From: a virus
IMG/VR virus record: IMGVR_UViG_3300044637_000534
Location: 1 to 58,251 of that record
Reading direction: 5' to 3' (one strand)
Length of the DNA stretch: 58,251 nt
Positions 1 through 58,251 of the stretch are shown in pieces. The translations under genes and the position numbers were made by a program. Numbering within the stretch: the stretch's first letter is position 1; every line of letters starts with the position of its first letter. The notes under the pieces are model-generated. The model searched no databases. It was given only the letters and a program-made list of their open reading frames with translations, and had not been told where the DNA came from.

Positions 1-184
1 TGAAGAGGAACCAGCCGTCGCGTGTGTATGGGTTGCCGTCGTCGTCCGTGCCGTCGTTCTCTACTTCGAGAAGTAACTCGTCGCCTCGAACCCGCAGGCT
101 GAGACGCTCGCCCTGATCTTCAACGCAGTCGAAATCATCATCGAGCACGGGCTCACGAACGAATGAAATGAATGGGTCGTCCAT
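1..184 (-). CDS. Small acidic hypothetical protein, 3' end cut by window edge
   Basis: Reads leftward from ATG at 184 off the left edge. The 61 visible residues are strongly acidic (DDDFDCVEDQGE near residue 15, ENDGTDDDGN near residue 40). It is almost identical to the complete 79-residue gene at 57577-57816, from which the missing C-terminus can be inferred. A GAGGAGG ribosome site lies just before the start, inside the end of the upstream gene at 187-360. Function unknown. The duplication most likely reflects overlapping contig ends. Confidence 0.7.
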   Translation of the reverse strand, partial: MDDPFISFVREPVLDDDFDCVEDQGERLSLRVRGDELLLEVENDGTDDDGNPYTRDGWFLF

Positions 185-186
185 CG

Positions 187-360
187 TCACTCCTCCTCGA
201 ACCAATCGAACAACGCAGCAGCGCGCACTTCGGAGCGCAGCATACCGAGCGAGAGGATAGACACGAGGTCGTCGTACAATCCGCACAGCGAGACGGTGAA
301 GTAGATCAGTTGGTATCGAAATGTTGGCAGGTCATTGAAGCGAGGGATGAATGGTCGCAT
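187..360 (-). CDS. Hypothetical 57-residue early protein
   Basis: ATG at 360, preceded by GGAGAGTAAC, a half of the dispersed GTWACT palindrome doubling as ribosome site. The stop falls 3 bases before the next ATG. The residues after MRPFIPRF differ completely from the second copy at 57819-57992, while the middle (VSLCGLYDDLVSILSLG) and the C-terminus (AAALFDWFEEE) are identical. This is a short variable patch in a conserved frame. Too short and divergent to assign a function. Confidence 0.6.
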   Translation of the reverse strand: MRPFIPRFNDLPTFRYQLIYFTVSLCGLYDDLVSILSLGMLRSEVRAAALFDWFEEE

Positions 361-374
361 GTTACTCTCCGTGG

Positions 375-773
375 TTACGCTGCGATGGTGTGATGGTGGA
401 ATGGTGTGTTGTCATTGGCATCGTCGATCGTCTGGCGCATCTCGCGCAGATCGAACGTCATGACCTCGCGATCGTCGACGGGGCGGAGCTTACTGCCGAA
501 ATAGAGTTGGTTCTTCTTCGTGAAAAACGGACGACCGAACCCGAGCAGGTCGAACAAACCATTCAACCGATCCTTCGTGGTCGGCGTCGGATAGCCGCAG
601 AAGGACACACTCAGGATGTTGTCATTGCGTGTCCCATCTTCGTTGACGCGGGCGAACTCTGCGATGGGATGGTAGTGCAGGAAGAGCGTTCTGCCGTCGG
701 TGTGAGAACGAGCGGCACGAGCGGGCACGCCTTTGATGAAGGCTGAACAGATCTTGCGTGTTTCCTTACGCAT
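375..773 (-). CDS. Hypothetical 132-residue early protein
   Basis: ATG at 773 chosen over longer in-frame starts because AGGGGAG lies 7-12 bases upstream and upstream codons overlap the gene at 787. Basic N-terminus (MRKETRKICSAF), an SFCGYPTPTTKDRLNGLF segment, and a C-terminal HHHTIAA tail encoded by the GATGGTGTGATGG repeat. The C-terminal part recurs at 58007-58251. No family recognised; it belongs to the leftward run of small early genes that in phages often carry host-takeover functions. Confidence 0.65.
   Translation of the reverse strand: MRKETRKICSAFIKGVPARAARSHTDGRTLFLHYHPIAEFARVNEDGTRNDNILSVSFCGYPTPTTKDRLNGLFDLLGFGRPFFTKKNQLYFGSKLRPVDDREVMTFDLREMRQTIDDANDNTPFHHHTIAA
384..398. repeat. 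GATGGTGTGATGGTG repeat copy
   Basis: One of about a dozen dispersed copies of a second short repeat (see findings). Here it encodes the C-terminal His/Thr tail of the gene at 375-773. Confidence 0.5.
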
Positions 774-786
774 GGAAGTTACTCCC

Positions 787-1011
787 CTAGTAATTGATGG
801 ATGAAGGCATTGGGTCGGGTTGCGGGCCGCGAGATGAGAGCGCGGTTGCATACGCGATGGCAGTTGAACGCTGCGCGAAAGACTGGCGGCGCAGCACGCG
901 ATCGGTGCGGGTGTCAATGGCTGACACCCACCATCCGTTGAGACCGGCACGCACATTGACAAGGATGCCGTCGACCAGGCGCGTCCAGATTACTTCGCCA
1001 GTTACGCTCAT
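787..1011 (-). CDS. Hypothetical 74-residue early protein
   Basis: Starts at ATG 1011 overlapping the TGA of the 20-residue peptide gene (ATGA), a typical coupled arrangement. The protein is mildly basic, with a W-rich beta-like stretch (LNGWWVSAID) and an R-rich middle. The codons near 989-1005 contain one palindrome copy (ATTACT-N5-AGTTAC). No family recognised. Confidence 0.55.
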   Translation of the reverse strand: MSVTGEVIWTRLVDGILVNVRAGLNGWWVSAIDTRTDRVLRRQSFAQRSTAIAYATALSSRGPQPDPMPSSINY

Positions 1012-1070
1012 CGTGCGTACTCGATGGCGAGGTAGAGGAAGAAGGCGAGGATGATGAAGCCTTCACGCAT
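1008..1070 (-). CDS. Putative 20-residue single-span membrane peptide
   Basis: ATG at 1070 with GGAG 9 bases upstream encodes MREGFIILAFFLYLAIEYAR and stops in an ATGA overlap with the next gene. Thirteen or so central residues are hydrophobic, enough for one short membrane helix, with charged ends. The good ribosome site and coupling support translation; the very small size keeps confidence moderate. It overlaps the last codons of the gene at 1063-1230. Confidence 0.45.
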   Translation of the reverse strand: MREGFIILAFFLYLAIEYAR

Positions 1071-1230
1071 GGCGCTTTCTCCGGTTACGTTTCGGAGTAA
1101 CGGGCACGGGAATGAAGATCGGCATGGGTGCGGGGAACACGAGTTCGCCGAGGCGCTCGCACTGTTCCTTGAAGTATCGATCGGCGACGGACTTGACGTC
1201 GTAGCGTGTGTTGGTGTTGCGGCGGGACAT
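1063..1230 (-). CDS. Hypothetical basic 55-residue protein
   Basis: ATG at 1230 follows AGGAGTAACCACC, the palindrome-embedded ribosome site. The product begins MSRRNTNTRYDVKSVADRYF and ends in a proline-rich, then very basic tail (PVTPKRNRRKRHA), which could bind nucleic acid. The stop overlaps the next small gene by a few bases. No homologue recognised. Confidence 0.6.
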   Translation of the reverse strand: MSRRNTNTRYDVKSVADRYFKEQCERLGELVFPAPMPIFIPVPVTPKRNRRKRHA

Positions 1231-1247
1231 GGTGGTTACTCCTGTAG

Positions 1248-1457
1248 TTATTTGGTGGGCTCGATGGTGAATACGAACACGTCCTCGCCGCGCATTGCGG
1301 CGCCGTCGTAGTGGTGCGGGTGCTGGAGATCTTCCTCCCATGCGAACACTTCGCCCGGCACGAGCTTGATCGCTTCTTCCAGCGTCTCAGCAGTGCCGAT
1401 CGTGATGCGCGCGGGCACGTTACCTGCGTATGCCATTTCCTGAACAACAAACGTCAT
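1248..1457 (-). CDS. Hypothetical 69-residue protein
   Basis: ATG at 1457 with GGAGAGTAACC upstream. The stop TAA sits inside the left half of the next palindrome (TAACT-N5-AGTAAC), so stop codon, ribosome site and next start lie within about 25 bases. The sequence looks like a small alpha/beta fold (ARITIGTAETLEEAIKLV, then VFVFTIEPTK). Function unknown. Confidence 0.6.
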   Translation of the reverse strand: MTFVVQEMAYAGNVPARITIGTAETLEEAIKLVPGEVFAWEEDLQHPHHYDGAAMRGEDVFVFTIEPTK

Positions 1458-1468
1458 GGTTACTCTCC

Positions 1469-1633
1469 TCAGTAAAAGATGCGGTACGAGAAATTGCAGT
1501 CGATCGTCGCGGCATCGTCGCCGGGACCGTCATAGCAACCGTAGTAAACGATGGTCGCTTTGCCCTCGAAGTACTCGTCCGTGAGATCGAGGAAGAAAGC
1601 ATTGGTCGTGAGAACGTCGAGGAAGCGGTTCAT
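1469..1633 (-). CDS. Hypothetical 54-residue protein
   Basis: Begins MNRFLDVLTTNAFFLDLTDE at ATG 1633 after CGGGAGTAACCC and ends TGA immediately followed by the ribosome site of the gene at 1457. Two cysteines (YGCYDG and IDCNF) and many aromatic residues; short acidic middle. Close packing, coding-like composition and a clear ribosome site support it despite its size. Function unknown. Confidence 0.55.
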   Translation of the reverse strand: MNRFLDVLTTNAFFLDLTDEYFEGKATIVYYGCYDGPGDDAATIDCNFSYRIFY

Positions 1634-1648
1634 GGGTTACTCCCGGAG

Positions 1649-1816
1649 TTAGAGCGATGCGGGGTCGATGGGCGTGTCGGCGAGCACGACGGCGATCAAG
1701 CCTGCATCGCGCTTGGATGGCTTGAAGTGCACGAGCGCGTGCATCTTCGCCTCATAGAGAGACGATGCTTCAAACTCGATGCGGCGTGACTTGAAGAACG
1801 CAATATAGGTACGCAT
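1649..1816 (-). CDS. Small conserved-type phage protein, 55 residues
   Basis: ATG at 1816 with CAGGAGTAACCGCC upstream. The pattern MRTYIAFFKSRRIE, then SLYEAKMHALVHFK, and the end VVLADTPIDPASL resembles a small protein that I recall from several phages, without known function. Its stop TAA lies in the palindrome half preceding the next gene. The family resemblance is from memory. Confidence 0.6.
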   Translation of the reverse strand: MRTYIAFFKSRRIEFEASSLYEAKMHALVHFKPSKRDAGLIAVVLADTPIDPASL

Positions 1817-1893
1817 GGCGGTTACTCCTGAAGTTATGGGGGGACGATCGCGCGGGTGAGTGCGCGCGTTGTGATGGTGTGATGGTGGAAGGC

Positions 1894-1912
1894 GGGGGGC
1901 GCTTGGCCCCCC
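1894..1912 (-). terminator. GC hairpin after the 219-residue gene
   Basis: GGGGGGC at 1894-1900 pairs with GCCCCCC at 1906-1912 over a 5-base loop, directly downstream (leftward) of the stop at 1926. No T-run follows, so it may be a weak or factor-dependent terminator or an mRNA-stabilising structure. Confidence 0.4.
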
Positions 1913-1929
1913 GTTACTGTGAGAGTTAC
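1913..1929. repeat. Dispersed palindrome GTTACT-N5-AGTTAC
   Basis: Copy with GTTACT at 1913-1918 and AGTTAC at 1924-1929, spanning the stop codon of the leftward 219-residue gene. Member of the genome-wide family described in findings. Confidence 0.7.
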
Positions 1930-2585
1930 GCGGCGACCCCGAGCGAGGCGAGATGCGCGCGGGCCTTGGCGATCTCTGCGGCGCGGGCGAGCGTGGCGAT
2001 CTGCGCCTCGAGTGCAGACTTGGCGGCAGTCGCGCCTTCCAGTGCGATCGGGGTGTCGCTCTCTTCGTTGAGCTTGATCGCTGCCTCGACTGCCTTGAGT
2101 GCAGCCTTGAGCTGCTGCTCGATGGTGCGGGCCTTGGCTTCATCCTTAGCCATTGCCGCCTCGATCTCGTCGTCAGTCAGCGCATAGTCGGGTGACTTGA
2201 GCTGATTGCGGACGACCTGCAGATAGGCGTTGACGGCAGACTTACGGTCGACCTGCATGTTACCATAGATAGTAACCGCGCGACCGATCACGTCGACGGC
2301 ATCGACGGTTGTGAGCGCGCCGAACTCGATCGTCTTCTTGATCTCGCTCTTAGTCTTCTTGACGCTATCGGTCGTGCGATCGTGCACCGACTTCTTGCCT
2401 TGTGCCTCAATGAACGTGTTGACGATCATCTCGGCATCGTCGGGCGAGACGACGCCATCGGCTGCAGCGGAGACCGTGAGGACGATCATCTTGGGCCAGG
2501 CATCACCGCCTGCAGCCTTGTCGCCTGCGAGCTTCTTCGAGGCGGAGAGATAGTCGGAGAGGCGGTTGTCGTTGCGGATGGTCAT
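1926..2585 (-). CDS. Alpha-helical early protein, 219 residues
   Basis: ATG at 2585 with GGAGAT 8 bases upstream. Almost entirely helical in composition: residues 1-120 carry mixed Ala/Asp/Lys helices (KKLAGDKAAGGDAWPK early, DRTTDSVKKTKSEIKK near 70), and 140-215 is Ala/Glu/Lys-rich with likely coiled-coil periodicity (EAKARTIEQQLKAALKAVEA). The largest gene of the left early cluster. A palindrome copy (2259-2276) lies inside it. Regulatory, scaffold or host-interaction roles are possible; none is supported. Confidence 0.75.
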   Translation of the reverse strand: MTIRNDNRLSDYLSASKKLAGDKAAGGDAWPKMIVLTVSAAADGVVSPDDAEMIVNTFIEAQGKKSVHDRTTDSVKKTKSEIKKTIEFGALTTVDAVDVIGRAVTIYGNMQVDRKSAVNAYLQVVRNQLKSPDYALTDDEIEAAMAKDEAKARTIEQQLKAALKAVEAAIKLNEESDTPIALEGATAAKSALEAQIATLARAAEIAKARAHLASLGVAA

Positions 2586-2655
2586 AGTGGTATCTCCATA
2601 GGGTTGGGACCGGCAGTCTTGCCGGGTGTGGTTGCAGTGTAGTTTCAGGGTGTGG

Positions 2656-2672
2656 GTTACTCTGGAAGTTAC
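2656..2672. repeat. Dispersed palindrome GTTACT-N5-AGTTAC
   Basis: Half-sites 2656-2661 and 2667-2672 in the intergenic region, followed within 10 bases by a further AGTAAC half-site. Confidence 0.7.
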
Positions 2673-2822
2673 AGCAAAGTAACAAAGAGCTCGCGGGAGC
2701 TAATTCTAATTCTAAATGTTTTTTTTGAATGAACCTATAGAGGTGTGATGGTGTGATGGTTTTAGAATAAGGCATCACACGACCGGGGGGGTCGCGCGCG
2801 CGCGTGGGGGGTTATATTGTTT

Positions 2823-2845
2823 TTAGAATTAGAATTAGAATTAGA
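2823..2845. repeat. Tandem TTAGAA iterons
   Basis: Four head-to-tail TTAGAA hexamers, the last lacking one base. The inverse pattern TTCTAA occurs twice at 2704-2715, so the two clusters flank about 105 bases. Short AT-rich iterons of this kind are usual at origins and operators; here the role is unproven. Confidence 0.55.
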
Positions 2846-2888
2846 TATAGAAGAGGCCCCATTGCGTGCGGGTAACACTCGCCCACCG

Positions 2889-3089
2889 TCAGAAGTGTTG
2901 GCGAAGAACACGGGCCATCGTCATGCCGGTCGGGATACGTTGAACCCTCACACCATCACACGATACCGGCGTGCGATCGTGTTCGATCGTGTAGAACGGC
3001 TTGGAATATTCCAGCGAGGCGAGCACGCGCGCCTGACGTTTGGCCTTCTCATATTTCGCTTGCAGGTTGCGGTTAACTTGTGAGCCCAT
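2889..3089 (-). CDS. Hypothetical basic 66-residue protein, first gene of the leftward block
   Basis: ATG at 3089 with AAAGGAT about 8 bases upstream. The N-terminal half is basic and helical (NRNLQAKYEKAKRQARVLAS), and the C-terminal half reads EHDRTPVSCDGVRVQR. It is the first gene after the long noncoding region and so probably the first early transcript; no function recognised. Confidence 0.6.
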   Translation of the reverse strand: MGSQVNRNLQAKYEKAKRQARVLASLEYSKPFYTIEHDRTPVSCDGVRVQRIPTGMTMARVLRQHF

Positions 3090-3104
3090 GATGGTATCCT
3101 TTCG

Positions 3105-3121
3105 GTTACTTTGAGAGTTAC
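3105..3121. repeat. Dispersed palindrome GTTACT-N5-AGTTAC
   Basis: Half-sites 3105-3110 and 3116-3121, about 15 bases upstream of the first leftward early gene, a position suited to an operator. Confidence 0.7.
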
Positions 3122-3682
3122 AGGGTTAAATTGACAAACGGGAAAACAATTCTCCCGCGCAGGTCGCACTCCCGCGCGGGTTAAATGGTGTTATTCGGTT
3201 TAGGCGTTGAACCGAAAACCGTCCGGGGTATCGCTTGCCACCGGAGCGCCGCGCATCGTCGCATCGTCGTCGATGCTTTGCGCGGGAGCGATAGGCGCGG
3301 CTAATATCACTCGCGCTCGCTCACGTCCCCGATCGGCCCCTCGCGCTGTCGCGCGCCCCATGGCTCCCGGTTTTCGCGCGTCAGGTCCCCATGCGGTGCG
3401 CGGGTGCCGGGGTGCGATGGATCGCACGCTTGCGGCAATGGGCGCATGGGCGAGCGGGTGGAAAGCCCGCGACTGTTTCAGTAATTCCGTGGCACCGTCC
3501 TTTCGTTGGTGGGTTACACCATAGGGTCGGCGGTAACTCGGAAGTAACCGGACCCCCCACCCCGGAACGGACAGGGGGGGCGGGGGGAGGGGTGGCTCTT
3601 TTTTGGGTACCTTAAAAATATCCAGGACCTAAAAACCTTGATGTAACCTTCGTGATACTTCCGCTATACGCAGACATGAAAA

Positions 3683-3700
3683 AGGCCCCCGCAGGGGCCT
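3683..3700 (-). terminator. Rho-independent terminator facing left
   Basis: AGGCCCC/GGGGCCT stem with a CGCA loop. On the minus strand it is followed by five T. It would stop leftward transcripts coming from the terminase side before they enter the early control region. Confidence 0.75.
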
Positions 3701-3750
3701 CAAACCAAAACACCATCACACCCTTGAACCCCACCACACCCCCGCTAAAC

Positions 3751-4006
3751 TCAGTGCACCAAAACTGCACCGGGTTCTTCGCAACCCATTGATGTTATGG
3801 TTGAAGTGGTCCCATGGGATCTGGGGTTAGCGTATGTCGACCCCCTGGTCGCAAGTCGCGGATAAATCACAAAAAATCGTTTGTTACCAATAAGATACCT
3901 TCGTCGAAGGAAGCGGGTTACATACGCTTGAGTTGACCTGCGGGAGGTCCTGATCCATCTTCAGTGCACCACCATCGCACCAGATCACAAGACACCTGGT
4001 GCAGTG
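3751..4006. promoter_or_regulatory. Candidate integrase arm-type repeats
   Basis: TCAGTGCACC occurs at 3751-3760 and 3961-3970, each followed six bases later by GCACC. A related inverted GGTGCAGTG lies at 3998-4006. Spaced repeats just upstream of a tyrosine integrase are typical of arm-binding sites around attP. The crossover core was not identified. Confidence 0.35.
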
Positions 4007-4036
4007 TAACCCACTGGAAACCCACGAAAACCACCC

Positions 4037-5089
4037 ATGGCCTCCATCTTCAAAGTCGCGTCAGGCAAGTGGCGCGTGCAGGTCCGTCGCAAGGGCCAGG
4101 CTCCCATCTCGGAGTATTTCACCTCCCACGCCGAAGCCGTCCGCTACGCGCGCGGGCTCGAAGTCGACTTCGATCGGCAGAAGCGCACCCCTGCCGGGGT
4201 GCGTACCACCTTCGCAACCGTGATCGACGCCTACACCAACAGCCTACGCCACAAGGTCGGCACGACCAAAGAGTGGAACCTTCAGATGCTGAAGGACAGG
4301 TTGGGGCATGTGCGGATCGACGAGCTGACCCAGGCGCGGGTGTCCGAGTTCCTCAAGCAGCGCGAGCGCGACGGGGCTGGACCCGTCACGAACATGCAGA
4401 CCTTTTCGTACCTTCGTACCGCACTGCGGTATGGCGGGGCGCACATCGAGGCGGGCGAGGCCATCGCCGAGGCGCTCACCCGGATGCAGCTCCTGTGGGA
4501 CGCGATGATGCACACCAAGCAGATCGCCCACTCCAAGCACCGCGACCGGCGTCCGACGGAGGAGGAGTTGGGCCATTTGATGGACCACTTCGACAGCCGC
4601 CCCCGGTCCAAGATGCCCATGACGGACATCATGCTCTTCGCGATCTGCACCGCGATGCGGCAGGGCGAGATCCTGCGCATCCGGTGGGAGGACTTCGACG
4701 CAGAGAAGCGCTTGATATTGGTCAGGGGGAGAAAAGACCCAACGCAAGCTGGTGGGCGCGACCAGAGCGTGCCCCTCTTGCGCGGTCATGTTCGGGTGGC
4801 CAACAAAGCGCAGGACCCGGTCGAAATCATGCTGCGTCAAATCAGCGCTAGACGCAGGTCAGGAGTTATTTTTCCGCATAGCAAGCCGACGGTCGTTAAC
4901 GCCTGGATACACGCGACCGATACCCTGAGAATAAATGACCTCACCTTCCATGACCTACGTCACGATGGGGTATCGAGGATGTTTGAAGCGGGTTATGATA
5001 TTCCGCAGGTCGCTGCTGTGTCCGGGCACAAAAGCTGGAAGAACCTCCAGCGCTATACAAATTTGCGACCGGAAAAGGTGCAGCGTTGA
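4037..5089 (+). CDS. int: Tyrosine-family site-specific integrase
   Basis: 350 residues, usual length for phage integrases. The N-terminal arm-binding part (1-50, KWRVQVRRKGQAPISEYF) is followed by a core-binding domain (55-160) and a catalytic domain with all expected residues: R208 (TAMRQGE), K233, H305-x-x-R308 (FHDLRHDG), H331 (SGHKSW) and nucleophile Y340 (LQRYTN). It would integrate and help excise the phage genome, making this phage temperate. ATG at 4037 has no strong ribosome site. The following gene encodes an excisionase-like HTH protein, which fits a recombination module. Confidence 0.95.
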   Translation: MASIFKVASGKWRVQVRRKGQAPISEYFTSHAEAVRYARGLEVDFDRQKRTPAGVRTTFATVIDAYTNSLRHKVGTTKEWNLQMLKDRLGHVRIDELTQARVSEFLKQRERDGAGPVTNMQTFSYLRTALRYGGAHIEAGEAIAEALTRMQLLWDAMMHTKQIAHSKHRDRRPTEEELGHLMDHFDSRPRSKMPMTDIMLFAICTAMRQGEILRIRWEDFDAEKRLILVRGRKDPTQAGGRDQSVPLLRGHVRVANKAQDPVEIMLRQISARRRSGVIFPHSKPTVVNAWIHATDTLRINDLTFHDLRHDGVSRMFEAGYDIPQVAAVSGHKSWKNLQRYTNLRPEKVQR

Positions 5090-5122
5090 AGTATGGCCTT
5101 TTACGGTCGAAAATGGTCTAGT

Positions 5123-5139
5123 TGACGCTCCCCGCGTCA
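5123..5139. terminator. Small hairpin after integrase
   Basis: TGACGC-TCCCC-GCGTCA, a 6-bp perfect stem 30 bases past the integrase stop. No long T-run follows; it may be weak termination or mRNA protection. Confidence 0.3.
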
Positions 5140-5179
5140 GATGCATTTTCCACCATATCAACACTGAAGTGGGGTGGAG

Positions 5180-5410
5180 ATGCTCGACGTGGAAACAGCG
5201 CTGTCTTCAACTTTGCGAAGCGAGCTGCAGATCTTTTCCGAGGATGAATTAGCGCACGTTCTGGTCATAAAATCCCAGACGCTGGCGACGTGGCGGGCCG
5301 AGAGTAGAGGTCCAGACTACGTCAAGCTGGGTAAAAGTATTTTCTATCGCAAGCAGGATGTCGTAACCTGGATCAACGAGAGTGTAGTGTTGACCAGGCG
5401 GGCGACTTGA
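5180..5410 (+). CDS. Excisionase/AlpA-like winged HTH protein
   Basis: 76 residues from ATG 5180 (a GTG at 5174 is possible; GGGG at 5171-5174 suits the ATG). The pattern FSEDELAHVLVIKSQTLATWRAESRGPDYVKLGKSIFYRKQDVVTWI matches the MerR-like HTH_17/excisionase fold: a helix-turn-helix, a GPxYVKLG turn and a wing reading YRKQDVVTWI. Placed directly after the integrase it is likely the recombination directionality factor or a small DNA-binding regulator. A paralogous fold occurs at 45184-45429. Confidence 0.75.
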   Translation: MLDVETALSSTLRSELQIFSEDELAHVLVIKSQTLATWRAESRGPDYVKLGKSIFYRKQDVVTWINESVVLTRRAT

Positions 5411-5619
5411 GTTCGGAAGTCATTACCATCGAAGTAACCGAGTGGGACCAGATCGAAGCGTTGGAGAGGTGCATCTATAGCCTCACCAACGCGATGGAGA
5501 GCTGCGGAGACGAGGAGCTCGAGGGCCTGTTCCAGCACGACATTGCGTGTTTGCTTCTCCTGCGTGAGGAGCTCAAGGACGCGGTCGACTGCTACACAGA
5601 GCCGTCGCGCCCCAACTAG
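5407..5619 (+). CDS. Hypothetical acidic helical protein, 70 residues
   Basis: TTG start at 5407 overlapping the preceding TGA (TTGA), with AGGCGGG upstream. The product is acidic and helical (WDQIEALERCIYSLTNAMES, then LLLREELKDAVDCY). It ends 4 bases inside the convergent terminase gene. Translational coupling to the HTH gene suggests a shared role in integration control; function unknown. The codons at the start carry a palindrome-like ATTACC-N5-AGTAAC. Confidence 0.5.
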   Translation: MSSEVITIEVTEWDQIEALERCIYSLTNAMESCGDEELEGLFQHDIACLLLLREELKDAVDCYTEPSRPN

Positions 5620-7016
5620 GTCCAGGCGGACGCTCCGATCTTCATTCTTGGCCCCGTTGAACGCCGTACTCCCATCAGTCGCGCCGCGATCATGCCGCTC
5701 ATCCCCCCGTGGGCGGCACTCGCTGCGTACTGAAGGGCGTCGGAGATGTGCGAGTAGTCGTTCTTGTCCGGCAGCGGACGGAGCTGGCCGGAGCGCGTCT
5801 TGGCGAACCGGTAGCCGCCTGCCATCGCACGCACGAGCGTCGGGCACCGGTGCTGGTCGAACAGCATCGCAGGTCCGCCGTCACGCTGGGCGAGAAGGAA
5901 GCTCTCCACCGCCCGCAGGCGGCTGTCGATCTTGTTGGTCGGCGCGGGGTAGCACATGAAACCCTCGCGCTTGAGAACGTCGAACGAGGTCTCCTCATAG
6001 GACGTGGAACGCTGCGTCCCCGCCGGGTCGCCGACAATGACGACGGGTCGGCCCATATACCGCTCTTGCATGAGCGCCGGTTTCAGTGCGCGTCTGACGT
6101 GGAGCTCGAGGCCAATATCCTCCGCGAGCACCTCCTCGAGCACGAGAAGTCGGCCCTTATGGTCCATCTGGCAGATGATCGAGCAGGGGTTGCGCCCGAA
6201 ATCCTGGCCGATGATGAGCGGGTGGACCATCACAGGATCGAGATGGTCAACGACATGGAACGCCTGCTTGAAGCTCTCGCGGTACACAGCGGAGCCTGAC
6301 GGGTCGGCGCCATACTGGGCGTGCACGTAGCGGCGCACCCAGTCCTCGCCGTTGGAGCGCGACAGGCGCTCGTAATACTCCCGGCCACCCGGCAGGTTCT
6401 CGATGTTCTCGGCGTCCTCGTCGAGACCGCCTGGCTGGATGAACACCTGCCAGTCGATCGGCACGTCCTGGTCCATCAGCTTCCACCAGTCGCTGCCGAT
6501 GGTGGGCATGTTGGTGTCGGCGATGATGCCGAACCAGGTCGGGCCCCCCTGGGCCTTCGAGGGGTAACGACCGCAGCGGCCTGCGATGGCGGGCACCAGG
6601 TCGACAGCAATTTCGATGCACTCCGAGATCCACGCGCCCGTGAGCTGCGAGGAGAGCAGGCGGCGCTGGTCCTCGACGTCTTCCAGCGGGATGAGCACCC
6701 ACTCGGAACGCACGTCGCCGATCGAGATGTAGATCGTGTTCTCGGAGACCTTGAAGGCGGCGATGCCCTCGAGCCAGGTGGTGACGTCCTTGAGGACGGT
6801 CATCTTCAACTGGGACAGCGTCTGGCGCAGGATGGCGAAGCGGGTGTGCCTCAGACCATCAGGCCCTGGAGCCTGCTCACACGCCCGACGGAAGAGCTCG
6901 AACAGGCAGGCGGTCGTCTTGCCCGAGCCCACCGGCCCGGCGATGAGGCGGAAGAACGCCTCCGACTTCATGAAACGGGCGCAGGTGGGCGGGGCCGTGA
7001 AATTGATTGTGGGCAT
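5616..7016 (-). CDS. terL: Terminase large subunit
   Basis: 466 residues. The N-terminal packaging ATPase has Walker A GPVGSGKTT at 27-35, and an acidic GAWISECIEI segment near residue 131 is the likely Walker B/coupling region. The C-terminal RNase H-like nuclease begins with IIGQDFGRNP near 268 (catalytic Asp) and carries further acidic residues (VIVGDPAGT, KNDYSHISDALQY). It cuts and pumps DNA into the prohead. Its ATG overlaps the stop of the leftward small-subunit gene. Unusually, both terminase genes point away from the portal and head genes. Confidence 0.92.
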   Translation of the reverse strand: MPTINFTAPPTCARFMKSEAFFRLIAGPVGSGKTTACLFELFRRACEQAPGPDGLRHTRFAILRQTLSQLKMTVLKDVTTWLEGIAAFKVSENTIYISIGDVRSEWVLIPLEDVEDQRRLLSSQLTGAWISECIEIAVDLVPAIAGRCGRYPSKAQGGPTWFGIIADTNMPTIGSDWWKLMDQDVPIDWQVFIQPGGLDEDAENIENLPGGREYYERLSRSNGEDWVRRYVHAQYGADPSGSAVYRESFKQAFHVVDHLDPVMVHPLIIGQDFGRNPCSIICQMDHKGRLLVLEEVLAEDIGLELHVRRALKPALMQERYMGRPVVIVGDPAGTQRSTSYEETSFDVLKREGFMCYPAPTNKIDSRLRAVESFLLAQRDGGPAMLFDQHRCPTLVRAMAGGYRFAKTRSGQLRPLPDKNDYSHISDALQYAASAAHGGMSGMIAARLMGVRRSTGPRMKIGASAWT

Positions 7017-7495
7017 TACTCGATCTCTTCAGCGTCGATCACGACGGGGGGTAGCTGCTTCTCGAACCGGAGCGAGGCGTCCGCACCCAGGTTGATGGTG
7101 ACGGAGAACTTCTCGCCGAGGCTCTCGACACCGACGCCAGCCCTGGAGAAACCGGCCAGGTCCCTGGCCAGCTTGCCCGCCTCGATCTTGGCGTTGAGGC
7201 TCTCGGCCCGGTCGTGCATCCGGGTGTTCAGCTCGGGGAGCCACTCCTCGAGCATCGCTGCGGCCTTCAACTTCACACGCTCATGCGTGTTCAGCGTCCC
7301 ATGCCAGGACGAGGCTTCGCTCTCCAGGTAAGCGCGGAACCGGGGGTGTTCCTGGATCGCTTGCCATTGGTTTGGATCGATCTCATGGACTTTGAGTATT
7401 TCTTCGATGGGTCGGATGTCCATCGCGATTTCGCGAGCGATCTGCAAGAGTTTCAGCTCGGTTACATTGGCGTCGACTGTGGTCAGGGCAGTCAT
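7016..7495 (-). CDS. terS: Probable terminase small subunit
   Basis: 159 residues directly upstream of, and overlapping, the large terminase gene. The N-terminal part looks like an HTH (IREIAMDIRPIEEILKVHEI with a following helix), the centre is a helical oligomerisation region (RVKLKAAAMLEEWLPELNTRM) and the C-terminus is a beta-rich tail (FSVTINLG), as in many TerS proteins. It would recognise packaging sites and recruit TerL. ATG at 7495, with CGGGAGTG upstream. Assigned by context plus fold resemblance. Confidence 0.75.
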   Translation of the reverse strand: MTALTTVDANVTELKLLQIAREIAMDIRPIEEILKVHEIDPNQWQAIQEHPRFRAYLESEASSWHGTLNTHERVKLKAAAMLEEWLPELNTRMHDRAESLNAKIEAGKLARDLAGFSRAGVGVESLGEKFSVTINLGADASLRFEKQLPPVVIDAEEIE

Positions 7496-7592
7496 TTACA
7501 CTCCCGATACTGGGATCAATAGTTGTCAAGCGGGGGAAACATACTGTATTTAAGGTAGGTTCGTCGAGCTGGCGAACTCGCGGGACCATTTC
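7496..7592. promoter_or_regulatory. Divergent intergenic region between terminase and late operon
   Basis: Contains TTGTCA near 7525 with TGTATT 16 bases further on the plus strand, a plausible sigma70-type late promoter. The same TTGTCAAG read on the minus strand gives CTTGACAA, a -35 for the terminase side, but its -10 is unclear. No palindrome copy lies here, unlike the early block. Confidence 0.4.
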
Positions 7593-9650
7593 ATGGCTGA
7601 ACAATTTGTTGGAATGGGCGTCCTCCGGGTGGTGCCCCCGGCTAAACTCGACGCCGCAGTACGAGCGGCAGACGAGGAGCGCGCAGCGCTGCAGGACGCC
7701 TCGCAAGAGCCGGTCATGACCAATCTGGCGGGCTACATCCGCTCCCAGTTCGATATGATGAAGCGCCACCGGAACACGGCATCGGGCTGGACCGACCGTC
7801 TCCTGCGCGCTTTGCGCACGTTCAATGGCGTCTACGACCCGACGCAGCTTGCCGAGATCAAGAAGTTCGGCGGCTCCGAGGTCTACGCCCGCATCATCGC
7901 GATGAAGTGCCGGGGAGCGTCCTCGCTCCTGCGTGACGTCTATCTCGCGCCCGAGCGCCCGTGGGGCCTCGACCCCTCGCCTGATCCCGAGATCCCCGAG
8001 ACCGTGATGCAGTCCATCATGCAGCTCGTCGACATCGAGACGGCGACCCTGACGGAAGGTGGCGCTCCGATTGATCCGACCGCCATCCGCGACCGCACCA
8101 GCCAGCTCGTCGAGGCGGCACGCCAGGCAGCGAAGAAACGCGCTGAACGCCGCACCAAGATCTCCGAGGACAAGATCGACGAGATCCTCATCGAGGGTAA
8201 TTTCTACAAGGCGCTGGCCGAGTTCATCACCGACCTGCCGCTCTTCCCCTTCGCCGTCATGAAGGGTCCCTACGTCAAGATCGTTCCGACCGTGCGCTGG
8301 GAAAACGGTCAGCCGACCGTGATGCAGAGCCCGCGCCTCATGTGGTCGCGCATCTCACCCTTCGACATCTGGTTCACGCCCGGCGTCAGCGACATCGAGG
8401 ACGCTGCCGTCATCGAGCGCTCGCGCCTGACGCGCGCCGACCTCAACGACCTGCTCGACCTGCCTGGCTACAACCAGGAAGCGATCCGCAGCGCGCTGCG
8501 CGATTACGGCCAGACGGGGCTCAACGAGGACTACGACGCCGCCACCGACAGCGAGCGGGCGTGGAACGAGAGCCGCGAAAGCCCCTTCATGAACGAGAGC
8601 CATCTGATCTCGTGCCTGGAGTATCACGGCAACGTCCAGGGGCAGATGCTCCTCGACTACGGCATGGATGAAGAGCAGGTCCCGGACCCCGAGCGCGACT
8701 ACTTCGTGCAGTGCTGGCTCGTCGGCCAGTACGTCATCAAGGTCCAGATGTCGCCGAGCCCGCGCAAGCGGCATCCGTATTTCGTGACGTCGTTCGAGAA
8801 GGTACCCGGCACGGTGGTCGGCAACGGCCTGCCCGACATCCTCAACGACATCCAGGACGTCTGCAACGCCTCGCTGCGTGCGCTCGTCAACAACCTCTCC
8901 ATCTCGTCCGGCCCGCAGGTCGTGGTCAACGACGACCGCCTGTCGCCCGACGAGGACGGCGAGGAGCTCTATCCGTGGAAGCGCTGGCACGTCCAGACGG
9001 ACCCGATGGGCAACAACGGGGCTCCGCCGATCAGCTTCTTCCAGCCCAACTCGAACGCTTCGGAGCTGCTCGGTGTCTACCAGAAGTTCTCAGAAATCGC
9101 CGACGAGATCTCGGCAATCCCGCGTTACCTCTCTGGCGCGGGTGCTGCTGGAGCGGGGCGCACTGCCTCCGGTCTGGCGATGCTTATGGGTAACGCCAGC
9201 AAGGTTCTCCAGACCGTTGCAGCGAACATCGACCGGGACATCCTCGATCCGCTTTTGAGGCAGCTCCTGGACATGATCCTGCTGACGGACGAGACCGGGA
9301 TGCTGTCCGGCGACGAGACCGTCAAGGTCATGGGCGTGTCGGTCGCGGTCCAGAAAGAGACGCAGCGTTCCCGCCAGCTCGAGTTCCTGCAGATCACGGC
9401 CAACCCGATCGACAGCCAGATCGTCGGTCCCAAGGGTCGCGCCGCACTGCTTCGCGCGGTCTCCGAAACGCTCGGCCTGCCCGGCTCCAACATCGTCCCG
9501 TCCGAGGACGACATGGACAAGCAGATGCAGGCCGCTCAGATGCAGGCCATGGCCGCAGCAGGCGGTCAGGCGCAGGGCGGTCAGGCTCCGCAAGGCGGCA
9601 ACGTCACGCAGGACATGGGTCCGCGCACCTCCATCGCAGGAGGTCCGTGA
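7593..9650 (+). CDS. Portal (head-tail connector) protein
   Basis: 685 residues, the size of podovirus/P22-class portals. Visible portal-like parts: helical N-terminus (YIRSQFDMMKRHRNTASGW), long central wing with the membrane-portal signature style of LMWSRISPFDIWFTPG, a crown segment SGAGAAGAGRTASGLAMLMGNAS near 520, and a Gln/Met/Gly-rich C-terminal tail. It forms the dodecameric vertex through which DNA passes. ATG 7593 has a weak ribosome site; ATG 7716 (MTNLAGYIRS) is an alternative start and would trim 41 residues. First gene of the rightward late operon. Confidence 0.9.
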   Translation: MAEQFVGMGVLRVVPPAKLDAAVRAADEERAALQDASQEPVMTNLAGYIRSQFDMMKRHRNTASGWTDRLLRALRTFNGVYDPTQLAEIKKFGGSEVYARIIAMKCRGASSLLRDVYLAPERPWGLDPSPDPEIPETVMQSIMQLVDIETATLTEGGAPIDPTAIRDRTSQLVEAARQAAKKRAERRTKISEDKIDEILIEGNFYKALAEFITDLPLFPFAVMKGPYVKIVPTVRWENGQPTVMQSPRLMWSRISPFDIWFTPGVSDIEDAAVIERSRLTRADLNDLLDLPGYNQEAIRSALRDYGQTGLNEDYDAATDSERAWNESRESPFMNESHLISCLEYHGNVQGQMLLDYGMDEEQVPDPERDYFVQCWLVGQYVIKVQMSPSPRKRHPYFVTSFEKVPGTVVGNGLPDILNDIQDVCNASLRALVNNLSISSGPQVVVNDDRLSPDEDGEELYPWKRWHVQTDPMGNNGAPPISFFQPNSNASELLGVYQKFSEIADEISAIPRYLSGAGAAGAGRTASGLAMLMGNASKVLQTVAANIDRDILDPLLRQLLDMILLTDETGMLSGDETVKVMGVSVAVQKETQRSRQLEFLQITANPIDSQIVGPKGRAALLRAVSETLGLPGSNIVPSEDDMDKQMQAAQMQAMAAAGGQAQGGQAPQGGNVTQDMGPRTSIAGGP

Positions 9651-10225
9651 TGGCCTTCAACCCCTTCGCCGGACCCAAACGCCCCGACGCACCGAGCTAC
9701 GACGCGGCCTACCAGGAAGCCTCGCGCCAGACAGCGGCCAACGCTGCTGCCTGGCGTCCGCAGAAGGTCAGCCCGCAGGACATGAAGGCCCAGCTCGCCC
9801 AGAAGCTCGCCGCCTGGCGGGCTCAGCCGGTGGGTGCAGGTGGTCGTCGCGCGCTCCCGGTCGGAACGCCCCAGGTGCCCTATCAGCGGGTCAACCCGCA
9901 GGACGTCTACAATCAGCGGATGACTGCATACCAGCAGCAGCTCGCTGACTGGCAGAGGCAGCAGGAAGAATGGCAGCGCCAGCAGCGCGAGTACTTCCAG
10001 CAACAGAACATCGATTACGGCGGCGGTAGTGGCGGCGACGGCGGCTCCAATTTCGGAGGCGGTGGCGACAGCAGCGCTGGCGGGTCTCCCGCAGGCGACG
10101 GCGGCGGTGCGATGGGTGGGGCCATGTCGCGCGGCGGCAAGGTTCAGAGGTTCAGCAAAGGTGGCATGGTCAGCGACAGCTTCTCGAAGATGTCGCGCCA
10201 TTTCGCGAAGAAAGGGTCCATGTAA
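9650..10225 (+). CDS. Gln/Gly-rich late protein next to portal
   Basis: ATG at 9650 overlaps the portal stop (TGATG), with AGGAGGT upstream. N-terminal Pro/Ala part (NPFAGPKRPDAPSYDAAYQE), a Gln/Trp-rich helix around 100-120 (DWQRQQEEWQRQQREYFQQQ), a polyglycine stretch, and a basic C-terminus with two GG motifs (SRGGKV and RFSKGGMV). Low-complexity composition suggests a flexible head or connector accessory protein. The GG motif recurs in neighbours. Function unknown. Confidence 0.65.
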   Translation: MAFNPFAGPKRPDAPSYDAAYQEASRQTAANAAAWRPQKVSPQDMKAQLAQKLAAWRAQPVGAGGRRALPVGTPQVPYQRVNPQDVYNQRMTAYQQQLADWQRQQEEWQRQQREYFQQQNIDYGGGSGGDGGSNFGGGGDSSAGGSPAGDGGGAMGGAMSRGGKVQRFSKGGMVSDSFSKMSRHFAKKGSM

Positions 10226-10587
10226 TGAATAAATTCTACAAGGGTAAGCCAGCGAAACTGGTCGCCGTGCATCATTTCAATGGTGGCGGCGCGGTCCGTC
10301 GTTCAGAGAACGTCGAACAGGCTATCGCTGAGCGGAAGTACCGCGACACTGTCCGCGATGTCGTAGACGCGAAATCCGCACCGGCCAAAACGACAGACGA
10401 CATGCGTATCAACGACGCACTCGCCGACCGCGCCAGCCGCCGTCGCGATGCTGAGTTCACTAATCGCAATAAGTCGTCTGCCCGCACGGGGTACGATTAT
10501 TCGTATCAGGCTCAGGACAAAGAGCCCAAGACCACCGCGTCCCAGCGTCTCAAGAACTCGCCGGTCAACATCGGTGAGGACGACTGA
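10225..10587 (+). CDS. Hypothetical basic late protein, 120 residues
   Basis: Starts in a TAATG overlap with the previous gene and ends overlapping the next. Begins MNKFYKGKPAKLVAVHHFNGGGAVRR, so it carries the short F-x-x-GG-x-V motif near residue 20. The remainder is highly charged and probably disordered (ADRASRRRDAEFTNRNKSSAR). Part of a row of small accessory genes between portal and scaffold; likely a head protein, without recognised family. Confidence 0.6.
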   Translation: MNKFYKGKPAKLVAVHHFNGGGAVRRSENVEQAIAERKYRDTVRDVVDAKSAPAKTTDDMRINDALADRASRRRDAEFTNRNKSSARTGYDYSYQAQDKEPKTTASQRLKNSPVNIGEDD

Positions 10588-10802
10588 TGCGTGCACCGAA
10601 GGTATCGACCAAGTCACCGCGCCTTAAAGCCGTCGCAGGTGGCGAGGTGCCGATCCAGAAAATCGGACAGTTGAGAGGCAAGGGCATGAACGCAGGTGGT
10701 TCGCCCAACGACCTCAAGAAGCTGTTTCCCAAAGGTTCCCGCTTTGCTCCGAAGTTTTCGAAGGGCGGGAAAGTGAGCAAGCGCGATCGCGGTTGCAAAT
10801 AA
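10587..10802 (+). CDS. Hypothetical basic late protein, 71 residues
   Basis: ATG at 10587 immediately after the previous stop, with GGTGAGGACGAC upstream. Lys/Gly/Pro-rich and positively charged, ending KFSKGGKVSKRDRGCK with the shared FSKGGKV motif. No fold predicted by eye. Probably a head-associated small protein. Confidence 0.55.
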   Translation: MRAPKVSTKSPRLKAVAGGEVPIQKIGQLRGKGMNAGGSPNDLKKLFPKGSRFAPKFSKGGKVSKRDRGCK

Positions 10803-10825
10803 CCTGGCCAGGTAAGGAGTGATCC

Positions 10826-11029
10826 ATGAAGTCAAAGGCTGAGAAGACCGGCATGTCCGGTTTCGAGTTCGCCAAAGGCGGCCCGAGCGGTATGCACAAG
10901 TTCACCCCGTCGAAGACGCAGGAGCCCGGTCAGACCGGCCCGGCTGGCACCGACACGGGTGAGTTTGCCAAAGGCGGCAAGCGTCTGGGCGACATCCAGC
11001 GTCCGTCGATGACCCAGAAGTCTGCGTGA
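10826..11029 (+). CDS. Hypothetical late protein with two FAKGG motifs, 67 residues
   Basis: ATG at 10826 preceded by AAGGAG. Contains FEFAKGGPSG near residue 15 and GEFAKGGKRLG near 48, two copies of the short motif shared by neighbouring small genes. Lys/Gly/Thr-rich and likely unstructured. Function unknown. Confidence 0.55.
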   Translation: MKSKAEKTGMSGFEFAKGGPSGMHKFTPSKTQEPGQTGPAGTDTGEFAKGGKRLGDIQRPSMTQKSA

Positions 11030-11036
11030 GGCTTCC

Positions 11037-11231
11037 ATGAAGCCTGACGCAAAGAAGCCTGCCAAGGAGATCAAGGCGGAAATGCTTCCGTCTCGGTTCT
11101 CTCGCACAGATGTTACGGGCGACGTCTCTTACGCCCGTATCAACAACAATTACGCGAAGAAGCCTCCGGCTGATCCTGTCCTCGACACGACGGCACAGAA
11201 CTATTTCCGCGTAATGATCGGTGGCCGATGA
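11037..11231 (+). CDS. Hypothetical basic late protein, 64 residues
   Basis: Begins MKPDAKKPAKEIKAEMLPSR, then SYARINNNYAKKPPADPVLD. The stop overlaps the ATG of the next gene (ATGA). Basic and Pro/Lys-rich at the start, with a more ordered C-terminus (TTAQNYFRVMIGG). Belongs to the small-gene run before the scaffold. Function unknown. Confidence 0.55.
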   Translation: MKPDAKKPAKEIKAEMLPSRFSRTDVTGDVSYARINNNYAKKPPADPVLDTTAQNYFRVMIGGR

Positions 11232-11467
11232 ATGATCGCGAGTTGATCCTCGCAGCGGCCAAATTAGCGAGAACGGCCCCTGAGAACTGGAACGAGTTCT
11301 TGGGGGCTCTCGCCGCACATACTGACAATCAAATCTCCAACTGCATCTCGTCGCCGCTCGAGGCGCTCCCCCAGAACCAAGGCCGCGCCCAATCCATGGT
11401 CGCGCTCCTCAAGGTCCTGCGCGAGTGCCTGAAGACCGCCGACCAGATTGAAGGAAAACGTAGATGA
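11228..11467 (+). CDS. Hypothetical helical late protein, 79 residues
   Basis: ATGA overlap at both ends with neighbours. Helical with Leu-rich amphipathic stretches (RELILAAAKLARTAPENW, SMVALLKVLRECLKTADQIE). Position directly before the scaffold gene suggests a head assembly role, but no family is recognised. Confidence 0.6.
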   Translation: MNDRELILAAAKLARTAPENWNEFLGALAAHTDNQISNCISSPLEALPQNQGRAQSMVALLKVLRECLKTADQIEGKRR

Positions 11468-12492
11468 GCACGCCTCAAATTGACGAAAGCGTTATGATCC
11501 CCGCCGCCGTGAAGGCCGCAGGTGCCGCCGCCGAAGCCTATTATCAGCAGGAAGCCCAGGGAACCGCGAATGGGGACCAGGAAGCGAAGCCGGAGGAAAT
11601 CTCCGCTGAAATCGAGGCCAAAGAGCCCGAAGCCCGACAGGAAGAGACCAAGAGCGGCGTTACTTTCGAGAGTAGCCCGGAAGCCAAACCGGAAGACGAA
11701 CAGTCCTGGGAACATCGATACAAGTCCATGAAGGGGCGGTTCGACCGCTCGCAGGACCAGATCCGCTCGCTGTCCGAACAGATCCAGAGCTTGCAGGGCG
11801 TCATCTCCACGATGCAGGCGACTTCGCCCGCGCCCGCGTCCGCCGAGGCCGAAGCGGCCATCGAGCGCCTGATTACGCCCGAGGAAGAGAGCGATTACGG
11901 GTCGGAGTTCCTCAAGGTGGTGGGCAAGAAAGCCCGCGAGGAGCTGCTGCCGGTCATCAACAAGTATGAGGCCAAGATTGCCCAGCTCGAAGGGCAGTTG
12001 CAGGGCGTTGGCGGGAAGATTGCGCAGGATGCCCGGCAGCATATGTTGACGCAGCTCGACGAGCGACTGCCAAACTGGCGTGAAATCAACCGAGATGAAA
12101 CCTTCCTGAATTGGTTACAGTTGCCAGACCTTTATTCTGGTGCTATTAGACATGAACTATTGAAGGCTGCATACGAGCGGAACGACGCCCCTCGGGTCGC
12201 GGCTTTCTTCACAGGCTTCCTCGCTGAAGAGGCTGCTGTGGCCCCCGCGAATGGAGAGGCTGGCCGGAGCGAAGCTCCCGCCAAACCGTCTCTCGATCAG
12301 TTCGCGGCTCCCGGCAGAGCCAAGTCTGCGGCAGCGACGACCGCTCCCGCTGAGAAGCCCTTCTTCACACGCGCTCAGATCGCGAAGTTCTACGCTGACG
12401 CCGCTGCGGGCAAGTATCGCGGGCGAGATGCGGACAGAGATCGGCTCGAAAAGCAGATCTTCGACGCTCAGCGAGAAGGGCGCATCAGGTAA
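11464..12492 (+). CDS. Capsid scaffolding protein
   Basis: 342 residues immediately upstream of the capsid gene. Strongly acidic N-terminal third (EAKPEEISAEIEAKEPEARQ), then a coiled coil around 95-165 (RFDRSQDQIRSLSEQIQSLQ), Ala/Pro-rich linkers and a basic C-terminus (KYRGRDADRDRLEKQIFD) suited to bind coat subunits. This is the usual organisation of T7-like/P22-like scaffolds, which guide prohead assembly and then leave. A palindrome-like GTTACT-N6-AGTAGC lies near 11661. Confidence 0.85.
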   Translation: MSTPQIDESVMIPAAVKAAGAAAEAYYQQEAQGTANGDQEAKPEEISAEIEAKEPEARQEETKSGVTFESSPEAKPEDEQSWEHRYKSMKGRFDRSQDQIRSLSEQIQSLQGVISTMQATSPAPASAEAEAAIERLITPEEESDYGSEFLKVVGKKAREELLPVINKYEAKIAQLEGQLQGVGGKIAQDARQHMLTQLDERLPNWREINRDETFLNWLQLPDLYSGAIRHELLKAAYERNDAPRVAAFFTGFLAEEAAVAPANGEAGRSEAPAKPSLDQFAAPGRAKSAAATTAPAEKPFFTRAQIAKFYADAAAGKYRGRDADRDRLEKQIFDAQREGRIR

Positions 12493-12516
12493 ATCCTTCT
12501 CTGAGGAGCCACTTCC

Positions 12517-13503
12517 ATGGCATTTCCTAACGCAGGTGCGGGCACGACCCCTCCGATTTGGCCGACTGGTTCGACCTCCAACAACCTCGCCTCCACGGGC
12601 TTCATCCCCCAGATCTGGTCGGGCAAGCTCGTCGAAAAGTTCTACGCGAACACTGTTCTCGCGGCGATCTCGAACACCGACTACGAAGGTGAGATCCGCA
12701 ACCAGGGCGACCTGGTCAAGATCCGCACGAAGCCGACGGTTTCGATCAAGGATTACCGCGCTGACGGTGACCTCGAAATCGAACGCCCGACGGGCAACGT
12801 GCTCGAGCTGAACATCGACAAGGGCAAGTACTTCGCCCTCGCTCTCGACGACGTGATGGAGATCCAGTCGGACCTCAACATCATGTCGATGTGGGCTGAC
12901 GATGCTTCGCAGCAGTTCAAGATCACGGTCGACACGGACGTCCTCAAGGGCATCCTCGGCGGCTGCGTGGCTCAGAACCGTGGCACGACGGCTGGCAAGA
13001 TCTCCGGCAACATCAACCTCGGTGCAACGACGACCCCGCTCGCGGTGGTCTCGAACTCGCCGGGCGCCGGTCAGGTCGACATCCTCGACGCGATCCTTCG
13101 CATGGGCCAGGTGCTCGATGAACAGAACATCCCGGAAGATGGCCGCTGGCTCGTCCTCCCGGTGTGGGCTGCTTACCTCATCAAGCGCTCGGAACTCCGC
13201 CAGGCTTACCTGACGGGTGACGCGGTTTCGCCGCTCCGTAACGGTCGCGTTGGCCAGGTGGACCGCTTCACGCTGTACACCTCCAACCTGCTCCCGAGCG
13301 GCGTTGCCGGTGGTCTGGCTGCTGGCGAATACGCCATGTACGCCGGTCACAGCCACGGCCTGACGTTCGCCTCGCAGTTCACGAAGGTCGAGACGATCCG
13401 CTCCGAGCGTTCGTTCTCGAACATCCTGCGTGGTCTCCAGGTGTACGGCTACAAGGTCGTCGACGGTATCGCTCTGTCGCAGGCGATCATCACCAAGGCG
13501 TAA
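12517..13503 (+). CDS. Major capsid protein
   Basis: 328 residues following the scaffold, ribosome site GAGGAG upstream. The sequence from NNLASTGFIPQIWSGKLVEKFY through TDYEGEIRNQGDLVKIRTKP to DDVMEIQSDLN is characteristic of HK97-fold coat proteins of podoviruses in the P22 coat-like group. The C-terminal part includes KVETIRSERSFSNILRGLQVYGYK. It builds the icosahedral shell. Codon use is uniform (strongly GC-ending), typical of a highly expressed gene, and a hairpin with T-rich tail follows. Confidence 0.9.
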   Translation: MAFPNAGAGTTPPIWPTGSTSNNLASTGFIPQIWSGKLVEKFYANTVLAAISNTDYEGEIRNQGDLVKIRTKPTVSIKDYRADGDLEIERPTGNVLELNIDKGKYFALALDDVMEIQSDLNIMSMWADDASQQFKITVDTDVLKGILGGCVAQNRGTTAGKISGNINLGATTTPLAVVSNSPGAGQVDILDAILRMGQVLDEQNIPEDGRWLVLPVWAAYLIKRSELRQAYLTGDAVSPLRNGRVGQVDRFTLYTSNLLPSGVAGGLAAGEYAMYAGHSHGLTFASQFTKVETIRSERSFSNILRGLQVYGYKVVDGIALSQAIITKA

Positions 13504-13511
13504 GCCTTGAC

Positions 13512-13540
13512 GCTCCCCCGGTCTTGAAAACCGGGGGAGC
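13512..13540 (+). terminator. Hairpin terminator after capsid gene
   Basis: GCTCCCCCGGT pairs perfectly with ACCGGGGGAGC (11 bp, 7-base loop), followed by ACTTTGTCTTTT. Probably a partial terminator that reduces expression of downstream tail genes relative to capsid. Confidence 0.75.
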
Positions 13541-13564
13541 ACTTTGTCTTTTGCGGGGTGATCG

Positions 13565-13918
13565 ATGGCGCTCGATACGGTCCAGGATTACATCGACCGG
13601 GCTCGGGTCCTCTTGCAGGACACGGTACAGCCCTATCGTTACTCGACCACAGACCTGGTCGAGGCTCTCTCCGAGGGCATCCTCGAGACGCGCCGCCTTC
13701 GTCCCGACCTCCTGCAGAATTACTTTCGCAGTAACCTGCCGGACTTCTCTGCGTCGAACATGGCGCAGGCCGTCCCGATCGACCCGCAGTATCGGATGGC
13801 GTTCATCTACTACATCTGCGGCATGACCCAGCTCCGCGACGACGAGAACGTCCAGGACAGCCGTGCTGCGCTGTTCATGAACAAGTTCATCTCGCAGATG
13901 CTGACGATTACGGCGTGA
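13565..13918 (+). CDS. Head completion/neck adaptor protein
   Basis: 117 residues after the capsid gene. MALDTVQDYIDRARVLLQDTVQPYRYSTTDLVEALSEG resembles the helical adaptor proteins that phages place between portal and tail. Contains a palindrome copy (13719-13735) encoding NYFRSN. ATG 13565 with GGGGTGAT upstream. Assigned by position and fold-type resemblance. Confidence 0.7.
   Translation: MALDTVQDYIDRARVLLQDTVQPYRYSTTDLVEALSEGILETRRLRPDLLQNYFRSNLPDFSASNMAQAVPIDPQYRMAFIYYICGMTQLRDDENVQDSRAALFMNKFISQMLTITA
13719..13735. repeat. Dispersed palindrome inside adaptor gene
   Basis: ATTACT-TTCGC-AGTAAC, read in frame as NYFRSN. Copy in a rightward late gene, in a different reading frame from the VTxxVT copies. 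Confidence 0.65.
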
Positions 13919-13925
13919 GGCATCG

Positions 13926-14555
13926 ATGGCCAGCATCGACATGAACCGCCTCATGGACAACGCCAGGATCAAACTTCCTGGCGCGCTGGACGGCGTTCTC
14001 CAGATGGAGATGGTCAACGTCCTCAACGAATTCTTCAACGGCTCGAACCTCTGGTACGAGGACATCCCGTTCCAGGTCACGCCGACGTCCGACAGCTACC
14101 TCGAGAACCCGGCTGCGTGGACCTACACGATTGTGCCGTCGCAAGGTCAGATCAACCGCCTGATGTGGGTGATGACCTCCGAAAGCCTGCCCGTCCCGGT
14201 CGGGATGCCGATCCCCGGCGAGCTCATCCTCGGACGCCAGCCTAGCCAGGCCGACACCTATACCGCCCGCGTTGCACTCGTCCTGGGCGACCAGACGACC
14301 CGCGAGGGCTACCCGGATTTCCCCGACTGGATCTTGAGCAAGTACTACCCGGACCTGCTCGACGGCGTCCTCGGCGCGATGATGGGTCAGCTCGCGAAAC
14401 CCTATTCAAACCCACAGCTCGCACAGTTCCATCTGCGTCGTTTCCGCAGTGCGATCAGTACAGCGAAGGTTGAAGCTCAGCATGAGAATGTGTATCGTGG
14501 CCAAAGCTGGAGGTTTCCCCAGAACTTTGTCCGCAGAAGGTTTAGATATTTCTGA
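13926..14555 (+). CDS. Tail-tube/connector-type protein
   Basis: 209 residues. An early helical segment (MNRLMDNARIKLPGALDGVLQMEMVNVLNEFFNGSNLW) precedes a beta-rich middle (DIPFQVTPTSDSYLENPAAW) and a helical C-terminus with PDWILSKYYPDLLDGVLG. Size, gene order after the adaptor, and style resemble the T7 gp11-like gatekeeper protein that sits under the portal. The C-terminal residues are basic and aromatic. No strong motif, so the call rests on context. Confidence 0.6.
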   Translation: MASIDMNRLMDNARIKLPGALDGVLQMEMVNVLNEFFNGSNLWYEDIPFQVTPTSDSYLENPAAWTYTIVPSQGQINRLMWVMTSESLPVPVGMPIPGELILGRQPSQADTYTARVALVLGDQTTREGYPDFPDWILSKYYPDLLDGVLGAMMGQLAKPYSNPQLAQFHLRRFRSAISTAKVEAQHENVYRGQSWRFPQNFVRRRFRYF

Positions 14556-14556
14556 C

Positions 14557-14573
14557 GTTACCTTCTGGTAACA
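14557..14573. repeat. GTTACC/GGTAAC palindrome in late spacer
   Basis: GTTACC-TTCT-GGTAAC (with flanking bases) between the connector and the next gene; a shorter-spaced variant of the dispersed palindrome and the only clear one in a late intergenic spacer. Confidence 0.5.
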
Positions 14574-14590
14574 AGTAGAAGGGGCTCGAG

Positions 14591-15013
14591 ATGGCCAGTT
14601 ATAACAAGTTCCAGGTGTTCACGAAGAACCTGATTGACGGAGCGCACGACTTCGATGCGCACACGTTCAAGATCATGCTGACGAACACTGCGCCGGTAAA
14701 CACGAACTCGATCAAGGCGGACATCACCGAGATCAGCGCGGGCAACGGCTACACGGCTGGCGGCACGGCCACCTCGATCACGACCTCGACGGCCACGGGC
14801 ACGGCGAAGGTGGTGGGCACCGACGTGGTGTTCACGGCGACGGGGGGCACCATCGGACCCTTCCGCTACGCGGTGTTCTACAACGACACGCAGTCGAGCC
14901 CGGCCAAGCCGCTCATCTCCTGGTGGGACTACGGCTCCTCGATCACGCTCAACGACACCGAAACGCTGACCGTCGACTTCGACGCGGTCAACGGCATCTT
15001 CACGATCGCGTAA
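14591..15013 (+). CDS. Phage structural/decoration-type protein, 140 residues
   Basis: Starts MASYNKFQVFTKNLIDGAHDF with GAAGGGG upstream. All-beta composition rich in Thr/Gly/Ala (GYTAGGTATSITTSTATGTA), and a PFRYAVFYNDT segment that I recall from many phage structural proteins. Likely a surface-exposed head or tail component. No catalytic residues. Placement before the fibre cassettes fits a tail or decoration protein. Confidence 0.6.
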   Translation: MASYNKFQVFTKNLIDGAHDFDAHTFKIMLTNTAPVNTNSIKADITEISAGNGYTAGGTATSITTSTATGTAKVVGTDVVFTATGGTIGPFRYAVFYNDTQSSPAKPLISWWDYGSSITLNDTETLTVDFDAVNGIFTIA

Positions 15014-15026
15014 GGGCTGAAACCGG

Positions 15027-16520
15027 ATGGTTCTGTCGGTCAAACACACCTTCACATCGCCGAAGGCTGACGGTACTGACAGTACCCTCATCCAGCCTTC
15101 CAACTGGAACGCCGAGCACACGATCACGCTCGCTGCGGGCAAGATCCTTGGGCGCGACAGCTCGGGCTCCGGCGCGGTTCAGGAGCTCTCGCTCTCGTTC
15201 GACCCGACGCAGCAGTCGATGATCCCGCCCACGGGCACGACCGCCCAGCGTCCGGCGACGGCGGCTGCGGGTATGCTGCGCTACAACACGGACCTCGCCA
15301 AGGTCGAACTCTACAACGGCACGAGCTGGGGCTCGGTCGGCGGCGGTGCGGCGATCTCGGACACCGGTCCTGCGAACCCCCAGCCGGGTGATTTGTGGTG
15401 GAAGTCCGACGAGGGCCAGCTCTACGTTTATTACAACGACGGAACGTCGTCCCAGTGGGTCATCGCCAACGCCTTCATGGGCGGCACGGCGTTCGGCGAC
15501 ATTACGGTCACCTCGATCAACGCGGGTCCGCTTGCTGGCACGCGCAATCGCATCATCAACGGTGCGATGGAGATCGACCAGCGCAACAACGGCGCAGCGG
15601 TCGCAAACTCTGGCAGTTATACAGTTGATCGTTGGGCGGACAGCTATATTGGTTCAGGGCGCTATACGGCGCAACGCTCCACCGTTGCACCAACCGGGTT
15701 CACGAACAGCCTCCTCCATACGGTCTCAACGGCGGTTTCGCCTGCCGCAACCGATGTGTATCAGATCCTTCAGGCTATTGAGGCGGTGAATATCGCTGAT
15801 TTCGCTTGGGGTGGTTCGGCGGCAAAAACTGTCACGCTGTCGTTTTGGGTACGGTCGAGCGTAGCCGGGTCGTATAGCTTGAAGCTTTCGAATGGGCCAA
15901 CGATCAATCGTAGCTATGTTACGACCTACACGATCAATGCGGCCAACACCTGGGAATACAAGACCGTGACGATCCCCGGTGACACATCTGGGACGTGGGT
16001 GAGTGACAACACGGCTGGACTATTCCTCTGTTTCGATCTTGGCTGTGGGTCGAATTTCAACACTGGCTCGCTTAATACGTGGCAAGCCGGTAATTTTTAT
16101 CGCGCCGCAGGCACGGTGAACCTCATCTCCAACAACGGTGCCACGTTCTACGTGACGGGCGTCCAGCTTGAGGTGGGTTCGCAGGCCACTCCGTTCGAGC
16201 GCCGGAACTATCAGCAGGAACTGGCGATGTGCCAGCGGTATTACTGGCGGGTGTCGCATCCGTTCTTCAGCTCGAACTACGCTCCGTATACCACAAATGC
16301 TCAGCTCAGCGAGGTTATTGCGTGCCCTGTAGATATGCGCGCAACACCGACGACTTCGATTAACACCACAGGCATGAACATATCGGGGATTGGTTCGCCG
16401 GGTAGCAGTGCAATGTCGCGTCGATCCATCAAAATTGGCGCAGTGTCGACGACTGCCACCACCAATGCATACTTCACATCGGTGTCCGGCAACTTCTTTG
16501 ATGCAAGTGCGGAGCTCTGA
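15027..16520 (+). CDS. Tail fibre/receptor-binding protein, cassette 1
   Basis: 497 residues. The N-terminus (MVLSVKHTFTSPKADGTDST, NWNAEHTI) is a typical fibre attachment start; a GDLWWKSDEGQLYVYYNDG segment near 130 resembles a small sugar-binding motif. From about 175 the common fibre module RNRIINGAMEIDQRNNG ... YTVDRW begins, followed by a beta-sandwich (VTLSFWVRSS) and PFERRNYQQELAMCQRYYW, then a variable tip ending SAEL. It binds the host surface. The small gene at 16522 follows by one base. Two paralogues follow downstream. Confidence 0.85.
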   Translation: MVLSVKHTFTSPKADGTDSTLIQPSNWNAEHTITLAAGKILGRDSSGSGAVQELSLSFDPTQQSMIPPTGTTAQRPATAAAGMLRYNTDLAKVELYNGTSWGSVGGGAAISDTGPANPQPGDLWWKSDEGQLYVYYNDGTSSQWVIANAFMGGTAFGDITVTSINAGPLAGTRNRIINGAMEIDQRNNGAAVANSGSYTVDRWADSYIGSGRYTAQRSTVAPTGFTNSLLHTVSTAVSPAATDVYQILQAIEAVNIADFAWGGSAAKTVTLSFWVRSSVAGSYSLKLSNGPTINRSYVTTYTINAANTWEYKTVTIPGDTSGTWVSDNTAGLFLCFDLGCGSNFNTGSLNTWQAGNFYRAAGTVNLISNNGATFYVTGVQLEVGSQATPFERRNYQQELAMCQRYYWRVSHPFFSSNYAPYTTNAQLSEVIACPVDMRATPTTSINTTGMNISGIGSPGSSAMSRRSIKIGAVSTTATTNAYFTSVSGNFFDASAEL

Positions 16521-16521
16521 T

Positions 16522-16707
16522 ATGGCGCAATATACTAACGCGCAGTGGATCGACCTTGGCGAGCAGCACATCGGTATCCGCGTCGACATCGATGGCGTCC
16601 CATCGACGGTACCGCTCGACCCCGCGAACTCCGATTACGCAGCGATCATGAAACTCGTTGGCGAGGGCAAACTCGTCATCGCCCCCGCTACTGCGGAGAC
16701 TGAATAA
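16522..16707 (+). CDS. Small fibre-partner protein 1 (61 residues)
   Basis: Follows the first fibre gene directly. MAQYTNAQWIDLGEQHIGIRV then VPLDPANSDYAAIMKLVGEGKLVI is shared with the small genes at 18122 and 19185. The repeated one-fibre-one-partner order suggests a cognate assembly chaperone or fibre-tip subunit, though no Tfa-type family is proven. Ends in an ATGG overlap with fibre 2. Confidence 0.7.
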   Translation: MAQYTNAQWIDLGEQHIGIRVDIDGVPSTVPLDPANSDYAAIMKLVGEGKLVIAPATAETE

Positions 16708-18119
16708 TGGCGATCAACTTCCCGTCCTCCCCGACGACCGGACAGTCCTACACTGACACTACGACAGGTCAGACCTGGATCTATAACGGCACCGGCTGGG
16801 CATCGAGCTACAACCGTTCCTCCGTTGTGCGCCAGCAGTTCACCGCGAGCGCAGGTCAGACGACTTTCACGGTCTCGGGCGGCTACGCTCCGGGCCTCCT
16901 CGACGTGTACCAGAACGGCGTGAAGCTGGTCTCGGGCTCCGATTACTCCGCGAGTAACGGCACCACGGTGATCCTCACCGTTGGAGCGTCGGCGGGTGAC
17001 AGCGTTGAAGTGTGGGGCCTCGCGCTCTTCACGGTGGCCAACATGCCCACCCTGGCGCAGCTCTATGCTGAGACGGGTGACGCTGGCCCCATCTCCATGC
17101 GCAACCGCATCATCAACGGCGACATGCGCATCGACCAGCGCAACAACGGTGCAAGCGCCAACAATGGTGCGGGTGGCCTGTACACGCTGGATCGTTGGTC
17201 TACATTTGGCTCGCAGGCGTCAAAGTTTTCGATCCAGCAGAACGCGGGTTCAGTCACTGGCCCGGTGGGGTTTCAAAACTATCTTGGGATAACATCTACG
17301 TCCGCATATAGCGTTGGCGCGTCCGAAAGTTTTTCTGTCCGCCAATATATTGAGGGCTACAATACAGCCGACCTTAACTTCGGGACTGCCAACGCGGTAA
17401 CGGTTACCTTGTCGTTCTGGGTGCGCTCATCCTTGACCGGTAGTTTCGGTGGCTCCTTGTACAACAGCGCGGGCAATCGCTTTTATCCGTTCACATACAC
17501 AATCAATAATGCGAATACGTGGGAGCTGAAATCCATTGTCATTCCGGGTGACGTTACCGGAACATGGGTTGGCGCGACCAACGGTATTGGCCTTGCCGTC
17601 CAGTGGTCCTTGGGAGCAGGTTCTTCTGTCAGCGGAACGGCTGGCGCTTGGGCCTCTTCAACCGCTTTGCAGCCTTCAGGATCAACCTCCGTTGTCGGCA
17701 CCAACGGTGCGACCTTCTACCTGACCGGTGTGCAGCTTGAAATGGGTGGCACGGCGACGGCGTTTGAGCGCCGCAACTACCAGCAAGAATTGGCTATGTG
17801 CCAGCGGTATTATGCTAAAACATACAATACAGAGACAACTCCCGGAACCGCTACCACTACAGGCTATATAATCACCACTACAAATGCCAGTGGGTGGGCT
17901 TATGTAACGTGGAACATTGCTGTTGCAATGCGGGCGTCTCCCACTATTACCGCATATAACCATTCTACCGGCGCAACTGGAACATGGCAGGACGGTGGGG
18001 GAACAGCTAGAGCTGTTACTGTGGTTGGAGCAGGCTCTTCAAACGTGTCTTTTGGCTCTACCGCTTCGAACCTAAATAGTTGGTTGGCCGGTCATGCCAT
18101 AGCAAGCGCGGAGCTATAA
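16707..18119 (+). CDS. Tail fibre/receptor-binding protein, cassette 2
   Basis: 470 residues. Different N-terminus (MAINFPSSPTTGQSYTDTTT, GQTWIYNGTGW, FTASAGQTTFTVSGGY), then the same core module as fibre 1: RNRIINGDMRIDQRNNG ... YTLDRW, VTLSFWVRSSLTG, FERRNYQQELAMCQRYY, and an ASAEL end. The tip after the core is Thr/Gly-rich and unique. A palindrome copy at 16942-16958 encodes DYSASN. Probably one of several fibres giving a broad or switchable host range. Confidence 0.85.
   Translation: MAINFPSSPTTGQSYTDTTTGQTWIYNGTGWASSYNRSSVVRQQFTASAGQTTFTVSGGYAPGLLDVYQNGVKLVSGSDYSASNGTTVILTVGASAGDSVEVWGLALFTVANMPTLAQLYAETGDAGPISMRNRIINGDMRIDQRNNGASANNGAGGLYTLDRWSTFGSQASKFSIQQNAGSVTGPVGFQNYLGITSTSAYSVGASESFSVRQYIEGYNTADLNFGTANAVTVTLSFWVRSSLTGSFGGSLYNSAGNRFYPFTYTINNANTWELKSIVIPGDVTGTWVGATNGIGLAVQWSLGAGSSVSGTAGAWASSTALQPSGSTSVVGTNGATFYLTGVQLEMGGTATAFERRNYQQELAMCQRYYAKTYNTETTPGTATTTGYIITTTNASGWAYVTWNIAVAMRASPTITAYNHSTGATGTWQDGGGTARAVTVVGAGSSNVSFGSTASNLNSWLAGHAIASAEL
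16942..16958. repeat. Dispersed palindrome inside fibre 2
   Basis: ATTACT-CCGCG-AGTAAC, read as DYSASN. The same peptide from the same palindrome type occurs in the giant protein at 35853-35869. Confidence 0.65.
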
Positions 18120-18121
18120 CC

Positions 18122-18298
18122 ATGTATTCAAACGCCCAATGGATTGACGAAAACGGTCAGCACACTTGCATCCGCGTTGACATCAACGGCGTGACGAGCT
18201 TCGTCCCGCTCGACCCCAACAACACCGATTACCAAAACATCATGACACTGGTCGACGAGGGCAAGCTCGTGATCCAGCCCGCCGATGGAGTTGAATGA
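18122..18298 (+). CDS. Small fibre-partner protein 2 (58 residues)
   Basis: Two bases after the fibre 2 stop. MYSNAQWIDENGQHTCIRVD, then FVPLDPNNTDYQNIMTLVDE and GKLVIQPADGVE. Clear paralogue of the 61- and 57-residue partners. The core LVxEGKLVIxPA is near invariant across the three, implying a common binding role. Confidence 0.7.
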   Translation: MYSNAQWIDENGQHTCIRVDINGVTSFVPLDPNNTDYQNIMTLVDEGKLVIQPADGVE

Positions 18299-19182
18299 TG
18301 ACGAAGGCGAATGACCTCGCGGCGCTACCGAACAACACGCTCGCGTTCCGCAATCGCATCATCAACGGCGCGATGGCGGTCGATCAGCGTAACGGTGGCG
18401 CTGCTGTCAGTACTGGCGGTGGTGTGATCTACTGCGTCGATCGCTGGTATACGGGCTCGAACGGCGCTGCGACGACAATTCAGCGTGTCCAAGGTGCGAC
18501 GGCAAACCAATTCCGGCTCCAGGTCACTGGCGCTGCTGGCGTTACCAGCGTCTCGATCGCCCAGCGCATAGAGGCGCTCAACAGCGCCGATCTGGCGGGT
18601 AAGACCGTAACTCTATCGTTTGATGCGGCGAACACTCTGCTCACGACGATGACGTGGTCTGCGTCATACGCCAACAGCTACGACAACTTTGCAGCGGCAA
18701 CATCAATCACGTCCGGTAGTGTGGCTGTATCAAGTACAGTCACTCGCTTCTCTGTGACCTTCGCGGTCCCTGCCGCGGCGGTGAACGGTCTGCTGATCGC
18801 GTTCAGTCTTGGTGCTCAGACGAGCGGAACCATCCTTCTGGGCGACGTCCAGCTCGAGCTCGGGCCGGTTGCTACGCTTTTCGAGCGCAGGCCGTATCCG
18901 GTGGAGCTGGCTCTATGCCAGCGTTATTTTGCTGCGTCTGCCTTCACTGAGTACCATTTCAATGGCGCTCCAGGTGCGACTTATGTGAGCACATACAGGA
19001 TCAACATGCCCGTTCAGATGCGGGCCAATCCGTCGATCAGTGTCAACTATTCGGCGAGCAACGCGATTGCTGCGTATGGTTGGTATACTAATAATCTGAA
19101 CTTCTCAGTGCATTACATCAGCGCGTCGACATCAACAAACGCCTATATGTATTTCACCTGGACGACGAACGCGGAGCTTTGA
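18295..19182 (+). CDS. Tail fibre/receptor-binding protein, cassette 3 (short)
   Basis: 295 residues, overlapping the previous gene by 4 bases (ATGATG start). It lacks the long N-terminal attachment region of fibres 1 and 2 and starts almost directly with the core RNRIINGAMAVDQRNGGAAV ... YCVDRWYTG, then VTLSFDAAN, FERRPYPVELALCQRYF and an NAEL end. Because it has no clear attachment part, it may bind through the other fibres. Confidence 0.8.
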   Translation: MMTKANDLAALPNNTLAFRNRIINGAMAVDQRNGGAAVSTGGGVIYCVDRWYTGSNGAATTIQRVQGATANQFRLQVTGAAGVTSVSIAQRIEALNSADLAGKTVTLSFDAANTLLTTMTWSASYANSYDNFAAATSITSGSVAVSSTVTRFSVTFAVPAAAVNGLLIAFSLGAQTSGTILLGDVQLELGPVATLFERRPYPVELALCQRYFAASAFTEYHFNGAPGATYVSTYRINMPVQMRANPSISVNYSASNAIAAYGWYTNNLNFSVHYISASTSTNAYMYFTWTTNAEL

Positions 19183-19184
19183 TC

Positions 19185-19358
19185 GTGTACACGAACGCAA
19201 AATACTGCAAGCCGCCGTTCATGGATGAAGTGAACGGCATTCAGGTCGACATCGACGGCGTCTCGACGTTCGTTCCGCTCGACCCCCAGAACGTCGACTA
19301 CCGGAACATCATGACACTGGTGGACGAAGGAAAGCTGGTGATCCAGCCCGCCGAATAA
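19185..19358 (+). CDS. Small fibre-partner protein 3 (57 residues)
   Basis: GTG start at 19185, two bases after the fibre 3 stop, with GGAG eight bases upstream. MYTNAKYCKPPFMDEVNGIQ, FVPLDPQNVDYRNIMTLVDE and GKLVIQPAE make it the third paralogue. The N-terminal half is the most divergent part of the family, as expected if it recognises a specific fibre. Confidence 0.65.
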   Translation: MYTNAKYCKPPFMDEVNGIQVDIDGVSTFVPLDPQNVDYRNIMTLVDEGKLVIQPAE

Positions 19359-19374
19359 GCAACGGAGATAAGGT

Positions 19375-20277
19375 GTGAGCGCCTTTGCTTTCGAGCGCAC
19401 CGCGTTCCAGCAGGGCGCTTTCTACACCGGATACGATTACCGCCTCACGGCGGATGCGGGCACGTACTCACTGACGGGTACCGCGATCCCCTTGCGTCGT
19501 GGACGTTCGATCTTCCCGACCGCAGGCTCCTACACCCTCACAGGCTTCAACGCCTCGCTGCGCGCTGACCGCCAGTTCCCGGCGACGGTGGGAGGCTACC
19601 AGGGCCAGTACTCCTACGCGGGCTTCACCGCCCACTTCCTGCGGTCCTACGTCGTCAAGGTCATCAGCGGGATCTACAACGTCTCCGGCCAGGCGGCTCG
19701 GATCGCTGCGACCCGCGAGCTCTATCCCGCCGCTGGAACCTACGTTTACACCGGGCGCCCCGCCGCTGTCCGCGCCGCACGCAAACTCAGCACGGATGCG
19801 GGCTCGTACCTTCAGACCGGGTACTCCGCCTCGATCACGACGACCCGCGCGCTCTATCCGTTCGCTGGCTCCTACGCGGTCGCGGGAAATCCCGCCGCGG
19901 TTACTTCTGCGCGTAACCTCTACCCCGACGCCGGGTCCTACACCTACACAGGCGAGAGCGTCAGCTTCCGTTCGGGCTTCAATCTGTTTGCCGGTGGTGG
20001 AAGCTATGTTTTCACCCCGTCTACGACCTATCTGGTCCACGGTTACTGGATCGATGCCAAGACGGCAGGGAATTATACTGTAACCGGGAACGACGCCCGC
20101 TTGTTTCAGAGCGCGTTCTTCTATAATGATAGTGAATACATATACGTGCCCGACCAGCCGCGCACGATGGCAGTTCTCGCCGAGGAGCGTTACATCTTGG
20201 TACCACCCAAGCCGCAACTCGAAGAATACGCTGAAGATCGGACGGTCGAAGCAGAAGCCAGGATCAGGGTGGCGTGA
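19375..20277 (+). CDS. 22-residue tandem-repeat beta protein
   Basis: 300 residues from GTG 19375 with CGGAGATAAG upstream. Residues 28-240 consist of about ten repeats of roughly 22 residues with pattern GxYxxTGxxAxxxxxRxLyPxA (for example GSYTYTGESVSF, GTYVYTGRPAAV). The spacing and alternation suggest a beta-solenoid or stacked beta-hairpins, as in phage tail spikes. The C-terminus ends in a Pro/Glu-rich tail. Probably an exposed tail or baseplate component; the exact role is unknown. Confidence 0.65.
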   Translation: MSAFAFERTAFQQGAFYTGYDYRLTADAGTYSLTGTAIPLRRGRSIFPTAGSYTLTGFNASLRADRQFPATVGGYQGQYSYAGFTAHFLRSYVVKVISGIYNVSGQAARIAATRELYPAAGTYVYTGRPAAVRAARKLSTDAGSYLQTGYSASITTTRALYPFAGSYAVAGNPAAVTSARNLYPDAGSYTYTGESVSFRSGFNLFAGGGSYVFTPSTTYLVHGYWIDAKTAGNYTVTGNDARLFQSAFFYNDSEYIYVPDQPRTMAVLAEERYILVPPKPQLEEYAEDRTVEAEARIRVA

Positions 20278-20573
20278 TGAAGCTCGCGACGTTCGTCAAA
20301 TCCCCAGCAGAGCGCAAGCGCTACGTCATCGACTACACCGACTGGCTCGACACGGGCGAGACGGTTGTGTCCACCAACTTCACTGTCAGCCCCAGCGTGC
20401 CGACCACCGGGCTTGTCGTCGACGCCGTCGCGATCGATCCGAACGGCAAGGAAGTGGTCTTCTTCACCTCATTCGGAACCACCAACGTCACCTACACCGT
20501 CGAGGTCCTCGTCCAGACATCGGGAGGCCAGGTCAAAGAGGACACGGTGGTCTTCTCGGTTCGAGACCAATGA
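20277..20573 (+). CDS. Beta-rich late protein, 98 residues
   Basis: ATG at 20277 overlaps the previous stop (TGATG). MKLATFVKSPAERKRYVIDY then an Ig-like run (NFTVSPSVPTTGLVVDAVAI, TYTVEVLVQTSGGQVKEDTV, FSVRDQ). It resembles small Ig-fold phage structural accessory proteins of this position, before the lysis genes. No catalytic residues. Confidence 0.6.
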   Translation: MKLATFVKSPAERKRYVIDYTDWLDTGETVVSTNFTVSPSVPTTGLVVDAVAIDPNGKEVVFFTSFGTTNVTYTVEVLVQTSGGQVKEDTVVFSVRDQ

Positions 20574-20582
20574 GGCCCACCC

Positions 20583-20801
20583 ATGGACGATTTGCATCGC
20601 ACCGTCGGTAATTTCGAAGCCAAGATCGACCGCCTGGAGCGGGACGTCGCCACGCTCATCAAGCATCAGAACGAGATGCTCCAGATCCTCCACCAGGCCA
20701 AGGGCGGCTGGAAAGTCATGGTCATGGTCGGCGGCGCGGCCTCCGCCATCACAGTCTTCTTCTACAAGATCCTCAGTTATTTCTGGGTCATGCCTCGATG
20801 A
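20583..20801 (+). CDS. Holin-like protein (coiled coil plus one membrane span)
   Basis: 72 residues: an amphipathic coiled coil (TVGNFEAKIDRLERDVATLI), a Lys/Gly spacer and one hydrophobic segment (KVMVMVGGAASAITVFFYKI), ending MPR. This layout matches the small class of phage holin-like proteins encoded immediately before the endolysin. Its stop overlaps the endolysin start (ATGA). Confidence 0.7.
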   Translation: MDDLHRTVGNFEAKIDRLERDVATLIKHQNEMLQILHQAKGGWKVMVMVGGAASAITVFFYKILSYFWVMPR

Positions 20802-21562
20802 TGAAACTCGGACCTGAAGGCGAGAAGCTCATCAAGGATGGTGAGGGTCTCGTCCTCTACGCCTACGACGATGCCAATCCGTCGAAGCCGTTTCTCAAGG
20901 GCAAGCCGAAGGGCGAGCTGACGATCGGCTACGGCCACACGTCTGCTGCCGGTGCGCCCAAGGTCGTGCCGGGCATGAAGATCACCAAGGCCGAGGCCGA
21001 GAAGATCTTCAAAACCGACATCAAGAAATATGTGGATGACGTCAACCGGCTCGTTACTCGCGAAGTAACTCAGAACCAGTTCGATGCGCTGGTGTCGTTC
21101 CACTATAACACTGGCGCACTGGGCAAATCGACGCTGCTCAAGCGCGTGAACGCCGGACAGTTCGACCAGGTGCCCGCCGAGTTCATGAAGTGGGTCAACG
21201 ACAATGGTCGGATGGTGCCGGGCCTTGTTAATCGCCGTCGCGCTGAAGTGGCTGTATGGCGGGGGATCGAGGACGGTAGCATCGCTCCTGCTAAGCAGGC
21301 GGTTGAACCTCCCAAACCCGAGAAGCCGATCACGAAGTCCAAGATCGCCACTGCCTCGGCAGGGATAGGCATCGCGGGCGGGCTCGAGGTCGCCAACCAG
21401 TTCACCTCTGCCGTCTCAACAGCGTCGGCCACGCATGACAGTGTCGGGATTTTGACAGTGTTGCTGCGCTCGCCGACGTTCTGGATCGCGCTCGTCATTC
21501 TCGCCCTTGCCGGTGCCATCTGGTACTGGCGCAGTCAGATGCTTCAGGAAACGGGGGCGTAA
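20798..21562 (+). CDS. Endolysin, GH24 lysozyme with C-terminal membrane span
   Basis: 254 residues. The lysozyme domain carries E16 (KDGEGL), GELTIGYGHT at 39-48 with the catalytic Thr, and the late signature FDALVSFHYNTGALGKS then VPGLVNRRRAEVAVW. This is the T4 lysozyme/P22 gp19 fold cleaving peptidoglycan glycan strands. A Pro/Lys linker near 170 and a terminal TM helix (FWIALVILALAGAIWYW) make it unusual: a C-terminal anchor rather than an N-terminal SAR. Overlaps the holin-like gene. A perfect palindrome copy sits at 21053-21069. Confidence 0.88.
   Translation: MMKLGPEGEKLIKDGEGLVLYAYDDANPSKPFLKGKPKGELTIGYGHTSAAGAPKVVPGMKITKAEAEKIFKTDIKKYVDDVNRLVTREVTQNQFDALVSFHYNTGALGKSTLLKRVNAGQFDQVPAEFMKWVNDNGRMVPGLVNRRRAEVAVWRGIEDGSIAPAKQAVEPPKPEKPITKSKIATASAGIGIAGGLEVANQFTSAVSTASATHDSVGILTVLLRSPTFWIALVILALAGAIWYWRSQMLQETGA
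21053..21069. repeat. Dispersed palindrome inside endolysin
   Basis: GTTACTCGCGAAGTAAC: full match to the consensus with an N5 spacer, read in frame as VTREVT. Confidence 0.75.
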
Positions 21563-21564
21563 CC

Positions 21565-21807
21565 TTGCCGATACTAGCGTGGTTGCTCTCGCCAATCGGA
21601 AGATACGTTGCTATATTCCTCGTCGCCGCAAGCGTGCTTGGCGGTCTCTATTTGAAGATCAGGTCGTCTGCTCGCGATGCGGTTCAGAGCGAGATCATGA
21701 CCGAGAGCCTTGGAAGGATCACGGATGCGATACGCGCTGGTGATGCTGTCAGCACTGATCCTGGGAGCTTGCTCAAGGACGACGGGCACTGCCGTGACTG
21801 TCGATAG
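21565..21807 (+). CDS. Putative inner-membrane spanin (Rz-like)
   Basis: TTG start at 21565, two bases after the endolysin stop. 80 residues: a membrane anchor (MPILAWLLSPIGRYVAIFLV continuing VASVLGGLYL) and a charged periplasmic part (KIRSSARDAVQSEIMTESLG). The downstream lipoprotein gene is nested in its 3' part in another frame, the classic Rz/Rz1 arrangement. It is shorter than lambda Rz, with little coiled coil, so the call rests on membrane topology and overlap. Confidence 0.6.
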   Translation: MPILAWLLSPIGRYVAIFLVAASVLGGLYLKIRSSARDAVQSEIMTESLGRITDAIRAGDAVSTDPGSLLKDDGHCRDCR

Positions 21808-21916
21808 CGTTTGCACGGTCTGGCCGGTGACGGCCTGGTCGATCAAGGACACGCCCGAGACGATCAAGGGCAACAAGTTCAACAACGCCCGGCGTTCGGG
21901 CTTCTGCGGAGAGTGA
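21725..21916 (+). CDS. Putative outer-membrane spanin lipoprotein (Rz1-like)
   Basis: 63 residues from ATG 21725, overlapping the Rz-like gene by about 80 bases in the +1 frame. Signal MRYALVMLSALILGACSRTT has a lipobox LGAC with the Cys at residue 16. The mature part has two further cysteines (DSVCTVW, SGFCGE). Rz1 proteins are usually Pro-rich; this one is not, hence the caution. Would form the spanin complex that disrupts the outer membrane. Confidence 0.6.
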   Translation: MRYALVMLSALILGACSRTTGTAVTVDSVCTVWPVTAWSIKDTPETIKGNKFNNARRSGFCGE

Positions 21917-21918
21917 CG

Positions 21919-22062
21919 ATGGCGAAGATGTCGAAGCGCACGGCGATCATGGACAAGGGCATGGATAAGAAGGCCCCGGCCAAAGGCGGCAAGATGCCGA
22001 TGGCTGAGAAGGGCGGCAAGAAGATGCCTGCCTTCCTCATGAAGATGAAGAAGGGTAAGTAA
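21919..22062 (+). CDS. Lys/Met/Gly-rich 47-residue protein
   Basis: ATG at 21919 after GCGGAGAGTGACG. MAKMSKRTAIMDKGMDKKAP then KGGKMPMAEKGGKK: extremely basic, with KGG units like the small proteins near the portal. Stop overlaps the next ATG (TAATG). Likely DNA- or head-associated; function unknown. Confidence 0.55.
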   Translation: MAKMSKRTAIMDKGMDKKAPAKGGKMPMAEKGGKKMPAFLMKMKKGK

Positions 22063-22253
22063 TGCCCAAGAAGCCGACCAAGTCGCGCGTCAACGAGGCC
22101 GGGAACTACACGAAGCCCGGCCTTCGCAAGTCCTTGTTCGAGAAGATCAAGGGCTCTGCGGTGCAGGGCACGAAGGCGGGCGAGTGGTCGGCTCGCAAGG
22201 CTCAGCTCCTGGCCAAGGAATACAAGGCCAAGGGTGGGGGGTACAAAGATTGA
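22062..22253 (+). CDS. Hypothetical basic 63-residue protein
   Basis: MPKKPTKSRVNEAGNYTKPG then LRKSLFEKIKGSAVQGTKAG and a KAKGGGYKD end. The composition (basic, Gly-rich tail) and phrases such as NEAGNYTKPGLRKSLF are recognisable from other podoviruses, where the protein is uncharacterised. The stop overlaps a TTG start. Confidence 0.6.
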   Translation: MPKKPTKSRVNEAGNYTKPGLRKSLFEKIKGSAVQGTKAGEWSARKAQLLAKEYKAKGGGYKD

Positions 22254-22495
22254 AAGCCCCCCAGAAGTCCTTGAAGGCGTGGACCGACCAGAAGTGGCGC
22301 ACCAAATCGGGCAAGCCATCCTCTGAGACCGGCGAGCGCTACCTCCCCGAGAAGGCCATCAAGGCTCTCTCGCCTGCGGAGTACGCCCGCACATCTTCCG
22401 CAAAACGTGCGGGGATGAAGGCGGGCAAACAGTTTGTGCAGCAGCCGGAGAGCATCGCCAAGAAGGTGCGTCCCTACCGGCAGAAGGGGAAGTGA
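22250..22495 (+). CDS. Hypothetical basic 81-residue protein
   Basis: TTG at 22250 overlaps the previous TGA; GGGTGGGGGG provides a ribosome site. KAPQKSLKAWTDQKWRTKSG ... GERYLPEKAIKALSPAEYAR ... AGKQFVQQPE is a pattern that I associate with small conserved phage proteins adjacent to the DUF6321-type gene that follows. Very basic, probably nucleic-acid associated. Confidence 0.65.
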   Translation: MKAPQKSLKAWTDQKWRTKSGKPSSETGERYLPEKAIKALSPAEYARTSSAKRAGMKAGKQFVQQPESIAKKVRPYRQKGK

Positions 22496-22496
22496 C

Positions 22497-22751
22497 ATGG
22501 CGAAGACCCCTGCCTGGACCCGCAAGGAAGGCAAGGACCCCAAGGGCGGTCTGAACGCCAAGGGTCGCGCTTCCTACAACAAAGCCAACCCCGGCAAGCC
22601 CGGCCTCAAGGCCCCGCAGCCGGAGGGCGGTCCTCGTCGTGACAGCTTCTGCGCCCGCATGAAGGGCATGAAGAAAAAGCTGACGAGCGCCAAGACCGCG
22701 AACGATCCCAACTCCCGCATCAACAAATCGTTGCGGGCCTGGAACTGCTGA
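22497..22751 (+). CDS. DUF6321-type small phage protein
   Basis: 84 residues. KDPKGGLNAKGRASYNKANP and GPRRDSFCARMKGMKKKL, ending NDPNSRINKSLRAWNC, match my memory of the uncharacterised DUF6321 family found in many podoviruses and cyanophages. Two conserved cysteines (SFCARM and terminal WNC). Highly basic; role unknown, likely virion or DNA associated. Confidence 0.75.
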   Translation: MAKTPAWTRKEGKDPKGGLNAKGRASYNKANPGKPGLKAPQPEGGPRRDSFCARMKGMKKKLTSAKTANDPNSRINKSLRAWNC

Positions 22752-22762
22752 AGGAGAGCCAC

Positions 22763-22924
22763 ATGGCAAAAGATATGAAGAAAGTCGAGAAGGCCGAAGA
22801 CGTCACCCCCGAGGTGAAGATCATCCAGGCCGAAACGCAGCCGATCTTGCAGATGACGTCTCAGACGCTCGCTGAGCTCGAGGCCGGTAAGAAGGCGCTG
22901 GCGAAGCAGGCCGACAATCGATGA
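22763..22924 (+). CDS. Hypothetical charged 53-residue protein
   Basis: ATG at 22763 after AAGGAGAGCC. MAKDMKKVEKAEDVTPEVKI then a helical C-terminus (QTLAELEAGKKALAKQADNR). ATGA overlap with the next gene. Alternating Lys/Glu suggests a helical or disordered linker protein. Confidence 0.5.
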   Translation: MAKDMKKVEKAEDVTPEVKIIQAETQPILQMTSQTLAELEAGKKALAKQADNR

Positions 22925-23277
22925 CCATTGAAGAACTCATCAACCGCGTGTTCTCGGTTCGCGATGCCGCTCATATCGAGCACTGGCTGACGAAGTCGTA
23001 TGCGCGTCACGAGGCGCTCGGTGAGTTCTACGAGGGCGTCATCGACCGTATCGACACGCTGGTCGAAGCCTACCAGGGCTTCTACGGCCCAATCGGTACG
23101 GTGGGTCTGTCGCAGATCCCGTTCCAGGACTTCGACGCGATGCTGGCTGATGAGGCCAAGGCGATCTCGGAAGCCCGCTCGCAGATCGCTCGCGGCAACG
23201 CGACGATCGAGAACCTCGTGGACGGCATTTGTGAGGTCTACTTCAAGACCTTCTACAAACTCGCCAATTTGAAGTGA
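22921..23277 (+). CDS. Helical ferritin/Dps-like phage protein
   Basis: 118 residues. EHWLTKSYARHEALGEFYEG then IDRIDTLVEAYQGFYGPIGT recalls phage proteins with a Dps/ferritin-like four-helix pattern (H/W near the first helix, then a Y-x-G-F turn). I recall a DUF5856-type family of this kind in phages; identity is from memory and would need a profile search. No clear ferroxidase set beyond His/Glu in helix one and helix two. Confidence 0.5.
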   Translation: MTIEELINRVFSVRDAAHIEHWLTKSYARHEALGEFYEGVIDRIDTLVEAYQGFYGPIGTVGLSQIPFQDFDAMLADEAKAISEARSQIARGNATIENLVDGICEVYFKTFYKLANLK

Positions 23278-23284
23278 AACGATC

Positions 23285-25063
23285 ATGGTCGCTCTGAAGC
23301 TGGCTAATTTCGGTGGGATGATCCCGGCAATAGACGACCATCTATTGCCGGAAGCCTACGGTTCGCTGGCTCAGAACGCCTGGCTCTACTCAGGCTCGCT
23401 CGACGGGCTGCACGGGCTGAAGGAGGTCTATGCGGCGACCAGCTCGCTGACCCGCAAGGTCTACCGCATCCCCAAGCAGTACTACGACAAAGACCATATC
23501 TACGACAGCTACTGGCTCGAGTTCGCCGACCCGGACACGGATGTCATCCGCTCCCCGGCGGTCAACGACAGCTTCGAACGCTATTACTGGGCGTCACCCA
23601 CACAGGGTGCGCCGCGCTACAACACGCTGCAGCGCATCATCAACTCGCAGCCTTCTTTGATCCTGGGCATCCCGGCTCCGACCGTCGCACCGACGGTGAC
23701 GGTGGCGGGGGGCGCAGCGCCGACCTACGACCGCGCCTACGTCTACACCTATGAGAGCGCGTATGGCGAAGAGGGTCCGCCCAGCCCACCGACGGTGGTC
23801 AACGGCAACATCAGCGGGACGTGGAACATCACGGTCACCGCGCCAAGCGTGCCGATCACGACCGACCGCAACATCACCAAGATCAACATCTACCGCACGA
23901 TCACGTCCGCGTTCGGCACCGCGACCTATTTCTACGTCACGACCCTGACGATCCCGACCGTGACCTACGCGGACACCCAGCCCGACACCACGGTCGCGGG
24001 CAACAATCTGTTGCCGAGTGTCGACTGGAACCCGCCGCCGTCCGACCTCAAGGGCATGATCGCGATGCCCAACGGCATTGTCGCCGGGTTCAGAGAGGAC
24101 GAGGTCTGGTTCTCCGAGCCGTACCGTCCGCACGCCTGGCCCGCCTCGTACACACTCAGCGTCAACTTCCCCATCGTCGGCCTCGGGGTCGCGGGCACGT
24201 CGCTGATCGTGCTGACGACCGGCTACCCGACTGCGATCACCGGCATCAACCCAGCCTCGATGAGCCAGGCGCGCATCGCGACGTTCCTGCCTTGCCTATC
24301 CAAAGGTTCAATCGTCTCAGGCGCGGAGGGCGTTTTCTACGCCTCGCCGAACGGTCTGGCGCTCGCCGCCAACGGGACGGTTCAGGTCATCACGCAGACG
24401 ACGATCACCAAGGACAAGTGGCTCACGCTGCTGAAGGTCCCCACGCTGCGCGCAGCTCGTCTGGGAGATGCCTATTACTGCTGGGGCTCGCCCCAGGAAG
24501 GCGTGTTCGAGCCGACCGCGTTCGACAACGACGCCTTCATGATGACGAACGTCGAGGGTGGCCGCTACGGCGCGATCATCGACTTCAAGAACCAACGCAT
24601 CCCCTATGTGAAGCTCTACGACGAGAACCCCGTCGTGAACACATGGGAAGACCCGTGGACCGGCGAGCTCATGCTCTTCCGGGACCAGAAGGTCTATTGG
24701 TTTGACGTGTCTGCGGAGACGCTGCGCGAGCCCTACACCTGGCGCTCGAAGGTCTTCCAGATGCCGAACATGCGCAACATGGAAGCCATGCGCATCTGGT
24801 TCAACGTGCCCGTGGGCGCTCCCGCGCTCAACCCCGTGCCGGATGTGAACCTCAACCAGCAACTCAAGGCCGACCAGTGGGGCCTGGTGCGCGTCTATGC
24901 GGACGGTCGCCATGTCTTCACCCGCGAGATCCGCGTGTCCGGCGAGATGATCCGCCTGCCGTCCGGCTTCAAGGCGACGAACTGGCAGATCGAGGTCGAG
25001 GCCCGCATCCAGATCTACACGATCGAAGCGGCGACGGCAGCGAAGGAACTCGCCAGTGTCTGA
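23285..25063 (+). CDS. Tail nozzle/tubular protein B-type
   Basis: 592 residues, beta-rich. The start MVALKLANFGGMIPAIDDHL with an early LPEAYGSLAQNAWLYSGSLDG is characteristic of T7 gp12-like/P22-like tail nozzle proteins. A fibronectin-like middle (YVYTYESAYGEEGPPSPP, TDRNITKINIYRT) is followed by a propeller-like part with repeated blades (LKGMIAMPNGIVAGFREDEV, WEDPWTGELMLF). It forms the distal tail tube. Call by order, size and style. Confidence 0.75.
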   Translation: MVALKLANFGGMIPAIDDHLLPEAYGSLAQNAWLYSGSLDGLHGLKEVYAATSSLTRKVYRIPKQYYDKDHIYDSYWLEFADPDTDVIRSPAVNDSFERYYWASPTQGAPRYNTLQRIINSQPSLILGIPAPTVAPTVTVAGGAAPTYDRAYVYTYESAYGEEGPPSPPTVVNGNISGTWNITVTAPSVPITTDRNITKINIYRTITSAFGTATYFYVTTLTIPTVTYADTQPDTTVAGNNLLPSVDWNPPPSDLKGMIAMPNGIVAGFREDEVWFSEPYRPHAWPASYTLSVNFPIVGLGVAGTSLIVLTTGYPTAITGINPASMSQARIATFLPCLSKGSIVSGAEGVFYASPNGLALAANGTVQVITQTTITKDKWLTLLKVPTLRAARLGDAYYCWGSPQEGVFEPTAFDNDAFMMTNVEGGRYGAIIDFKNQRIPYVKLYDENPVVNTWEDPWTGELMLFRDQKVYWFDVSAETLREPYTWRSKVFQMPNMRNMEAMRIWFNVPVGAPALNPVPDVNLNQQLKADQWGLVRVYADGRHVFTREIRVSGEMIRLPSGFKATNWQIEVEARIQIYTIEAATAAKELASV

Positions 25064-25310
25064 GCCGAGCTATCCCGGCATCCCTGAGCCGACCCTGTCG
25101 CTCGAGGGCCTCATCAACACCGTGGTCCAACTGAAGATCGCGGTGGAGATGCTCAGCGGTCAGCGCCTTGGCGCATCCTATGGCGCCCCCCGCATCTTCG
25201 TGCAGAAGACGATGCCGACGACCAACGACATCGGCGATTTGTGGATCAACACGGCGCTCAACAACAAGCTGCACTTCTGGGACGGCAGAAACTGGACGCA
25301 GACAACTTAG
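25056..25310 (+). CDS. Small late protein with sugar-binding-like motif
   Basis: GTG start at 25056 overlapping the previous gene by 8 bases. 84 residues: a helical N-terminal half (LSLEGLINTVVQLKIAVEML) and a C-terminal GDLWINTALNNKLHFWDGRNW motif that echoes GDLWWKSDEGQLYVYYNDG in fibre 1. Possibly attaches at the tail tip. Function unknown. Confidence 0.55.
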   Translation: MSEPSYPGIPEPTLSLEGLINTVVQLKIAVEMLSGQRLGASYGAPRIFVQKTMPTTNDIGDLWINTALNNKLHFWDGRNWTQTT

Positions 25311-25750
25311 TGATCGAGTTCAACAACCCCGCTCACCTCGAGACCATTGCGAACGCGGCCAACGTCCTTCCCAACGCCGCCTACGACGCCTGCATTGCCC
25401 ACTACAAAAATGGCAGGTTACTCGGCGGAGTAATCTACCAGAACTATACCGGTGCCAGCATAACCATGCACACAGCCGGTTTCGATCCCCATTGGATCAA
25501 TCGGGATATGCTTTGGGTGTGCTTTCATTACCCGTTCGTGCAACTGAATTGTAACAAACTATTTGGGCAAGTCCCTGCGTGGAACCTCAAAGCACTTGAG
25601 TTTGACCTCCATATAGGGTTTAAAGAAGAGTGTATTATTCGCGACGTCTATCCGCAGGGTGACATGATCCTTCTCTCCATGCGCAAAGAAGACTGTCGCT
25701 GGCTGAAACTCCGGCCTCGCACTATCGCAGCGCCGCAGGAGGACGAGTAA
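25310..25750 (+). CDS. GNAT-like acetyltransferase of late operon
   Basis: 146 residues from GTG 25310, overlapping the previous TAG. VIEFNNPAHLETIANAANVL, then KNGRLLGGVIYQNYTG, WVCFHYPFVQLNCNKLFG and a final YPQGDMILLSMRKEDCRWL resemble phage GNAT-type proteins found before ejection proteins in podoviruses. The acetyl-CoA loop (R/QxxGxG/A) is not obvious, so activity is uncertain. A palindrome variant at 25417-25434 lies inside. Confidence 0.6.
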   Translation: MIEFNNPAHLETIANAANVLPNAAYDACIAHYKNGRLLGGVIYQNYTGASITMHTAGFDPHWINRDMLWVCFHYPFVQLNCNKLFGQVPAWNLKALEFDLHIGFKEECIIRDVYPQGDMILLSMRKEDCRWLKLRPRTIAAPQEDE

Positions 25751-26868
25751 TGGGTGGAAAATCTAAAGCTCCTCCCCCGCCAGATTATACGCCGATAGCT
25801 GCTGCCAGCGCCGAAAGCGCCCGCTTCTCTGCCGACGTCGCCCGCGAGCAGCTCGCCTGGGCGCGTGAGCAGTACTACTCGGACAAGGCGATCACCGATC
25901 TCGTCGTCGCGACAGCGCTCGACCAGCAGGCAACGAATGATGCTGCCGCTGCGAAGGATCGTGCGCGTTACGAGCAGAAGTACCAGCCGCTCGAAGACGA
26001 GCTGATCTCCGACGCCAAGAGCTACGCGACCAAAGAGCGTCAGGATCTCGAAGCCGGTAAAGCGACTGCCGCCGTTGGCGAGCAGTTCAATCAGGCGCGT
26101 CAGGCTGCTCTGCAGAACCTCGAGAGCTACGGCGTCGACCCGACCTCGACCCGCTACGCCGCTCTCGATCTCGGCACTCGCGTTCAGCAGGCTGCGGCTC
26201 AGGCTGCTGCTGGCAACAATGCCCGCACGCAGACGGAAGCCATGGGTCGCGCCATGCGCTCGGAGGCCATCAACGTCGGTCGTGGCTATCCCGGCCAGAT
26301 CGCTGGCACCTACGGCACCTCGCTTCAGGCGGGCAACCAGGCTGCGAACACCACGCTCGCCCAGACGGCGTCGGGTGCCAACACCATGGGTACCGGGATG
26401 CAGTGGCAGGGCATGGGCAACCAGGCTCTCGGCATCTGGGGCAACACGCTCAACATGGGCTACCAGAACCAGATGGCGCAGTACAACGCCAACCAGCAGA
26501 GCTCGTCGGGCCTCGGCTCGGCGCTCGGCATGGGTCTGGGCCTGCTCACCACGCCGCTCAAGGGCACCATGCTCGGGATGCTGGCGGACGGCGGCACGGT
26601 GCCGGGTGAGGGCGGTCAGGTTCCGCCTGAAGCCTCGCCCACTCGTGGCCAGGCTATCGACGATGTTCCGGCGCGTCTGACGCCCGGCGAGTTCGTCATC
26701 CCCAAGGACGTCGTGTCCTGGGTGGGTGAGCGGACCATGCACCAGATGATCGAGAAGGCGAAGAAGGAGCAGTCGGAGCTGCCGCAGCGTTCGGGCGCGA
26801 TCCCGGACGTCGTGCCGATGACGGCTCCTGAGCGTCCGACTTTCGCCTCTCGTGGAGGAGCTATCTGA
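25750..26868 (+). CDS. Ejection (internal virion) protein A-type
   Basis: 372 residues. MGGKSKAPPPPDYTPIAAAS start, long Ala/Gln/Arg helical region (SAESARFSADVAREQLAWAR), Gly/Asn/Gln-rich centre (QAGNQAANTTLAQTASGANT) and a MLADGGTVPGEGGQ motif near residue 280, then TPGEFVIPKDVVSWVGE, which I recall from phage tail/ejection proteins. Such proteins are packed inside the capsid and form a conduit during DNA entry. First of three consecutive ejection-type genes. Confidence 0.65.
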   Translation: MGGKSKAPPPPDYTPIAAASAESARFSADVAREQLAWAREQYYSDKAITDLVVATALDQQATNDAAAAKDRARYEQKYQPLEDELISDAKSYATKERQDLEAGKATAAVGEQFNQARQAALQNLESYGVDPTSTRYAALDLGTRVQQAAAQAAAGNNARTQTEAMGRAMRSEAINVGRGYPGQIAGTYGTSLQAGNQAANTTLAQTASGANTMGTGMQWQGMGNQALGIWGNTLNMGYQNQMAQYNANQQSSSGLGSALGMGLGLLTTPLKGTMLGMLADGGTVPGEGGQVPPEASPTRGQAIDDVPARLTPGEFVIPKDVVSWVGERTMHQMIEKAKKEQSELPQRSGAIPDVVPMTAPERPTFASRGGAI

Positions 26869-29207
26869 TGTCCTTCGCTCAGGAAATGCGCGACTTCGCG
26901 GCTGGCTACAAAGCTGTTGCGGATACAGGCAGGCGCTCTGCTTACAACCGTCAGGCGGCTGACGAAGCCAAGAACGACCCCTTCGCCGGTTACGGTGGTG
27001 AAGAGGAGGGCGGCAACTTCATGGATCGCCTGAAAGGTTTCTTCGGCGGCGACAAGTCCGACGAGACCGCGATCACTGAGCCCGAAGATCCCCGCGAAGC
27101 CACTTTCGGCAGGTTCAACGCCGCCTATGAGCGCGCCTATCGGAAGGGCGACCTCGCCGCTTCGGAGAAGATCCTCGGCAACATCAAGCGCTGGGACAGC
27201 CTGCCGTCACCGTCTGGCAAAGTTAAGATGGCGGTCGGTGGCGCGGTCCCCGAGTTCGATGATGAGGGCCTTGAGGTTACTCCAGCGAGTTACCAGGCCA
27301 TCGAAGAAGAGGTCGCACCAGAGCGCCCGGCCCCTACTCAGGCCGTGGCGACTGATCCATTGCCCGACGCGCAGCCCGAAGGCGATGCGCCCGATAGGGA
27401 CGTCGTTGCCCGCGATATGTCGGATCTGGCAATGCCGGGTTATGCGGCGGCATACCGCTATGCCGCGAAGGAACTCGAGCCCGCCGCAGGCATCCAGGAC
27501 GATAACGAAATTCGCGCCCGCCGTGACGCCTACAACCGTGGCGACAACGCGGCATCGCACGACGAAGTCAAAGCGATCGATGCGATCATTGACCCGGACG
27601 GCAAGCTCCCGGCGAACGCGAAGTCGGCGGCTCGTATCGCGGCCATCTGGGAATACTATTCGAAGCGCGGTGAGGAAGATAAGGCGGCTGAACTCATCAA
27701 CCGTCTGTCGGCCTATGACCGTCGCAACTCACAGACGCGCGGTGTGCTGGCTCAAGAGGCCATGAAGAACGGCGACGTCGAGGGTGCCGTCAAGCTCATC
27801 AAGGACGCCTACGACCAGGATCTTCCCGGCGCAGATCTGATCCAGCCCGCCGTTCTCCAGAACGGCAACATCAAGGCTGACGTCATTCGTGACGGTCAGG
27901 TCGTCGAGAGTGTTGAAGCCACGCCAGACGAGTTCTCCGGCCTTATCCAGACGGTGGCATCAGGCCAGGCCCACTCCAAGCAGGCGCTCGGCCTCATCTC
28001 CCAGTGGGAAGCGAACCGGAAAGCCGCGAACCCGGCAAAGGGTAAAGGCGGCGGCTCGCGTGCTGCGACCGGTGGCGGTGACAGCGAGGCACTGAGCACC
28101 GCACTCCAGGGTGTCAAGCAGGCGGCTGACGCCGTGCGCGCCTTGCCGGATAACGCAACCGAAGAACAGCGTGCCGACGCCATGAAGGCGCTCGATGCAG
28201 CGGAGACCAAAGCCCGTGGCATCAAGCTGCCCGGCAAGAACCCCGTCTGGACCGAAGCCAATCGCGACAAGCTCATCAGCGGTGCCAAGGGTGCGATGCC
28301 CGGCCAGCGTTCAGCTCCTTCATCGGGCGGCACCGCCGAAGAGCGCAAGGCCGCAGTCGATGATGCCGAACTCGGCCTCCTCAACAACATGGTCAAAGAG
28401 AGCAGCCGCTACGGCGCCATGCTCGGTGACCCCAACAAGGTGATGAGCGAAGCTGCGCGTGAAGAGATCACCCGCCGCAAGAACATCATCGATCAGCGAA
28501 TTGCCGCTGCCGACGCTCGCAAAGCCGACATCAATTTCGGGCGCACCAAGGGTCGCAAGGAGTTCGATACGGATTACGAGACGCGCATCGAGCCGTTTCG
28601 CAAATCCCTCGATAGCTTCTTGAACGAAGGATACCTCGAAGAGGAAAGCGGCAAGCGCGATCCTCGCTACAAGATCGAGATGAAGCCTCGCGAGAAAGAG
28701 AACTTCCTCGATCTCGTCGATCGCATCGCAGCAAAGAACGACCGCAACCCGGACACCATCGTGCGGGCGCTTCTTGGCATGGCCAAGCAGGTCAATGGCC
28801 CTAAACCTTCGGTCGATCCGCGCGGGATTGTTTCTTACCAGGGCGTGCGCCTCAACATCGACGGCAACGACCTTCTCGAGCTGGCGCGTCTGCGTGGCCA
28901 GGCGGTGAAGTCTTCGCGTGAAGCCATCAGCACCGACTTCCAGAAGAAGGCGGATGCCGAGACTGCGCGACAGGGAGAGGTGCTCAAGGCGACAAGCGGC
29001 CTCGAGCCGATCCCGCCGAGCATGGCTCCTCAAGCCCGCAGTATGCTCGACCGCCTCGATGAAGAGATCGCCAACCTCGAGAAGGGCCTGGCAAATGTTC
29101 CCGAACGTCGGCGTCCCGACTGGGAGAGCATGATCGCCGACAGAAAGAAAAAGCGTGAAGTCTTGCGTGCCCGCATGTCGGCTCCGCAAGCCATTCCTGC
29201 CCAGTGA
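26868..29207 (+). CDS. Ejection (internal virion) protein B-type, 779 residues
   Basis: Starts MSFAQEMRDFAAGYKAVADT overlapping the previous stop. Acidic and helical overall, with Pro/Glu spacers (PERPAPTQAVATDPLPDAQP), the shared KMAVGGAVPEFDD motif near 122, a low-complexity Gly/Ala linker near 390 and long charged coiled regions in the second half (DEEIANLEKGLANVPERRRP). No enzymatic motif seen. Position, size and helical style fit an internal core protein like T7 gp15. Confidence 0.65.
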   Translation: MSFAQEMRDFAAGYKAVADTGRRSAYNRQAADEAKNDPFAGYGGEEEGGNFMDRLKGFFGGDKSDETAITEPEDPREATFGRFNAAYERAYRKGDLAASEKILGNIKRWDSLPSPSGKVKMAVGGAVPEFDDEGLEVTPASYQAIEEEVAPERPAPTQAVATDPLPDAQPEGDAPDRDVVARDMSDLAMPGYAAAYRYAAKELEPAAGIQDDNEIRARRDAYNRGDNAASHDEVKAIDAIIDPDGKLPANAKSAARIAAIWEYYSKRGEEDKAAELINRLSAYDRRNSQTRGVLAQEAMKNGDVEGAVKLIKDAYDQDLPGADLIQPAVLQNGNIKADVIRDGQVVESVEATPDEFSGLIQTVASGQAHSKQALGLISQWEANRKAANPAKGKGGGSRAATGGGDSEALSTALQGVKQAADAVRALPDNATEEQRADAMKALDAAETKARGIKLPGKNPVWTEANRDKLISGAKGAMPGQRSAPSSGGTAEERKAAVDDAELGLLNNMVKESSRYGAMLGDPNKVMSEAAREEITRRKNIIDQRIAAADARKADINFGRTKGRKEFDTDYETRIEPFRKSLDSFLNEGYLEEESGKRDPRYKIEMKPREKENFLDLVDRIAAKNDRNPDTIVRALLGMAKQVNGPKPSVDPRGIVSYQGVRLNIDGNDLLELARLRGQAVKSSREAISTDFQKKADAETARQGEVLKATSGLEPIPPSMAPQARSMLDRLDEEIANLEKGLANVPERRRPDWESMIADRKKKREVLRARMSAPQAIPAQ

Positions 29208-29215
29208 GGTAAGAG

Positions 29216-32200
29216 ATGGCGGACACCCCCGTCTTCCAGTCGATCTCCAACGAAGAACTCAAGCGTGCGTTGGAGAACGGGTTTGATATTGGCGGTACCC
29301 TGGTCGATGACCCGGTTACTCGCGAAGGTTACAGCGAGCTCACGCCCGAAGACTATGAGACGAGCTGGAGCGATTATGGTCGCACGCTTGCCGCCAATAC
29401 TATCGGTATTGGTTCAAGCCTCGCCAGGCTGTCCCAGTATGCGACTGACGGAGCCATAGGCGGCGACACGGCTCAATACCTCGAAGGGCTTTCCGAAGAC
29501 CAGGTGCGGGCCATGTCGCCCGTTGCTCGTCGTGCGCTTGGCGCTGCGTTCCTTCCTTCAGACGGGGAAGAGAGCGTCCTCGACGCGGGCATTGGCCGTT
29601 CGCTGGCGCTGAAGACGACGGCTGCGGTTCCGTCGCTTGTGGCTTCGATCATCCCCGCTGGTATTGCCACGACGCTTCTGCGTGGTGCGAGCGTCGGCGT
29701 CCGCGCCGGGGTCGGTGCTGGTGCGGCACGCGGCACGGCTGGCACGCTGGCTGCTGGTGAGGTGGTCGGTCAGATCTATAAGAAGATCGACGAGTTCTCC
29801 GACGAAGAGCTGGCCAAGCAGAGCGACGTCTTTGCAGGCTACCTGACCATGATGAGCCCCGATGAGGCTCGCGCTAAATACATGCGCGATGTGGCGGGTG
29901 TCGCTCCCATCGTTGCCGGTGCGATCTCTGCGGCGTTGGGCGGCGTCGAAGGTAAGATCGGTCGTCGTCTCGGTGGAGAAGCCGCAGAGGGCTTCCTCAA
30001 AGGCGTCGGCAAGGGGTCAATCGCCGAAGCGCTGCAGGAAGGCGCTGAGACCGGGGTTGGCGAACTTCTCTCGCAGAGCGCTCTATCCACCGCTGGCCTC
30101 GATGACATGAGCTGGACCAAGATCCTGTCTCAGACCATCGAAGGTATGACTGTCGGCGGCATCCTTGGCGGCGGTGCCGGTGGCATCTCCAATATCGGCG
30201 GTCGCACTCGCACCGCAACCGAAGGGAAGATCCCGGAAACTGACGCGGGTCCGCTCGATCCGACCACGAAGTTTGCGCTCGACCAGGAGACGCAAACGCA
30301 ACAAACGCAACAGACGCAACCGCCTGCTCCTCTCACTGGTATGGGTGGCGTTAAGTTCTCTGACGCTCCTCCACCAATGACCCCAGACGGTCAGGTCGTC
30401 GAGCCTTTGTTACAGGAGAAGGCACCCCTTCGACCTGGTATGCCGACTACGGAAGAACTCGTCGTCCGGCAGTTCAATGAGAACCTCACGAGCGGAATTA
30501 ACGAACAAGGCACAGCTCCTGCACAAAAAAAGGCTGGTTACTGGTCTGGCGAGCTCGAGAAGCTCCTTAGCAATGCCGGTGTCCAACTTAATGAGCAGGA
30601 TCGTTCCTCACTCAACCAGCGCGTGGTTGATGTCCTCAACCGCACGAAAGACACCGCACAGCGTTGGGCTGGTCTGCGTCAGATCGTCGACGAGCTGAAG
30701 GCTCAGAAGGCTTCAGCTCCCGCCGCAGCGCCGCAGCAGACGCCCGACCAGGCAGCGATGCAGGCGGGGATCGAAACGCTCGATGGGTCGAATTCGGTGC
30801 CCGAGCGTCCGGCCACGCTGCAGGTGCAGGTCAAGATGCTCACGAACGGTGAGCGCCAGGCCGTGTACATCCCGTTCACGGTGCCGGAGGCCGAGCGCCC
30901 GAAGAAGCCCAAGGGCATCGAGAAGGTCTTCGTCAAGAACGGCATCGTCTATTACAACCCGGCACGCTTGAAGCCCGCCTACATCCGTAAGGCGGACGCC
31001 GCCGATCGTCTGAACGACATCCTGCCGATGGGTGCCACGCCGCAGTTCGAAGCGGTGAAGGCCGTCAAGGAACGCGGCGCTGAGCCTCGCGTCGTGCAGG
31101 CCATCAAGGATGGCATCTCTGTCCTCGACGTCGCCTCGTCGACCGAAACAGTTGTACAGGATGCTGCACAGGTTGCGGCCCAGGCTCCCGCCGATGCCGA
31201 GATCGTCGTTCGCGATGACCCGGAAGGCGTGATCCAGGAGCGCATCGAAGGTCGCCAGCAGGATCTTGCCGAGATCGTCGTCACGCCCGAGCTGCGTGCG
31301 AAGTGGGAAGAGCTTGGCACCCGCACTCTCCCGGACGGTCGCCGTGTCCTGCCCAATCTGAGCGACGAAGGTATCATCGCTGCGGAGAGGCAGCAGCTCG
31401 CGGACCAGGAACGTCAGGCCCAGGTCGAGCGTCAGCGTCAGGAACGCGAAGAGCGTAAGGCCAAGGCGGCAGAGGCTGCGGCCAAAGCCGAGGAGAAGGC
31501 CAAGCCGGTCCTCGAGGTCAAGGACGCCAAGGAGAGCAAGAAGAGCAAGGCCAAGGTCGCCAAGAAGAAGGACGACCTCACAAAGGCCAAGGAGATCTTC
31601 GAGGCGAACAAGCCGACCGCAGCAGAAGACAAGGCCGGGCTCGCTGCCAAGCGGGCCATGGTCATCGCGCGCGTCCGCAAGATGTTGGACGAGGCGAAGA
31701 AGGCGAAGATCCAGATCCCCGGCCAGTGGCAAGCTGGCGTGCCGGAGCATCTCGGCTTCTTCCTGCTCATGAAGAAATTCGCGCAGCGTGCCGACAAGGG
31801 CAAGATCGACGACGCAGCCGTTCAGCTCTTCCTGGCCGACGAGTTCTTCGCTCGCATCGGCGAGTGGGAGAGCATCAAGAGCACGCGCCGTGTGGAAGGC
31901 GATGCCCAGTCCAAGGGCAAGGACTTTCAGGAAGCCACTGGCTACGACGCCGACACGAAAGAGCGTTCCGAGATCAACATCGACCGCATCGCCGAGACGA
32001 CCGGCGAGACGGAAGACGAGCGCGTCGGTCGCGTCTCGCTCGACAACGAAGAAGAGAACCTCAACCCGACTGAGGCGTTTGAGGGCTTTGTCGATGAGGA
32101 AGCGGTTACTGAGGAAGTAACACCCGCTGCTCCGGTCGAAGAGAAGATCGAGGACAAGCTCGCCGCACGTCGTGCCGAGGGTACGTTCACGAAGACCGAG

Positions 32201-35200
32201 GAAGCCCCGGCCAAGAAGGTCGTTGTCGAGAAGAGGCGTAAGATTGATCTCAGCAAGATCAAGCTCGGCAGGAAGCTCGCGCCTACGAAGGCCGAAGACC
32301 TTCCGCAGGCGGACCCGCCGGAAGCCCCTGTCAAGCGCATCCGCACTGAGCGTGAGGCTTTTGAAGCGGGCTACGCCAGCGCCATTGACGCGATGCGGGC
32401 GAACCCCGACCTCAAGAAGAGCGTCGAGTATGCCGAGTGGCTGAAGTCGCTGACTGACGAGCAGTGGGCGAAGATCGAAAACGTATTTTCCCCCAATGAA
32501 AACCCGTTCCTCGCGACCGGCGATTTCGCGTCAGAGATCGGACGCGCCAGGCTCGAAGCTGTGCTCAACGAGAACACTGAGCAGCCTGCACCGAAACAGC
32601 CCGAGCCGTTCCAGTCTATGGTTCAGCGGGTCGACGTAAACGGCAGTACATACTTCAACCTTGGCAATCCGAAGAACGGGGGCTTCCAATTTTGGCTGGG
32701 TGCGCGCCAGTTTGTCCTGCGGTACAAGGGTAAAGAGTATTCGATCAACACTTGGGATCGACGGCAGGGCAGCTACGTCCTTGACCAGATCGACCAAACC
32801 CCATTGCCGGTAGAGATGCATCAGCTCGCTCGCGATTGGGTCAATGAAAAGATCCCAAGCAACGATGCGTTCGAGGCACGGCTGAAGGAAGCCGAGCGCG
32901 AGATGATCGACAATTATCTCGCGAAAAATCCAGAAGCTGCGATGGCTCAGAACACCGAGCAGCCCATCCGCGAAGCGCAGATGCCGGGCCAGCAGGAGTT
33001 CTCGAGCCTCGCCGAGGTCGTGAGCGCAAACCCGGATCAGCTTGAGACGATCCGCGAGCTCGCGCTCGAGGACGATCTTCTCGTGTCGCGTGATGGCCAG
33101 GAGATTGTGCCGAGCGCGGTGGGCACCGTGAACGACTTCTTCGCCCGCACGATCTCCGACGAGAAGATCACCAACCCGCTCATGCGCCAGCTCCTGCCGT
33201 TCATGCGGCGCGAACTGAAGCGCCTGATCGGCGACATGAAAGTGCTCGTGGTGAGCCCCGAGCAAATGCGCCAGCTCACCAACAAACCAAACACGGGCGG
33301 CTTCTACACCCGCTACGGCACGTCGGACGTGATCGTCATCCGCGAGGACGCTCTCGCTCGCCCCGAGGTCATGACCTACCTCATGACGCATGAGGGTCTG
33401 CACGGCGCTACCGCTCGCGGGCTCGACAGCAACCCCGAGTTCTTCAGCACGATCAAGTCGATCGCCGACGAGGTGCGGGCTCGTATGCCGGAAGTCGCCG
33501 GGATGTACGGCTTCACGGATCAGCACGAGTTCGTCGCTGAGCTCGCGAACCCTGAGTTCGTCGATGTACTCTCGAAAGTAACCGTCTCCCCTGAGCTCGC
33601 TCGCAAGCTGGGCCTCAAGGACTGGCAGGATCGCACGCTGTGGCAGACGGTGGTCGACGCCGTTCGCAAACTCCTCAAGCTCCCCGCTGACAGGTTCACA
33701 GCGTTGGATGCTTTGATGCGCACGACGGCTCAGGCCATGGAGGCGCAGACGACGCTGCCGGAGAGCTTCCGCACTCTGCCGCGTGGCTCGTTCCCGAACT
33801 TCGCTTCGATGGATGTGGCTCGTCAGGCGGCGCAGGCGATCAAGGACACGGCTCCGGGATCGATCGGCAAGCGCCGTGCGCTGCTCGCCAGCTCGACGCT
33901 CGACCAGATCCGCCAGTGGTATCGCGGCATGTTCGTGAACCAGAAGGGCGAGGACGTCCTCGAGAAGCTCGTCTCCAACATCCAGCGCATCCGTCCGTTC
34001 GCGGACGACAAGCGCGAGCGCGGTGAGCAACTCGCCCAGCGCTTCATGGACTTCGCCAGCAAGAACCGTGCGGCGGCAAACGAGTTCGCGGACATCGCCA
34101 ACTCGGTGACGCTGCTCAACGCCAACCTCTTCGGCGAGAACAAACACTGGGGCGAGAACCGTCGCGATAGCTGGCAGGCACGCGCCATGCTGCCGGACCT
34201 GCAGCGCCGGTTCGCCGCTCTCGAGAAGGCCAACCCCGAAGCGCGCAAGCTCTACGAGGACATGGTCGCCTATTACCGCGACACGCAGAACGAGATCACG
34301 CGCCAGCTCGTCGACAACATCCTCGCCGAGCACGATGCGGACCTGTCCGATGCCGATCGTCAGAGCCTTACTACGAAAGTAATGCAGGGCTCGCTCGACG
34401 AGGCGGCAGAGAAGCTCGTCAACAACTCGACGATCTTCAACGCGCTCAAGGATGCTCGCCAGCTCCGCCTGATCGAGGGGGACTATTTCCCGCTCATGCG
34501 TCACGGCGAGTACGTGGTGCAGACGAAGGACAGCGTCGGCGACACGATGGGCGGCAAGGAAGTCGAGCCCGGCGTCGTCGAGTTCACCGGCAGCAAGAAG
34601 TCCGACGTGCTCAAGATGGCCGAAGCCTTCGCGAAGCGCACGACCAAGGGTCAGGGCTTCACACAGGAAGACGGCGTGCCGCTCGTCATGACGGGACCGA
34701 CCGCGGTCGAGATGCCGTCCGACAGCAGCCAGTTCAAGTACCGCGTCAAGGTCCAGCTTGACGGGGTGCATATGTTCGACACCCAGGCGGAGGCTGAGAG
34801 CTTCATTCGCGATCAGAAGGGCAAGTTTGCCCAGATCAGCGAGGCTCCCCTCCTCAAGCGCGATGACGGCAATTTCGGCGAGGGGTTCTCGAACTCCTCC
34901 CTTGCCGCCATCGCCAAATCCATCAGTGCGCGAGACGGCATCCCCCAGGGTCAGAAGGAGATGATGCTCACGGCGCTGAAACAGGCGGCGGTGCGCCACA
35001 TGGCTGGCAACCGCGTGCAGAAGCGTTCACTGCCTCGTCGCGGCTTCGTCGGCGCGTCTTCCGACCTCGCGCGCAACACGCTCGTCTATGCGGAAGCGTC
35101 GACCCGTTACTGGGGCAAGCTGCGCTACATGCCGCTGGTGCGTGAAGCGTTCACAGAGATGCAGAAGATCGTGGACGCCGCCAAATACTCGAAGAACGAG

Positions 35201-36898
35201 CAGATGCTGGAGCAGGTGCTGCAGCACATGCGCAAGCGCGTGGACGGTAACGTGATCGGCGAGCAGGAGACGTCGCCCTTCATCCGCGATGTGATGACGC
35301 TGTCCTACATCGACAAGCTGTTCTCGCCTGCCTACTCGTTCCTCCAGATCATGCAGCCGACGATGATGTCGCTGCCCTATCTCGGCGGTCGTTATGGCAT
35401 CGGCGGGGCTGGCAATGCGCTGGCTCAAGCCTACCGCGCCGTCGGTGCCGCAGGCGCCATGGCCGGTGGCCTGACGAACACCAAGCAGGCGGTCCTGCAG
35501 TTCGCCAAGACGGCCATCGACAGCACGGACGTGCTGGGCTCGATGCTCAAGAACGTGGCGAAGCAGCCGGACGGCAAGTCCCTGACGGCGCTCCTCAACG
35601 AGCTCGCCGAGCGTGGTGCCATCGACAAGAACGCAGGCATGGAAATCGCCGAGGTCGTGACCAAGGGTCGTGGCAAGTGGGCGATGGGCCTGTCCAAGGT
35701 CGACCGTATCGCACGCCAACTCCCCGCATCGATCGAACAGGTCAACCGTGCGGTCACGGCGATCGCTGCCTATCGCCTGGCCATCGAGAACGGCGCAACG
35801 CCTGAGAAGGCGCAGTCGATGGCGTTCGATGCTGTGATGAACACGCAGGGCGATTACTCGGCGAGTAACGCTCCGGCGATCTTCAATCACCCGCTCTGGC
35901 GCATCTCGCTACAGTTCAAAAAGTACGCGCAGATGTACTACGCCATGTTCGGCGACATGCTCTACCGGGCGTTCAAGGACGCCTCGCCGGAAGAGCGGCG
36001 CGTTGCCCGCAAGCAGCTCGCCACCGTCATCGGCGTGCAGATCCTCGCTGCCGGTACGCTCGGCATCCCCGGCATGGAAGTCATCAAGATCGGCTTCATA
36101 GCCGCAGCGGCACTGGGCCTGGGCGGAGGCTACGACGACTTCGAGCGTGACGTTCGTGAGGCGGCGGCTGCGATGTTCGGCAAGACGGCAGGTGAGCTCA
36201 TCACCAAGGGCGTCATCCCGCGTGCGCTGGGTATCGACCTGTCGACCCGTCTCGGCGCGGACAGCTTGCTGACCTTCGGCGAGCCGAAGAAGTACGACGA
36301 GAGCAATGTCGGCGCGTATCTACTCAACACCTTCATCGGTGCGCCTGGTTCGCTCGTCGCGGATCAGTTCAAGGCGGCTCGTGCGTTCGCGGACGGTGAG
36401 TTCGCCAAGGGCGCACAGCTCCTGCCCATGCCGAAGTTCCTCGCCGACACGGCCAAGGCAACGCAGAAGGCCATCGAAGGCTCGACGAGCTCGAAGTCTG
36501 GCCGTCAGACGGAAGAGCCCATCGGTCTCGGCACGGCTGCGATCAACGCCTTCGGCCTACGCACGGCGGAGCAGGCAGAGCGCAGCGCTGCGAAAGGTGC
36601 CGGTATCGCGGAGAGCGAGCGCCGTCGCGATGCCCAGGGCTCGATGTCCAAGCTCAAGAACCAGTTCGCCGAAGCCAAGAACGAAGGCGAGCGCGTGCGT
36701 ATCCTGGCACGGCTGAAGGAACTCAACGCGAAGCTGCCGGAAGACCAGCGTCAGACGCCCGCACAGTTCAAGGCGTTCGCCCGCCGCTACCAGCAGGACA
36801 AGGCCAAGGGCCTCATCAAGGACGGCGCACGGTTCCGCAGCGAAGCCGACCGCGCCGCCAGCGACCGTGCCGGTTCTGTCTACAACGTCGGAAGGTAA
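29216..36898 (+). CDS. Giant ejection/polyvalent protein with metallopeptidase domain
   Basis: 2560 residues, the largest gene (13% of the genome), ribosome site GAGGTAAGAG. Order: N-terminal helical region; Ala/Gly-rich membrane-like stretch (AAVPSLVASIIPAGIATTLL near 150); Gln/Pro linkers; a KKSKAKVAKKKDD coil near 780; acidic linkers; a zinc peptidase with MTHEGLHGATARG (H1392-E-x-x-H1396) and HEFVAEL near 1435 as possible third ligand; then a long helical domain with another Gly/Ala-rich membrane-like segment (GGAGNALAQAYRAVGAAGAM near 2065). It resembles T7 gp16-like ejection proteins and phage polyvalent proteins. It likely enters the host with the DNA. Confidence 0.75.
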   Translation: MADTPVFQSISNEELKRALENGFDIGGTLVDDPVTREGYSELTPEDYETSWSDYGRTLAANTIGIGSSLARLSQYATDGAIGGDTAQYLEGLSEDQVRAMSPVARRALGAAFLPSDGEESVLDAGIGRSLALKTTAAVPSLVASIIPAGIATTLLRGASVGVRAGVGAGAARGTAGTLAAGEVVGQIYKKIDEFSDEELAKQSDVFAGYLTMMSPDEARAKYMRDVAGVAPIVAGAISAALGGVEGKIGRRLGGEAAEGFLKGVGKGSIAEALQEGAETGVGELLSQSALSTAGLDDMSWTKILSQTIEGMTVGGILGGGAGGISNIGGRTRTATEGKIPETDAGPLDPTTKFALDQETQTQQTQQTQPPAPLTGMGGVKFSDAPPPMTPDGQVVEPLLQEKAPLRPGMPTTEELVVRQFNENLTSGINEQGTAPAQKKAGYWSGELEKLLSNAGVQLNEQDRSSLNQRVVDVLNRTKDTAQRWAGLRQIVDELKAQKASAPAAAPQQTPDQAAMQAGIETLDGSNSVPERPATLQVQVKMLTNGERQAVYIPFTVPEAERPKKPKGIEKVFVKNGIVYYNPARLKPAYIRKADAADRLNDILPMGATPQFEAVKAVKERGAEPRVVQAIKDGISVLDVASSTETVVQDAAQVAAQAPADAEIVVRDDPEGVIQERIEGRQQDLAEIVVTPELRAKWEELGTRTLPDGRRVLPNLSDEGIIAAERQQLADQERQAQVERQRQEREERKAKAAEAAAKAEEKAKPVLEVKDAKESKKSKAKVAKKKDDLTKAKEIFEANKPTAAEDKAGLAAKRAMVIARVRKMLDEAKKAKIQIPGQWQAGVPEHLGFFLLMKKFAQRADKGKIDDAAVQLFLADEFFARIGEWESIKSTRRVEGDAQSKGKDFQEATGYDADTKERSEINIDRIAETTGETEDERVGRVSLDNEEENLNPTEAFEGFVDEEAVTEEVTPAAPVEEKIEDKLAARRAEGTFTKTEEAPAKKVVVEKRRKIDLSKIKLGRKLAPTKAEDLPQADPPEAPVKRIRTEREAFEAGYASAIDAMRANPDLKKSVEYAEWLKSLTDEQWAKIENVFSPNENPFLATGDFASEIGRARLEAVLNENTEQPAPKQPEPFQSMVQRVDVNGSTYFNLGNPKNGGFQFWLGARQFVLRYKGKEYSINTWDRRQGSYVLDQIDQTPLPVEMHQLARDWVNEKIPSNDAFEARLKEAEREMIDNYLAKNPEAAMAQNTEQPIREAQMPGQQEFSSLAEVVSANPDQLETIRELALEDDLLVSRDGQEIVPSAVGTVNDFFARTISDEKITNPLMRQLLPFMRRELKRLIGDMKVLVVSPEQMRQLTNKPNTGGFYTRYGTSDVIVIREDALARPEVMTYLMTHEGLHGATARGLDSNPEFFSTIKSIADEVRARMPEVAGMYGFTDQHEFVAELANPEFVDVLSKVTVSPELARKLGLKDWQDRTLWQTVVDAVRKLLKLPADRFTALDALMRTTAQAMEAQTTLPESFRTLPRGSFPNFASMDVARQAAQAIKDTAPGSIGKRRALLASSTLDQIRQWYRGMFVNQKGEDVLEKLVSNIQRIRPFADDKRERGEQLAQRFMDFASKNRAAANEFADIANSVTLLNANLFGENKHWGENRRDSWQARAMLPDLQRRFAALEKANPEARKLYEDMVAYYRDTQNEITRQLVDNILAEHDADLSDADRQSLTTKVMQGSLDEAAEKLVNNSTIFNALKDARQLRLIEGDYFPLMRHGEYVVQTKDSVGDTMGGKEVEPGVVEFTGSKKSDVLKMAEAFAKRTTKGQGFTQEDGVPLVMTGPTAVEMPSDSSQFKYRVKVQLDGVHMFDTQAEAESFIRDQKGKFAQISEAPLLKRDDGNFGEGFSNSSLAAIAKSISARDGIPQGQKEMMLTALKQAAVRHMAGNRVQKRSLPRRGFVGASSDLARNTLVYAEASTRYWGKLRYMPLVREAFTEMQKIVDAAKYSKNEQMLEQVLQHMRKRVDGNVIGEQETSPFIRDVMTLSYIDKLFSPAYSFLQIMQPTMMSLPYLGGRYGIGGAGNALAQAYRAVGAAGAMAGGLTNTKQAVLQFAKTAIDSTDVLGSMLKNVAKQPDGKSLTALLNELAERGAIDKNAGMEIAEVVTKGRGKWAMGLSKVDRIARQLPASIEQVNRAVTAIAAYRLAIENGATPEKAQSMAFDAVMNTQGDYSASNAPAIFNHPLWRISLQFKKYAQMYYAMFGDMLYRAFKDASPEERRVARKQLATVIGVQILAAGTLGIPGMEVIKIGFIAAAALGLGGGYDDFERDVREAAAAMFGKTAGELITKGVIPRALGIDLSTRLGADSLLTFGEPKKYDESNVGAYLLNTFIGAPGSLVADQFKAARAFADGEFAKGAQLLPMPKFLADTAKATQKAIEGSTSSKSGRQTEEPIGLGTAAINAFGLRTAEQAERSAAKGAGIAESERRRDAQGSMSKLKNQFAEAKNEGERVRILARLKELNAKLPEDQRQTPAQFKAFARRYQQDKAKGLIKDGARFRSEADRAASDRAGSVYNVGR
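32104..32120. repeat. Dispersed palindrome inside giant protein
   Basis: GTTACTGAGGAAGTAAC: full match, N5 spacer, read as VTEEVT. Further copies in this gene lie near 33575, at 34367-34383 and at 35853-35869. Confidence 0.75.
35853..35869. repeat. Dispersed palindrome inside giant protein
   Basis: ATTACT-CGGCG-AGTAAC, read as DYSASN, the same peptide that the copy in fibre 2 encodes. Confidence 0.65.
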
Positions 36899-36900
36899 TC

Positions 36901-37167
36901 ATGAGCAAACGCGATCCCATCTCCCACCGCACGCCGGAGCAGGTCCGCAAGCAGGTCCGTGGCTATAACGCCAAGCCCGAGAATGTGGAGAAGCGCGTGA
37001 AGAACAACCAGGCCCGAGCGATGCTCATGAAAGAGGGCCTGGTGAAGAAGGGCGACGGCAAGGACGTCGACCACAAGAAGCCGCTACGCAGCGGCGGGGG
37101 TAACTCGCGGAGTAACCTCCGTGTCGTCGCCAAGGGCCGGAACCGTGGCTGGCGGGATGGCGTCTAA
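36901..37167 (+). CDS. Small HNH-like endonuclease-type protein
   Basis: 88 residues, basic. The C-terminal half KDVDHKKPLRSGGGNSRSNL RVV has the HNH pattern (D-H at the start, N-x-x-N later), but no second zinc-binding Cys pairs. HNH proteins of this small size often assist terminase packaging. It is the last rightward gene, and its 3' end overlaps the convergent leftward gene by 84 bases. A palindrome copy (37100-37116) is inside. Confidence 0.6.
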   Translation: MSKRDPISHRTPEQVRKQVRGYNAKPENVEKRVKNNQARAMLMKEGLVKKGDGKDVDHKKPLRSGGGNSRSNLRVVAKGRNRGWRDGV

Positions 37168-37347
37168 GGCGTCCATCACCTCCTGAAGGCGGTCCTCGAT
37201 CCGCTTCTCCTTCGCCAGGATCTCACGGATATAGGCAGCACCGGACTTGCCGTGCTTGCGCGCGGTGGCCTGCACCCAGTCGTAGAGTTCCTCCGACAGG
37301 ATGATATTGTACGTTTTCGTGGGGAATGGGTGCCGGGGCCGGGCCAT
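37084..37347 (-). CDS. Possible ribbon-helix-helix-type small protein
   Basis: 87 residues, MARPRHPFPTKTYNIILSEE then LYDWVQATARKHGKSGAAYI. A short basic strand (KTYNIILSEEL) followed by two helices is the layout of Arc/MetJ-type RHH DNA-binding proteins. Start ATG 37347 is in a TAATG overlap with the preceding leftward gene. The 3' end overlaps the HNH-like gene on the other strand. Last gene of the leftward block; could be a regulator. Confidence 0.55.
   Translation of the reverse strand: MARPRHPFPTKTYNIILSEELYDWVQATARKHGKSGAAYIREILAKEKRIEDRLQEVMDALDAIPPATVPALGDDTEVTPRVTPAAA
37100..37116. repeat. Dispersed palindrome GTAACT-N5-AGTAAC
   Basis: Copy within the overlap of the convergent HNH-like and RHH-type genes. 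Confidence 0.65.
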
Positions 37348-37574
37348 TAATCATCCTCGTCTTCATCGACTATCGACACGAGCATGTACTTGATACGTTC
37401 AAGTAACCACACAGCAGTCATGCCGTCTGCAAAAGACGTGTCGAAGTACTCCGACCCATCCTCGGTATAGCCGATAACAATCACCTTCTCGAGCTTGCCC
37501 TTGGCTTCTTCCAAAATGTCGTTTGGATTGAGGTCAAGAAGCGTATCGCCGGGAAACTTTACGATGTTGGACAT
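37347..37574 (-). CDS. Hypothetical acidic 75-residue protein, RBS in hairpin
   Basis: MSNIVKFPGDTLLDLNPNDI then EEAKGKLEKVIVIGYTEDGSE and an acidic end (EDEDD). Looks like a small alpha/beta protein. Its ribosome site AGGAGAT lies within the 13-bp stem of the inverted repeat at 37581-37621, so translation is likely regulated by RNA structure. Confidence 0.6.
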   Translation of the reverse strand: MSNIVKFPGDTLLDLNPNDILEEAKGKLEKVIVIGYTEDGSEYFDTSFADGMTAVWLLERIKYMLVSIVDEDEDD

Positions 37575-37580
37575 GGTGGA

Positions 37581-37621
37581 TCTCCTGTAACCCCAAACTA
37601 TTCGCTCAGGGTTACAGGAGA
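37581..37621 (-). promoter_or_regulatory. RBS-sequestering inverted repeat
   Basis: TCTCCTGTAACCC at 37581-37593 is perfectly complementary to GGGTTACAGGAGA at 37609-37621 (13 bp, 15-base loop). On the minus strand the stem's second arm contains the AGGAGA ribosome site, 6-7 bases before the ATG at 37574. The structure could be an RNA switch, a protein-binding operator or a terminator for the upstream gene. Confidence 0.65.
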
Positions 37622-37630
37622 AAGTAGGTA

Positions 37631-37882
37631 CTACCTATCAACGCGCAGTTGTAACTTGATGAAAGCATCGCGCAGGGCAGCACTGCGGCTCCTGAACGGT
37701 CCCTCTTCATCGGTTGAGATAACGCGCCGCTTGACTACTCGGTGCCAATACCATCCGCCGAACCGGATAGGCTCACCGATTTCTTTCTCTGAGTTCCAGA
37801 CCCTCGTTACCCGTCGGTCTGCAAAGTAGGCGATCACTCCTGCACGCCTGACCGCATCCAGGACATTATCAGAAAGCCGCAT
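37631..37882 (-). CDS. Hypothetical basic 83-residue protein
   Basis: ATG 37882 with GGGGGAGT upstream. MRLSDNVLDAVRRAGVIAYF then DRRVTRVWNSEKEIGEPIRF and RFGGWYWHRVVKRRVISTDE. Mixed alpha/beta and strongly basic. It ends just before the 13-bp inverted repeat. No family recognised. Confidence 0.6.
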   Translation of the reverse strand: MRLSDNVLDAVRRAGVIAYFADRRVTRVWNSEKEIGEPIRFGGWYWHRVVKRRVISTDEEGPFRSRSAALRDAFIKLQLRVDR

Positions 37883-37982
37883 CAGTACTCCCCCATTGGT
37901 ATAGAGACCGGGATGTAACCCTCAGAAAACGGGCTCGTAAAGTCCGTTTTCCTTGGCGTTATTTGGGCTGTGTTTCGATGGA

Positions 37983-38186
37983 CTACGGCTTGGTTTTGCC
38001 ATCCAATCGTTTAATGGTGTCATCGGCTCGGTCGAGCCATTTGACCTTGGGCAAACTCATCGGGACCAGCCTGCCGTTGAAGGTGGTCTCCATCTTGGTG
38101 ACCCGCTCGGGCAGCTCCTCTACTACCCGAAGTAACCCAAGCCTCTCCTGGCGGAGGCGCAGCTTGCGGCTCCAGTCAGTAGTCAT
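37983..38186 (-). CDS. Hypothetical helical 67-residue protein
   Basis: MTTDWSRKLRLRQERLGLLR start with GGCGGGG upstream; a VVEELPERVTKMETTFNGRL pattern and a basic end (VKWLDRADDTIKRLDGKTKP) suggest an amphipathic coiled coil. It overlaps the small membrane protein gene at 38176. Function unknown. Confidence 0.55.
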   Translation of the reverse strand: MTTDWSRKLRLRQERLGLLRVVEELPERVTKMETTFNGRLVPMSLPKVKWLDRADDTIKRLDGKTKP

Positions 38187-38322
38187 CGCCCCGCCTCGTC
38201 ATCAGGTACTCGACCATGCTGTTCAGCTTCGAGACGTGAAACTCGAGCCTGACGACACGAAGGAAGAGAAAGAGGCTGAGTGCGGTGGTGACTGAAGTGA
38301 TGAGGATCAGCTCAATCGTCAT
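38176..38322 (-). CDS. Putative 48-residue membrane protein
   Basis: ATG at 38322 inside the end of the upstream gene; stop at 38176, overlapping the start of the next. MTIELILITSVTTALSLFLF LRVV forms one clear membrane helix, followed by RLEFHVSKLNSMVEYLMTRR and a DDY end. GGGGAT precedes the start. Too small for confident assignment; it could be an early membrane protein acting on the host. Confidence 0.5.
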   Translation of the reverse strand: MTIELILITSVTTALSLFLFLRVVRLEFHVSKLNSMVEYLMTRRGDDY

Positions 38323-38512
38323 TGGCGATCCCCAGTGCTTCCTTGGAACGGACCACGGCCCGCACGAGTGAGTTCACGTTCTTGCCGTAGATGATGTCGT
38401 TGAGCGCGTCCTCGTAACGCTTCTTCGTCATCTCGAGCCACTTGATCCGGTCCCGCAGCTTGCGGGTGTCGGGGTCGAGTTCATCCACCCAGTCAAACAA
38501 ATCTTCAGTCAT
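38312..38512 (-). CDS. Hypothetical charged 66-residue protein
   Basis: MTEDLFDWVDELDPDTRKLR then RIKWLEMTKKRYEDALNDII. Acidic at the start, basic helical later; possible coiled coil. Coupled to neighbours at both ends, part of a run of small genes after the primase. No function known. Confidence 0.55.
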   Translation of the reverse strand: MTEDLFDWVDELDPDTRKLRDRIKWLEMTKKRYEDALNDIIYGKNVNSLVRAVVRSKEALGIANDD

Positions 38513-38723
38513 TCTTTCCCTCCAATGTCCGCCCCACGGACCAGTTCTTAAAACCGCGCACCTTGCCGTTCGGCACGGCCCAGACTTCTGCGGTATCGTC
38601 CATAATCACGACCCACATCAGATCGTGTTCGACGCCGTAATCGATGACGGCGATCGCTTCCCCGCCTGCGTTTCGCTCGGGGATGAATAAAGGGATGCTA
38701 GGATTTAGTTGCGTCAGTGCCAT
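38505..38723 (-). CDS. Hypothetical 72-residue protein
   Basis: MALTQLNPSIPLFIPERNAG then IAVIDYGVEHDLMWVVIMDD and AEVWAVPNGKVRGFKNWSVG, a small all-beta pattern ending in basic residues. The stop overlaps the next gene by 8 bases. Unknown function. Confidence 0.6.
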   Translation of the reverse strand: MALTQLNPSIPLFIPERNAGGEAIAVIDYGVEHDLMWVVIMDDTAEVWAVPNGKVRGFKNWSVGRTLEGKND

Positions 38724-38904
38724 AGAACCACTCGGCTAATTTGTCGTTCCACTCGTCCATGTCTGGGTGGAAGACGGGTACTTCAGAAGTAACCATGCGG
38801 GAGCGGAGCAACATCATGTAGCGTTCGTGCATCTCATCGAGAGCCTTGATGAGATCCTCGCGCGTCATGTCGTCGATCCGCTTGCCCCCATAGGCTGCAA
38901 TCAC
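38698..38904 (-). CDS. Hypothetical 68-residue protein
   Basis: GTG start at 38904 overlapping the primase TGA, with GAGGA upstream. MIAAYGGKRIDDMTREDLIK and ALDEMHERYMMLLRSRMVTS form helices, then acidic HPDMDEWNDKLAEWFYG. Part of the primase-linked operon. A GGTACT-N5-AGTAAC palindrome (38777-38793) lies inside, encoding VTSEV. Confidence 0.55.
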   Translation of the reverse strand: MIAAYGGKRIDDMTREDLIKALDEMHERYMMLLRSRMVTSEVPVFHPDMDEWNDKLAEWFYGTDATKS

Positions 38905-41816
38905 GCTGCGTCCTCGACGGCTGCGATCTCGGCGAGCGGCGTGCCGACCACATGGATCTGCAGCAGGTACTCACTGCCGGTCGCGTACTCGGTGCCCGAC
39001 CCCAGGCGACCGACCGTCTGGTGCATCCCGAACTCCTTCTCCAGCGCCTTGAGGAAGACGTGGTTGGAGTAGCCGTTCTTCGAGAGCCACTCGCGTAGTT
39101 GGTAGGAGCTGATGCGCAGGAGCCCGTCGGTCAGGCCGACCTGCACGTAGATGCCGTCGAGCTTGGACGGATCGCGCTTGACCTCGATCGATCCGGTGGG
39201 CGGCTTGCCCTTCGAGATGTGGATCTTGCTGGTGAAGAGCGTGTGCCTGGCGCGCATCGAGTTGAGGAACTGGGTGAGCACGTTCGACACGTTGATCTGC
39301 TTGCGCATGTCGACGGTCTGGCTCGCACGCTCCTTGCGCATCGAAGCCACCACCGCGACGAGGAACTCCTCGAGTTCCTCGATGTCGATCTCGGTGAAGC
39401 CCAGGCGGTTGGCGTAGATCGCACCTTGCAGGAGGCACACGACTGCAGCGTGCCAGAACCGCTCCTCTGCATCCGTCTTGAGACGGTCAGCGAGGCGGCT
39501 TGAGAGCATCGCCATGTCCGCGTCGATCTGCGGGTGGTTGCGCCCCAGGAACTCGGCGTACTCGAGCCCGATGCAGCCGTGGTTGTCGTTGAGCGCGGAG
39601 ACCAGGAGGCTCGCCTTGGTCTTGTCGATCTGGCCCGTCGTGCCGGGAGGCAGCGTGTACTCGAGCACGCGCATCAGGCCCGCCGTGGTCATCTTCGTGG
39701 CGCGCGTGATGAAGTCGAGCAGGCTGTCGTTGGACGCGCACAGCATCATGGTCTCCCATGTGCCGACCTGCTTCTGCGATGCCTGTGCGGTGAGGCGCGA
39801 CTTCTCCTTGCCGCTCGAGAGTTGGAACGCGAGGTTCACGAACTTGCGCGTGTCCTCCTCGGTCTTGAGCTCGTCCCAGAAGAGCGGCAGGTTCTTGATC
39901 TCGCCCAGCTTGTTGACGACGCTGTTCTGCGTGTCGTTGAGCTGCTGCACGCCTTTGACCGGGTCGCCCCATACGGCCTGGGCGACGGACACGGCGGTCG
40001 ATTTCCCGATGCCGCTCTCCAGCGAGTAACTACTGATAAGTAACCCTCGCTGACCGGTGAACCGCACGAGCGGTGCGGCGAACGCGCTGGCCAGGATGAT
40101 GTCGAGGCCCGGACGCTTCTGGTCCGTAATCATCTTGGCGGCAGTGATCCACGGAGCTCGCTCACCAGCCGGTGCGTACTGCTGCTCGATGAGCGGGTTG
40201 GGGTTGGCAGCGGGGCGGTCTTCGGTCGGTGTGAACACCGTGCCTCCGAACGAGAACCCCTCGAGCTTTCCGTTCTGAATGGTCCAGCCGAACGGGCTGG
40301 ACGTGACGACCGAATTACGTCCCTGACGCAGCTTGTCGACCCATGACATGATGAACTCCTTGAACCTGCGCATGTACTGGTCCTGCAGGTTCATCCCTTG
40401 AGTGCTGATGTGCTTGAAGAAGGCTTCCTTCGTGGGCATGACCTCGAAGGGGATGTGGATCTGGGTCGTGATGTCGTCATTGATCGCGACCGTGAAATTC
40501 AAGATCCACGGGTTGCGCTGGAGCCAGCCGTCAGTGATGGGGTAGGGCGCCACCATCACACGCTCGGTGCTTCCATCCTCCTGCGGTACGAGCAGGTAAA
40601 CGAAACTCTCCGCGTCCCTCACATAGTGAGGTGGGAGATCGTTTGATGGTTTTACGGGCTTGGCGACAGGCTTCAGGTTACTCCCGAAGTTAAGCGGGCT
40701 CTTCCCATCCATGCGATGCGGGCAGACGTTGCACGCCGTGCATCCCGATGCTGCGATGGTCTGACAGCTCGGCCAGCCAAGGTTCTTGCGCTCCTTGTCC
40801 TGCACCTTGCGGTCGAAGAGCTCGTCCGTGCTCTCCTGCGTGTAGCCATCGTGCCCGCTCGCCATGCGGTGAGCATCGTCACGTCCGCCCTCGGTGAAGG
40901 TGGAGATGAGCGTGGTCAGGTTCCACAGCGGGTTGGGATAGTCGGCCCCGCCATTGGCGAGCGCATCGCGGATGAACGCACACTCGGGCGCGACATCATC
41001 GAGCTTCACGGGCGGTGCCTTGTTCACCTCGATGCCAGCAGCCAGGTCAGACACACCGACCAATGGCGCGCGGGCTGGGAGCGTGGGCTCAGCGCGGTAG
41101 CCGCTCTCGTAGGGCATGAGTGCGCGCTTGATGCGGTCGAGCGAGTACTCCTCGCCAGGCGGCAGCAAGAACGACACGTCCTTCGCCGGGTCACTCTTGA
41201 AGTTACGAGTGTCGGGGAAGCGCAGCAGACGTGCGGCGTCCACGGTGCATTGGCTGTCGAAGTGCAGCCCGTGCTGACGCGCAGCGGCGACGAGCTTGTG
41301 CGAGAGCTCGAGCCACTCGGCACGATCGATCTCCTCGGAGATGACCCAGTGCGCGTGGAACCCGCCAGACCCTGACGCCACCACGAAGGTGGGAGGCGGC
41401 AGATCGACGGCGCGACGGAACTGGCCGAAGGCAACGACGGCTTCCTTGGTGGAGGAGTAGCTGCCGTCCTTCACGTCGACGTCGATGAAGAATGATTTGA
41501 GCGAGATGGCGCTGTCGCCATCCCGCAAAGCGGCGCGGTATTTCTGTCCCTTCTTGGACGTGCGTTCCTCGCAGCGAGCCTGACGCGACATGCAGACATA
41601 AAAGTCCCGCGTGTCGGGTTGGCGGCTCATCCACTCGATGAACTTGACGGCTTCGTGGACAGACAAAAAAGCGCGACCCGACCAGAACGGCTTTTGCGAG
41701 CCGTCGCGGTTAAAGGTCCAATGAATGTTGATGAAGCCCTGACCGTCTTCCGGCCAGGGGAGAGCTCTTGCCAAGAACTCTCGTGCGTTTTCAAACGACA
41801 AAGTGCCGTGCTCCAA
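38901..41816 (-). CDS. Primase-helicase (AEP-like primase with DUF927-type helicase)
   Basis: 971 residues. The N-terminal primase has FIDVDVKDG (Asp motif, 110-118) and SGSGGFHAHWVIS (148-160) with histidines, typical of archaeo-eukaryotic primases. A cysteine cluster (SGCTACNVCPHR near 360) may bind zinc. The C-terminal half is a DUF927-like SF3/AAA helicase: Walker A ESGIGKST near 600, Walker B LPLFWDELK near 645. It initiates and unwinds DNA for replication. Two TTG starts are possible (41816 or 41801; the latter has GGAG upstream). Genes on both sides overlap it or lie close. Confidence 0.8.
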   Translation of the reverse strand: MEHGTLSFENAREFLARALPWPEDGQGFINIHWTFNRDGSQKPFWSGRAFLSVHEAVKFIEWMSRQPDTRDFYVCMSRQARCEERTSKKGQKYRAALRDGDSAISLKSFFIDVDVKDGSYSSTKEAVVAFGQFRRAVDLPPPTFVVASGSGGFHAHWVISEEIDRAEWLELSHKLVAAARQHGLHFDSQCTVDAARLLRFPDTRNFKSDPAKDVSFLLPPGEEYSLDRIKRALMPYESGYRAEPTLPARAPLVGVSDLAAGIEVNKAPPVKLDDVAPECAFIRDALANGGADYPNPLWNLTTLISTFTEGGRDDAHRMASGHDGYTQESTDELFDRKVQDKERKNLGWPSCQTIAASGCTACNVCPHRMDGKSPLNFGSNLKPVAKPVKPSNDLPPHYVRDAESFVYLLVPQEDGSTERVMVAPYPITDGWLQRNPWILNFTVAINDDITTQIHIPFEVMPTKEAFFKHISTQGMNLQDQYMRRFKEFIMSWVDKLRQGRNSVVTSSPFGWTIQNGKLEGFSFGGTVFTPTEDRPAANPNPLIEQQYAPAGERAPWITAAKMITDQKRPGLDIILASAFAAPLVRFTGQRGLLISSYSLESGIGKSTAVSVAQAVWGDPVKGVQQLNDTQNSVVNKLGEIKNLPLFWDELKTEEDTRKFVNLAFQLSSGKEKSRLTAQASQKQVGTWETMMLCASNDSLLDFITRATKMTTAGLMRVLEYTLPPGTTGQIDKTKASLLVSALNDNHGCIGLEYAEFLGRNHPQIDADMAMLSSRLADRLKTDAEERFWHAAVVCLLQGAIYANRLGFTEIDIEELEEFLVAVVASMRKERASQTVDMRKQINVSNVLTQFLNSMRARHTLFTSKIHISKGKPPTGSIEVKRDPSKLDGIYVQVGLTDGLLRISSYQLREWLSKNGYSNHVFLKALEKEFGMHQTVGRLGSGTEYATGSEYLLQIHVVGTPLAEIAAVEDAA

Positions 41817-41856
41817 ATGGGTGGGGAGGGCGGGGTAATCCCCCCGCCCCCGGTAC

Positions 41857-42834
41857 TCAGATCAATTCGTCCAGTGCTGCATCGAGCTCGTCGTCGAAAG
41901 AGTGAGGAACCGCCGCCTGGACGGGAGCGGGCTCGGGCTTCGGAGCAGGCTTGGCAGCGGCCTTCTTCGGAGCCGTCTTCGGAGCAGGAGCTTCAGTTAC
42001 TTCGCCAGTAACCGGGTCGTGCGGTGCGGGAGCCGGTGCGGCCTTGGGAGCCGGGGGCTGCTCGAACACCTGCTCAAACGCCTGAGCCGGAGCTTCGGCA
42101 GGAGCGTTCGCATAGTCCGAGCTCTCGTTGAGGATGCGGGAAACGCGCGGGTCGGTCTGATAACCCAGCACCTTCTGTGCTTCCTCGTCGGTCAGCGGAC
42201 GGATCGCGCTGAACACGAACTTCGGATACGCCTCCTTGGTGTCGAAGGAGATGCGCACGCCGATCGAGTTGTAGGGGTAGCCGAGCGCCTGCATCTTGGT
42301 GCCGAACGTGGCGAGATCGCCGAGCGAAGCAGCCGGGACGCGCAGCAGCATCGGACCGCCGTACACCTCGTTGTCGAGATCCTCGAGCGGCACGATGGCC
42401 AGGCGCTTGCTGTCCGAGCACGCCTTGCCCTGTTTACCAGCGGGGGTGATGCGCGAACCAAAAGCGTTCTGCTTGCAGGTGGCGCACGCCGAGTGCTGCT
42501 TCTTGGTGGCCGCAGCATCGGGTGTCACGCCGTTGGACGACCAGCAGTCGGGCTGAGCCGTCGAGCCTTCGACGTAGCCGTTCTCGTAGTAGATCTTCGA
42601 CAGGTGGCTCGTGCCCTTGAGGATCACGACCTCGATGGATGCACGCGGGCCGTCGCCGTCCTCACGCATGAGATCGCGCTCTTCGCCGCGATACTTGGTG
42701 CGCCAGACCTTGCCCCGGTAGCTGATGATGCCGAAGCCGGAGACGACGCCCGCAGCGAGATCGTTCTCGATGTTGGCCTGCCGGAAGACAGACGAGACTG
42801 CGCCGAATTTGGATGGGATGGTGATGTTGCTCAT
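41857..42834 (-). CDS. Probable single-stranded DNA-binding protein
   Basis: 325 residues. N-terminal OB-like part (KFGAVSSVFRQANIENDLAA, GIISYRGKVWRTKYRGE), cysteine pairs around 105-140 (DCWSSN, CATCKQN, CSDSKR) suggesting a zinc ribbon, and a long Pro/Ala-rich linker ending in an acidic tip (SFDDELDAALDELI) as in many SSBs. It lies directly upstream of the primase gene in the leftward operon. The function is inferred from layout. A perfect palindrome copy (41996-42012) encodes VTGEVT. Confidence 0.7.
   Translation of the reverse strand: MSNITIPSKFGAVSSVFRQANIENDLAAGVVSGFGIISYRGKVWRTKYRGEERDLMREDGDGPRASIEVVILKGTSHLSKIYYENGYVEGSTAQPDCWSSNGVTPDAAATKKQHSACATCKQNAFGSRITPAGKQGKACSDSKRLAIVPLEDLDNEVYGGPMLLRVPAASLGDLATFGTKMQALGYPYNSIGVRISFDTKEAYPKFVFSAIRPLTDEEAQKVLGYQTDPRVSRILNESSDYANAPAEAPAQAFEQVFEQPPAPKAAPAPAPHDPVTGEVTEAPAPKTAPKKAAAKPAPKPEPAPVQAAVPHSFDDELDAALDELI
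41996..42012. repeat. Dispersed palindrome inside SSB-like gene
   Basis: GTTACT-TCGCC-AGTAAC: full match, read on the minus strand as VTGEVT. Confidence 0.7.
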
Positions 42835-42849
42835 GGTTACTCCTGGGAA

Positions 42850-43242
42850 TTACGAGCGGCGGACACCGACCACGAAGGTCGAGGAAAAATTCACGCCCGG
42901 CGGGGGCGCGTTATATTCGTTGATGAAGTCAGCAACGGCGGCGACGTTGGCCTTGCGGTCCATGAGGTCCCACGCTTCGTTGCTGATGACGTACTCCATG
43001 AAAGCCTGCGGATCGGCAAGAGACGCAGCCTTCTTCTCGGTACGATAGGCAGTACCGGCAGCGGTGCGGATGCTTTCGCCTCCAACCTGGGTGAGGTGGG
43101 CCAGTATTACGGCGTTAAGTTTCTCGAGTGTCTCCTTGTAGGGTTTGAGCTCATCTTTATGGCGGGCTTCGATTTCTTTGATCTTGTCCCGCAGCTTGAT
43201 GTACTGATCGACGCGCAGGTCGATCTTAGGCTGTTCAGTCAT
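42850..43242 (-). CDS. Hypothetical helical 130-residue protein next to SSB
   Basis: Begins MTEQPKIDLRVDQYIKLRDK, then EIEARHKDELKPYKETLEKL, resembling the small helical phage Gp157-type proteins often found beside SSB and recombination genes. SD is the embedded AGGAGTAACC. ATG 43242 is followed by a long helical N-half and a mixed C-half (EYNAPPPGVNFSSTF). Function unproven. Confidence 0.65.
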   Translation of the reverse strand: MTEQPKIDLRVDQYIKLRDKIKEIEARHKDELKPYKETLEKLNAVILAHLTQVGGESIRTAAGTAYRTEKKAASLADPQAFMEYVISNEAWDLMDRKANVAAVADFINEYNAPPPGVNFSSTFVVGVRRS

Positions 43243-43271
43243 GGTGGTTACTCCTGAGAGTAGGCAGGGGC

Positions 43272-43637
43272 TTACGCCCCCACCCTGTGATGGTTCGAGT
43301 GTCCGTTGGTGTAAGGCCGGGGCGGCTCGTTGGGCGTGCGGAGCTCAGTGACCAGCTCCGTGACCATTGCCTCGAGCTTGGAGACCCGCTCGACGAGCTT
43401 GGGGTACGGCACGAAGTGATCGCCGCGAGCCGTCGACAATTTGCCGAACATCTCGAGACGGGTCTTGGTCACCATCGACGGTCTGATGTTGAACTGCTTG
43501 GCAACCCGCAGGTCGCTCCAGTCTTCTGCGTATTCGACGAAGTCGCCTTCCTTCTTGATGATCGTCCTCAAGAACTCATAGAGCTTGATTTGATCGGCGA
43601 GTGTCAGGCGGCTTCCATGGATAGGTTTTTTAGACAT
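43272..43637 (-). CDS. Hypothetical phage protein with possible HTH, 121 residues
   Basis: ATG 43637 fits GAGGACC 6 bases upstream (a longer GTG start is less likely). MSKKPIHGSRLTLADQIKLY, then VAKQFNIRPSMVTKTRLEMF looks like a helix-turn-helix, followed by a helical coil and a basic tail (RPYTNGHSNHHRVG). Possibly a small DNA-binding regulator in the replication operon. Sits immediately downstream of the SNF2-type helicase. Confidence 0.5.
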   Translation of the reverse strand: MSKKPIHGSRLTLADQIKLYEFLRTIIKKEGDFVEYAEDWSDLRVAKQFNIRPSMVTKTRLEMFGKLSTARGDHFVPYPKLVERVSKLEAMVTELVTELRTPNEPPRPYTNGHSNHHRVGA

Positions 43638-43645
43638 GATGGTCC

Positions 43646-45187
43646 TCACGAGTTTTCAGCGAACATATCGAGCAGGGTGTTCTGCACTTTTTGTTTCGCA
43701 CGGAGCCGGGAATACATCCGGCGTTCTGCATCCGTCGATTGAAACATCAAGACGAGTTGCTTGTGTTTCTGCCCCACGCGACGAATGCGGGCATTAGCCT
43801 GCTCGAAGATTTCGAGCGAGGTGGTGGGAGCAAACCAAATGATGGTGTCGGCTGCGGTCAGCGTGACGCCGTGCGCCATGCACTGCGGGTGCGCTACCAG
43901 AACGCGCAGCTTGTTGGTGTTCTGGAAGACGTTGAAGAGTTGGTCGCGGTCGCTTCTCGGCGTCTCACCCGACACGGTCGCGCAGTCGACGCCTTCCTTG
44001 TCGAGCCGCTCCTTGATGCCGTTGAGCGCGTGCACGAACGGCACGAACACGATCACCTTGCGCTCGGTACTCTCGATAGTATCGACCAGCGCCTGGAGGC
44101 GGCTGTCGTTGTCGAGCGGGACGACGTCCTTCTCGCGGGCATAGACCCAGCCAGCGCTGATCTGCAGCAGCTTGTTGAGGACAGCGCCCGCGTTCATCGC
44201 TGTGATCTCCTTGGCGGCGATCGCGGCGTAGGCGTTGTCCTTCATGTGCTTGTAGATGCGCTCCTGGTTCGGACCCATCTCGATGTCGACCGTGCGCTCG
44301 ACGAGCTCGGGCAGCTCGAGGATGTCGTCGAGCGTGTAGCGAACTGCGGGCTGCAGGGCAGCGAACGCCTTCTCGACAGCGTCAGGCTTGGGTGCCCATT
44401 TGAACTGCGTGATGCGGTGCATCACATCCTCGCGGAAGCGCGAGAAGAACTTCGGCACCGTGTTGGGTGTGACGATGGTGGCTTGCGCCCATGCGTCGGT
44501 GGGTTCGTTCGGCGTGGGCGAGCCGGTCATGCCCCACACCCACGGAACGCGGCGGGCTACTTCGCGAGTAACTTTGGTGCGGGCCGATCCGCCGTTGCGA
44601 TAGACGGCGAGCTCGTCCAGGCACAGCACGTCGATGTCGCTGCGCTTCTTGAGCTCATCGGCGATGACCTTCAGGCCGTCGTGATTGACGACGTAGATGT
44701 CGTGGTCCTCGGCCAGGCGCTCGAGCCGCTTGGCGCGTGAGCCGTGTAAAGTCACACACGACAGGTGCGGCAGCGTGTTGAACACCTCGCGCGCCCAGGT
44801 GAAGTTGAGCGTGGAGAGCGGGGCGACGACGAGCATCTTGTTGGCGAGGCCGACCGACCGCAGGTAGTCGAACGCCCACAGCGCGCTCTTGGTCTTGCCG
44901 GTGCCCATGCCGTTGAGGACGTAGGCGCGAGGGTTGGTCGTGAGCATCGCGCAGGTCTTGCGCTGCACGTCGAACGGCTTGCCGCCAGCCCAGTCGTAGT
45001 GCGTGAGGATCGGCGCCGGGACGTCGTAACCCAAGTTGCGCAGCACGCGCGTCTCTTCCAGCCCGTGCGGCAGCACGATGTGCGGGTTACCGTTGAGAGT
45101 AACGCGCTTGGCGGAGGGGAAGAGGTTGGCGATGTCGGGGCGATAGGGCACCCCGACAGCGCGGTGTTTTACTGAGACGTGGATCAT
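43646..45187 (-). CDS. SNF2/DEAD-type DNA helicase
   Basis: 513 residues. Motif I GMGTGKTKS at 93-101; motif Ia region VAPLSTLNFT; motif II LDELA at 190-194; motif III GMTGSPTPN at 219-227; C-terminal helicase part with VIVFVPFVHALNGI and motif VI-like ANARIRRVGQKHKQ near 480. This is the SNF2-like superfamily 2 helicase common in phages, moving on dsDNA. Starts in an ATGA overlap with the excisionase-like gene at 45184. Confidence 0.85.
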   Translation of the reverse strand: MIHVSVKHRAVGVPYRPDIANLFPSAKRVTLNGNPHIVLPHGLEETRVLRNLGYDVPAPILTHYDWAGGKPFDVQRKTCAMLTTNPRAYVLNGMGTGKTKSALWAFDYLRSVGLANKMLVVAPLSTLNFTWAREVFNTLPHLSCVTLHGSRAKRLERLAEDHDIYVVNHDGLKVIADELKKRSDIDVLCLDELAVYRNGGSARTKVTREVARRVPWVWGMTGSPTPNEPTDAWAQATIVTPNTVPKFFSRFREDVMHRITQFKWAPKPDAVEKAFAALQPAVRYTLDDILELPELVERTVDIEMGPNQERIYKHMKDNAYAAIAAKEITAMNAGAVLNKLLQISAGWVYAREKDVVPLDNDSRLQALVDTIESTERKVIVFVPFVHALNGIKERLDKEGVDCATVSGETPRSDRDQLFNVFQNTNKLRVLVAHPQCMAHGVTLTAADTIIWFAPTTSLEIFEQANARIRRVGQKHKQLVLMFQSTDAERRMYSRLRAKQKVQNTLLDMFAENS

Positions 45188-45429
45188 TCCTGTTCTCCGG
45201 CTCGCTCGTTCATGAACGCGACGAGGTCGGTGACGCGGTAACGGATGAAAGCTCCGTTGCCGTAGAACTTCGGCCCGCGCTTCTGAGACCGCCAGTTGGC
45301 GAGCACTGGCGCAGTCGTGTCCAGAAAAGCTGCTGCGTGTTCTGAACTGATGAAAGCGTCGGGAGGCAGGATTTGGATTTCACTCAATAGGTTTGCGCGG
45401 TTCGTGGGTGTCATTGGTGGTCGAGCCAT
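45184..45429 (-). CDS. Excisionase/AlpA-like HTH protein 2
   Basis: 81 residues from ATG 45429 (ATG 45414, overlapping the upstream stop, is also possible). ISSEHAAAFLDTTAPVLANW RSQKRGPKFYGNGAFIRYRV is the same HTH_17-type fold as the protein after the integrase (LANWRSQKRGPKFYG versus LATWRAESRGPDYVK). Such proteins bind operators or direct excision. Two related HTH proteins in one phage suggest one controls excision and the other expression. Confidence 0.7.
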   Translation of the reverse strand: MARPPMTPTNRANLLSEIQILPPDAFISSEHAAAFLDTTAPVLANWRSQKRGPKFYGNGAFIRYRVTDLVAFMNERAGEQE

Positions 45430-45695
45430 TCCTTCAGTTGCGTTGTGTCTCCGTCGATCACGAAGACGGCACCGCCAGCGCGGGTGATCGCTGCGATGGT
45501 TTGTTGTTGTCGGTCAGTCGGGTGCTTGCCGGGGGCTTTGGTTTCGACGCTGAAGAAGCGCCCCTTGTAACATCCGATGTAATCGAGACCGCTTTTCCCG
45601 TACCCACCAGGCACGGGCATTTCGTAATACAGACCAGGGTACTTCTTGAGTAACTCGGTCACTTTTCTTTTTACTTTGCCTTCCGGCGTCGACAT
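45411..45695 (-). CDS. VRR-NUC-type nuclease
   Basis: 94 residues, starting in a TGATG overlap with the RecB-like gene. VKRKVTELLKKYPGLYYEMP then GKSGLDYIGCYKGRFFSVET KAP is the VRR-NUC fold: D in GLDY, E-x-K in VETKAP and a following QQQTIAAITRAGGAVFVID. VRR-NUC proteins are small Holliday-junction or flap nucleases in phages. Confidence 0.8.
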   Translation of the reverse strand: MSTPEGKVKRKVTELLKKYPGLYYEMPVPGGYGKSGLDYIGCYKGRFFSVETKAPGKHPTDRQQQTIAAITRAGGAVFVIDGDTTQLKEWLDHQ

Positions 45696-46387
45696 CACTC
45701 ACCGTTGTGGGGACACTGTGTAACAGGGCACCAACGGCGGCAGAGGTTTCCAGGCTTGGGTGGGTAGTTCACTGCGACAGCGGCTGCTTCGAGCTGCTGC
45801 ACGCGGGGGAGAAGTCCGTTCCAGATCTTCGGCATGTCCTCGCGGGTGAAGTCAGCGCGGGTGGTCGCGTCTTCCTTCAGCCAGACAAACTCGGTGCGGA
45901 TCTTCTGCACGTCAGGATGATGAGCGAACACGCACTGCGCCATGAGCGCGAGCTGCGAGCCATCCTCCTGGATCTTGCCCGTCTTCCAATCGAGAACGAC
46001 TGCGACGGGGCCAACGATCTTGATGACGTCAGCGATACCGCGATACCAAGCCTGATCGCCGAACCACGAGCACGGGCTGAAGTCCTTGTCGATCGCCAGC
46101 TTCTGCTCGACGAGGATCTTGCCGTTGCCGCTACCGATGACCTTGGTGCACCACTCTTCGAATTTGGCGAAGGGCTTCGGCAGCTCGGTGTTCTTCTCGA
46201 TCCGCTCGGCAAGCGCCTTGTGCAGCGCGTTGCCGTACTGGATGTGCTCGCTCTCTTCTTCCTTCACGTCCTTGGCGACGTCGAGATGCCAATGACGTTT
46301 CGGGCAGGTCTCGAAATTCTTCAGCTTCGAATATGACCAGGCGAAAGGCTTAGGCTTATTACGTGTGGTAGTAACCGTGAAACTCAT
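45695..46387 (-). CDS. PD-(D/E)XK exonuclease, RecB/Cas4 type
   Basis: 230 residues. FAWSYSKLKNFETCPKRHWH at the start has the S-x-L-x-x-(Y/F)-x-x-C-P-x-(R/K) signature of RecB/Cas4 nucleases; VVLDWKTGK near 130 provides the D-x-K catalytic core; the end has clustered cysteines (CRRWCPVTQCPH) which may hold an iron-sulfur cluster with C29. Likely digests or trims DNA ends for recombination. It sits with VRR-NUC and the helicase as a recombination module. Confidence 0.82.
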   Translation of the reverse strand: MSFTVTTTRNKPKPFAWSYSKLKNFETCPKRHWHLDVAKDVKEEESEHIQYGNALHKALAERIEKNTELPKPFAKFEEWCTKVIGSGNGKILVEQKLAIDKDFSPCSWFGDQAWYRGIADVIKIVGPVAVVLDWKTGKIQEDGSQLALMAQCVFAHHPDVQKIRTEFVWLKEDATTRADFTREDMPKIWNGLLPRVQQLEAAAVAVNYPPKPGNLCRRWCPVTQCPHNGE

Positions 46388-46569
46388 GCAACCCGTTCCA
46401 ATTTAGGCGGGCGCTGTCTGAGTTCTTTCAGCAGTTCCCGCGCCGCGTACTCCGTGTGGCACTCGGCCACGGTGATCCAGGTTTCCCCGATGCTACGGCG
46501 GGCGACGAACCACTTGCCCCGTTTGGTGGTGGGCATGTGGATGAGAGAGTATTGGGTGCGAGTTGTCAT
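46384..46569 (-). CDS. Hypothetical basic 61-residue protein
   Basis: MTTRTQYSLIHMPTTKRGKW FVARRSIGETWITVAECHTE then AARELLKELRQRPPKLERVA. Basic, beta then helical. Overlaps the RecB-like start by 4 bases (ATGA). GGAAAT provides a ribosome site, next to a GGTGTGAT repeat. Function unknown. Confidence 0.55.
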   Translation of the reverse strand: MTTRTQYSLIHMPTTKRGKWFVARRSIGETWITVAECHTEYAARELLKELRQRPPKLERVA

Positions 46570-46584
46570 GGTGTGATTTCCGCC

Positions 46585-46601
46585 CTTACTTGCGAAGTAA
46601 G
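46585..46601. repeat. Dispersed palindrome CTTACT-N5-AGTAAG
   Basis: Fully symmetric variant covering the stop codon of the 116-residue gene, immediately upstream of the gene at 46384. Confidence 0.6.
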
Positions 46602-46936
46602 TTCAGCTTGGTGATGAGTTCATCAGACGGGAATAAAGTGTGACCGTCCGATAGTGTTACGGGATGACCGTTGACTACGACAAAGACATGGACCGTCTCG
46701 CCGGAGCGGTGAGCTTCGAGAAACTCGAACGGTATCAGTTCGCCGACTGCCATATGCAGCCGCATGAAGATCATCTGCTTCAGGTCGAGATAGGGTTGGG
46801 AGGCGTACTTACCAAGCGTACTATTCTCCATCGCTGCCGCTTGTATTTCCTTATCCCTGACCATCTTCACATAATCTGAGTAACGGGCTTCAGACAGTGG
46901 ATCTCGACCGGGACGCCAATTAGGTACTGTGACCAT
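46586..46936 (-). CDS. Hypothetical 116-residue protein
   Basis: ATG 46936 chosen because AGGTG lies 5 bases upstream (ATG 46939 is immediately adjacent). MVTVPNWRPGRDPLSEARYS then QPYLDLKQMIFMRLHMAVGE, with a C-terminal VFVVNGHPVTLSDGHTLFPS. Looks like a mixed fold; no family recognised. Downstream of the deaminase in the leftward block. Confidence 0.55.
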   Translation of the reverse strand: MVTVPNWRPGRDPLSEARYSDYVKMVRDKEIQAAAMENSTLGKYASQPYLDLKQMIFMRLHMAVGELIPFEFLEAHRSGETVHVFVVVNGHPVTLSDGHTLFPSDELITKLNLLRK

Positions 46937-46949
46937 CATCTCACCTCTA

Positions 46950-47426
46950 TCAAATGCTGAGACGCCCATCAGTTACCTCCGCAGTAACGATCTGCACGGG
47001 TACTCGGGCTTCATCGAACATCTGCTGAGCGACAGCGAAGTTCTCTTCCCAGGCGTGCGGCTTCGTCGGCATGTAAGCGACGACGCGCGCGATGCCCGCC
47101 TGGATGATGATGCCGGTGCAGTTGGCGCAGGGGTGAAGCGGCGACACATAAAGCGTGCAGCCTTTGACGGACTGGCTCGCCGTGAGGATCGCGTTGGCCT
47201 CGGCGTGAACCGTGCGCAGCAGCTTTACGGCACGGTCCTGATAAAGGGCGCCTTCGTCACGCACCTTGCGTGGGAAGCCGTTATAACCAACCGACACGAT
47301 GGTGCGGTTCGGTCGCACGATAACCGCACCGACTTGCGTCGAGGGGTCCTTCGACCAAGCGCTGATGTGCTTAGCCAGATCAAGAAATCTTTGATCCCAT
47401 TTTTCATAATTGCTCGTGGTGCTCAT
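46950..47426 (-). CDS. dCMP deaminase
   Basis: Start ATG 47426 (MSTTSNYEKW); upstream in-frame codons pass through the hairpin and are unlikely to be coding. 158 residues: HAEANAI at 74-80 with the zinc His and catalytic Glu, and PCANC at 99-103 with two zinc cysteines, in the C/dCMP deaminase order, plus an SVGYNGFPRK loop. It converts dCMP to dUMP to feed thymidylate synthesis. No thymidylate synthase gene is visible here, so it relies on the host. Confidence 0.88.
   Translation of the reverse strand: MSTTSNYEKWDQRFLDLAKHISAWSKDPSTQVGAVIVRPNRTIVSVGYNGFPRKVRDEGALYQDRAVKLLRTVHAEANAILTASQSVKGCTLYVSPLHPCANCTGIIIQAGIARVVAYMPTKPHAWEENFAVAQQMFDEARVPVQIVTAEVTDGRLSI
46972..46988. repeat. Dispersed palindrome GTTACC-N5-AGTAAC
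   Basis: Copy in the 3' end of the deaminase gene, close to the stop. Confidence 0.6.
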
Positions 47427-47442
47427 GGGTGGTTCCGAAAAG

Positions 47443-47468
47443 GCTCCCGGTGTCTGGGCACCGGGAGC
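47443..47468 (-). terminator. Strong hairpin terminator upstream of deaminase
   Basis: GCTCCCGGTG pairs with CACCGGGAGC (10 bp, 6-base loop). On the minus strand the stem is followed by CTTTTC. It would attenuate readthrough from the gene at 47566 into the deaminase, just 17 bases before its start. Confidence 0.7.
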
Positions 47469-47565
47469 AAGTGGGGCTTTCGAACAGACAGTCAGGACAG
47501 GAGCTGAGCTACAAAGCGGCTTTGGTCCCAGACAGCAGCACCATGCTGCTATCTCTCTCGCACTG

Positions 47566-47910
47566 TCAGGCAGAGAGCTCGTGAGGCTCATTACTATTGG
47601 CAGTAATGATGGCCTTAATCTTGTCTTTCATATCCGGCTCGAGCCAATAGCCCACGCAATGCCGGGACTTGATCTCGATGCCGTGCGGCTTGAGCTTGTG
47701 GCGCAGCCGATGAATAGCGACCTTGGCGGTCGTCGCGATGCCGAGGCGCTCCTCGATCATCACTGGAGTAACGTGCGGGAGCTGCATCATCAGCCCCATG
47801 ATCTTCCGCAGCGCTGGCGATAGATCGAGCTTGATGAGCGCAGGATCGACGAGGCCGAGCGCAGCTTCCAGTTCTCTGACGCGCTCGCGTAGGGCTTCAA
47901 CCTCAGTCAT
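47566..47910 (-). CDS. Winged-helix-type small protein, 114 residues
   Basis: ATG 47910 after GGAG. MTEVEALRERVRELEAALGL is a short coiled coil, then SPALRKIMGLMMQLPHVTPV with MIEERLGIATTAKVAIHRLR has a winged helix-turn-helix pattern like response-regulator DNA-binding domains (recognition helix TTAKVAIHRLRHKLK). Ends in an overlapping region with the next small gene. A palindrome (47590-47607) covers its C-terminus. Likely a regulator. Confidence 0.65.
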   Translation of the reverse strand: MTEVEALRERVRELEAALGLVDPALIKLDLSPALRKIMGLMMQLPHVTPVMIEERLGIATTAKVAIHRLRHKLKPHGIEIKSRHCVGYWLEPDMKDKIKAIITANSNEPHELSA

Positions 47911-48061
47911 TGGCCGCTCCATTGATCTGTTCGGCGTACAGGTGAAGGAAGCGTTCACTATCTTCCGTCTGCCGATCAGCCGCAGAAGCAGCGGCCATGA
48001 GCGCCATGCCGAGGGCACCGAATAGCCCTCCCGACGCGAAACCAATGATAAACCAGAACAT
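47903..48061 (-). CDS. Small membrane protein, 52 residues
   Basis: ATG 48061 with CAGGAAG upstream; upstream in-frame codons run into the terminator hairpin. MFWFIIGFASGGLFGALGMA LMAAASAAD is one membrane helix with glycine zipper, then a charged cytosolic part (RQTEDSERFLHLYAEQINGA). The stop overlaps the winged-helix gene by 8 bases. Unknown; could be a superinfection or membrane protein. Confidence 0.6.
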   Translation of the reverse strand: MFWFIIGFASGGLFGALGMALMAAASAADRQTEDSERFLHLYAEQINGAAND

Positions 48062-48124
48062 AGGCGCTTCCTGTTTCGGGGTGGTTTGGCCTGTCTTCGG
48101 GGGTGTTTCGATCCAAGTAAAAAG

Positions 48125-48147
48125 GGTGGGGGTTGTTAGCCCCCACC
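48125..48147 (-). terminator. Rho-independent terminator after DNA polymerase
   Basis: GGTGGGGG/CCCCCACC stem with 7-base loop, followed on the minus strand by CTTTTT. It would end leftward transcripts carrying the polymerase gene, about 100 bases past its stop. Confidence 0.8.
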
Positions 48148-48250
48148 TAGTCAAGGGAGGAAACGCCCAAGGACTGGCCCTCGAACAAGAAGAAGATAAA
48201 TCCGGTTTTCCGCCATTGCAAGGGTTACAAGGAAGTTAAACCCCTATTGG

Positions 48251-50119
48251 TTACTTTGCATTACCATAAGACGGACCACTTTCGGCCTCTGCGCTCAAAG
48301 GCAGGCCGACCGCCCATTCTGGTGCTGTCGACATCTCCTGAAGCACGAGCGCCTTGACCACGGTGGTCAGATCCTCCGGCACCACGTAGATCAATTCGTC
48401 GTGGACCTGACCGGCGAGGCGCACGTCGTGCATGGCGAGCGGCTTGCGCAGCCGGACAGCGGCGTCCATCACCACGATGCGGGCGAGCGCCTGCACGATG
48501 TTTTCGAGGAGCTTGCCGCCGAAGATGCGCTTGCCCTTGGTCCGACCGAAATCGAACACCCACTGCCCGTCCTCGTGGCGGAGGTTCTTGTAATAGAGGG
48601 ACAGGCCGGACGGCAGGTCGATCTGGCCAGGCCCGGCGGTTACTCCGCAAGTAACGGGACCGAGCCGAGCCGTGCCCTTGCCGGAGCTGATGAGCGACAG
48701 CGTGTTGTTCAACGTCTGCCACATCGCCGGGATCTTGGGGTAGGTGGTGCGGTAGGCGTTGACGATGCGCTGGGCTTCCTCATCGCCGAGCTCGATCTGC
48801 TCGCCGAGCTGGTTCTTGGAGAGGATCTTGACGGTGGCTTGGAACTTCATCCACCCCATGCCGTAGCCCAGGCCGAGCACGGCGGTCTTTCCGATCCAGC
48901 GCTCCTTCTTGTCGGCCTTGGTGATGGTGCGACCGAACACGACAGAGGCGAACGAGCAGTAGACGTCCTCGCCATTGGCGAACTGGTCGACTAGGTTCTG
49001 CTGGCCCGCGAACCAAGCGACCATGCGTGCCTCAATTTGTGCAGCGTCTGCCGCGATGACGACGTATCCGTCCGGGGCCTTGAGTGCTTTTCGCAGTTTG
49101 CCGCCACGAGGCAGGTTCTGCATGTTGATCCCCCAGTCGCCCGACAGGCGGTGGGTGTGCGCGCCGGAGTAGCGCAGCGGGATCGGCATGAGTGCGCGAG
49201 ATCCGTCCGGCCACACCAGGTTGGCGATCGTCAGGAACTTCTCCGTGCGGCTCTCCTCGAGCGTGGACTTGAGCCCGAGCCGTGCCGTGACGAGTGCCTG
49301 CACGTCTGGGCTCTCGTGCTCCTCGAGCTCGAGGAAGGCGGGGTCGGTCTTGGAGAAGGCGTAGGTACTCTTGCCAGTAACCAGCGACGTCTTCATGGGA
49401 GGCTCGACGCCGAGGGTTCTGAGCGCCTGGGCGAAGCGCTCGTTGCTCATCAGGTCGTCGCGCGATGTGAGGCCCGCACGCTGGAGGAGCTCGCTCTTGG
49501 ACTGGCGCACCTCGTTCAGGTGTTCGGCGAGCAGGTAACTGTCGAGAGTAAAGATGGGCTGCACCGCGCAGCGCAGCACCATGTCCTGGATGACCAGCTC
49601 GTGCACCGGGAACGGCAGCATCTTCTGATAGATGGTGCGGCACAGAGCGACGTCGTTGATCGCGTACTCGACCAGACCTTCGTAGACACCAGCCTGGCGC
49701 ATGGCCACGGCGTTCATGCCTTTGACGTTGTGAATGGCGTCACCCTTCGCCCCGATCCCAAAATGGGTTGCGAGTGACGCGAGCGATAGTGAGTTGGTGT
49801 TATAGGCAAGGCGGGCTCGCGCCATGCCGAGCGTGTCGATCATCAGCCGAGGGACGATGCCATAGCGATACGACAGGATCGCCATGTCGAAGAGTGCGTT
49901 GTGCGAGACGACCTTGCTGCTGATGAGCAGCTCGTAATTATCTTCGCACCAGCGGTCGAAGTGCTCGCCGTTCAGCCAGAACGGCTCGTCGCCTTCAATC
50001 GCGACGGCAACACCGATCGTCTCGAAGCGCGGATCGAGGATGTACTCGACGGGCGTCATGCGCCGCAGCGAGTAGTCGGTATCATAAAAGGTTTCGAAAT
50101 CGAGGAAGACGGTCTGCAT
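48251..50119 (-). CDS. polA-like: DNA polymerase, family A with 3'-5' exonuclease
   Basis: 622 residues. Exonuclease motifs: DFET at 7-10 (D7, E9), NALFDMAIL near 75 and YAINDVALC near 150. Polymerase motifs: A VVIAADAAQIEARMVAW near 355 (DAAQIE instead of the usual DYSQIE), B RWIGKTAVLGLGYGM near 410 and C QVHDELIY near 573. No 5'-3' exonuclease domain, as in T7-like enzymes. Replicates the phage genome. SD TTGGAG before ATG 50119. A perfect palindrome (48639-48655) lies inside as VTCGVT. Confidence 0.93.
   Translation of the reverse strand: MQTVFLDFETFYDTDYSLRRMTPVEYILDPRFETIGVAVAIEGDEPFWLNGEHFDRWCEDNYELLISSKVVSHNALFDMAILSYRYGIVPRLMIDTLGMARARLAYNTNSLSLASLATHFGIGAKGDAIHNVKGMNAVAMRQAGVYEGLVEYAINDVALCRTIYQKMLPFPVHELVIQDMVLRCAVQPIFTLDSYLLAEHLNEVRQSKSELLQRAGLTSRDDLMSNERFAQALRTLGVEPPMKTSLVTGKSTYAFSKTDPAFLELEEHESPDVQALVTARLGLKSTLEESRTEKFLTIANLVWPDGSRALMPIPLRYSGAHTHRLSGDWGINMQNLPRGGKLRKALKAPDGYVVIAADAAQIEARMVAWFAGQQNLVDQFANGEDVYCSFASVVFGRTITKADKKERWIGKTAVLGLGYGMGWMKFQATVKILSKNQLGEQIELGDEEAQRIVNAYRTTYPKIPAMWQTLNNTLSLISSGKGTARLGPVTCGVTAGPGQIDLPSGLSLYYKNLRHEDGQWVFDFGRTKGKRIFGGKLLENIVQALARIVVMDAAVRLRKPLAMHDVRLAGQVHDELIYVVPEDLTTVVKALVLQEMSTAPEWAVGLPLSAEAESGPSYGNAK
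48639..48655. repeat. Dispersed palindrome inside DNA polymerase
   Basis: GTTACT-CCGCA-AGTAAC, full match; read on the minus strand as VTCGVT. Confidence 0.7.
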
Positions 50120-50153
50120 CGTAACTCCAAGGTTACTTCAAGAAGTTGTGGTG

Positions 50154-50254
50154 TTGACAGATTAAGGCACAATATCTATCTACTGCACTAGCCACGGCGG
50201 TGGCGCTCCTGGGTGGGAGTTAATGGGCGGCGAGGTTGGTGGTCCTCGCCGCCC
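50154..50254 (+). ncRNA. Weak candidate small RNA or bidirectional hairpin
   Basis: A rightward TTGACA at 50154-50159 with a poor -10 (TATCTA at 17 bp) precedes an 11-bp perfect hairpin (GGGCGGCGAGG / CCTCGCCGCCC, 50225-50254) followed by AATTTGTTTT. If used, this gives a transcript of about 75-90 bases antisense to the operon direction. The hairpin also lies just after the leftward gene at 50264 and may simply be an operon structure. Confidence 0.25.
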
Positions 50255-50263
50255 AATTTGTTT

Positions 50264-50938
50264 TCAAGCCCCTGCGTGCATGATCCATCGGGTCTCGACC
50301 TGCTTGCGGAAGTTGAACGTCAGACCGCGACCGACGGTGTGCTTGCTGGGCAGCAGCGATGCCTGCGCGATGAGCGCGTTGTAGTCAGCGATCGCCTGAC
50401 GAGCACCGGCAGGGAGGGACGGGATGTTGCGCCCCGTTGGCGTGTCGGAGAGCTTGCTGGCGAGCTCTTCCTCGTTGCCGACCTTGAGCAGCGTCACGAT
50501 GCCCGGCAGCAGATAGCGCACCTGCTTTGGTGACGAGCAGATGCTGTCCAGCAGATGCAGGACTTGCTCACCGCGACGGAAGCGATCACAGACCTCGCTC
50601 ATGCTGTCGGCCCACGCCATGAGCTTCTCCGCGAAGGGCCATTCGCTCTTCATCGGGTAGTTCTTCTGCATCGCATAAATGGGCAGCGGTGCGGACACCT
50701 CGCAGTCGACGTTGATGAAGTTGGTGTCGTGGACGAGCGTGATGATCGAGTGGTAGTGGCCCGCACGCATCCCGAGCTCCTTGGCACGGGCGCAGATCTC
50801 CAGATCATCTGGGTTGACGACGGCCTCGACAACCTGACGCGGATCGATCTTAACCTCATGGATAGATGTCATGCGGTTGGCGAGGGTAGCGTGCGCTCCG
50901 ATTACGGATTGGAAGGCAGACTTGCTTAGTGCAGCCAT
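50264..50938 (-). CDS. Hypothetical 224-residue protein
   Basis: ATG 50938 after AGGAGTAACAT. Helical start (MAALSKSAFQSVIGAHATLA), RQVVEAVVNPDDLEICARAK and EVSAPLPIYAMQKNYPMKSE, with further helices near 150. It is a conserved-looking, single-domain protein between the polymerase and the VWA gene. I do not recognise a family. Its leader is the 188-base spacer at 50939-51129. Confidence 0.6.
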   Translation of the reverse strand: MAALSKSAFQSVIGAHATLANRMTSIHEVKIDPRQVVEAVVNPDDLEICARAKELGMRAGHYHSIITLVHDTNFINVDCEVSAPLPIYAMQKNYPMKSEWPFAEKLMAWADSMSEVCDRFRRGEQVLHLLDSICSSPKQVRYLLPGIVTLLKVGNEEELASKLSDTPTGRNIPSLPAGARQAIADYNALIAQASLLPSKHTVGRGLTFNFRKQVETRWIMHAGA

Positions 50939-50940
50939 AT

Positions 50941-50957
50941 GTTACTCCTGAAGTAAT
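50941..50957. repeat. Dispersed palindrome before the 224-residue gene
   Basis: GTTACT-CCTGA-AGTAAT; the left half, read on the minus strand, is the ribosome site of the gene starting at 50938. Confidence 0.7.
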
Positions 50958-51129
50958 TGGTGGAAGGAAGTGTGGGGATTGCCAGGTTTCACGGTGTTGG
51001 ACGTTCGTTCCTAAACGGGGGCACCGAACCTAACCTTGTTGTCGCCTTCAGACCGTGCGGCCTATGAACACCGCACGCTGTCACGCTCACCCGACCCCAC
51101 TGGCGGTCGTGGGAAAGGAGGCTCCCCCG

Positions 51130-52446
51130 TCAGGATTTCTTGATGGGACACTCGACGACGTCGCCGAAGGGATACTTCTGAGCGTTCTTCGAGATGTCGC
51201 CCCACAGCACCGGATAGGCGGGCGCTGCGGATGGAAACGAGCCGTCGCCGTCGGTCAGATAGACGAGAGCATCGGGCGTGATGTGATGCTCGGCGAGATA
51301 GTCGAACACCGGCACGAACGATGTGCCGCCCCAACCAGGCACAGGCTTGCAGCGCAGAGCGTGCAGGTCGCCAGCGTCCTCGACCTCATCGACGCGATGA
51401 ACCTTGGCGTCACACCAGACAACCATGAGGCGCTTGGGGCGAACGTCATCGAGGATGCCGGAGAGCTCGGCGAAGAAGCGGTCGATGATGGTGGGGTCCA
51501 TGGCGATGGAGCCAGACGTGTCGATGCCGACGACGACCGTGCCAGCGGCGTGACCGGAGCGACCGGGTGCATAGACCGGATCGTCGCGCGTAATCATGCG
51601 GCGATCGGGGCGGCGCCAATCGTAGCCACCGGCACCGACCTTGCGGGCGAAGAAGGCTTCGATCTTGTCGGTCCAGGGAACCTCGGGCTCGAGGATGTCG
51701 CCCAAGAACTTCTCGAGTGCGGCGGGCAGCTTGCCCTGAGCCTTGGCAGCGGCAGCACCGGCAGCAACTGCCTGCTTCCACTCGATGTCGTTGCGCTGAG
51801 ACTGAGCATCGTCAGGGCTGTTACCCTGAGAGTTACCGGGAGGCAGATGCTGGTCGAAGCCCTCGCCTCGCTCCTTGCCACTGCCGCCGCCACCACCTTG
51901 CTCGTCGTTGTACACCTTGCGATAGGCGTCGATGGCGCTGTCGTTGCCGTTGACGAGCTTAGGGTCGTGCAGCCAGGCAGTGTTGAATTGGCCGACCTTG
52001 GCCTCGATGAGGCAGTCGTTGATGACCAGGTCGGTCGCCACGTTCATGGTCTTGGGCTGATACTTGAGCTTGGTGCCGTCGGCGTAGCGGATCTCGCCAC
52101 GCTTGTTGAAGACGTGCATCTGTCCGCAGTGATCCCAGATGCCGTGCATAACCTCGTGCGCGATGATGAAGATGCGCTCGGCGAGCGAGTGCTTGAAGAA
52201 CGTGTCGGGGTTGAGGATGAGAGCGCAGCCGTCGGTGGCGGCGATCGGCACGTCCTTGGAGAACAGTGCGATGTGCTCGGAACCGTGCGGGTTCATCATG
52301 GTGTAGAGCACATGGGAGAAGGCGGGGCAGTTCCACAGGAACGCAGCGCGCGTCTCGGTCCAGAGCCTGAGTTGCTGGCCGGTCAGCTCGCACGGGGTGA
52401 ATGTGCCGCGCTTGTCTTCGGTCTCGTACTTAGCCAATGCTGTCAT
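51130..52446 (-). CDS. VWA domain protein with metallopeptidase-like N-terminus
   Basis: 438 residues. The first part carries HEVMH at 97-101 in RIFIIAHEVMHGIWD (zincin-like, DUF2201 style), followed by a Gly/Ser/Gln-rich linker around 182-220. The second part is a VWA fold with MIDAS motif GIDTSGSIAMD at 307-317 and a DGDGS segment near 405. Its partner is the MoxR-like ATPase at 53364. This pair recalls the MoxR/VWA systems for remodelling or metal insertion; the phage role is unknown. Ribosome site GAGGAGTAACC. Confidence 0.85.
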   Translation of the reverse strand: MTALAKYETEDKRGTFTPCELTGQQLRLWTETRAAFLWNCPAFSHVLYTMMNPHGSEHIALFSKDVPIAATDGCALILNPDTFFKHSLAERIFIIAHEVMHGIWDHCGQMHVFNKRGEIRYADGTKLKYQPKTMNVATDLVINDCLIEAKVGQFNTAWLHDPKLVNGNDSAIDAYRKVYNDEQGGGGGSGKERGEGFDQHLPPGNSQGNSPDDAQSQRNDIEWKQAVAAGAAAAKAQGKLPAALEKFLGDILEPEVPWTDKIEAFFARKVGAGGYDWRRPDRRMITRDDPVYAPGRSGHAAGTVVVGIDTSGSIAMDPTIIDRFFAELSGILDDVRPKRLMVVWCDAKVHRVDEVEDAGDLHALRCKPVPGWGGTSFVPVFDYLAEHHITPDALVYLTDGDGSFPSAAPAYPVLWGDISKNAQKYPFGDVVECPIKKS

Positions 52447-52451
52447 GGTGG

Positions 52452-52769
52452 TTACTCCTCGTCAGTAACTTCTGCGTAGATGTCGATGCCCTCGTCGCCG
52501 TCGAGCGGATCGAAGGCGGACACGGCGATCATGGGTTTGTGTTCGTCGGAGATGAGCGATGCCGCAGCGAGCAGGCCCTGAGCAGAGCGGGCCGCAGCCT
52601 TGCGGACGATGTTAAACTTCTCGGGATCTTTGTAACGAACCTTGAGTTCGATGGTGACTGTCTTCTGCATAGAGTAGCCTCCTAGTTCGGCCATGTCGGC
52701 CAGGTTGTTGATGTTGAAGATGCGCCGCCCGTTCACGAATGTGGGCGGTCCCCAGTAATCCTTCCCCAT
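52452..52769 (-). CDS. Hypothetical 105-residue protein (alternative start 52670)
   Basis: ATG 52769 lies one base after the previous stop; an internal ATG at 52670 has a strong AGGAGG upstream and would give MQKTVTIELKVRYKDPEKFN. The second half is an alpha/beta pattern ending in acidic FDPLDGDEGIDIYAEVTDE. Both starts may be used, giving two proteins from one frame. Located between the VWA gene and the 158-residue gene; function unknown. Confidence 0.6.
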   Translation of the reverse strand: MGKDYWGPPTFVNGRRIFNINNLADMAELGGYSMQKTVTIELKVRYKDPEKFNIVRKAAARSAQGLLAAASLISDEHKPMIAVSAFDPLDGDEGIDIYAEVTDEE

Positions 52770-52786
52770 GTTACTTCGATGGTAAC
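52770..52786. repeat. Dispersed palindrome at gene junction
   Basis: GTTACT-TCGAT-GGTAAC across the stop codon of the gene at 52771 and the start of the gene at 52769. Confidence 0.65.
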
Positions 52787-53247
52787 CGGAGAGCGTTGCG
52801 AAGAGTGGGATCAGAGAGCGCGCGTTCTTTCCAGCTCTCGAAGATCTTCACACCTTCCTCGCCGTTGAAGCGGTACTCGGTGTACTTAGACTTCTTGGTG
52901 AACTCGACGACTGGAATGTCCTGCTTGTCGTGGACATTCCAGCGAGGGATTTGTGGCTTGGCAACGAGGCGCAGCGGGGCGTGCAAAGCCTGGAGGAACG
53001 TGACGTTCGGCACTTCGATCCAGGCGTTGAGCGTGCCGCATCGGTACGGCATGAACGGGCGACCCAACTCCTTGGCGATCTGCCGTGCGAACACGACCAT
53101 GCCGTTGTTGGTCATGTACTCGGAGTGCCGCTGGAAGTGCATGGTGTTGTTCATGATCTCGATAGTGACGGAGCGAAGATCATTGGACAGCGTCAGATAT
53201 GTTGGTGGTAAGAGCGCGTTGATCTCACGCTCGGAAACGTGCTGCAT
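52771..53247 (-). CDS. Hypothetical 158-residue protein
   Basis: ATG 53247 after TAGGAGTAACCG. MQHVSEREINALLPPTYLTL, EIMNNTMHFQRHSEYMTNNG, then FTKKSKYTEYRFNGEEGVKI and a final RALSDPTLRNALRLPSK. Basic. Lies between the VWA and MoxR genes and may be their adaptor. No family recognised. Confidence 0.6.
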   Translation of the reverse strand: MQHVSEREINALLPPTYLTLSNDLRSVTIEIMNNTMHFQRHSEYMTNNGMVVFARQIAKELGRPFMPYRCGTLNAWIEVPNVTFLQALHAPLRLVAKPQIPRWNVHDKQDIPVVEFTKKSKYTEYRFNGEEGVKIFESWKERALSDPTLRNALRLPSK

Positions 53248-53262
53248 CGGTTACTCCTAATA

Positions 53263-53279
53263 GTGATGGTGTAATGGTG
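53263..53279. repeat. GTGATGGTGTAATGGTG repeat copy
   Basis: Copy of the second dispersed repeat in the 116-base spacer between the 158-residue gene and the MoxR-type gene. Confidence 0.5.
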
Positions 53280-53363
53280 TTGTGGTGTAATGGGGTGGCC
53301 CGCGCCACGAGGGGGGATCAGGCGCGGGCCGTCTCAATCGCAGGGGGAGATGCGCGTCTGCGA

Positions 53364-54443
53364 TTAAGCTGCGTGCAGCATGTTGACCAACGTCGCGTTG
53401 CGCGTGGCCCACTGGCTGAAGGCGTCAGTCATGACGATGGCCGGGATGCGCTGGCACACGGACTTGGCGAACGTGGCAGCGAACTCCTTGGGGAAGCGAT
53501 CGACATACTGGAGGACCGGCTTGGCCGTCTTGGCATCGACGCGGGCAGACAGCTCGTAGATGGCGAGCATACGCGCGTCAGGCTTGACCGGGATCTTGAT
53601 GTTGTCGGGATCGGCGATGATCTCGGCGAACTTGGGCAGCTCGTGACCCAGGCGGATGTGGGCGATGAGTTGCTGAGCGGACGCCTCGCCGATCATACCG
53701 GAGGCGAGCTCGATGGTGTTGCCGTCGGTCGGCAGATCACCCGATGGTGTGATGGACCGCAGGATGCGAGACAGCATGACCAGCGAGCGAGGCGTGCAGA
53801 ACGGACCCTGCTTCTCGGGCACCTTGCCCTCGAACACGACCTGCGGGTTGGATGCAGCGAACGCAACGAAGAGCGGCTCGACGCCGTTCTTGTTGGCCCA
53901 ATTCTCCCACGAGGTTACGTCGGGAGTAATCTCGACCTGCACACGACGGTTGATGACGAAATCGAACGACTTGGTGACACCGGAGCGATCCTGGCTGCGG
54001 TTGGATGCAGCGATGACCGTCCAGCCACGCGGCAGCTCCCACGGGCCAAGGCGGCGGTTGAGCAGCAGCTCGGCAGAGGCGCGCTTGACGTCAGCCTCGC
54101 CCTGACCGAACTCGTCGAGGAAGAGGATGCCGCGCTCGAATTCGTGCACGGGGCGACCGTCACGGGTGAGCATCCACGGCGGCATGGTGTAGGACGAGAC
54201 AGACAGGGTCGATGCACCGAAGGCGCGCTTCTCGGGGACCATGTAGCCCATGAGATCTGACGGCGTCTGCGTAGCGAGGAAGAGCGTCTGGAAGCCCCAC
54301 TCGAAGCCGTCGCGCTGGCTCATGAGTGCGCGCATCTGCTCGACCCACTCGGACTTGCCAAGGCCGGGCGATGACTGGAGCTCGATGGAGACGCCGCTGT
54401 CGAGAAGACCGGGCGCAATGGTGGTGAGATTATCGAAGTTCAT
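53364..54443 (-). CDS. MoxR-type AAA+ ATPase
   Basis: 359 residues. Walker A SSPGLGKSEWV at 24-34, Walker B GILFLDEFGQ at 105-114, sensor-like VIAASNRSQDRSG near 150. GYMVPEKRAFGASTLSVSSY lies between. MoxR ATPases act with VWA proteins as metal or complex chaperones. The VWA gene is two genes downstream in the same operon. A palindrome (53914-53930) is inside, read as ITPDVT. Confidence 0.88.
   Translation of the reverse strand: MNFDNLTTIAPGLLDSGVSIELQSSPGLGKSEWVEQMRALMSQRDGFEWGFQTLFLATQTPSDLMGYMVPEKRAFGASTLSVSSYTMPPWMLTRDGRPVHEFERGILFLDEFGQGEADVKRASAELLLNRRLGPWELPRGWTVIAASNRSQDRSGVTKSFDFVINRRVQVEITPDVTSWENWANKNGVEPLFVAFAASNPQVVFEGKVPEKQGPFCTPRSLVMLSRILRSITPSGDLPTDGNTIELASGMIGEASAQQLIAHIRLGHELPKFAEIIADPDNIKIPVKPDARMLAIYELSARVDAKTAKPVLQYVDRFPKEFAATFAKSVCQRIPAIVMTDAFSQWATRNATLVNMLHAA
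53914..53930. repeat. Dispersed palindrome inside MoxR-type gene
   Basis: GTTACG-TCGGG-AGTAAT, one mismatch in the left half, read as ITPDVT. Confidence 0.6.
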
Positions 54444-54460
54444 GGCGGTGGTTTCCTGTT

Positions 54461-54474
54461 ATGGTGTGATGGTG
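54461..54474. repeat. ATGGTGTGATGGTG repeat copy
   Basis: Copy of the second dispersed repeat directly in front of the MoxR-type gene's start region. Confidence 0.5.
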
Positions 54475-54478
54475 GGAC

Positions 54479-54709
54479 TTACGCTTGGAAGTAATCGAAA
54501 TCGTTGGTGGCGATCTCTATTACTGTATCTCCGGTATTCCAGACCCGCTGCTGTTCGTGCTTTGGCAGCAGATCAAACAATTCCCGGTTGATGAGCAGAA
54601 CATTATGCTTTTTGTCCAGTAATGATACCACATTGTAACTGGGCATTTTACTGGGATCAACGTAGCGAAATATGCGGTTCGGCCCATTATGGGGTGTGAC
54701 GTTGCTCAA
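54479..54709 (-). CDS. Hypothetical 76-residue protein
   Basis: MSNVTPHNGPNRIFRYVDPS then YNVVSLLDKKHNVLLINREL and acidic tail. A small alpha/beta fold without motif. Overlaps the upstream gene by 23 bases. It ends inside a palindrome-like CTTACG-N6-AGTAAT. Unknown function. Confidence 0.55.
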   Translation of the reverse strand: MSNVTPHNGPNRIFRYVDPSKMPSYNVVSLLDKKHNVLLINRELFDLLPKHEQQRVWNTGDTVIEIATNDFDYFQA

Positions 54710-54998
54710 GGATGGTCCTCGCTTCCTCTATTACTGACTGGAGACGGCGCATTACGGACTGACGCATTGCATCGTCACCGTTGATGACGTTGAGATCAGC
54801 GTGCGCGATCGACGCCATTAGGCTCTGCAGCTCGGTTACTTCCGCAGTAGCTGGCAGACTTTTGTATGCGGCACGGAAAGCGTTGTGCGCCTTGGGCGAG
54901 AACTGATCCTCGACCATGTTGTCGCGCGCCATGAGGTTGGCCGCAGTGCGAGCGTGATAGATCGGCTCGCGTTCATCGCGTTGCAGCTCGTACCTCAT
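54687..54998 (-). CDS. Hypothetical 103-residue protein
   Basis: MRYELQRDEREPIYHARTAA then NAFRAAYKSLPATAEVTELQ and VMRRLQSVIEEARTILEQ. Helical, with the palindrome-derived AEVT peptide near residue 52. Starts in an ATGA overlap with the DUF6378-type gene. No function recognised. Confidence 0.55.
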   Translation of the reverse strand: MRYELQRDEREPIYHARTAANLMARDNMVEDQFSPKAHNAFRAAYKSLPATAEVTELQSLMASIAHADLNVINGDDAMRQSVMRRLQSVIEEARTILEQRHTP

Positions 54999-55405
54999 GC
55001 CGCAGCCTCGGGTGTGTTGTCCTGCGCGGGTGCCTCGGTGATGACCGGGCGTCCCTTGGGCGCGTACTTCTTGGCGATCTCGGCAGCGCTCGCCTGCAGG
55101 TCAGCTTCCATCTGCGCGATGTTGACGGCGTTGTTACCGGTGCCACGCACAGCGCTGAACTGTCCGGCAAACGCAGAATAGTTAATGAGGTCGATCCAGG
55201 TGTCGCTCTTCGTCGGGCTCTCGACGGAGCGTGCGAGCTTCGTTGCGATGTGGAAGATGCACACCTCGAATGGCGAGACGTTACGATTGAGAAGTAACGA
55301 CGCCATGTTGGCGATGCGCTCGAAGCAAGGCTCGACGGGGCCATACTCCTGGCCACGCTCGCCAAGGATGCGGGCAGACGCAGAGATATAATCAGTGTGG
55401 TGCAT
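54995..55405 (-). CDS. DUF6378-type phage protein
   Basis: 136 residues. YISASARILGERGQEYGPVE then PCFERIANMASLLLNR and VCIFHIATKLARSVESPTKSDTWIDLINYSA match my memory of the DUF6378 family, common in phages near nucleotide metabolism genes. The helical C-terminus has Pro/Ala-rich linkers (APKGRPVITEAP). Role unknown. Confidence 0.7.
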   Translation of the reverse strand: MHHTDYISASARILGERGQEYGPVEPCFERIANMASLLLNRNVSPFEVCIFHIATKLARSVESPTKSDTWIDLINYSAFAGQFSAVRGTGNNAVNIAQMEADLQASAAEIAKKYAPKGRPVITEAPAQDNTPEAAA

Positions 55406-55446
55406 GGAATACTCCTGTTGGGATTTATGTTGGCGGGGTCGCCACA

Positions 55447-55464
55447 GTTACTTGAGTAAGTAAC
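55447..55464. repeat. Dispersed palindrome in spacer
   Basis: GTTACT-TGAGTA-AGTAAC (N6 variant) in the spacer between the XRE gene and the DUF6378-type gene. Confidence 0.6.
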
Positions 55465-55473
55465 AAGGTCGTC

Positions 55474-55908
55474 TCAGGTGCGGATCTGTCTCAAAAAATC
55501 CTGAGCACGCTGACGAGCTGCATCATCTTGGTGAATGAGCAGGTCTTTAATAATGTCAGCCGCAGCCTGTAGCTGGATGCGTAGTTCTTTGGTCTTATGC
55601 TCGAAGGGAGGGACCGTTTGTTTATGATCGGTTACTTCCGAAGGTACCCCCATCAGAGACAGGTCGATCAGGCGCTGCATCTTCTCTTGGAAACTTGTTG
55701 GTGCTTCCTCGGGAGACTTGGACGTCAGATCCTCGAGCTGCATTTCGAAGGCGGCAGCGATGGCTCGCAGGACCTTTGGACCTGCGGGTTGCTTGCCGAC
55801 TTCGATGCGTTGGACTGTTGCGTGATTGATGTATGCGCGCTTGGCCAGCTCATGTTGAGACCAGCCATGAATTACGCGCATTTGTCTGATCTTCGCGCCA
55901 ATACCCAT
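55474..55908 (-). CDS. XRE-family transcriptional regulator (probable repressor)
   Basis: 144 residues. Residues 4-60 form an HTH_3 domain: GAKIRQMRVIHGWSQHELAK, RAYINHATVQRIEVGK and VLRAIAAAFEMQLEDL. The remainder is helical (TKELRIQLQAAADIIKDLLI) and probably for dimerisation; there is no LexA-type peptidase. It is the best candidate for the lysogeny repressor. The large palindrome at 55911-55953 is directly upstream of its ATG, which suggests autoregulation. Confidence 0.82.
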   Translation of the reverse strand: MGIGAKIRQMRVIHGWSQHELAKRAYINHATVQRIEVGKQPAGPKVLRAIAAAFEMQLEDLTSKSPEEAPTSFQEKMQRLIDLSLMGVPSEVTDHKQTVPPFEHKTKELRIQLQAAADIIKDLLIHQDDAARQRAQDFLRQIRT

Positions 55909-55910
55909 GG

Positions 55911-55953
55911 GCAGTAATTTGTATAGTAAACTCGCTATACATTCAATTACTGC
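55911..55953. promoter_or_regulatory. Large palindromic operator upstream of XRE gene
   Basis: Nested inverted repeats: outer GCAGTAATT (55911-55919) / AATTACTGC (55945-55953), inner TGTATAG (55920-55926) / CTATACA (55935-55941), 8-base centre. It fills the whole gap between the XRE ATG and the stop of the upstream gene. Typical position and symmetry for a self-binding repressor operator. Confidence 0.7.
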
Positions 55954-56204
55954 GGCGTCCTGGTCGTGCTGTCAGCGGCGATCTTGGCCATAATAGCCAT
56001 GTCCATCTGCCGCATGAACTCTTCACGAGTGAGCCCGCCTGCGATCAGTTTACCTGCGAGTAACCCGCAGATGATGAGCGCGGCGACCCCAACATCGGCG
56101 TCGTGCTCTGCGACCATATCTGGGAGCTCCTCGACGATGAGGCCAGCAATGTGTGCAGAGTGAGTGAACTTCTCGAGTTGATCTTCGTCAATGATGGTCG
56201 TCAT
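55947..56204 (-). CDS. Hypothetical 85-residue protein
   Basis: ATG 56204 overlaps the TGA of the Cys-rich peptide gene (ATGA), with AGAGGTG upstream. MTTIIDEDQLEKFTHSAHIA, then a helical core (ELPDMVAEHDADVGVAALII) and an LIAGGLTREEFMRQMDMAIM end. Acidic, probably helical, and its last codons form part of the operator palindrome. Unknown function. Confidence 0.6.
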   Translation of the reverse strand: MTTIIDEDQLEKFTHSAHIAGLIVEELPDMVAEHDADVGVAALIICGLLAGKLIAGGLTREEFMRQMDMAIMAKIAADSTTRTPQ

Positions 56205-56353
56205 GAGCACACCTCTGAGCAGTTGTTGTTCTTGTCGCAGCACACAGAGCAGACGATCACCTTGCCGTTGACGACGTAGGTGTGGGTGCTGCACGCAGCC
56301 CAGGCCGCAGTAGCGGTGAGCAGCGCGATGATGGTGATGGCCAGTCTCTTCAT
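56201..56353 (-). CDS. Small secreted Cys-rich protein, 50 residues
   Basis: ATG 56353 with a strong GGAGGTAACC upstream. Signal peptide MKRLAITIIALLTATAAWA (likely cleavage after AWA), then ACSTHTYVVNGKVIVCSVCC and DKNNNCSEVCS. Six cysteines in the mature 31 residues (CS, CSVCC, NNC, VC). TGA overlaps the next gene start (ATGA). A periplasmic disulfide-rich peptide coded by a phage early gene is unusual; it could act on host envelope or metal. Confidence 0.65.
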   Translation of the reverse strand: MKRLAITIIALLTATAAWAACSTHTYVVNGKVIVCSVCCDKNNNCSEVCS

Positions 56354-56355
56354 GG

Positions 56356-56709
56356 TTACCTCCAGAAAGTAAGGATGGACTTCTTCACGGGTGCCGGGCG
56401 CAGGCCCAGCAGCGTCTCGCGGGCGTTGACAGATTGTTCGCGTGTCTCGACCTCGAGTGCTTTGATCGACAGCTCGTTACGCTGACGAGTAACTTCCTCG
56501 CGCTCCTGCACGAGCTTGCCGTAGTCATCGACCAGGCGGCGGGACGCAGCAGCGACAGCGCGCGAGAGCGTGGACTGCTGAGCGGGCGTGAGTGCGCTGA
56601 TATCGGCGTGCTGCAGCCGCTCGACGAGCTGCATGAGCGTGTCGTTGTCGGCGTCATCTTTGCCGAACACGGCGTCGGGGTGCTTATTGATCTTCGCGTT
56701 GAACGTCAT
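56356..56709 (-). CDS. Hypothetical coiled-coil 117-residue protein
   Basis: ATG 56709 after CAGGAGTAACCC. MTFNAKINKHPDAVFGKDDA, LSRAVAAASRRLVDDYGKLV, EEVTRQRNELSIKALEVETR: long charged helices with heptad-like spacing. A GTTACG-N6-AGTAAC palindrome (56476-56493) is in it, encoding EEVTRQ. Unknown function. Confidence 0.6.
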   Translation of the reverse strand: MTFNAKINKHPDAVFGKDDADNDTLMQLVERLQHADISALTPAQQSTLSRAVAAASRRLVDDYGKLVQEREEVTRQRNELSIKALEVETREQSVNARETLLGLRPAPVKKSILTFWR

Positions 56710-56712
56710 GGG

Positions 56713-56997
56713 TTACTCCTGAGAGTTGGGGAGGTAGACTTTGGTGACGTGGACGTCGGTGGTGTATGATTGCAGGCCGGAGAGTTCGCACCCGCCTATG
56801 TGTCGGGCTTCCTCTTCGCTCGAGGCGAGCACCATCACCTCGTGCTCAGAAGTGATGGTGCCCTGCACGAAGTAGTATCGCTTGCCGGGTACGCTGGATT
56901 GAAATGGGTCCTCGAACTCGTCGAGCAGGATGATGCCGTCTTTGTCGTCGCAGTCGCATGGTGTTGCGATGCCGCAGGTGGTGCAGATGTCGATCAT
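56713..56997 (-). CDS. Hypothetical Cys-motif protein, 94 residues
   Basis: MIDICTTCGIATPCDCDDKD at the start has CxxC and CxC, a possible zinc ribbon. Then acidic FEDPFQSSVPGKRYYFVQGT and EEEARHIGGCELSGLQSYTT. Ribosome site GGAGAGTAACG. Likely a small metal-binding regulator of early type; unproven. Confidence 0.6.
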   Translation of the reverse strand: MIDICTTCGIATPCDCDDKDGIILLDEFEDPFQSSVPGKRYYFVQGTITSEHEVMVLASSEEEARHIGGCELSGLQSYTTDVHVTKVYLPNSQE

Positions 56998-57026
56998 TCG
57001 TTACTCTCCATGGTTACTGTTAGGCG

Positions 57027-57383
57027 TCACGACACTCTTCGTATCGGTATCGAAGAGAGCTCAGTCAGCGCGTTGTTCGCGCACGCTGATGCACGCTCTG
57101 CGGCGTTCTTTATGGCGTGCAGTCTGTCAAACATACTGCTGCCAAACGAGCCGCTATTATCCATGAGGCACTGCACGATGTAATTCACTTGGTTATTAGT
57201 GTCGTAAATTTGCGAGGCGATGAGGTTGAGATCATTCACTCGCACCAGCTTGAGAAACGGATAATTGAGGCTGACGAAGCGAGAGAGTGCGTCGACGACG
57301 TCTCTATTGTCGTAGCCGCCGAGTAGTAAAAGTAAGTGCGCTTCGATGACTTCGGGTTGTGATGGTGTTGGTTCGTCTGTCAT
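57027..57383 (-). CDS. Hypothetical 118-residue protein
   Basis: MTDEPTPSQPEVIEAHLLLL, then YPFLKLVRVNDLNLIASQIY and RLHAIKNAAERASACANNAL. Helical with a Leu-rich N-half. ATGA overlap with the upstream gene at 57380; starts near a GATGGTGT repeat (57358-57371). No family seen. Confidence 0.55.
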   Translation of the reverse strand: MTDEPTPSQPEVIEAHLLLLLGGYDNRDVVDALSRFVSLNYPFLKLVRVNDLNLIASQIYDTNNQVNYIVQCLMDNSGSFGSSMFDRLHAIKNAAERASACANNALTELSSIPIRRVS

Positions 57384-57574
57384 TGGTCATCCCGGTAACG
57401 CTTGCCAGTAATCTTGCGGGCATCGTCGACGAACATCTTCCACCATTGGTAGAGATCGTCGTAGCTGGGCGGGCACCATGTACTAATGAGCGTCTCGCCG
57501 ACGTTGGGCATCTGCGCCAGGCGCTCGACGAGGATGATGTAGTTGGTGATGTGCGGCTTGAGTTCAGCGTCCAT
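57380..57574 (-). CDS. Hypothetical 64-residue protein
   Basis: MDAELKPHITNYIILVERLA QMPNVGETLISTWCPPSYDD then LYQWWKMFVDDARKITGKRY. Mixed, with aromatic pairs. ATG 57574 after GGAGAGTAACG. Overlaps the next gene by 4 bases. Unknown function. Confidence 0.55.
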   Translation of the reverse strand: MDAELKPHITNYIILVERLAQMPNVGETLISTWCPPSYDDLYQWWKMFVDDARKITGKRYRDDQ

Positions 57575-57576
57575 CG

Positions 57577-57816
57577 TTACTCTCCGAAGTGACGGTTGAG
57601 AAAATCACGCAGGGTGCGGATCTCTTCTTTGCTGAAGAGGAACCAGCCGTCGCGTGTGTATGGGTTGCCGTCGTCGTCCGTGCCGTCGTTCTCTACTTCG
57701 AGAAGTAACTCGTCGCCTCGAACCCGCAGGCTAAGACGCTCGCCCTGATCTTCAACGCAGTCGAAATCATCATCGAGCACGGGCTCACGAACGAATGAAA
57801 TGAATGGGTCGTTCAT
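57577..57816 (-). CDS. Small acidic hypothetical protein, 79 residues
   Basis: ATG 57816 with GAGGAGG upstream. MNDPFISFVREPVLDDDFDC, then LSLRVRGDELLLEVENDGTDD and a C-terminus FSKEEIRTLRDFLNRHFG. Complete counterpart of the truncated gene at 1-184, which starts MDDPF instead of MNDPF. Acidic; beta then helix. Function unknown. Confidence 0.65.
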   Translation of the reverse strand: MNDPFISFVREPVLDDDFDCVEDQGERLSLRVRGDELLLEVENDGTDDDGNPYTRDGWFLFSKEEIRTLRDFLNRHFGE

Positions 57817-57818
57817 CG

Positions 57819-57992
57819 TCACTCCTCCTCGAACCAATCGAACAACGCAGCAGCGCGCACATCGGTGATGAGCATACCGAGCGAGAGGATAGACACGAGG
57901 TCGTCGTACAATCCGCACAGCGAGACGGTGACGTAGATCATGTGCTCTCGCACACCGTTGAGATTACTGAAGCGAGGGATGAATGATCGCAT
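57819..57992 (-). CDS. Hypothetical 57-residue early protein, second copy
   Basis: ATG 57992 with GGAGAGTAAC upstream. MRSFIPRFSNLNGVREHMIY, then the shared VTVSLCGLYDDLVSILSLGM, then LITDVRAAALFDWFEEE. The middle 17 residues equal those of the copy at 187-360, while residues 9-19 and the four before VRAAAL differ. Either allelic variants of one locus or a diverged pair. Confidence 0.6.
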   Translation of the reverse strand: MRSFIPRFSNLNGVREHMIYVTVSLCGLYDDLVSILSLGMLITDVRAAALFDWFEEE

Positions 57993-58006
57993 GTTACTCT
58001 CCGTGG

Positions 58007-58251
58007 TTACGCTGCGATGGTGTGATGGTGTAATGATGTGTTGTCATTGGCATCGTCGATCGTCTGACGCATCTCGCGCAGATCGAACGTGAGCACTTCA
58101 TCGTCGTCGATGGGGCGCAGCACGCTGCCGAAATAGAGTTGGTTCTTCTTCGTGAAAAACGGACGACCGAACCCGAGCAGGTCGAACAAACCATTCAACC
58201 GATCCTTCGTGGTCGGCGTCGGATAGCCGCAGAAGGACACACTCAGGATGT
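58007..58251 (-). CDS. Hypothetical early protein, 5' part cut by window edge
   Basis: The last 80 residues of a protein matching the 132-residue gene at 375-773: ILSVSFCGYPTPTTKDRLNG, then a variable SVLRPIDDDEVLTFDLREMR patch, ending HHHTIAA. The gene continues beyond the right edge. Its tail again consists of the GATGGTGTGATGG repeat (58016-58038). Confidence 0.65.
   Translation of the reverse strand, partial: ILSVSFCGYPTPTTKDRLNGLFDLLGFGRPFFTKKNQLYFGSVLRPIDDDEVLTFDLREMRQTIDDANDNTSLHHHTIAA

Follow-up and report, generated by a model that had tools for sequence, protein, structure and literature searches.

A dispersed palindromic site, GTTACT-N4..7-AGTAAC, was found at 68 non-overlapping positions in the window, the 58,251-nt stretch of phage DNA that was analysed (IMGVR_UViG_3300044637_000534), when up to two mismatches were allowed and overlapping matches were removed. 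Comparison of these sites within the window and among related phages suggests that they probably form a stoperator-like network, in which a DNA-binding protein encoded by the phage, probably a dimer, would use the palindromes as operators and silence the prophage. This reading covers any phage-encoded binder.

Enrichment of the palindromic site

Before overlap removal, the window contained 6, 36 and 72 matches at spacings of 4-7 with no more than zero, one and two mismatches, respectively. The corresponding values in 30 dinucleotide shuffles were means of 0, 0.07 and 2.2 and maxima of 0, 1 and 6. The initial annotation had described a palindrome dispersed in dozens of copies and had put forward a comparison with shuffled sequence; both were borne out, with 68 sites compared to approximately two in the shuffles. 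Each of the 27 places that it had listed contained both half-sites and was among the 68, although the coordinate 32104 was off by one base, the true position of that site being 32105-32121.

The strict pattern GTWACT-N4..7-AGTWAC occurred 13 times; eight of these occurrences had an N5 spacer, compared to none for the reversed control. The spacers of the 68 sites were mostly N5 (31 sites) or N6 (28), the others being N4 (five) and N7 (four). Outside spacings of 4-7, counts were close to those of shuffled sequence at up to two mismatches and approximately 1.3 to 3 times as high at three mismatches, an excess that was due to the abundance of the half-sites by themselves.

Site density was 3.8 per kb at positions 1-3700, 0.45 per kb at 3701-36900 and 1.8 per kb at 36901-58251. 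The low-density stretch comprises the structural genes, which hold 15 of the 68 sites, and the integrase gene (4037-5089, plus strand), which points to a temperate lifestyle. The ends of the window (1-619 and 57633-58251) are near-identical (93-97%), and two of the sites are second copies within these ends.

Location of the sites relative to genes

Sites were located by the motif scan at up to two mismatches, placed against the called genes and given no strand. Sixteen ended 1-5 nt 5' of a called start codon, compared to a mean of 0.53 and a maximum of 4 on random placement (n = 1000), and 15 of the 16 contained the GGAG Shine-Dalgarno letters of that start; the gene caller rewards Shine-Dalgarno motifs, which may help to place called starts beside sites. 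These start-codon sites preceded gp01 (361-378, N6), gp02 (778-794, N5), gp04 (1235-1251, N5), gp05 (1459-1476, N6), gp06 (1636-1652, N5), gp07 (1821-1837, N5), gp60 (42836-42853, N6), gp61 (43247-43264, N6), gp73 (50941-50957, N5), gp74 (52451-52469, N7), gp75 (52770-52786, N5; the site without GGAG), gp76 (53250-53267, N6), gp83 (56355-56373, N7), gp85 (57000-57017, N6), gp87 (57576-57593, N6) and gp89 (57993-58010, N6; the copy of 361-378). Sites also lay 16 nt 5' of the gp09 start (3105-3121, N5), 19 nt 5' of the gp28 start (14557-14572, N4) and 16 nt 5' of the gp67 start (46585-46601, N5), so that 19 sites were within 30 nt before a start. Six others were intergenic or overlapped a gene end: 60-77 (N6) and 3533-3548 (N4), both intergenic by the called genes; 1913-1929 (N5) and 48250-48265 (N4), overlapping the 3' ends of gp08 and gp72, respectively; 2656-2672 (N5), upstream of gp08; and 55447-55464 (N6), in the gp80/gp81 gap.

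The remaining 43 sites were inside genes, compared to a mean of 4.45 and a maximum of 11 coding sites in 40 synonymous-codon shuffles. Those with an N5 spacer were located within gp03 (989-1005), gp14 (5422-5438), gp26 (13719-13735), gp31 (16942-16958), gp38 (21053-21069), gp51 (32105-32121, 34367-34383 and 35853-35869), gp52 (37100-37116), gp58 (38777-38793), gp59 (40677-40693 and 41190-41206), gp60 (41996-42012), gp63 (44556-44572), gp65 (45638-45654), gp69 (46972-46988), gp72 (48639-48655), gp74 (51820-51836), gp77 (53914-53930), gp79 (54835-54851) and gp81 (55631-55647). N6 sites were located within gp04 (1084-1101), gp08 (2259-2276), gp24 (11659-11676), gp35 (19900-19917), gp48 (25417-25434), gp49 (25967-25984), gp50 (27276-27293), gp51 (29315-29332 and 33565-33582), gp54 (38119-38136), gp63 (44066-44083 and 45086-45103), gp66 (46358-46375), gp70 (47590-47607), gp72 (49364-49381 and 49535-49552), gp84 (56476-56493) and gp88 (57692-57709, the copy of 60-77). 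The N4 sites were within gp53 (37392-37407) and gp82 (56049-56064), and the N7 sites within gp59 (40026-40044) and gp80 (55280-55298).

At gene-internal sites the better half was upstream in 91 cases and downstream in 72, with 112 equal (p = 0.16); polarity was seen only near start codons (19 against 94). At start-codon sites the GTAAC variant favoured the upstream half by 63 to 5, compared to 11 to 12 inside genes.

Conservation and divergence among related phages

The core TTAC-N7/N8-GTAA was enriched at those two spacings across the clade related to Rhizobium phage RHph_TM3_14A and in two Bradyrhizobium prophages. Counts at N7 and N8 were 14 and 32 in TM3_14A, 5 and 38 in G005, 2 and 45 in G006, 20 and 0 in G007, 5 and 17 in G009, 3 and 24 in G010, and 23 and 25 in G012; in these seven genomes, counts at all remaining spacings between 0 and 16 were 0-3. 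The bases beside the core and the favoured spacing varied from phage to phage, giving half-site dialects such as GTTACT in the window and GTTACC, TTACTC, TTACCA and others in relatives. The genome G013 carried eight copies of a palindrome of its own, TTAACAG-N-CTGTTAA.

The initial annotation had named the absence of sites from matching positions in close relatives as a refuting result. The outcome was mixed: G003 had a site at the matching position for 10 of 24 comparable internal window sites, but the nine other phages that were compared with the window matched only 0-4 of 8-17, while having many sites of their own. Sites were denser in the early than in the late region of the window, TM3_14A and the Bradyrhizobium sp. 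139 prophage; in the Bradyrhizobium SA-3 contig the densities barely differed (0.33 early and 0.26 late per kb).

Candidate binding proteins

The XRE-type helix-turn-helix protein (55474-55908, minus strand) and the ribbon-helix-helix (RHH)-like protein (37084-37347, minus strand) had been suggested as binders. XRE homologues were present in the window, G001, G002, G004 and, weakly, G011, and were not found in the site-bearing TM3_14A, G003, G005-G010, G012 or the SA-3 contig; their absence carries little weight for G008, G010 and G012, which are shorter contigs, and for G003, which also lacks the neighbouring genes gp79-gp89. Apart from the window, only G001-G004 yielded the RHH-like protein. 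Since each was found in few site-bearing phages, both were rejected as the general binder.

The best candidate was gp08 (1926-2585, minus strand), which encodes a 219-aa protein and quite possibly specifies the binder, the link being circumstantial. It was found in 12 of 14 site-bearing genomes and in none of three site-poor relatives; both misses were contigs that also lacked terL, and the genomes are not all independent because G001 closely resembles the window, as G004 does G003. Both Bradyrhizobium genomes had it as well. It was not detected in G013. When 34 gene families were ranked by the presence of an upstream site, gp08 was first (9 of 12, compared to 3.0 expected; p = 2.6e-4, or approximately 0.009 after correction for the 34 families), with the gp26, gp77 and gp73 families also above expectation. 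A strict-pattern site was present within 110 bp upstream of 12 of 18 candidate gp08 genes, the exceptions being those of G007, G010, G011, L028, L046 and L180, against a background of 0.05-0.45 per genome. The L180 contig, which was found via gp08 alone and which its capsid places in the same clade, had nine exact core sites at N7/N8 and one at all other spacings combined; L046 encoded gp08 and had only one exact core site in 19.7 kb.

The gp08 protein had no Pfam match above the cut-off and no recognised domain, and its predicted all-helical model gave no confident match to a solved structure in the PDB. Its divergence was no more closely correlated with that of the motif than was the divergence of other genes (Mantel r of 0.46, compared to 0.57 for the ATPase, 0.49 for the portal and 0.48 for terL). 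The second candidate, gp73 (50264-50938, minus strand; 224 aa), had an occurrence pattern like that of gp08 and no fold match; gp75 and gp70 shared this pattern less fully. More tentatively, gp08 might found a new family of all-helical phage repressors that lacks a known DNA-binding domain, reads a bipartite palindrome with two spacings, silences the whole prophage by roadblocks in ribosome-binding sites and reading frames, and diversifies in specificity between phages in the manner of immunity groups.

Alternative explanations for the sites

Because the sites are inverted repeats with a short loop and 15 of the 16 start-codon copies include GGAG, they could be RNA hairpins that hide the Shine-Dalgarno sequence and control translation. 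Pairing at six flanking positions was therefore compared with that of independent halves, using 364 exact-core sites from 12 genomes, and no excess of Watson-Crick pairs was found at any of the six. These pairs were in fact below expectation at +4 (214 compared to 237.8, sd 5.7), +5 (174 compared to 191.5) and +6 (127 compared to 140.1). G-T pairs were slightly above it (64, 55 and 53, compared to 52.4, 46.7 and 45.9), as a hairpin might predict, but the two classes combined were still below expectation at +4 to +6. The compensating arm changes expected of translational operator hairpins were thus absent between the halves, which suggests that a protein dimer probably recognises the site in its DNA form. 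Furthermore, a hairpin in the mRNA would be broken by the GTAAC variant, which is concentrated at start codons, and 43 sites lie inside genes; control by RNA hairpins is very improbable. For a host factor, which had also been suggested as binder, no support was found. The core is common to phages of several hosts, but the inner bases vary between phages, and 14 of the 15 exact sites in two Bradyrhizobium genomes were within the prophage, with no exact core site in 53.8 kb of host flank. This evidence is one of location: across the whole genomes the site pattern was not commoner than its reversed control (6 compared to 4, and 9 compared to 7). Binding by a host protein is extremely improbable.

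Two further explanations accept a phage protein and assign it another role. One that organised or partitioned DNA, whether nucleoid-like, centromere-like or packaging-related, would be expected to have many sites inside genes and to keep site number while internal positions turn over, as was observed. Such a role would not account for the marked clustering of sites 1-5 nt 5' of start codons or for the higher site density of early genes, seen in three of the four phages compared. In addition, the sp. 139 prophage adjoins a large serine recombinase, beyond which are host genes (named by eye), and, lying between host genes, needs no partition; neither ParA nor ParB, the proteins cognate to a parS-type centromere, was seen among the proteins scanned, which were a part of the total. 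This role is unlikely. The denser early genes would equally suit a regulator of lytic timing that represses early genes late in infection and has no part in lysogeny, as would the isolated phage TM3_14A, in which neither a homologue of the window integrase nor, among the 49 smaller proteins scanned, an integrase domain was recognised, despite its 46 exact core sites at N7/N8. However, structural genes also carry sites, an integrated prophage contains them and the window itself encodes an integrase, which makes a purely lytic function decidedly unlikely.

Proposed mode of silencing

In the preferred reading, in which the sites are operators of a silencing protein, each half-site would be read as DNA across a core of 15 or 16 bp. 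The protein would stop initiation when bound at a promoter site, and across a Shine-Dalgarno sequence or within a gene it would block elongating RNA polymerase, as has been proposed for the L5 repressor at its stoperators.

Comparison with known repressor-site networks

Dispersed operators of phage repressors include those of Streptomyces phage phiC31, which are conserved inverted repeats and palindromic, and the c1 operators of P1; both have other sequences and fewer copies and are not known to be fused to ribosome-binding sites. The initial annotation had drawn a parallel to the L5 stoperators, whose repressor has an HTH and a stoperator domain. The parallel held for the many dispersed sites, the phage-specific motif, the positions just upstream of starts, the concentration in prophages and the site often found upstream of the candidate regulator gene; the XRE and RHH proteins, which the annotation had also suggested, did not hold up as general binders.

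Cluster A phages such as L5 have more than 20 sites across the genome, in promoters and gene junctions, with a motif that is similar but not identical in each phage, and one site precedes the repressor gene (PMC9283540, PMC6550527). The 68 sites and the variation of the motif between related phages of the clade resemble that arrangement, as would the frequent site upstream of gp08 if gp08 is the repressor. In contrast, the L5 sites are asymmetric 13-mers, bound by monomers and oriented with transcription (PMC9283540, PMC6550527), whereas the present site is a palindrome of two half-sites with two main spacings, its internal copies have no orientation and most copies (43 of 68) are inside genes rather than in promoters or junctions. 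The known hosts, Rhizobium and Bradyrhizobium, also differ from that of L5. A short repeated element in a prophage is likewise known from SPbeta, where the 15-bp SPBRE lies at intergenic regions (nine ChAP-seq peaks were used for the motif) and is bound by the master repressor MrpR, which has an unusual fold resembling tyrosine recombinases (PMC10516654); the candidate gp08, predicted to be all-helical, had no confident fold match.

Genome-wide networks of repressor sites have been described, in the papers cited here, for mycobacteriophages (PMC9283540, PMC6550527) and SPbeta (PMC10516654). If the present reading is correct, root-nodule bacteria and their relatives would also have temperate phages with such a network, its palindromic sites being embedded in Shine-Dalgarno sequences and in reading frames. 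The phage dialects would provide a set for studying how specificity changes in step between a repressor and dozens of sites. The finding would also point to an uncharacterised protein family, and the isolated phage RHph_TM3_14A makes the network directly testable.

The phage and its relatives

The 58,251-base window is an entire virus record, and its products matched PHROGs families for integrase, terminase, portal or head-tail adaptor, major head protein, internal virion protein, primase-helicase, helicase, exonuclease and DNA polymerase. By capsid, the nearest named phages were Rhizobium phages RHph_TM3_14A, TM27A, TM27B and TM29 (70%), and capsids 73-74% identical to that of the window were found in two Bradyrhizobium contigs. 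We infer that the window represents a temperate phage of an alphaproteobacterium. DNA-level searches with 25 kb from each window end returned no phage relatives; these were gathered through searches based on the capsid, the polymerase and gp08 (1926-2585, minus strand), a candidate binder of the sites, and many are partial contigs, several of them near one another. Positions 1-619 and 57633-58251 of the window are direct repeats (93-97% identical), reflecting either a duplication or a terminal redundancy whose two copies vary. Consecutive related tail-fibre-like genes at 15027-19358 carry threefold repeats of 60-118-nt blocks.

Number, form and placement of the sites

All 27 palindrome copies listed in the initial annotation were present, one displaced by 1 base. 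In the comparison with shuffled sequence that it had proposed, the pattern was in clear excess: GTTACT-N4-7-AGTAAC, with at most two mismatches, occurred at 68 non-overlapping positions, compared to approximately 2 in shuffles. Spacing was N5 or N6 in 59 of the 68, and the third base of the half-site was T or A, with symmetric T and A in 45 sites, T in both halves in 16, A in both in 4 and other combinations in 3.

Nineteen of the 68 sites were located no more than 30 nt ahead of a called start codon (3.1 by random placement) and 16 within 5 nt (0.5 by random placement, with a maximum of 4 in 1000), where gene calls and starts were those of our own caller, which rewards Shine-Dalgarno motifs. 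In 15 of these 16 sites GGAG lay inside the site, as in AGGAGTAAC-CACC-ATG. The placement recurred in most site-bearing relatives; one, G009, had no site within 5 nt. Exact cores (TTAC-N7/N8-GTAA) were denser in early than in late regions of the window (0.68 vs 0.27 per kb), TM3_14A (1.07 vs 0.40) and the Bradyrhizobium sp. 139 prophage (0.55 vs 0.20), with nearly equal densities in the Bradyrhizobium SA-3 phage (0.33 vs 0.26). A scan of window positions 2500-4100 found no sigma-70 promoters.

A second dispersed repeat, ACCATCACACCATCAC, had 14 matches in the window with at most three mismatches (0.35 expected); copies were noted at 382-405, 1871-1886, 2745-2760, 2944-2967, 3704-3719, 40635-40650, 53263-53286, 53741-53756, 54458-54473 and 58014-58037.

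Conservation across relatives

The core was strongly enriched at N7/N8 in TM3_14A and in related phages G001-G010 and G012; enrichment was weaker in G011 (7 exact copies), and the two Bradyrhizobium prophages were enriched as well. There were no exact cores at these spacings in G013 and G014 and two in G015, and no enrichment in the 50 kb scanned of each of HMO-2011 and RHph_N3_19, which are distant by capsid. Inner bases varied by phage (TTACTC in G009, TTACCA in G007, TTACCC in G012, TTACCT in G010 and TM3_14A, TACCTC in G011), as did preferred spacing (N8 in 45/47 sites of G006, N7 in 20/20 of G007). One dialect was common to the window and G003, another to G005 and G008. The expectation that relatives would carry sites at the same positions held in part: within genes, 10 of 24 comparable window sites were kept in G003, and only 0-4 of 8-17 in nine other phages. 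G013, a more distant relative in which gp08 was not detected, had a different palindrome, TTAACAG-N-CTGTTAA, in 8 copies (loci L134-L136). Both ends of the SA-3 phage contig (L162, 100-123; L165) carry tandem GTTACC half-sites in direct order, approximately 11 bp apart.

Protein motif, RNA hairpin or bound DNA

A protein-level motif as the cause of the repeats was rejected because coding sites used all three codon phases and exceeded synonymous-codon shuffles (43 observed, mean 4.45). Phase use was uneven (26, 8 and 9 in the window), which we put down to putative stop-codon avoidance. An RNA hairpin was likewise rejected, since the flanks lacked Watson-Crick covariation and a hairpin-breaking variant was gathered at start codons. 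Among 364 exact-core sites from 12 genomes (G001, G002, G004 and G011 were left out), flank complementarity was no higher than with independent halves and fell below independence at +4 to +6; G-T pairs there were somewhat above expectation, although Watson-Crick and G-T pairs together were still below it. Of the sites near start codons, 94 matched better in the downstream half, 19 in the upstream half and 37 equally well in both. There the GTAAC variant, expected to disrupt an mRNA hairpin, occupied the upstream half 63 times and the other half 5 times. Inside genes the upstream half was better in 91 sites, the downstream half in 72 and neither in 112, a bias that was not significant, and the GTAAC variant was divided 11 to 12. 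On this sequence evidence we read the site as a probable protein-bound DNA element, with hairpins selected against at start codons; a local preference for A could also play a part.

The initial annotation had named a host factor as one possible binder. This was rejected, as nearly all exact sites in two Bradyrhizobium genomes fell in prophage and the host flanks of one of these prophages had none. In the 8.7-Mb SA-3 genome, five of six exact TTACC-N6-GGTAA matches fell in a 60.6-kb phage contig, and in sp. 139 all nine fell in two contig ends that jointly hold a prophage. The reversed control pattern matched 4 times in the SA-3 genome and 7 times in that of sp. 139; therefore the evidence lies in the location of the sites, not their number. 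The sp. 139 prophage end adjoins a large serine recombinase, with host genes beyond it (all named by visual inspection), and 53.8 kb of its host flanks contained no exact core sites.

Candidate binding proteins

The XRE protein gp81 (55474-55908) and the RHH-like protein (37084-37347), both proposed earlier as binders, were each found in few site-bearing phages and were discarded as general binders. In a clustering of all called genes, gp08 was present in 12 of 14 site-bearing genomes and in none of three site-poor ones; the two site-bearing exceptions were contigs that also lacked terL. A profile search was in line with this pattern, and that of a second candidate, gp73 (50264-50938, minus strand), was similar. 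Both Bradyrhizobium genomes encoded gp08, and searches of further bacterial genomes (1/296, 2/265 and 1/385, in overlapping sets) found only these two known prophages.

When families were ranked by the presence of a site in the upstream 100 bp, gp08 came first of 34 (9/12 vs 3.0 expected). This test excluded G001, G002 and G004, which were treated as near-duplicates of the window or G003 (although most proteins that G002 shares with the window are only 73-91% identical), together with site-poor G013-G015 and L046. The strict pattern lay within 110 bp upstream of 12 of 18 gp08 genes, and G010 and G011 had one-mismatch versions there. A contig found via gp08 alone had sites, none of them directly upstream of its gp08.

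Among loci of at least 8 kb, by the exact-core rule, 8 had sites and gp08, 42 had neither, 19 had sites without gp08 and 4 had gp08 without sites. In 8 of the 19, gp08 lay elsewhere in the contig (L024, L041, L047, L048, L055, L056, L087 and L147), and for L148 on a different contig of the same genome. The remaining 10 lay on contigs of approximately 9-48 kb, and in two of these, G002 and G004, a search of the entire contig found no gp08. Variant sites were present at three of the four gp08 loci without exact sites, G011 (L021), L014 and L028, few in the latter two, and were not found at L046.

The gp08 model was predicted to be all-helical (mean pLDDT 87). The protein had no PHROGs family and no Pfam match above cut-off, and fold searches gave no confident solved-structure match for gp08 or gp73. 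VIA-align scores for gp08, in a range that the tool itself rates as uninformative for helical models, reached Z 7.1 (a designed bundle and long helices, including BAR-type) and 4.2 to 5.3 over approximately 100 residues of the TetR-family regulators SlmA, FasR and MbdR, in alignments that, by chain ranges, fell outside their DNA-binding ends. A viral structure library matched gp08 to two proteins of unknown function. When protein divergence was set against motif divergence in a Mantel correlation, gp08 tracked the motif no better than other genes, and the comparison did not single out a binder. The link between gp08 and the sites is circumstantial.

An AT-rich stretch upstream of gp08 (2699-2851), with TATTCT- or AGAATA-like repeats, occurs also in G003 (L108), G006 (L116), G008 (L123), G010 (L129) and G011 (L130) and could represent an origin of replication or a region of recombination arms. 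By eye, several small early proteins (approximately 60-110 residues) of TM3_14A and the SA-3 phage contig share an AMLLG-like motif (L096, 21650-24202 and 24754-25023; L163, 11700-11912 and 15328-19531).

Proposed mechanism and known systems

Literature searches, with descriptions of RHph phages outside their scope, returned nothing on phiC31 inverted repeats, dispersed palindromes, or stoperator-like or rhizobial repressor sites. Compared to the L5 stoperator system, as described in the available portions of the published accounts (PMC9283540, PMC6550527), the site here is palindromic, internal sites lack orientation and the majority of copies lie within genes; on these counts the network falls outside the L5 system as defined. 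The best reading of the sequence data is a putative dimeric phage repressor with dispersed operators. It would prevent initiation where a site falls in a promoter and halt elongation at the other sites, acting much as the L5 system does in those accounts; its likeness to the SPBRE sites and MrpR of SPbeta, as far as the available part of that report (PMC10516654) describes them, would be looser.

Follow-up and report, generated by a model that had tools for sequence, protein, structure and literature searches.

The stretch of viral DNA analysed here (an IMG/VR record of 58,251 nucleotides, hereafter the window) contains an array of three tail fibre genes, each of which is probably co-translated with its own minimal fibre-assembly chaperone, a small partner protein that would bind and chaperone the fibre encoded directly upstream. 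An earlier reading based on the letters of the DNA alone (the sequence-only reading) had described three consecutive fibre-plus-partner cassettes; all six ORFs were found on the + strand where it had placed them, the motifs it quoted for fibres and partners were correct, and each fibre gene is indeed followed, 1–2 nt past its stop codon (gaps of 1, 2 and 2 nt for cassettes 1, 2 and 3), by a paralogue of 57–61 aa (Table 1). In addition to what had been described, all three fibres end in (S/N)AEL, and the GCGGAG found there is the Shine-Dalgarno sequence of the partner gene. Since the partner stop codons overlap the starts of the next fibre genes (TAATG at 16705–16709 and ATGA at 18295–18298), the six genes form one tightly packed run; promoter and terminator scans between the cassettes returned nothing above chance.

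Table 1. Coordinates of the fibre and partner genes and of their parts within the window.
Feature	Position	Strand	Details
Fibre 1	15027..16520	+	497 aa ORF; phrog_4492 tail fiber protein, E 4e-57
Fibre 1 adaptor	15027..15542
Fibre 1 CBM4-like core	15543..16243
Fibre 1 variable tip	16244..16517		end ASAEL
Fibre 1 dual-use end	16509..16517	+	GCG GAG CTC, Ala-Glu-Leu plus Shine-Dalgarno (GGAG) of partner 1
Partner 1	16522..16707	+	61 aa, ATG 16522; member of alignments A2/A5
Block replaced in sibling L312	16244..16575	+	fibre 1 tip plus first half of partner 1; blastn, identity profile
Fibre 2	16707..18119	+	470 aa; phrog_4492, E 6e-56
Fibre 2 adaptor	16707..17099
Fibre 2 CBM4-like core	17100..17812
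Fibre 2 tip	17813..18116		end ASAEL
Fibre 2 dual-use end	18108..18116	+	GCG GAG CTA
Partner 2	18122..18298	+	58 aa, ATG 18122; AlphaFold2 model
Fibre 3	18295..19182	+	295 aa; phrog_4492, E 3e-52; AlphaFold2 model
Fibre 3 N-terminus			18 residues
Fibre 3 CBM4-like core	18349..18927
Fibre 3 tip	18928..19179		end TNAEL
Fibre 3 dual-use end	19171..19179	+	GCG GAG CTT
Partner 3	19185..19358	+	57 aa from GTG 19185; alternative TTG 19179 gives 59 aa

The cassettes are flanked by head genes on one side and lysis genes on the other in the window, which bears portal/connector, capsid, internal virion protein, endolysin and integrase genes. The integrase match (4037–5089; phrog_1, E 4e-46) suggests that the virus may be a temperate phage or the remnant of one. 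Directly 3′ of the cassettes (19375–20277) lies a gene for a 300-aa protein with about seven degenerate repeats (R.L...AGSY..TG..A......). This protein matched nothing in Pfam or PHROG and may be a further component of the tail or fibre. Elsewhere in the window, a run of short ORFs between the portal and capsid genes (9647–11231) shows a recurring (K/R)-F-(S/A)-K-G-G-like motif, an N-acyltransferase gene (25241–25750; phrog_4470, E 3e-40) lies amid the internal virion protein genes, and a 2560-aa protein (29216–36898) resembles phrog_37402 and DarB-like antirestriction proteins in its C-terminal half.

All three window fibres matched the C-terminal part of the phrog_4492 (tail fibre) profile. 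When residues 18–190 of an AlphaFold2 model of fibre 3 (41 sequences, mean pLDDT 80) were compared with known structures, they aligned with the CBM4 module 2y6j (Z 17.1, rmsd 2.1, 154 residues), and the core aligned with CBA120 tailspike 4 (5w6h; Z 15.1, 20% identity). The fibre core is thereby predicted to be, in fold only, a CBM4-like jelly roll of the carbohydrate-binding type (CBM4/CBM16/CBM22 type); the RNRIING..DQRN..DRW and QLE.G..T.FERR motifs lie within it. Some CBM-bearing tailspikes (CBA120 TSP4, K2-2 TSP, Kp7 gp52) have a similar jelly roll, but in the window fibres it is followed by a further variable tip, which extends roughly 80–100 residues past the CQRY block and differs greatly from one fibre to another. 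The window fibres showed no enzymatic beta-helix, and PDB sequence searches with the fibre profile returned nothing useful. The three adaptors differ from each other and fibre 3 is almost devoid of one; a common attachment for all three fibres is therefore improbable. The GC3 of the adaptors (0.82–0.89) contrasts with that of core plus tip (0.59–0.66) and of the neighbouring structural genes (0.72–0.92), falling within fibre 1 from 0.84 in the adaptor to 0.66 in the core and 0.59 in the tip; this drop suggests that the fibre heads were imported.

The three window partners gave no significant match in Pfam, PHROG or the PDB, and PDB sequence searches with the partner profile yielded nothing useful. 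PF02413 (Tfa / Caudo_TAP) matched no window partner and no member of alignment A2, while the positive control, Mu U, was matched at 7e-37; PF16778 (Phage_tail_APC) was likewise absent from the window partners and the A2 members. The AlphaFold2 model of partner 2 (83 sequences, mean pLDDT 94) has three beta strands and one helix and ends after that helix and a short strand; the C-terminal helical trimerisation domain of Tfa-type chaperones is not present in the partners. A fold search with this 58-residue model (Foldseek, VIA) gave no informative match, returning only chemokine-like topologies with Z below 5. Partner frames are intact across ∼90 loci, with 9 invariant columns, and in relatives the aligned start is MYxNA. 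An entropy profile showed residues 8–18 to be hypervariable and the second half to be nearly fixed, the variable segment lying on a hairpin loop of the confident partner 2 model.

The affiliation of the partners came from longer homologues. In a fibre-driven sample, more distant fibres were followed by relatives of the type IPFDPANTDYQEYLKWLAEGNTP, some of them longer. Those of loci L096 and L122 matched PF16778 above cut-off (E 2e-14 and 8e-14, respectively) as well as tail fiber assembly PHROGs, two of which (phrog_105 and phrog_188) also match Mu Tfa. A superfamily profile built from both partner subfamilies matched the N-terminal domain of the L122, L096, L133, L087, S-2L and Luutsna-3 proteins at E 3e-7 to 3e-15 (Z=100000; no shuffled control fell below E 10); the window-type profile alone reached only L087 (E 5e-5) and L133 (E 5e-4). 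The N-domain of Mu Tfa had no detectable sequence similarity to the window partners, and the two-domain protein of Luutsna-3 matched PF16778 below threshold (E 0.027). Since the partner domain recurs as the N-terminal half of Phage_tail_APC / tail fiber assembly proteins, the window partner appears to be a Tfa-type chaperone reduced to its fibre-binding domain. The suggestion of chaperones made in the sequence-only reading is borne out as far as homology goes, which points to fibre-assembly chaperones. L096, L122 and two cultured phages, the Pseudomonas putida phage vB_PpuP-Luutsna-3 and the cyanophage S-2L (the fibres of both of which end in AEL), have the same fibre C-terminus (EL) and N-terminal partner domain as the window, but their proteins retain a C-terminal domain (PF16778 in L096 and L122) that the window partners lack. 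In Luutsna-3 (L392, 954–3372) the fibre gene is annotated as ‘tail fiber assembly’ and the candidate chaperone gene behind it as ‘hypothetical protein’, likely a misannotation.

The fibre end is conserved well beyond the window. The last two fibre residues were Glu-Leu in 136 of 144 non-redundant relatives, in 77 of 108 cases GGAG occurred within the last fibre codons, shortly before the partner start, and the gap between fibre and partner was mostly 2–3 nt. In AEL-ending cassettes the terminal alanine was encoded by GCG in 93% of cases, compared with 25% for alanines elsewhere in the same fibres, a bias that yields the GCGGAG ribosome-binding site. The terminal leucine is nevertheless specified by all of six codons and the terminal glutamate by two, which indicates that Glu-Leu is held at the protein level too. 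Selection would thus appear, from these codon patterns, to act both on partner translation and on the amino-acid sequence at the fibre end. The possibility that EL is a mere by-product of the ribosome-binding site was rejected on account of this codon variety and because fibres without a partner retain EL.

Fibre and partner are tightly linked in relatives, and their pairing is no coincidence. Of 332 partner-profile matches in relatives that were located via the partner, 320 lay immediately after a fibre of the same family, and several of the remaining 12 were truncated fibre ends, second tandem partners or fragments; in the first sample, a fibre was directly upstream of the partner in all 88 loci with upstream DNA. 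In the fibre-driven sample, which is independent, the profile detected a partner immediately downstream of 70 of 97 fibres, and most of the remaining fibres were followed by a divergent one. A search of 347 fibre and 338 partner ORFs found no fibre–partner fusion. Several relatives (L116, L117, L162, L114 and L148) also have arrays of two or three cassettes, so the multi-cassette array is not unique to the window. The pairing is, however, looser than the strict one-to-one cognate pairing proposed in the sequence-only reading: physical and evolutionary coupling holds, with the variable half of the partner following the fibre tip, but re-assorted pairs and partnerless fibres occur. The tips of L015 and L071 are identical in DNA while their partners differ, and L258/L220 and L020/L046 combine near-identical tips with clearly different partners. 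The fibre of L112 and the first fibres of L126 and L122 end in EL but have no partner of their own, being followed by another fibre or by no partner, so that the partner may serve in trans. In L011 (4764–5174; same contig as L272), one fibre is followed by two different tandem partners, the first with a divergent N-terminal half. The genome scan gave a single match in a cellular assembly, a Chloroflexota MAG contig with the same fibre–partner pair (L391, 5018–6171); the contig probably belongs to a phage and was binned with the MAG, and the match does not identify a host for the phage.

That cassettes are exchanged among relatives, as the sequence-only reading had proposed checking, was apparent in sibling phages. 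In a sibling contig (L312, the contig of L033) whose capsid protein is 100% identical to that of the window, the fibre 1 adaptor was conserved (0.97 identity), the CBM core had diverged, and both the tip and the first half of partner 1 were wholly different; the second half of that partner, like the fibre 2 adaptor, was again ∼90–100% identical in DNA. Blastn aligned window positions 14401–16243 and 16576–17153, with nothing alignable between them. The same pattern was seen in L315 (capsid 95% identical), with boundaries at 16242 and 16612. The exchange breakpoints fall in conserved DNA, at the CQRY block of the fibre and the DxxGV..VPLDP block of the partner. A permutation test on 115 non-redundant cassettes, with domains split on the basis of profiles, gave a matching result: when tips were homologous and cores different, the identity of the partner first halves was 0.66 vs 0.46 in permuted pairs (P = 0.0002), while the second halves were at expectation (P = 0.12). 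When the core was common and the tip was not, the first-half identity was 50% vs 46% permuted. An earlier Mantel test over all cassette pairs had shown no partner–tip correlation (rho 0.03, P = 0.25) because it was dominated by unrelated tips and a loose domain split; restriction to homologous tips, together with the profile-based split, gave a clear signal.

The location of the breakpoints, and the existence of re-assorted pairs, would also agree with the idea that the tip and the partner first half travel as a unit merely because they are neighbours between conserved DNA blocks, the partner being generic and having no specificity for the tip. We consider this possible but doubtful, since a generic partner should not vary in its first half, and yet hypervariability is found precisely in residues 8–18, with the second half nearly fixed.

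With the minimal chaperone as the preferred explanation, the partner would attach to the nascent fibre at its distal end, where the variable first hairpin would touch the fibre tip and the constant second half would meet some constant feature, for which the xAEL end is a plausible candidate. In this way the partner would aid trimeric folding as Mu Tfa and Pam3 gp25 do, but without their helical trimerisation domain, so that the fibre would have to trimerise by itself. An exchange that took tip and half-partner together would retarget the phage while the fit stayed tolerable. Several findings weigh against this explanation: the window partners directly match no chaperone family and, unlike known Tfa-type chaperones, have no C-terminal domain with which to trimerise, the fold search was uninformative, the co-inheritance of tip and half-partner could reflect linkage alone, and the match between the two is not strict.

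Known systems offer several parallels. Tfa / Caudo_TAP proteins (Mu U and U′, lambda Tfa; PF02413) are also encoded directly 3′ of the fibre, are exchanged together with the tip and are expected to act on the fibre distal end; the window partners differ in being only 57–61 aa long, in matching neither PF02413 nor PF16778, and in having no C-terminal helical domain. In Pam3 gp25 (PDB 7YPX), a variable N-terminal beta domain of 55 residues (1–55), the size of a whole window partner, holds the fibre distal end, and a conserved C-terminal helical domain trimerises (PMC9608196). The window partner looks like the first, fibre-binding domain of such a chaperone alone, although gp25 has an additional trimerisation domain of 100 residues, was not matched by the window partners in the PDB search, and serves a fibre of the TNF-like / glycine-rich type rather than a CBM4-like one. 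The Alteromonas phage chaperones V22 gp27 and A5 gp9 are likewise downstream proteins with a hairpin module, common to unrelated phages along with the fibre, and there one fibre needs its chaperone and the other does not (PMC10579305); unlike the window partners, they are described as 195–240 aa proteins with DUF4376. The intramolecular chaperones of T5 Ltf and the K1F tailspike form the C-terminus of the same polypeptide, whereas the window partner is a separate gene product.

Alternatively, the partner might be a structural component of the tip, retained on the virion and contributing to receptor binding in the way reported for gp38 of Salmonella phage S16, with the variable hairpin in the binding surface. 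In favour of this, the variable segment maps to a hairpin loop in a confidently predicted model and tracks the fibre tip, and the Mu and Ur-lambda chaperones are present in mature particles (PMC9608196). This is unlikely, however, given that the two-domain relatives bear an assembly-chaperone domain, that virions lack Pam3 gp25, the nearest structural precedent (PMC9608196), and that one tip occurring with different partners would be odd if both formed one binding site. A variant that we regard as rather improbable is that the specificity unit is split across the gene boundary, tip and partner N-half making up one exchangeable receptor-binding head: the partner would be a virion-resident cap, its variable hairpin on the host and its constant half clamping the Glu-Leu of any fibre. 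That the small ORFs are non-functional, their conservation reflecting only the fibre end and a leader for the next gene, would fit their shortness and their failure to match curated families but is scarcely credible in view of the ∼90 loci with intact frames, the 9 invariant columns, the two-domain homologues and the optimised ribosome-binding sites.

Cassettes of fibre and assembly genes, and their horizontal exchange, have long been known (the annotated Mu G segment; Alteromonas phages, PMC10579305). As far as these searches show, what is new is a single-domain partner family without curated annotation, a dual-coded fibre end, and an exchange boundary that falls within the partner gene. Environmental phages often encode small hypothetical proteins behind their tail fibres, most of them without annotation; hundreds of such loci can now be placed as single-domain relatives of fibre-assembly chaperones, and such cassettes have a signature in the AEL fibre end, the codons of which double as the partner ribosome-binding site. 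The partner family also raises the question of how a chaperone works without a trimerisation domain. The natural exchange unit mapped here, a fibre tip plus half of the partner gene, indicates where working fibre exchanges are cut, and swaps of this unit are how such viruses seem to re-aim at new hosts.
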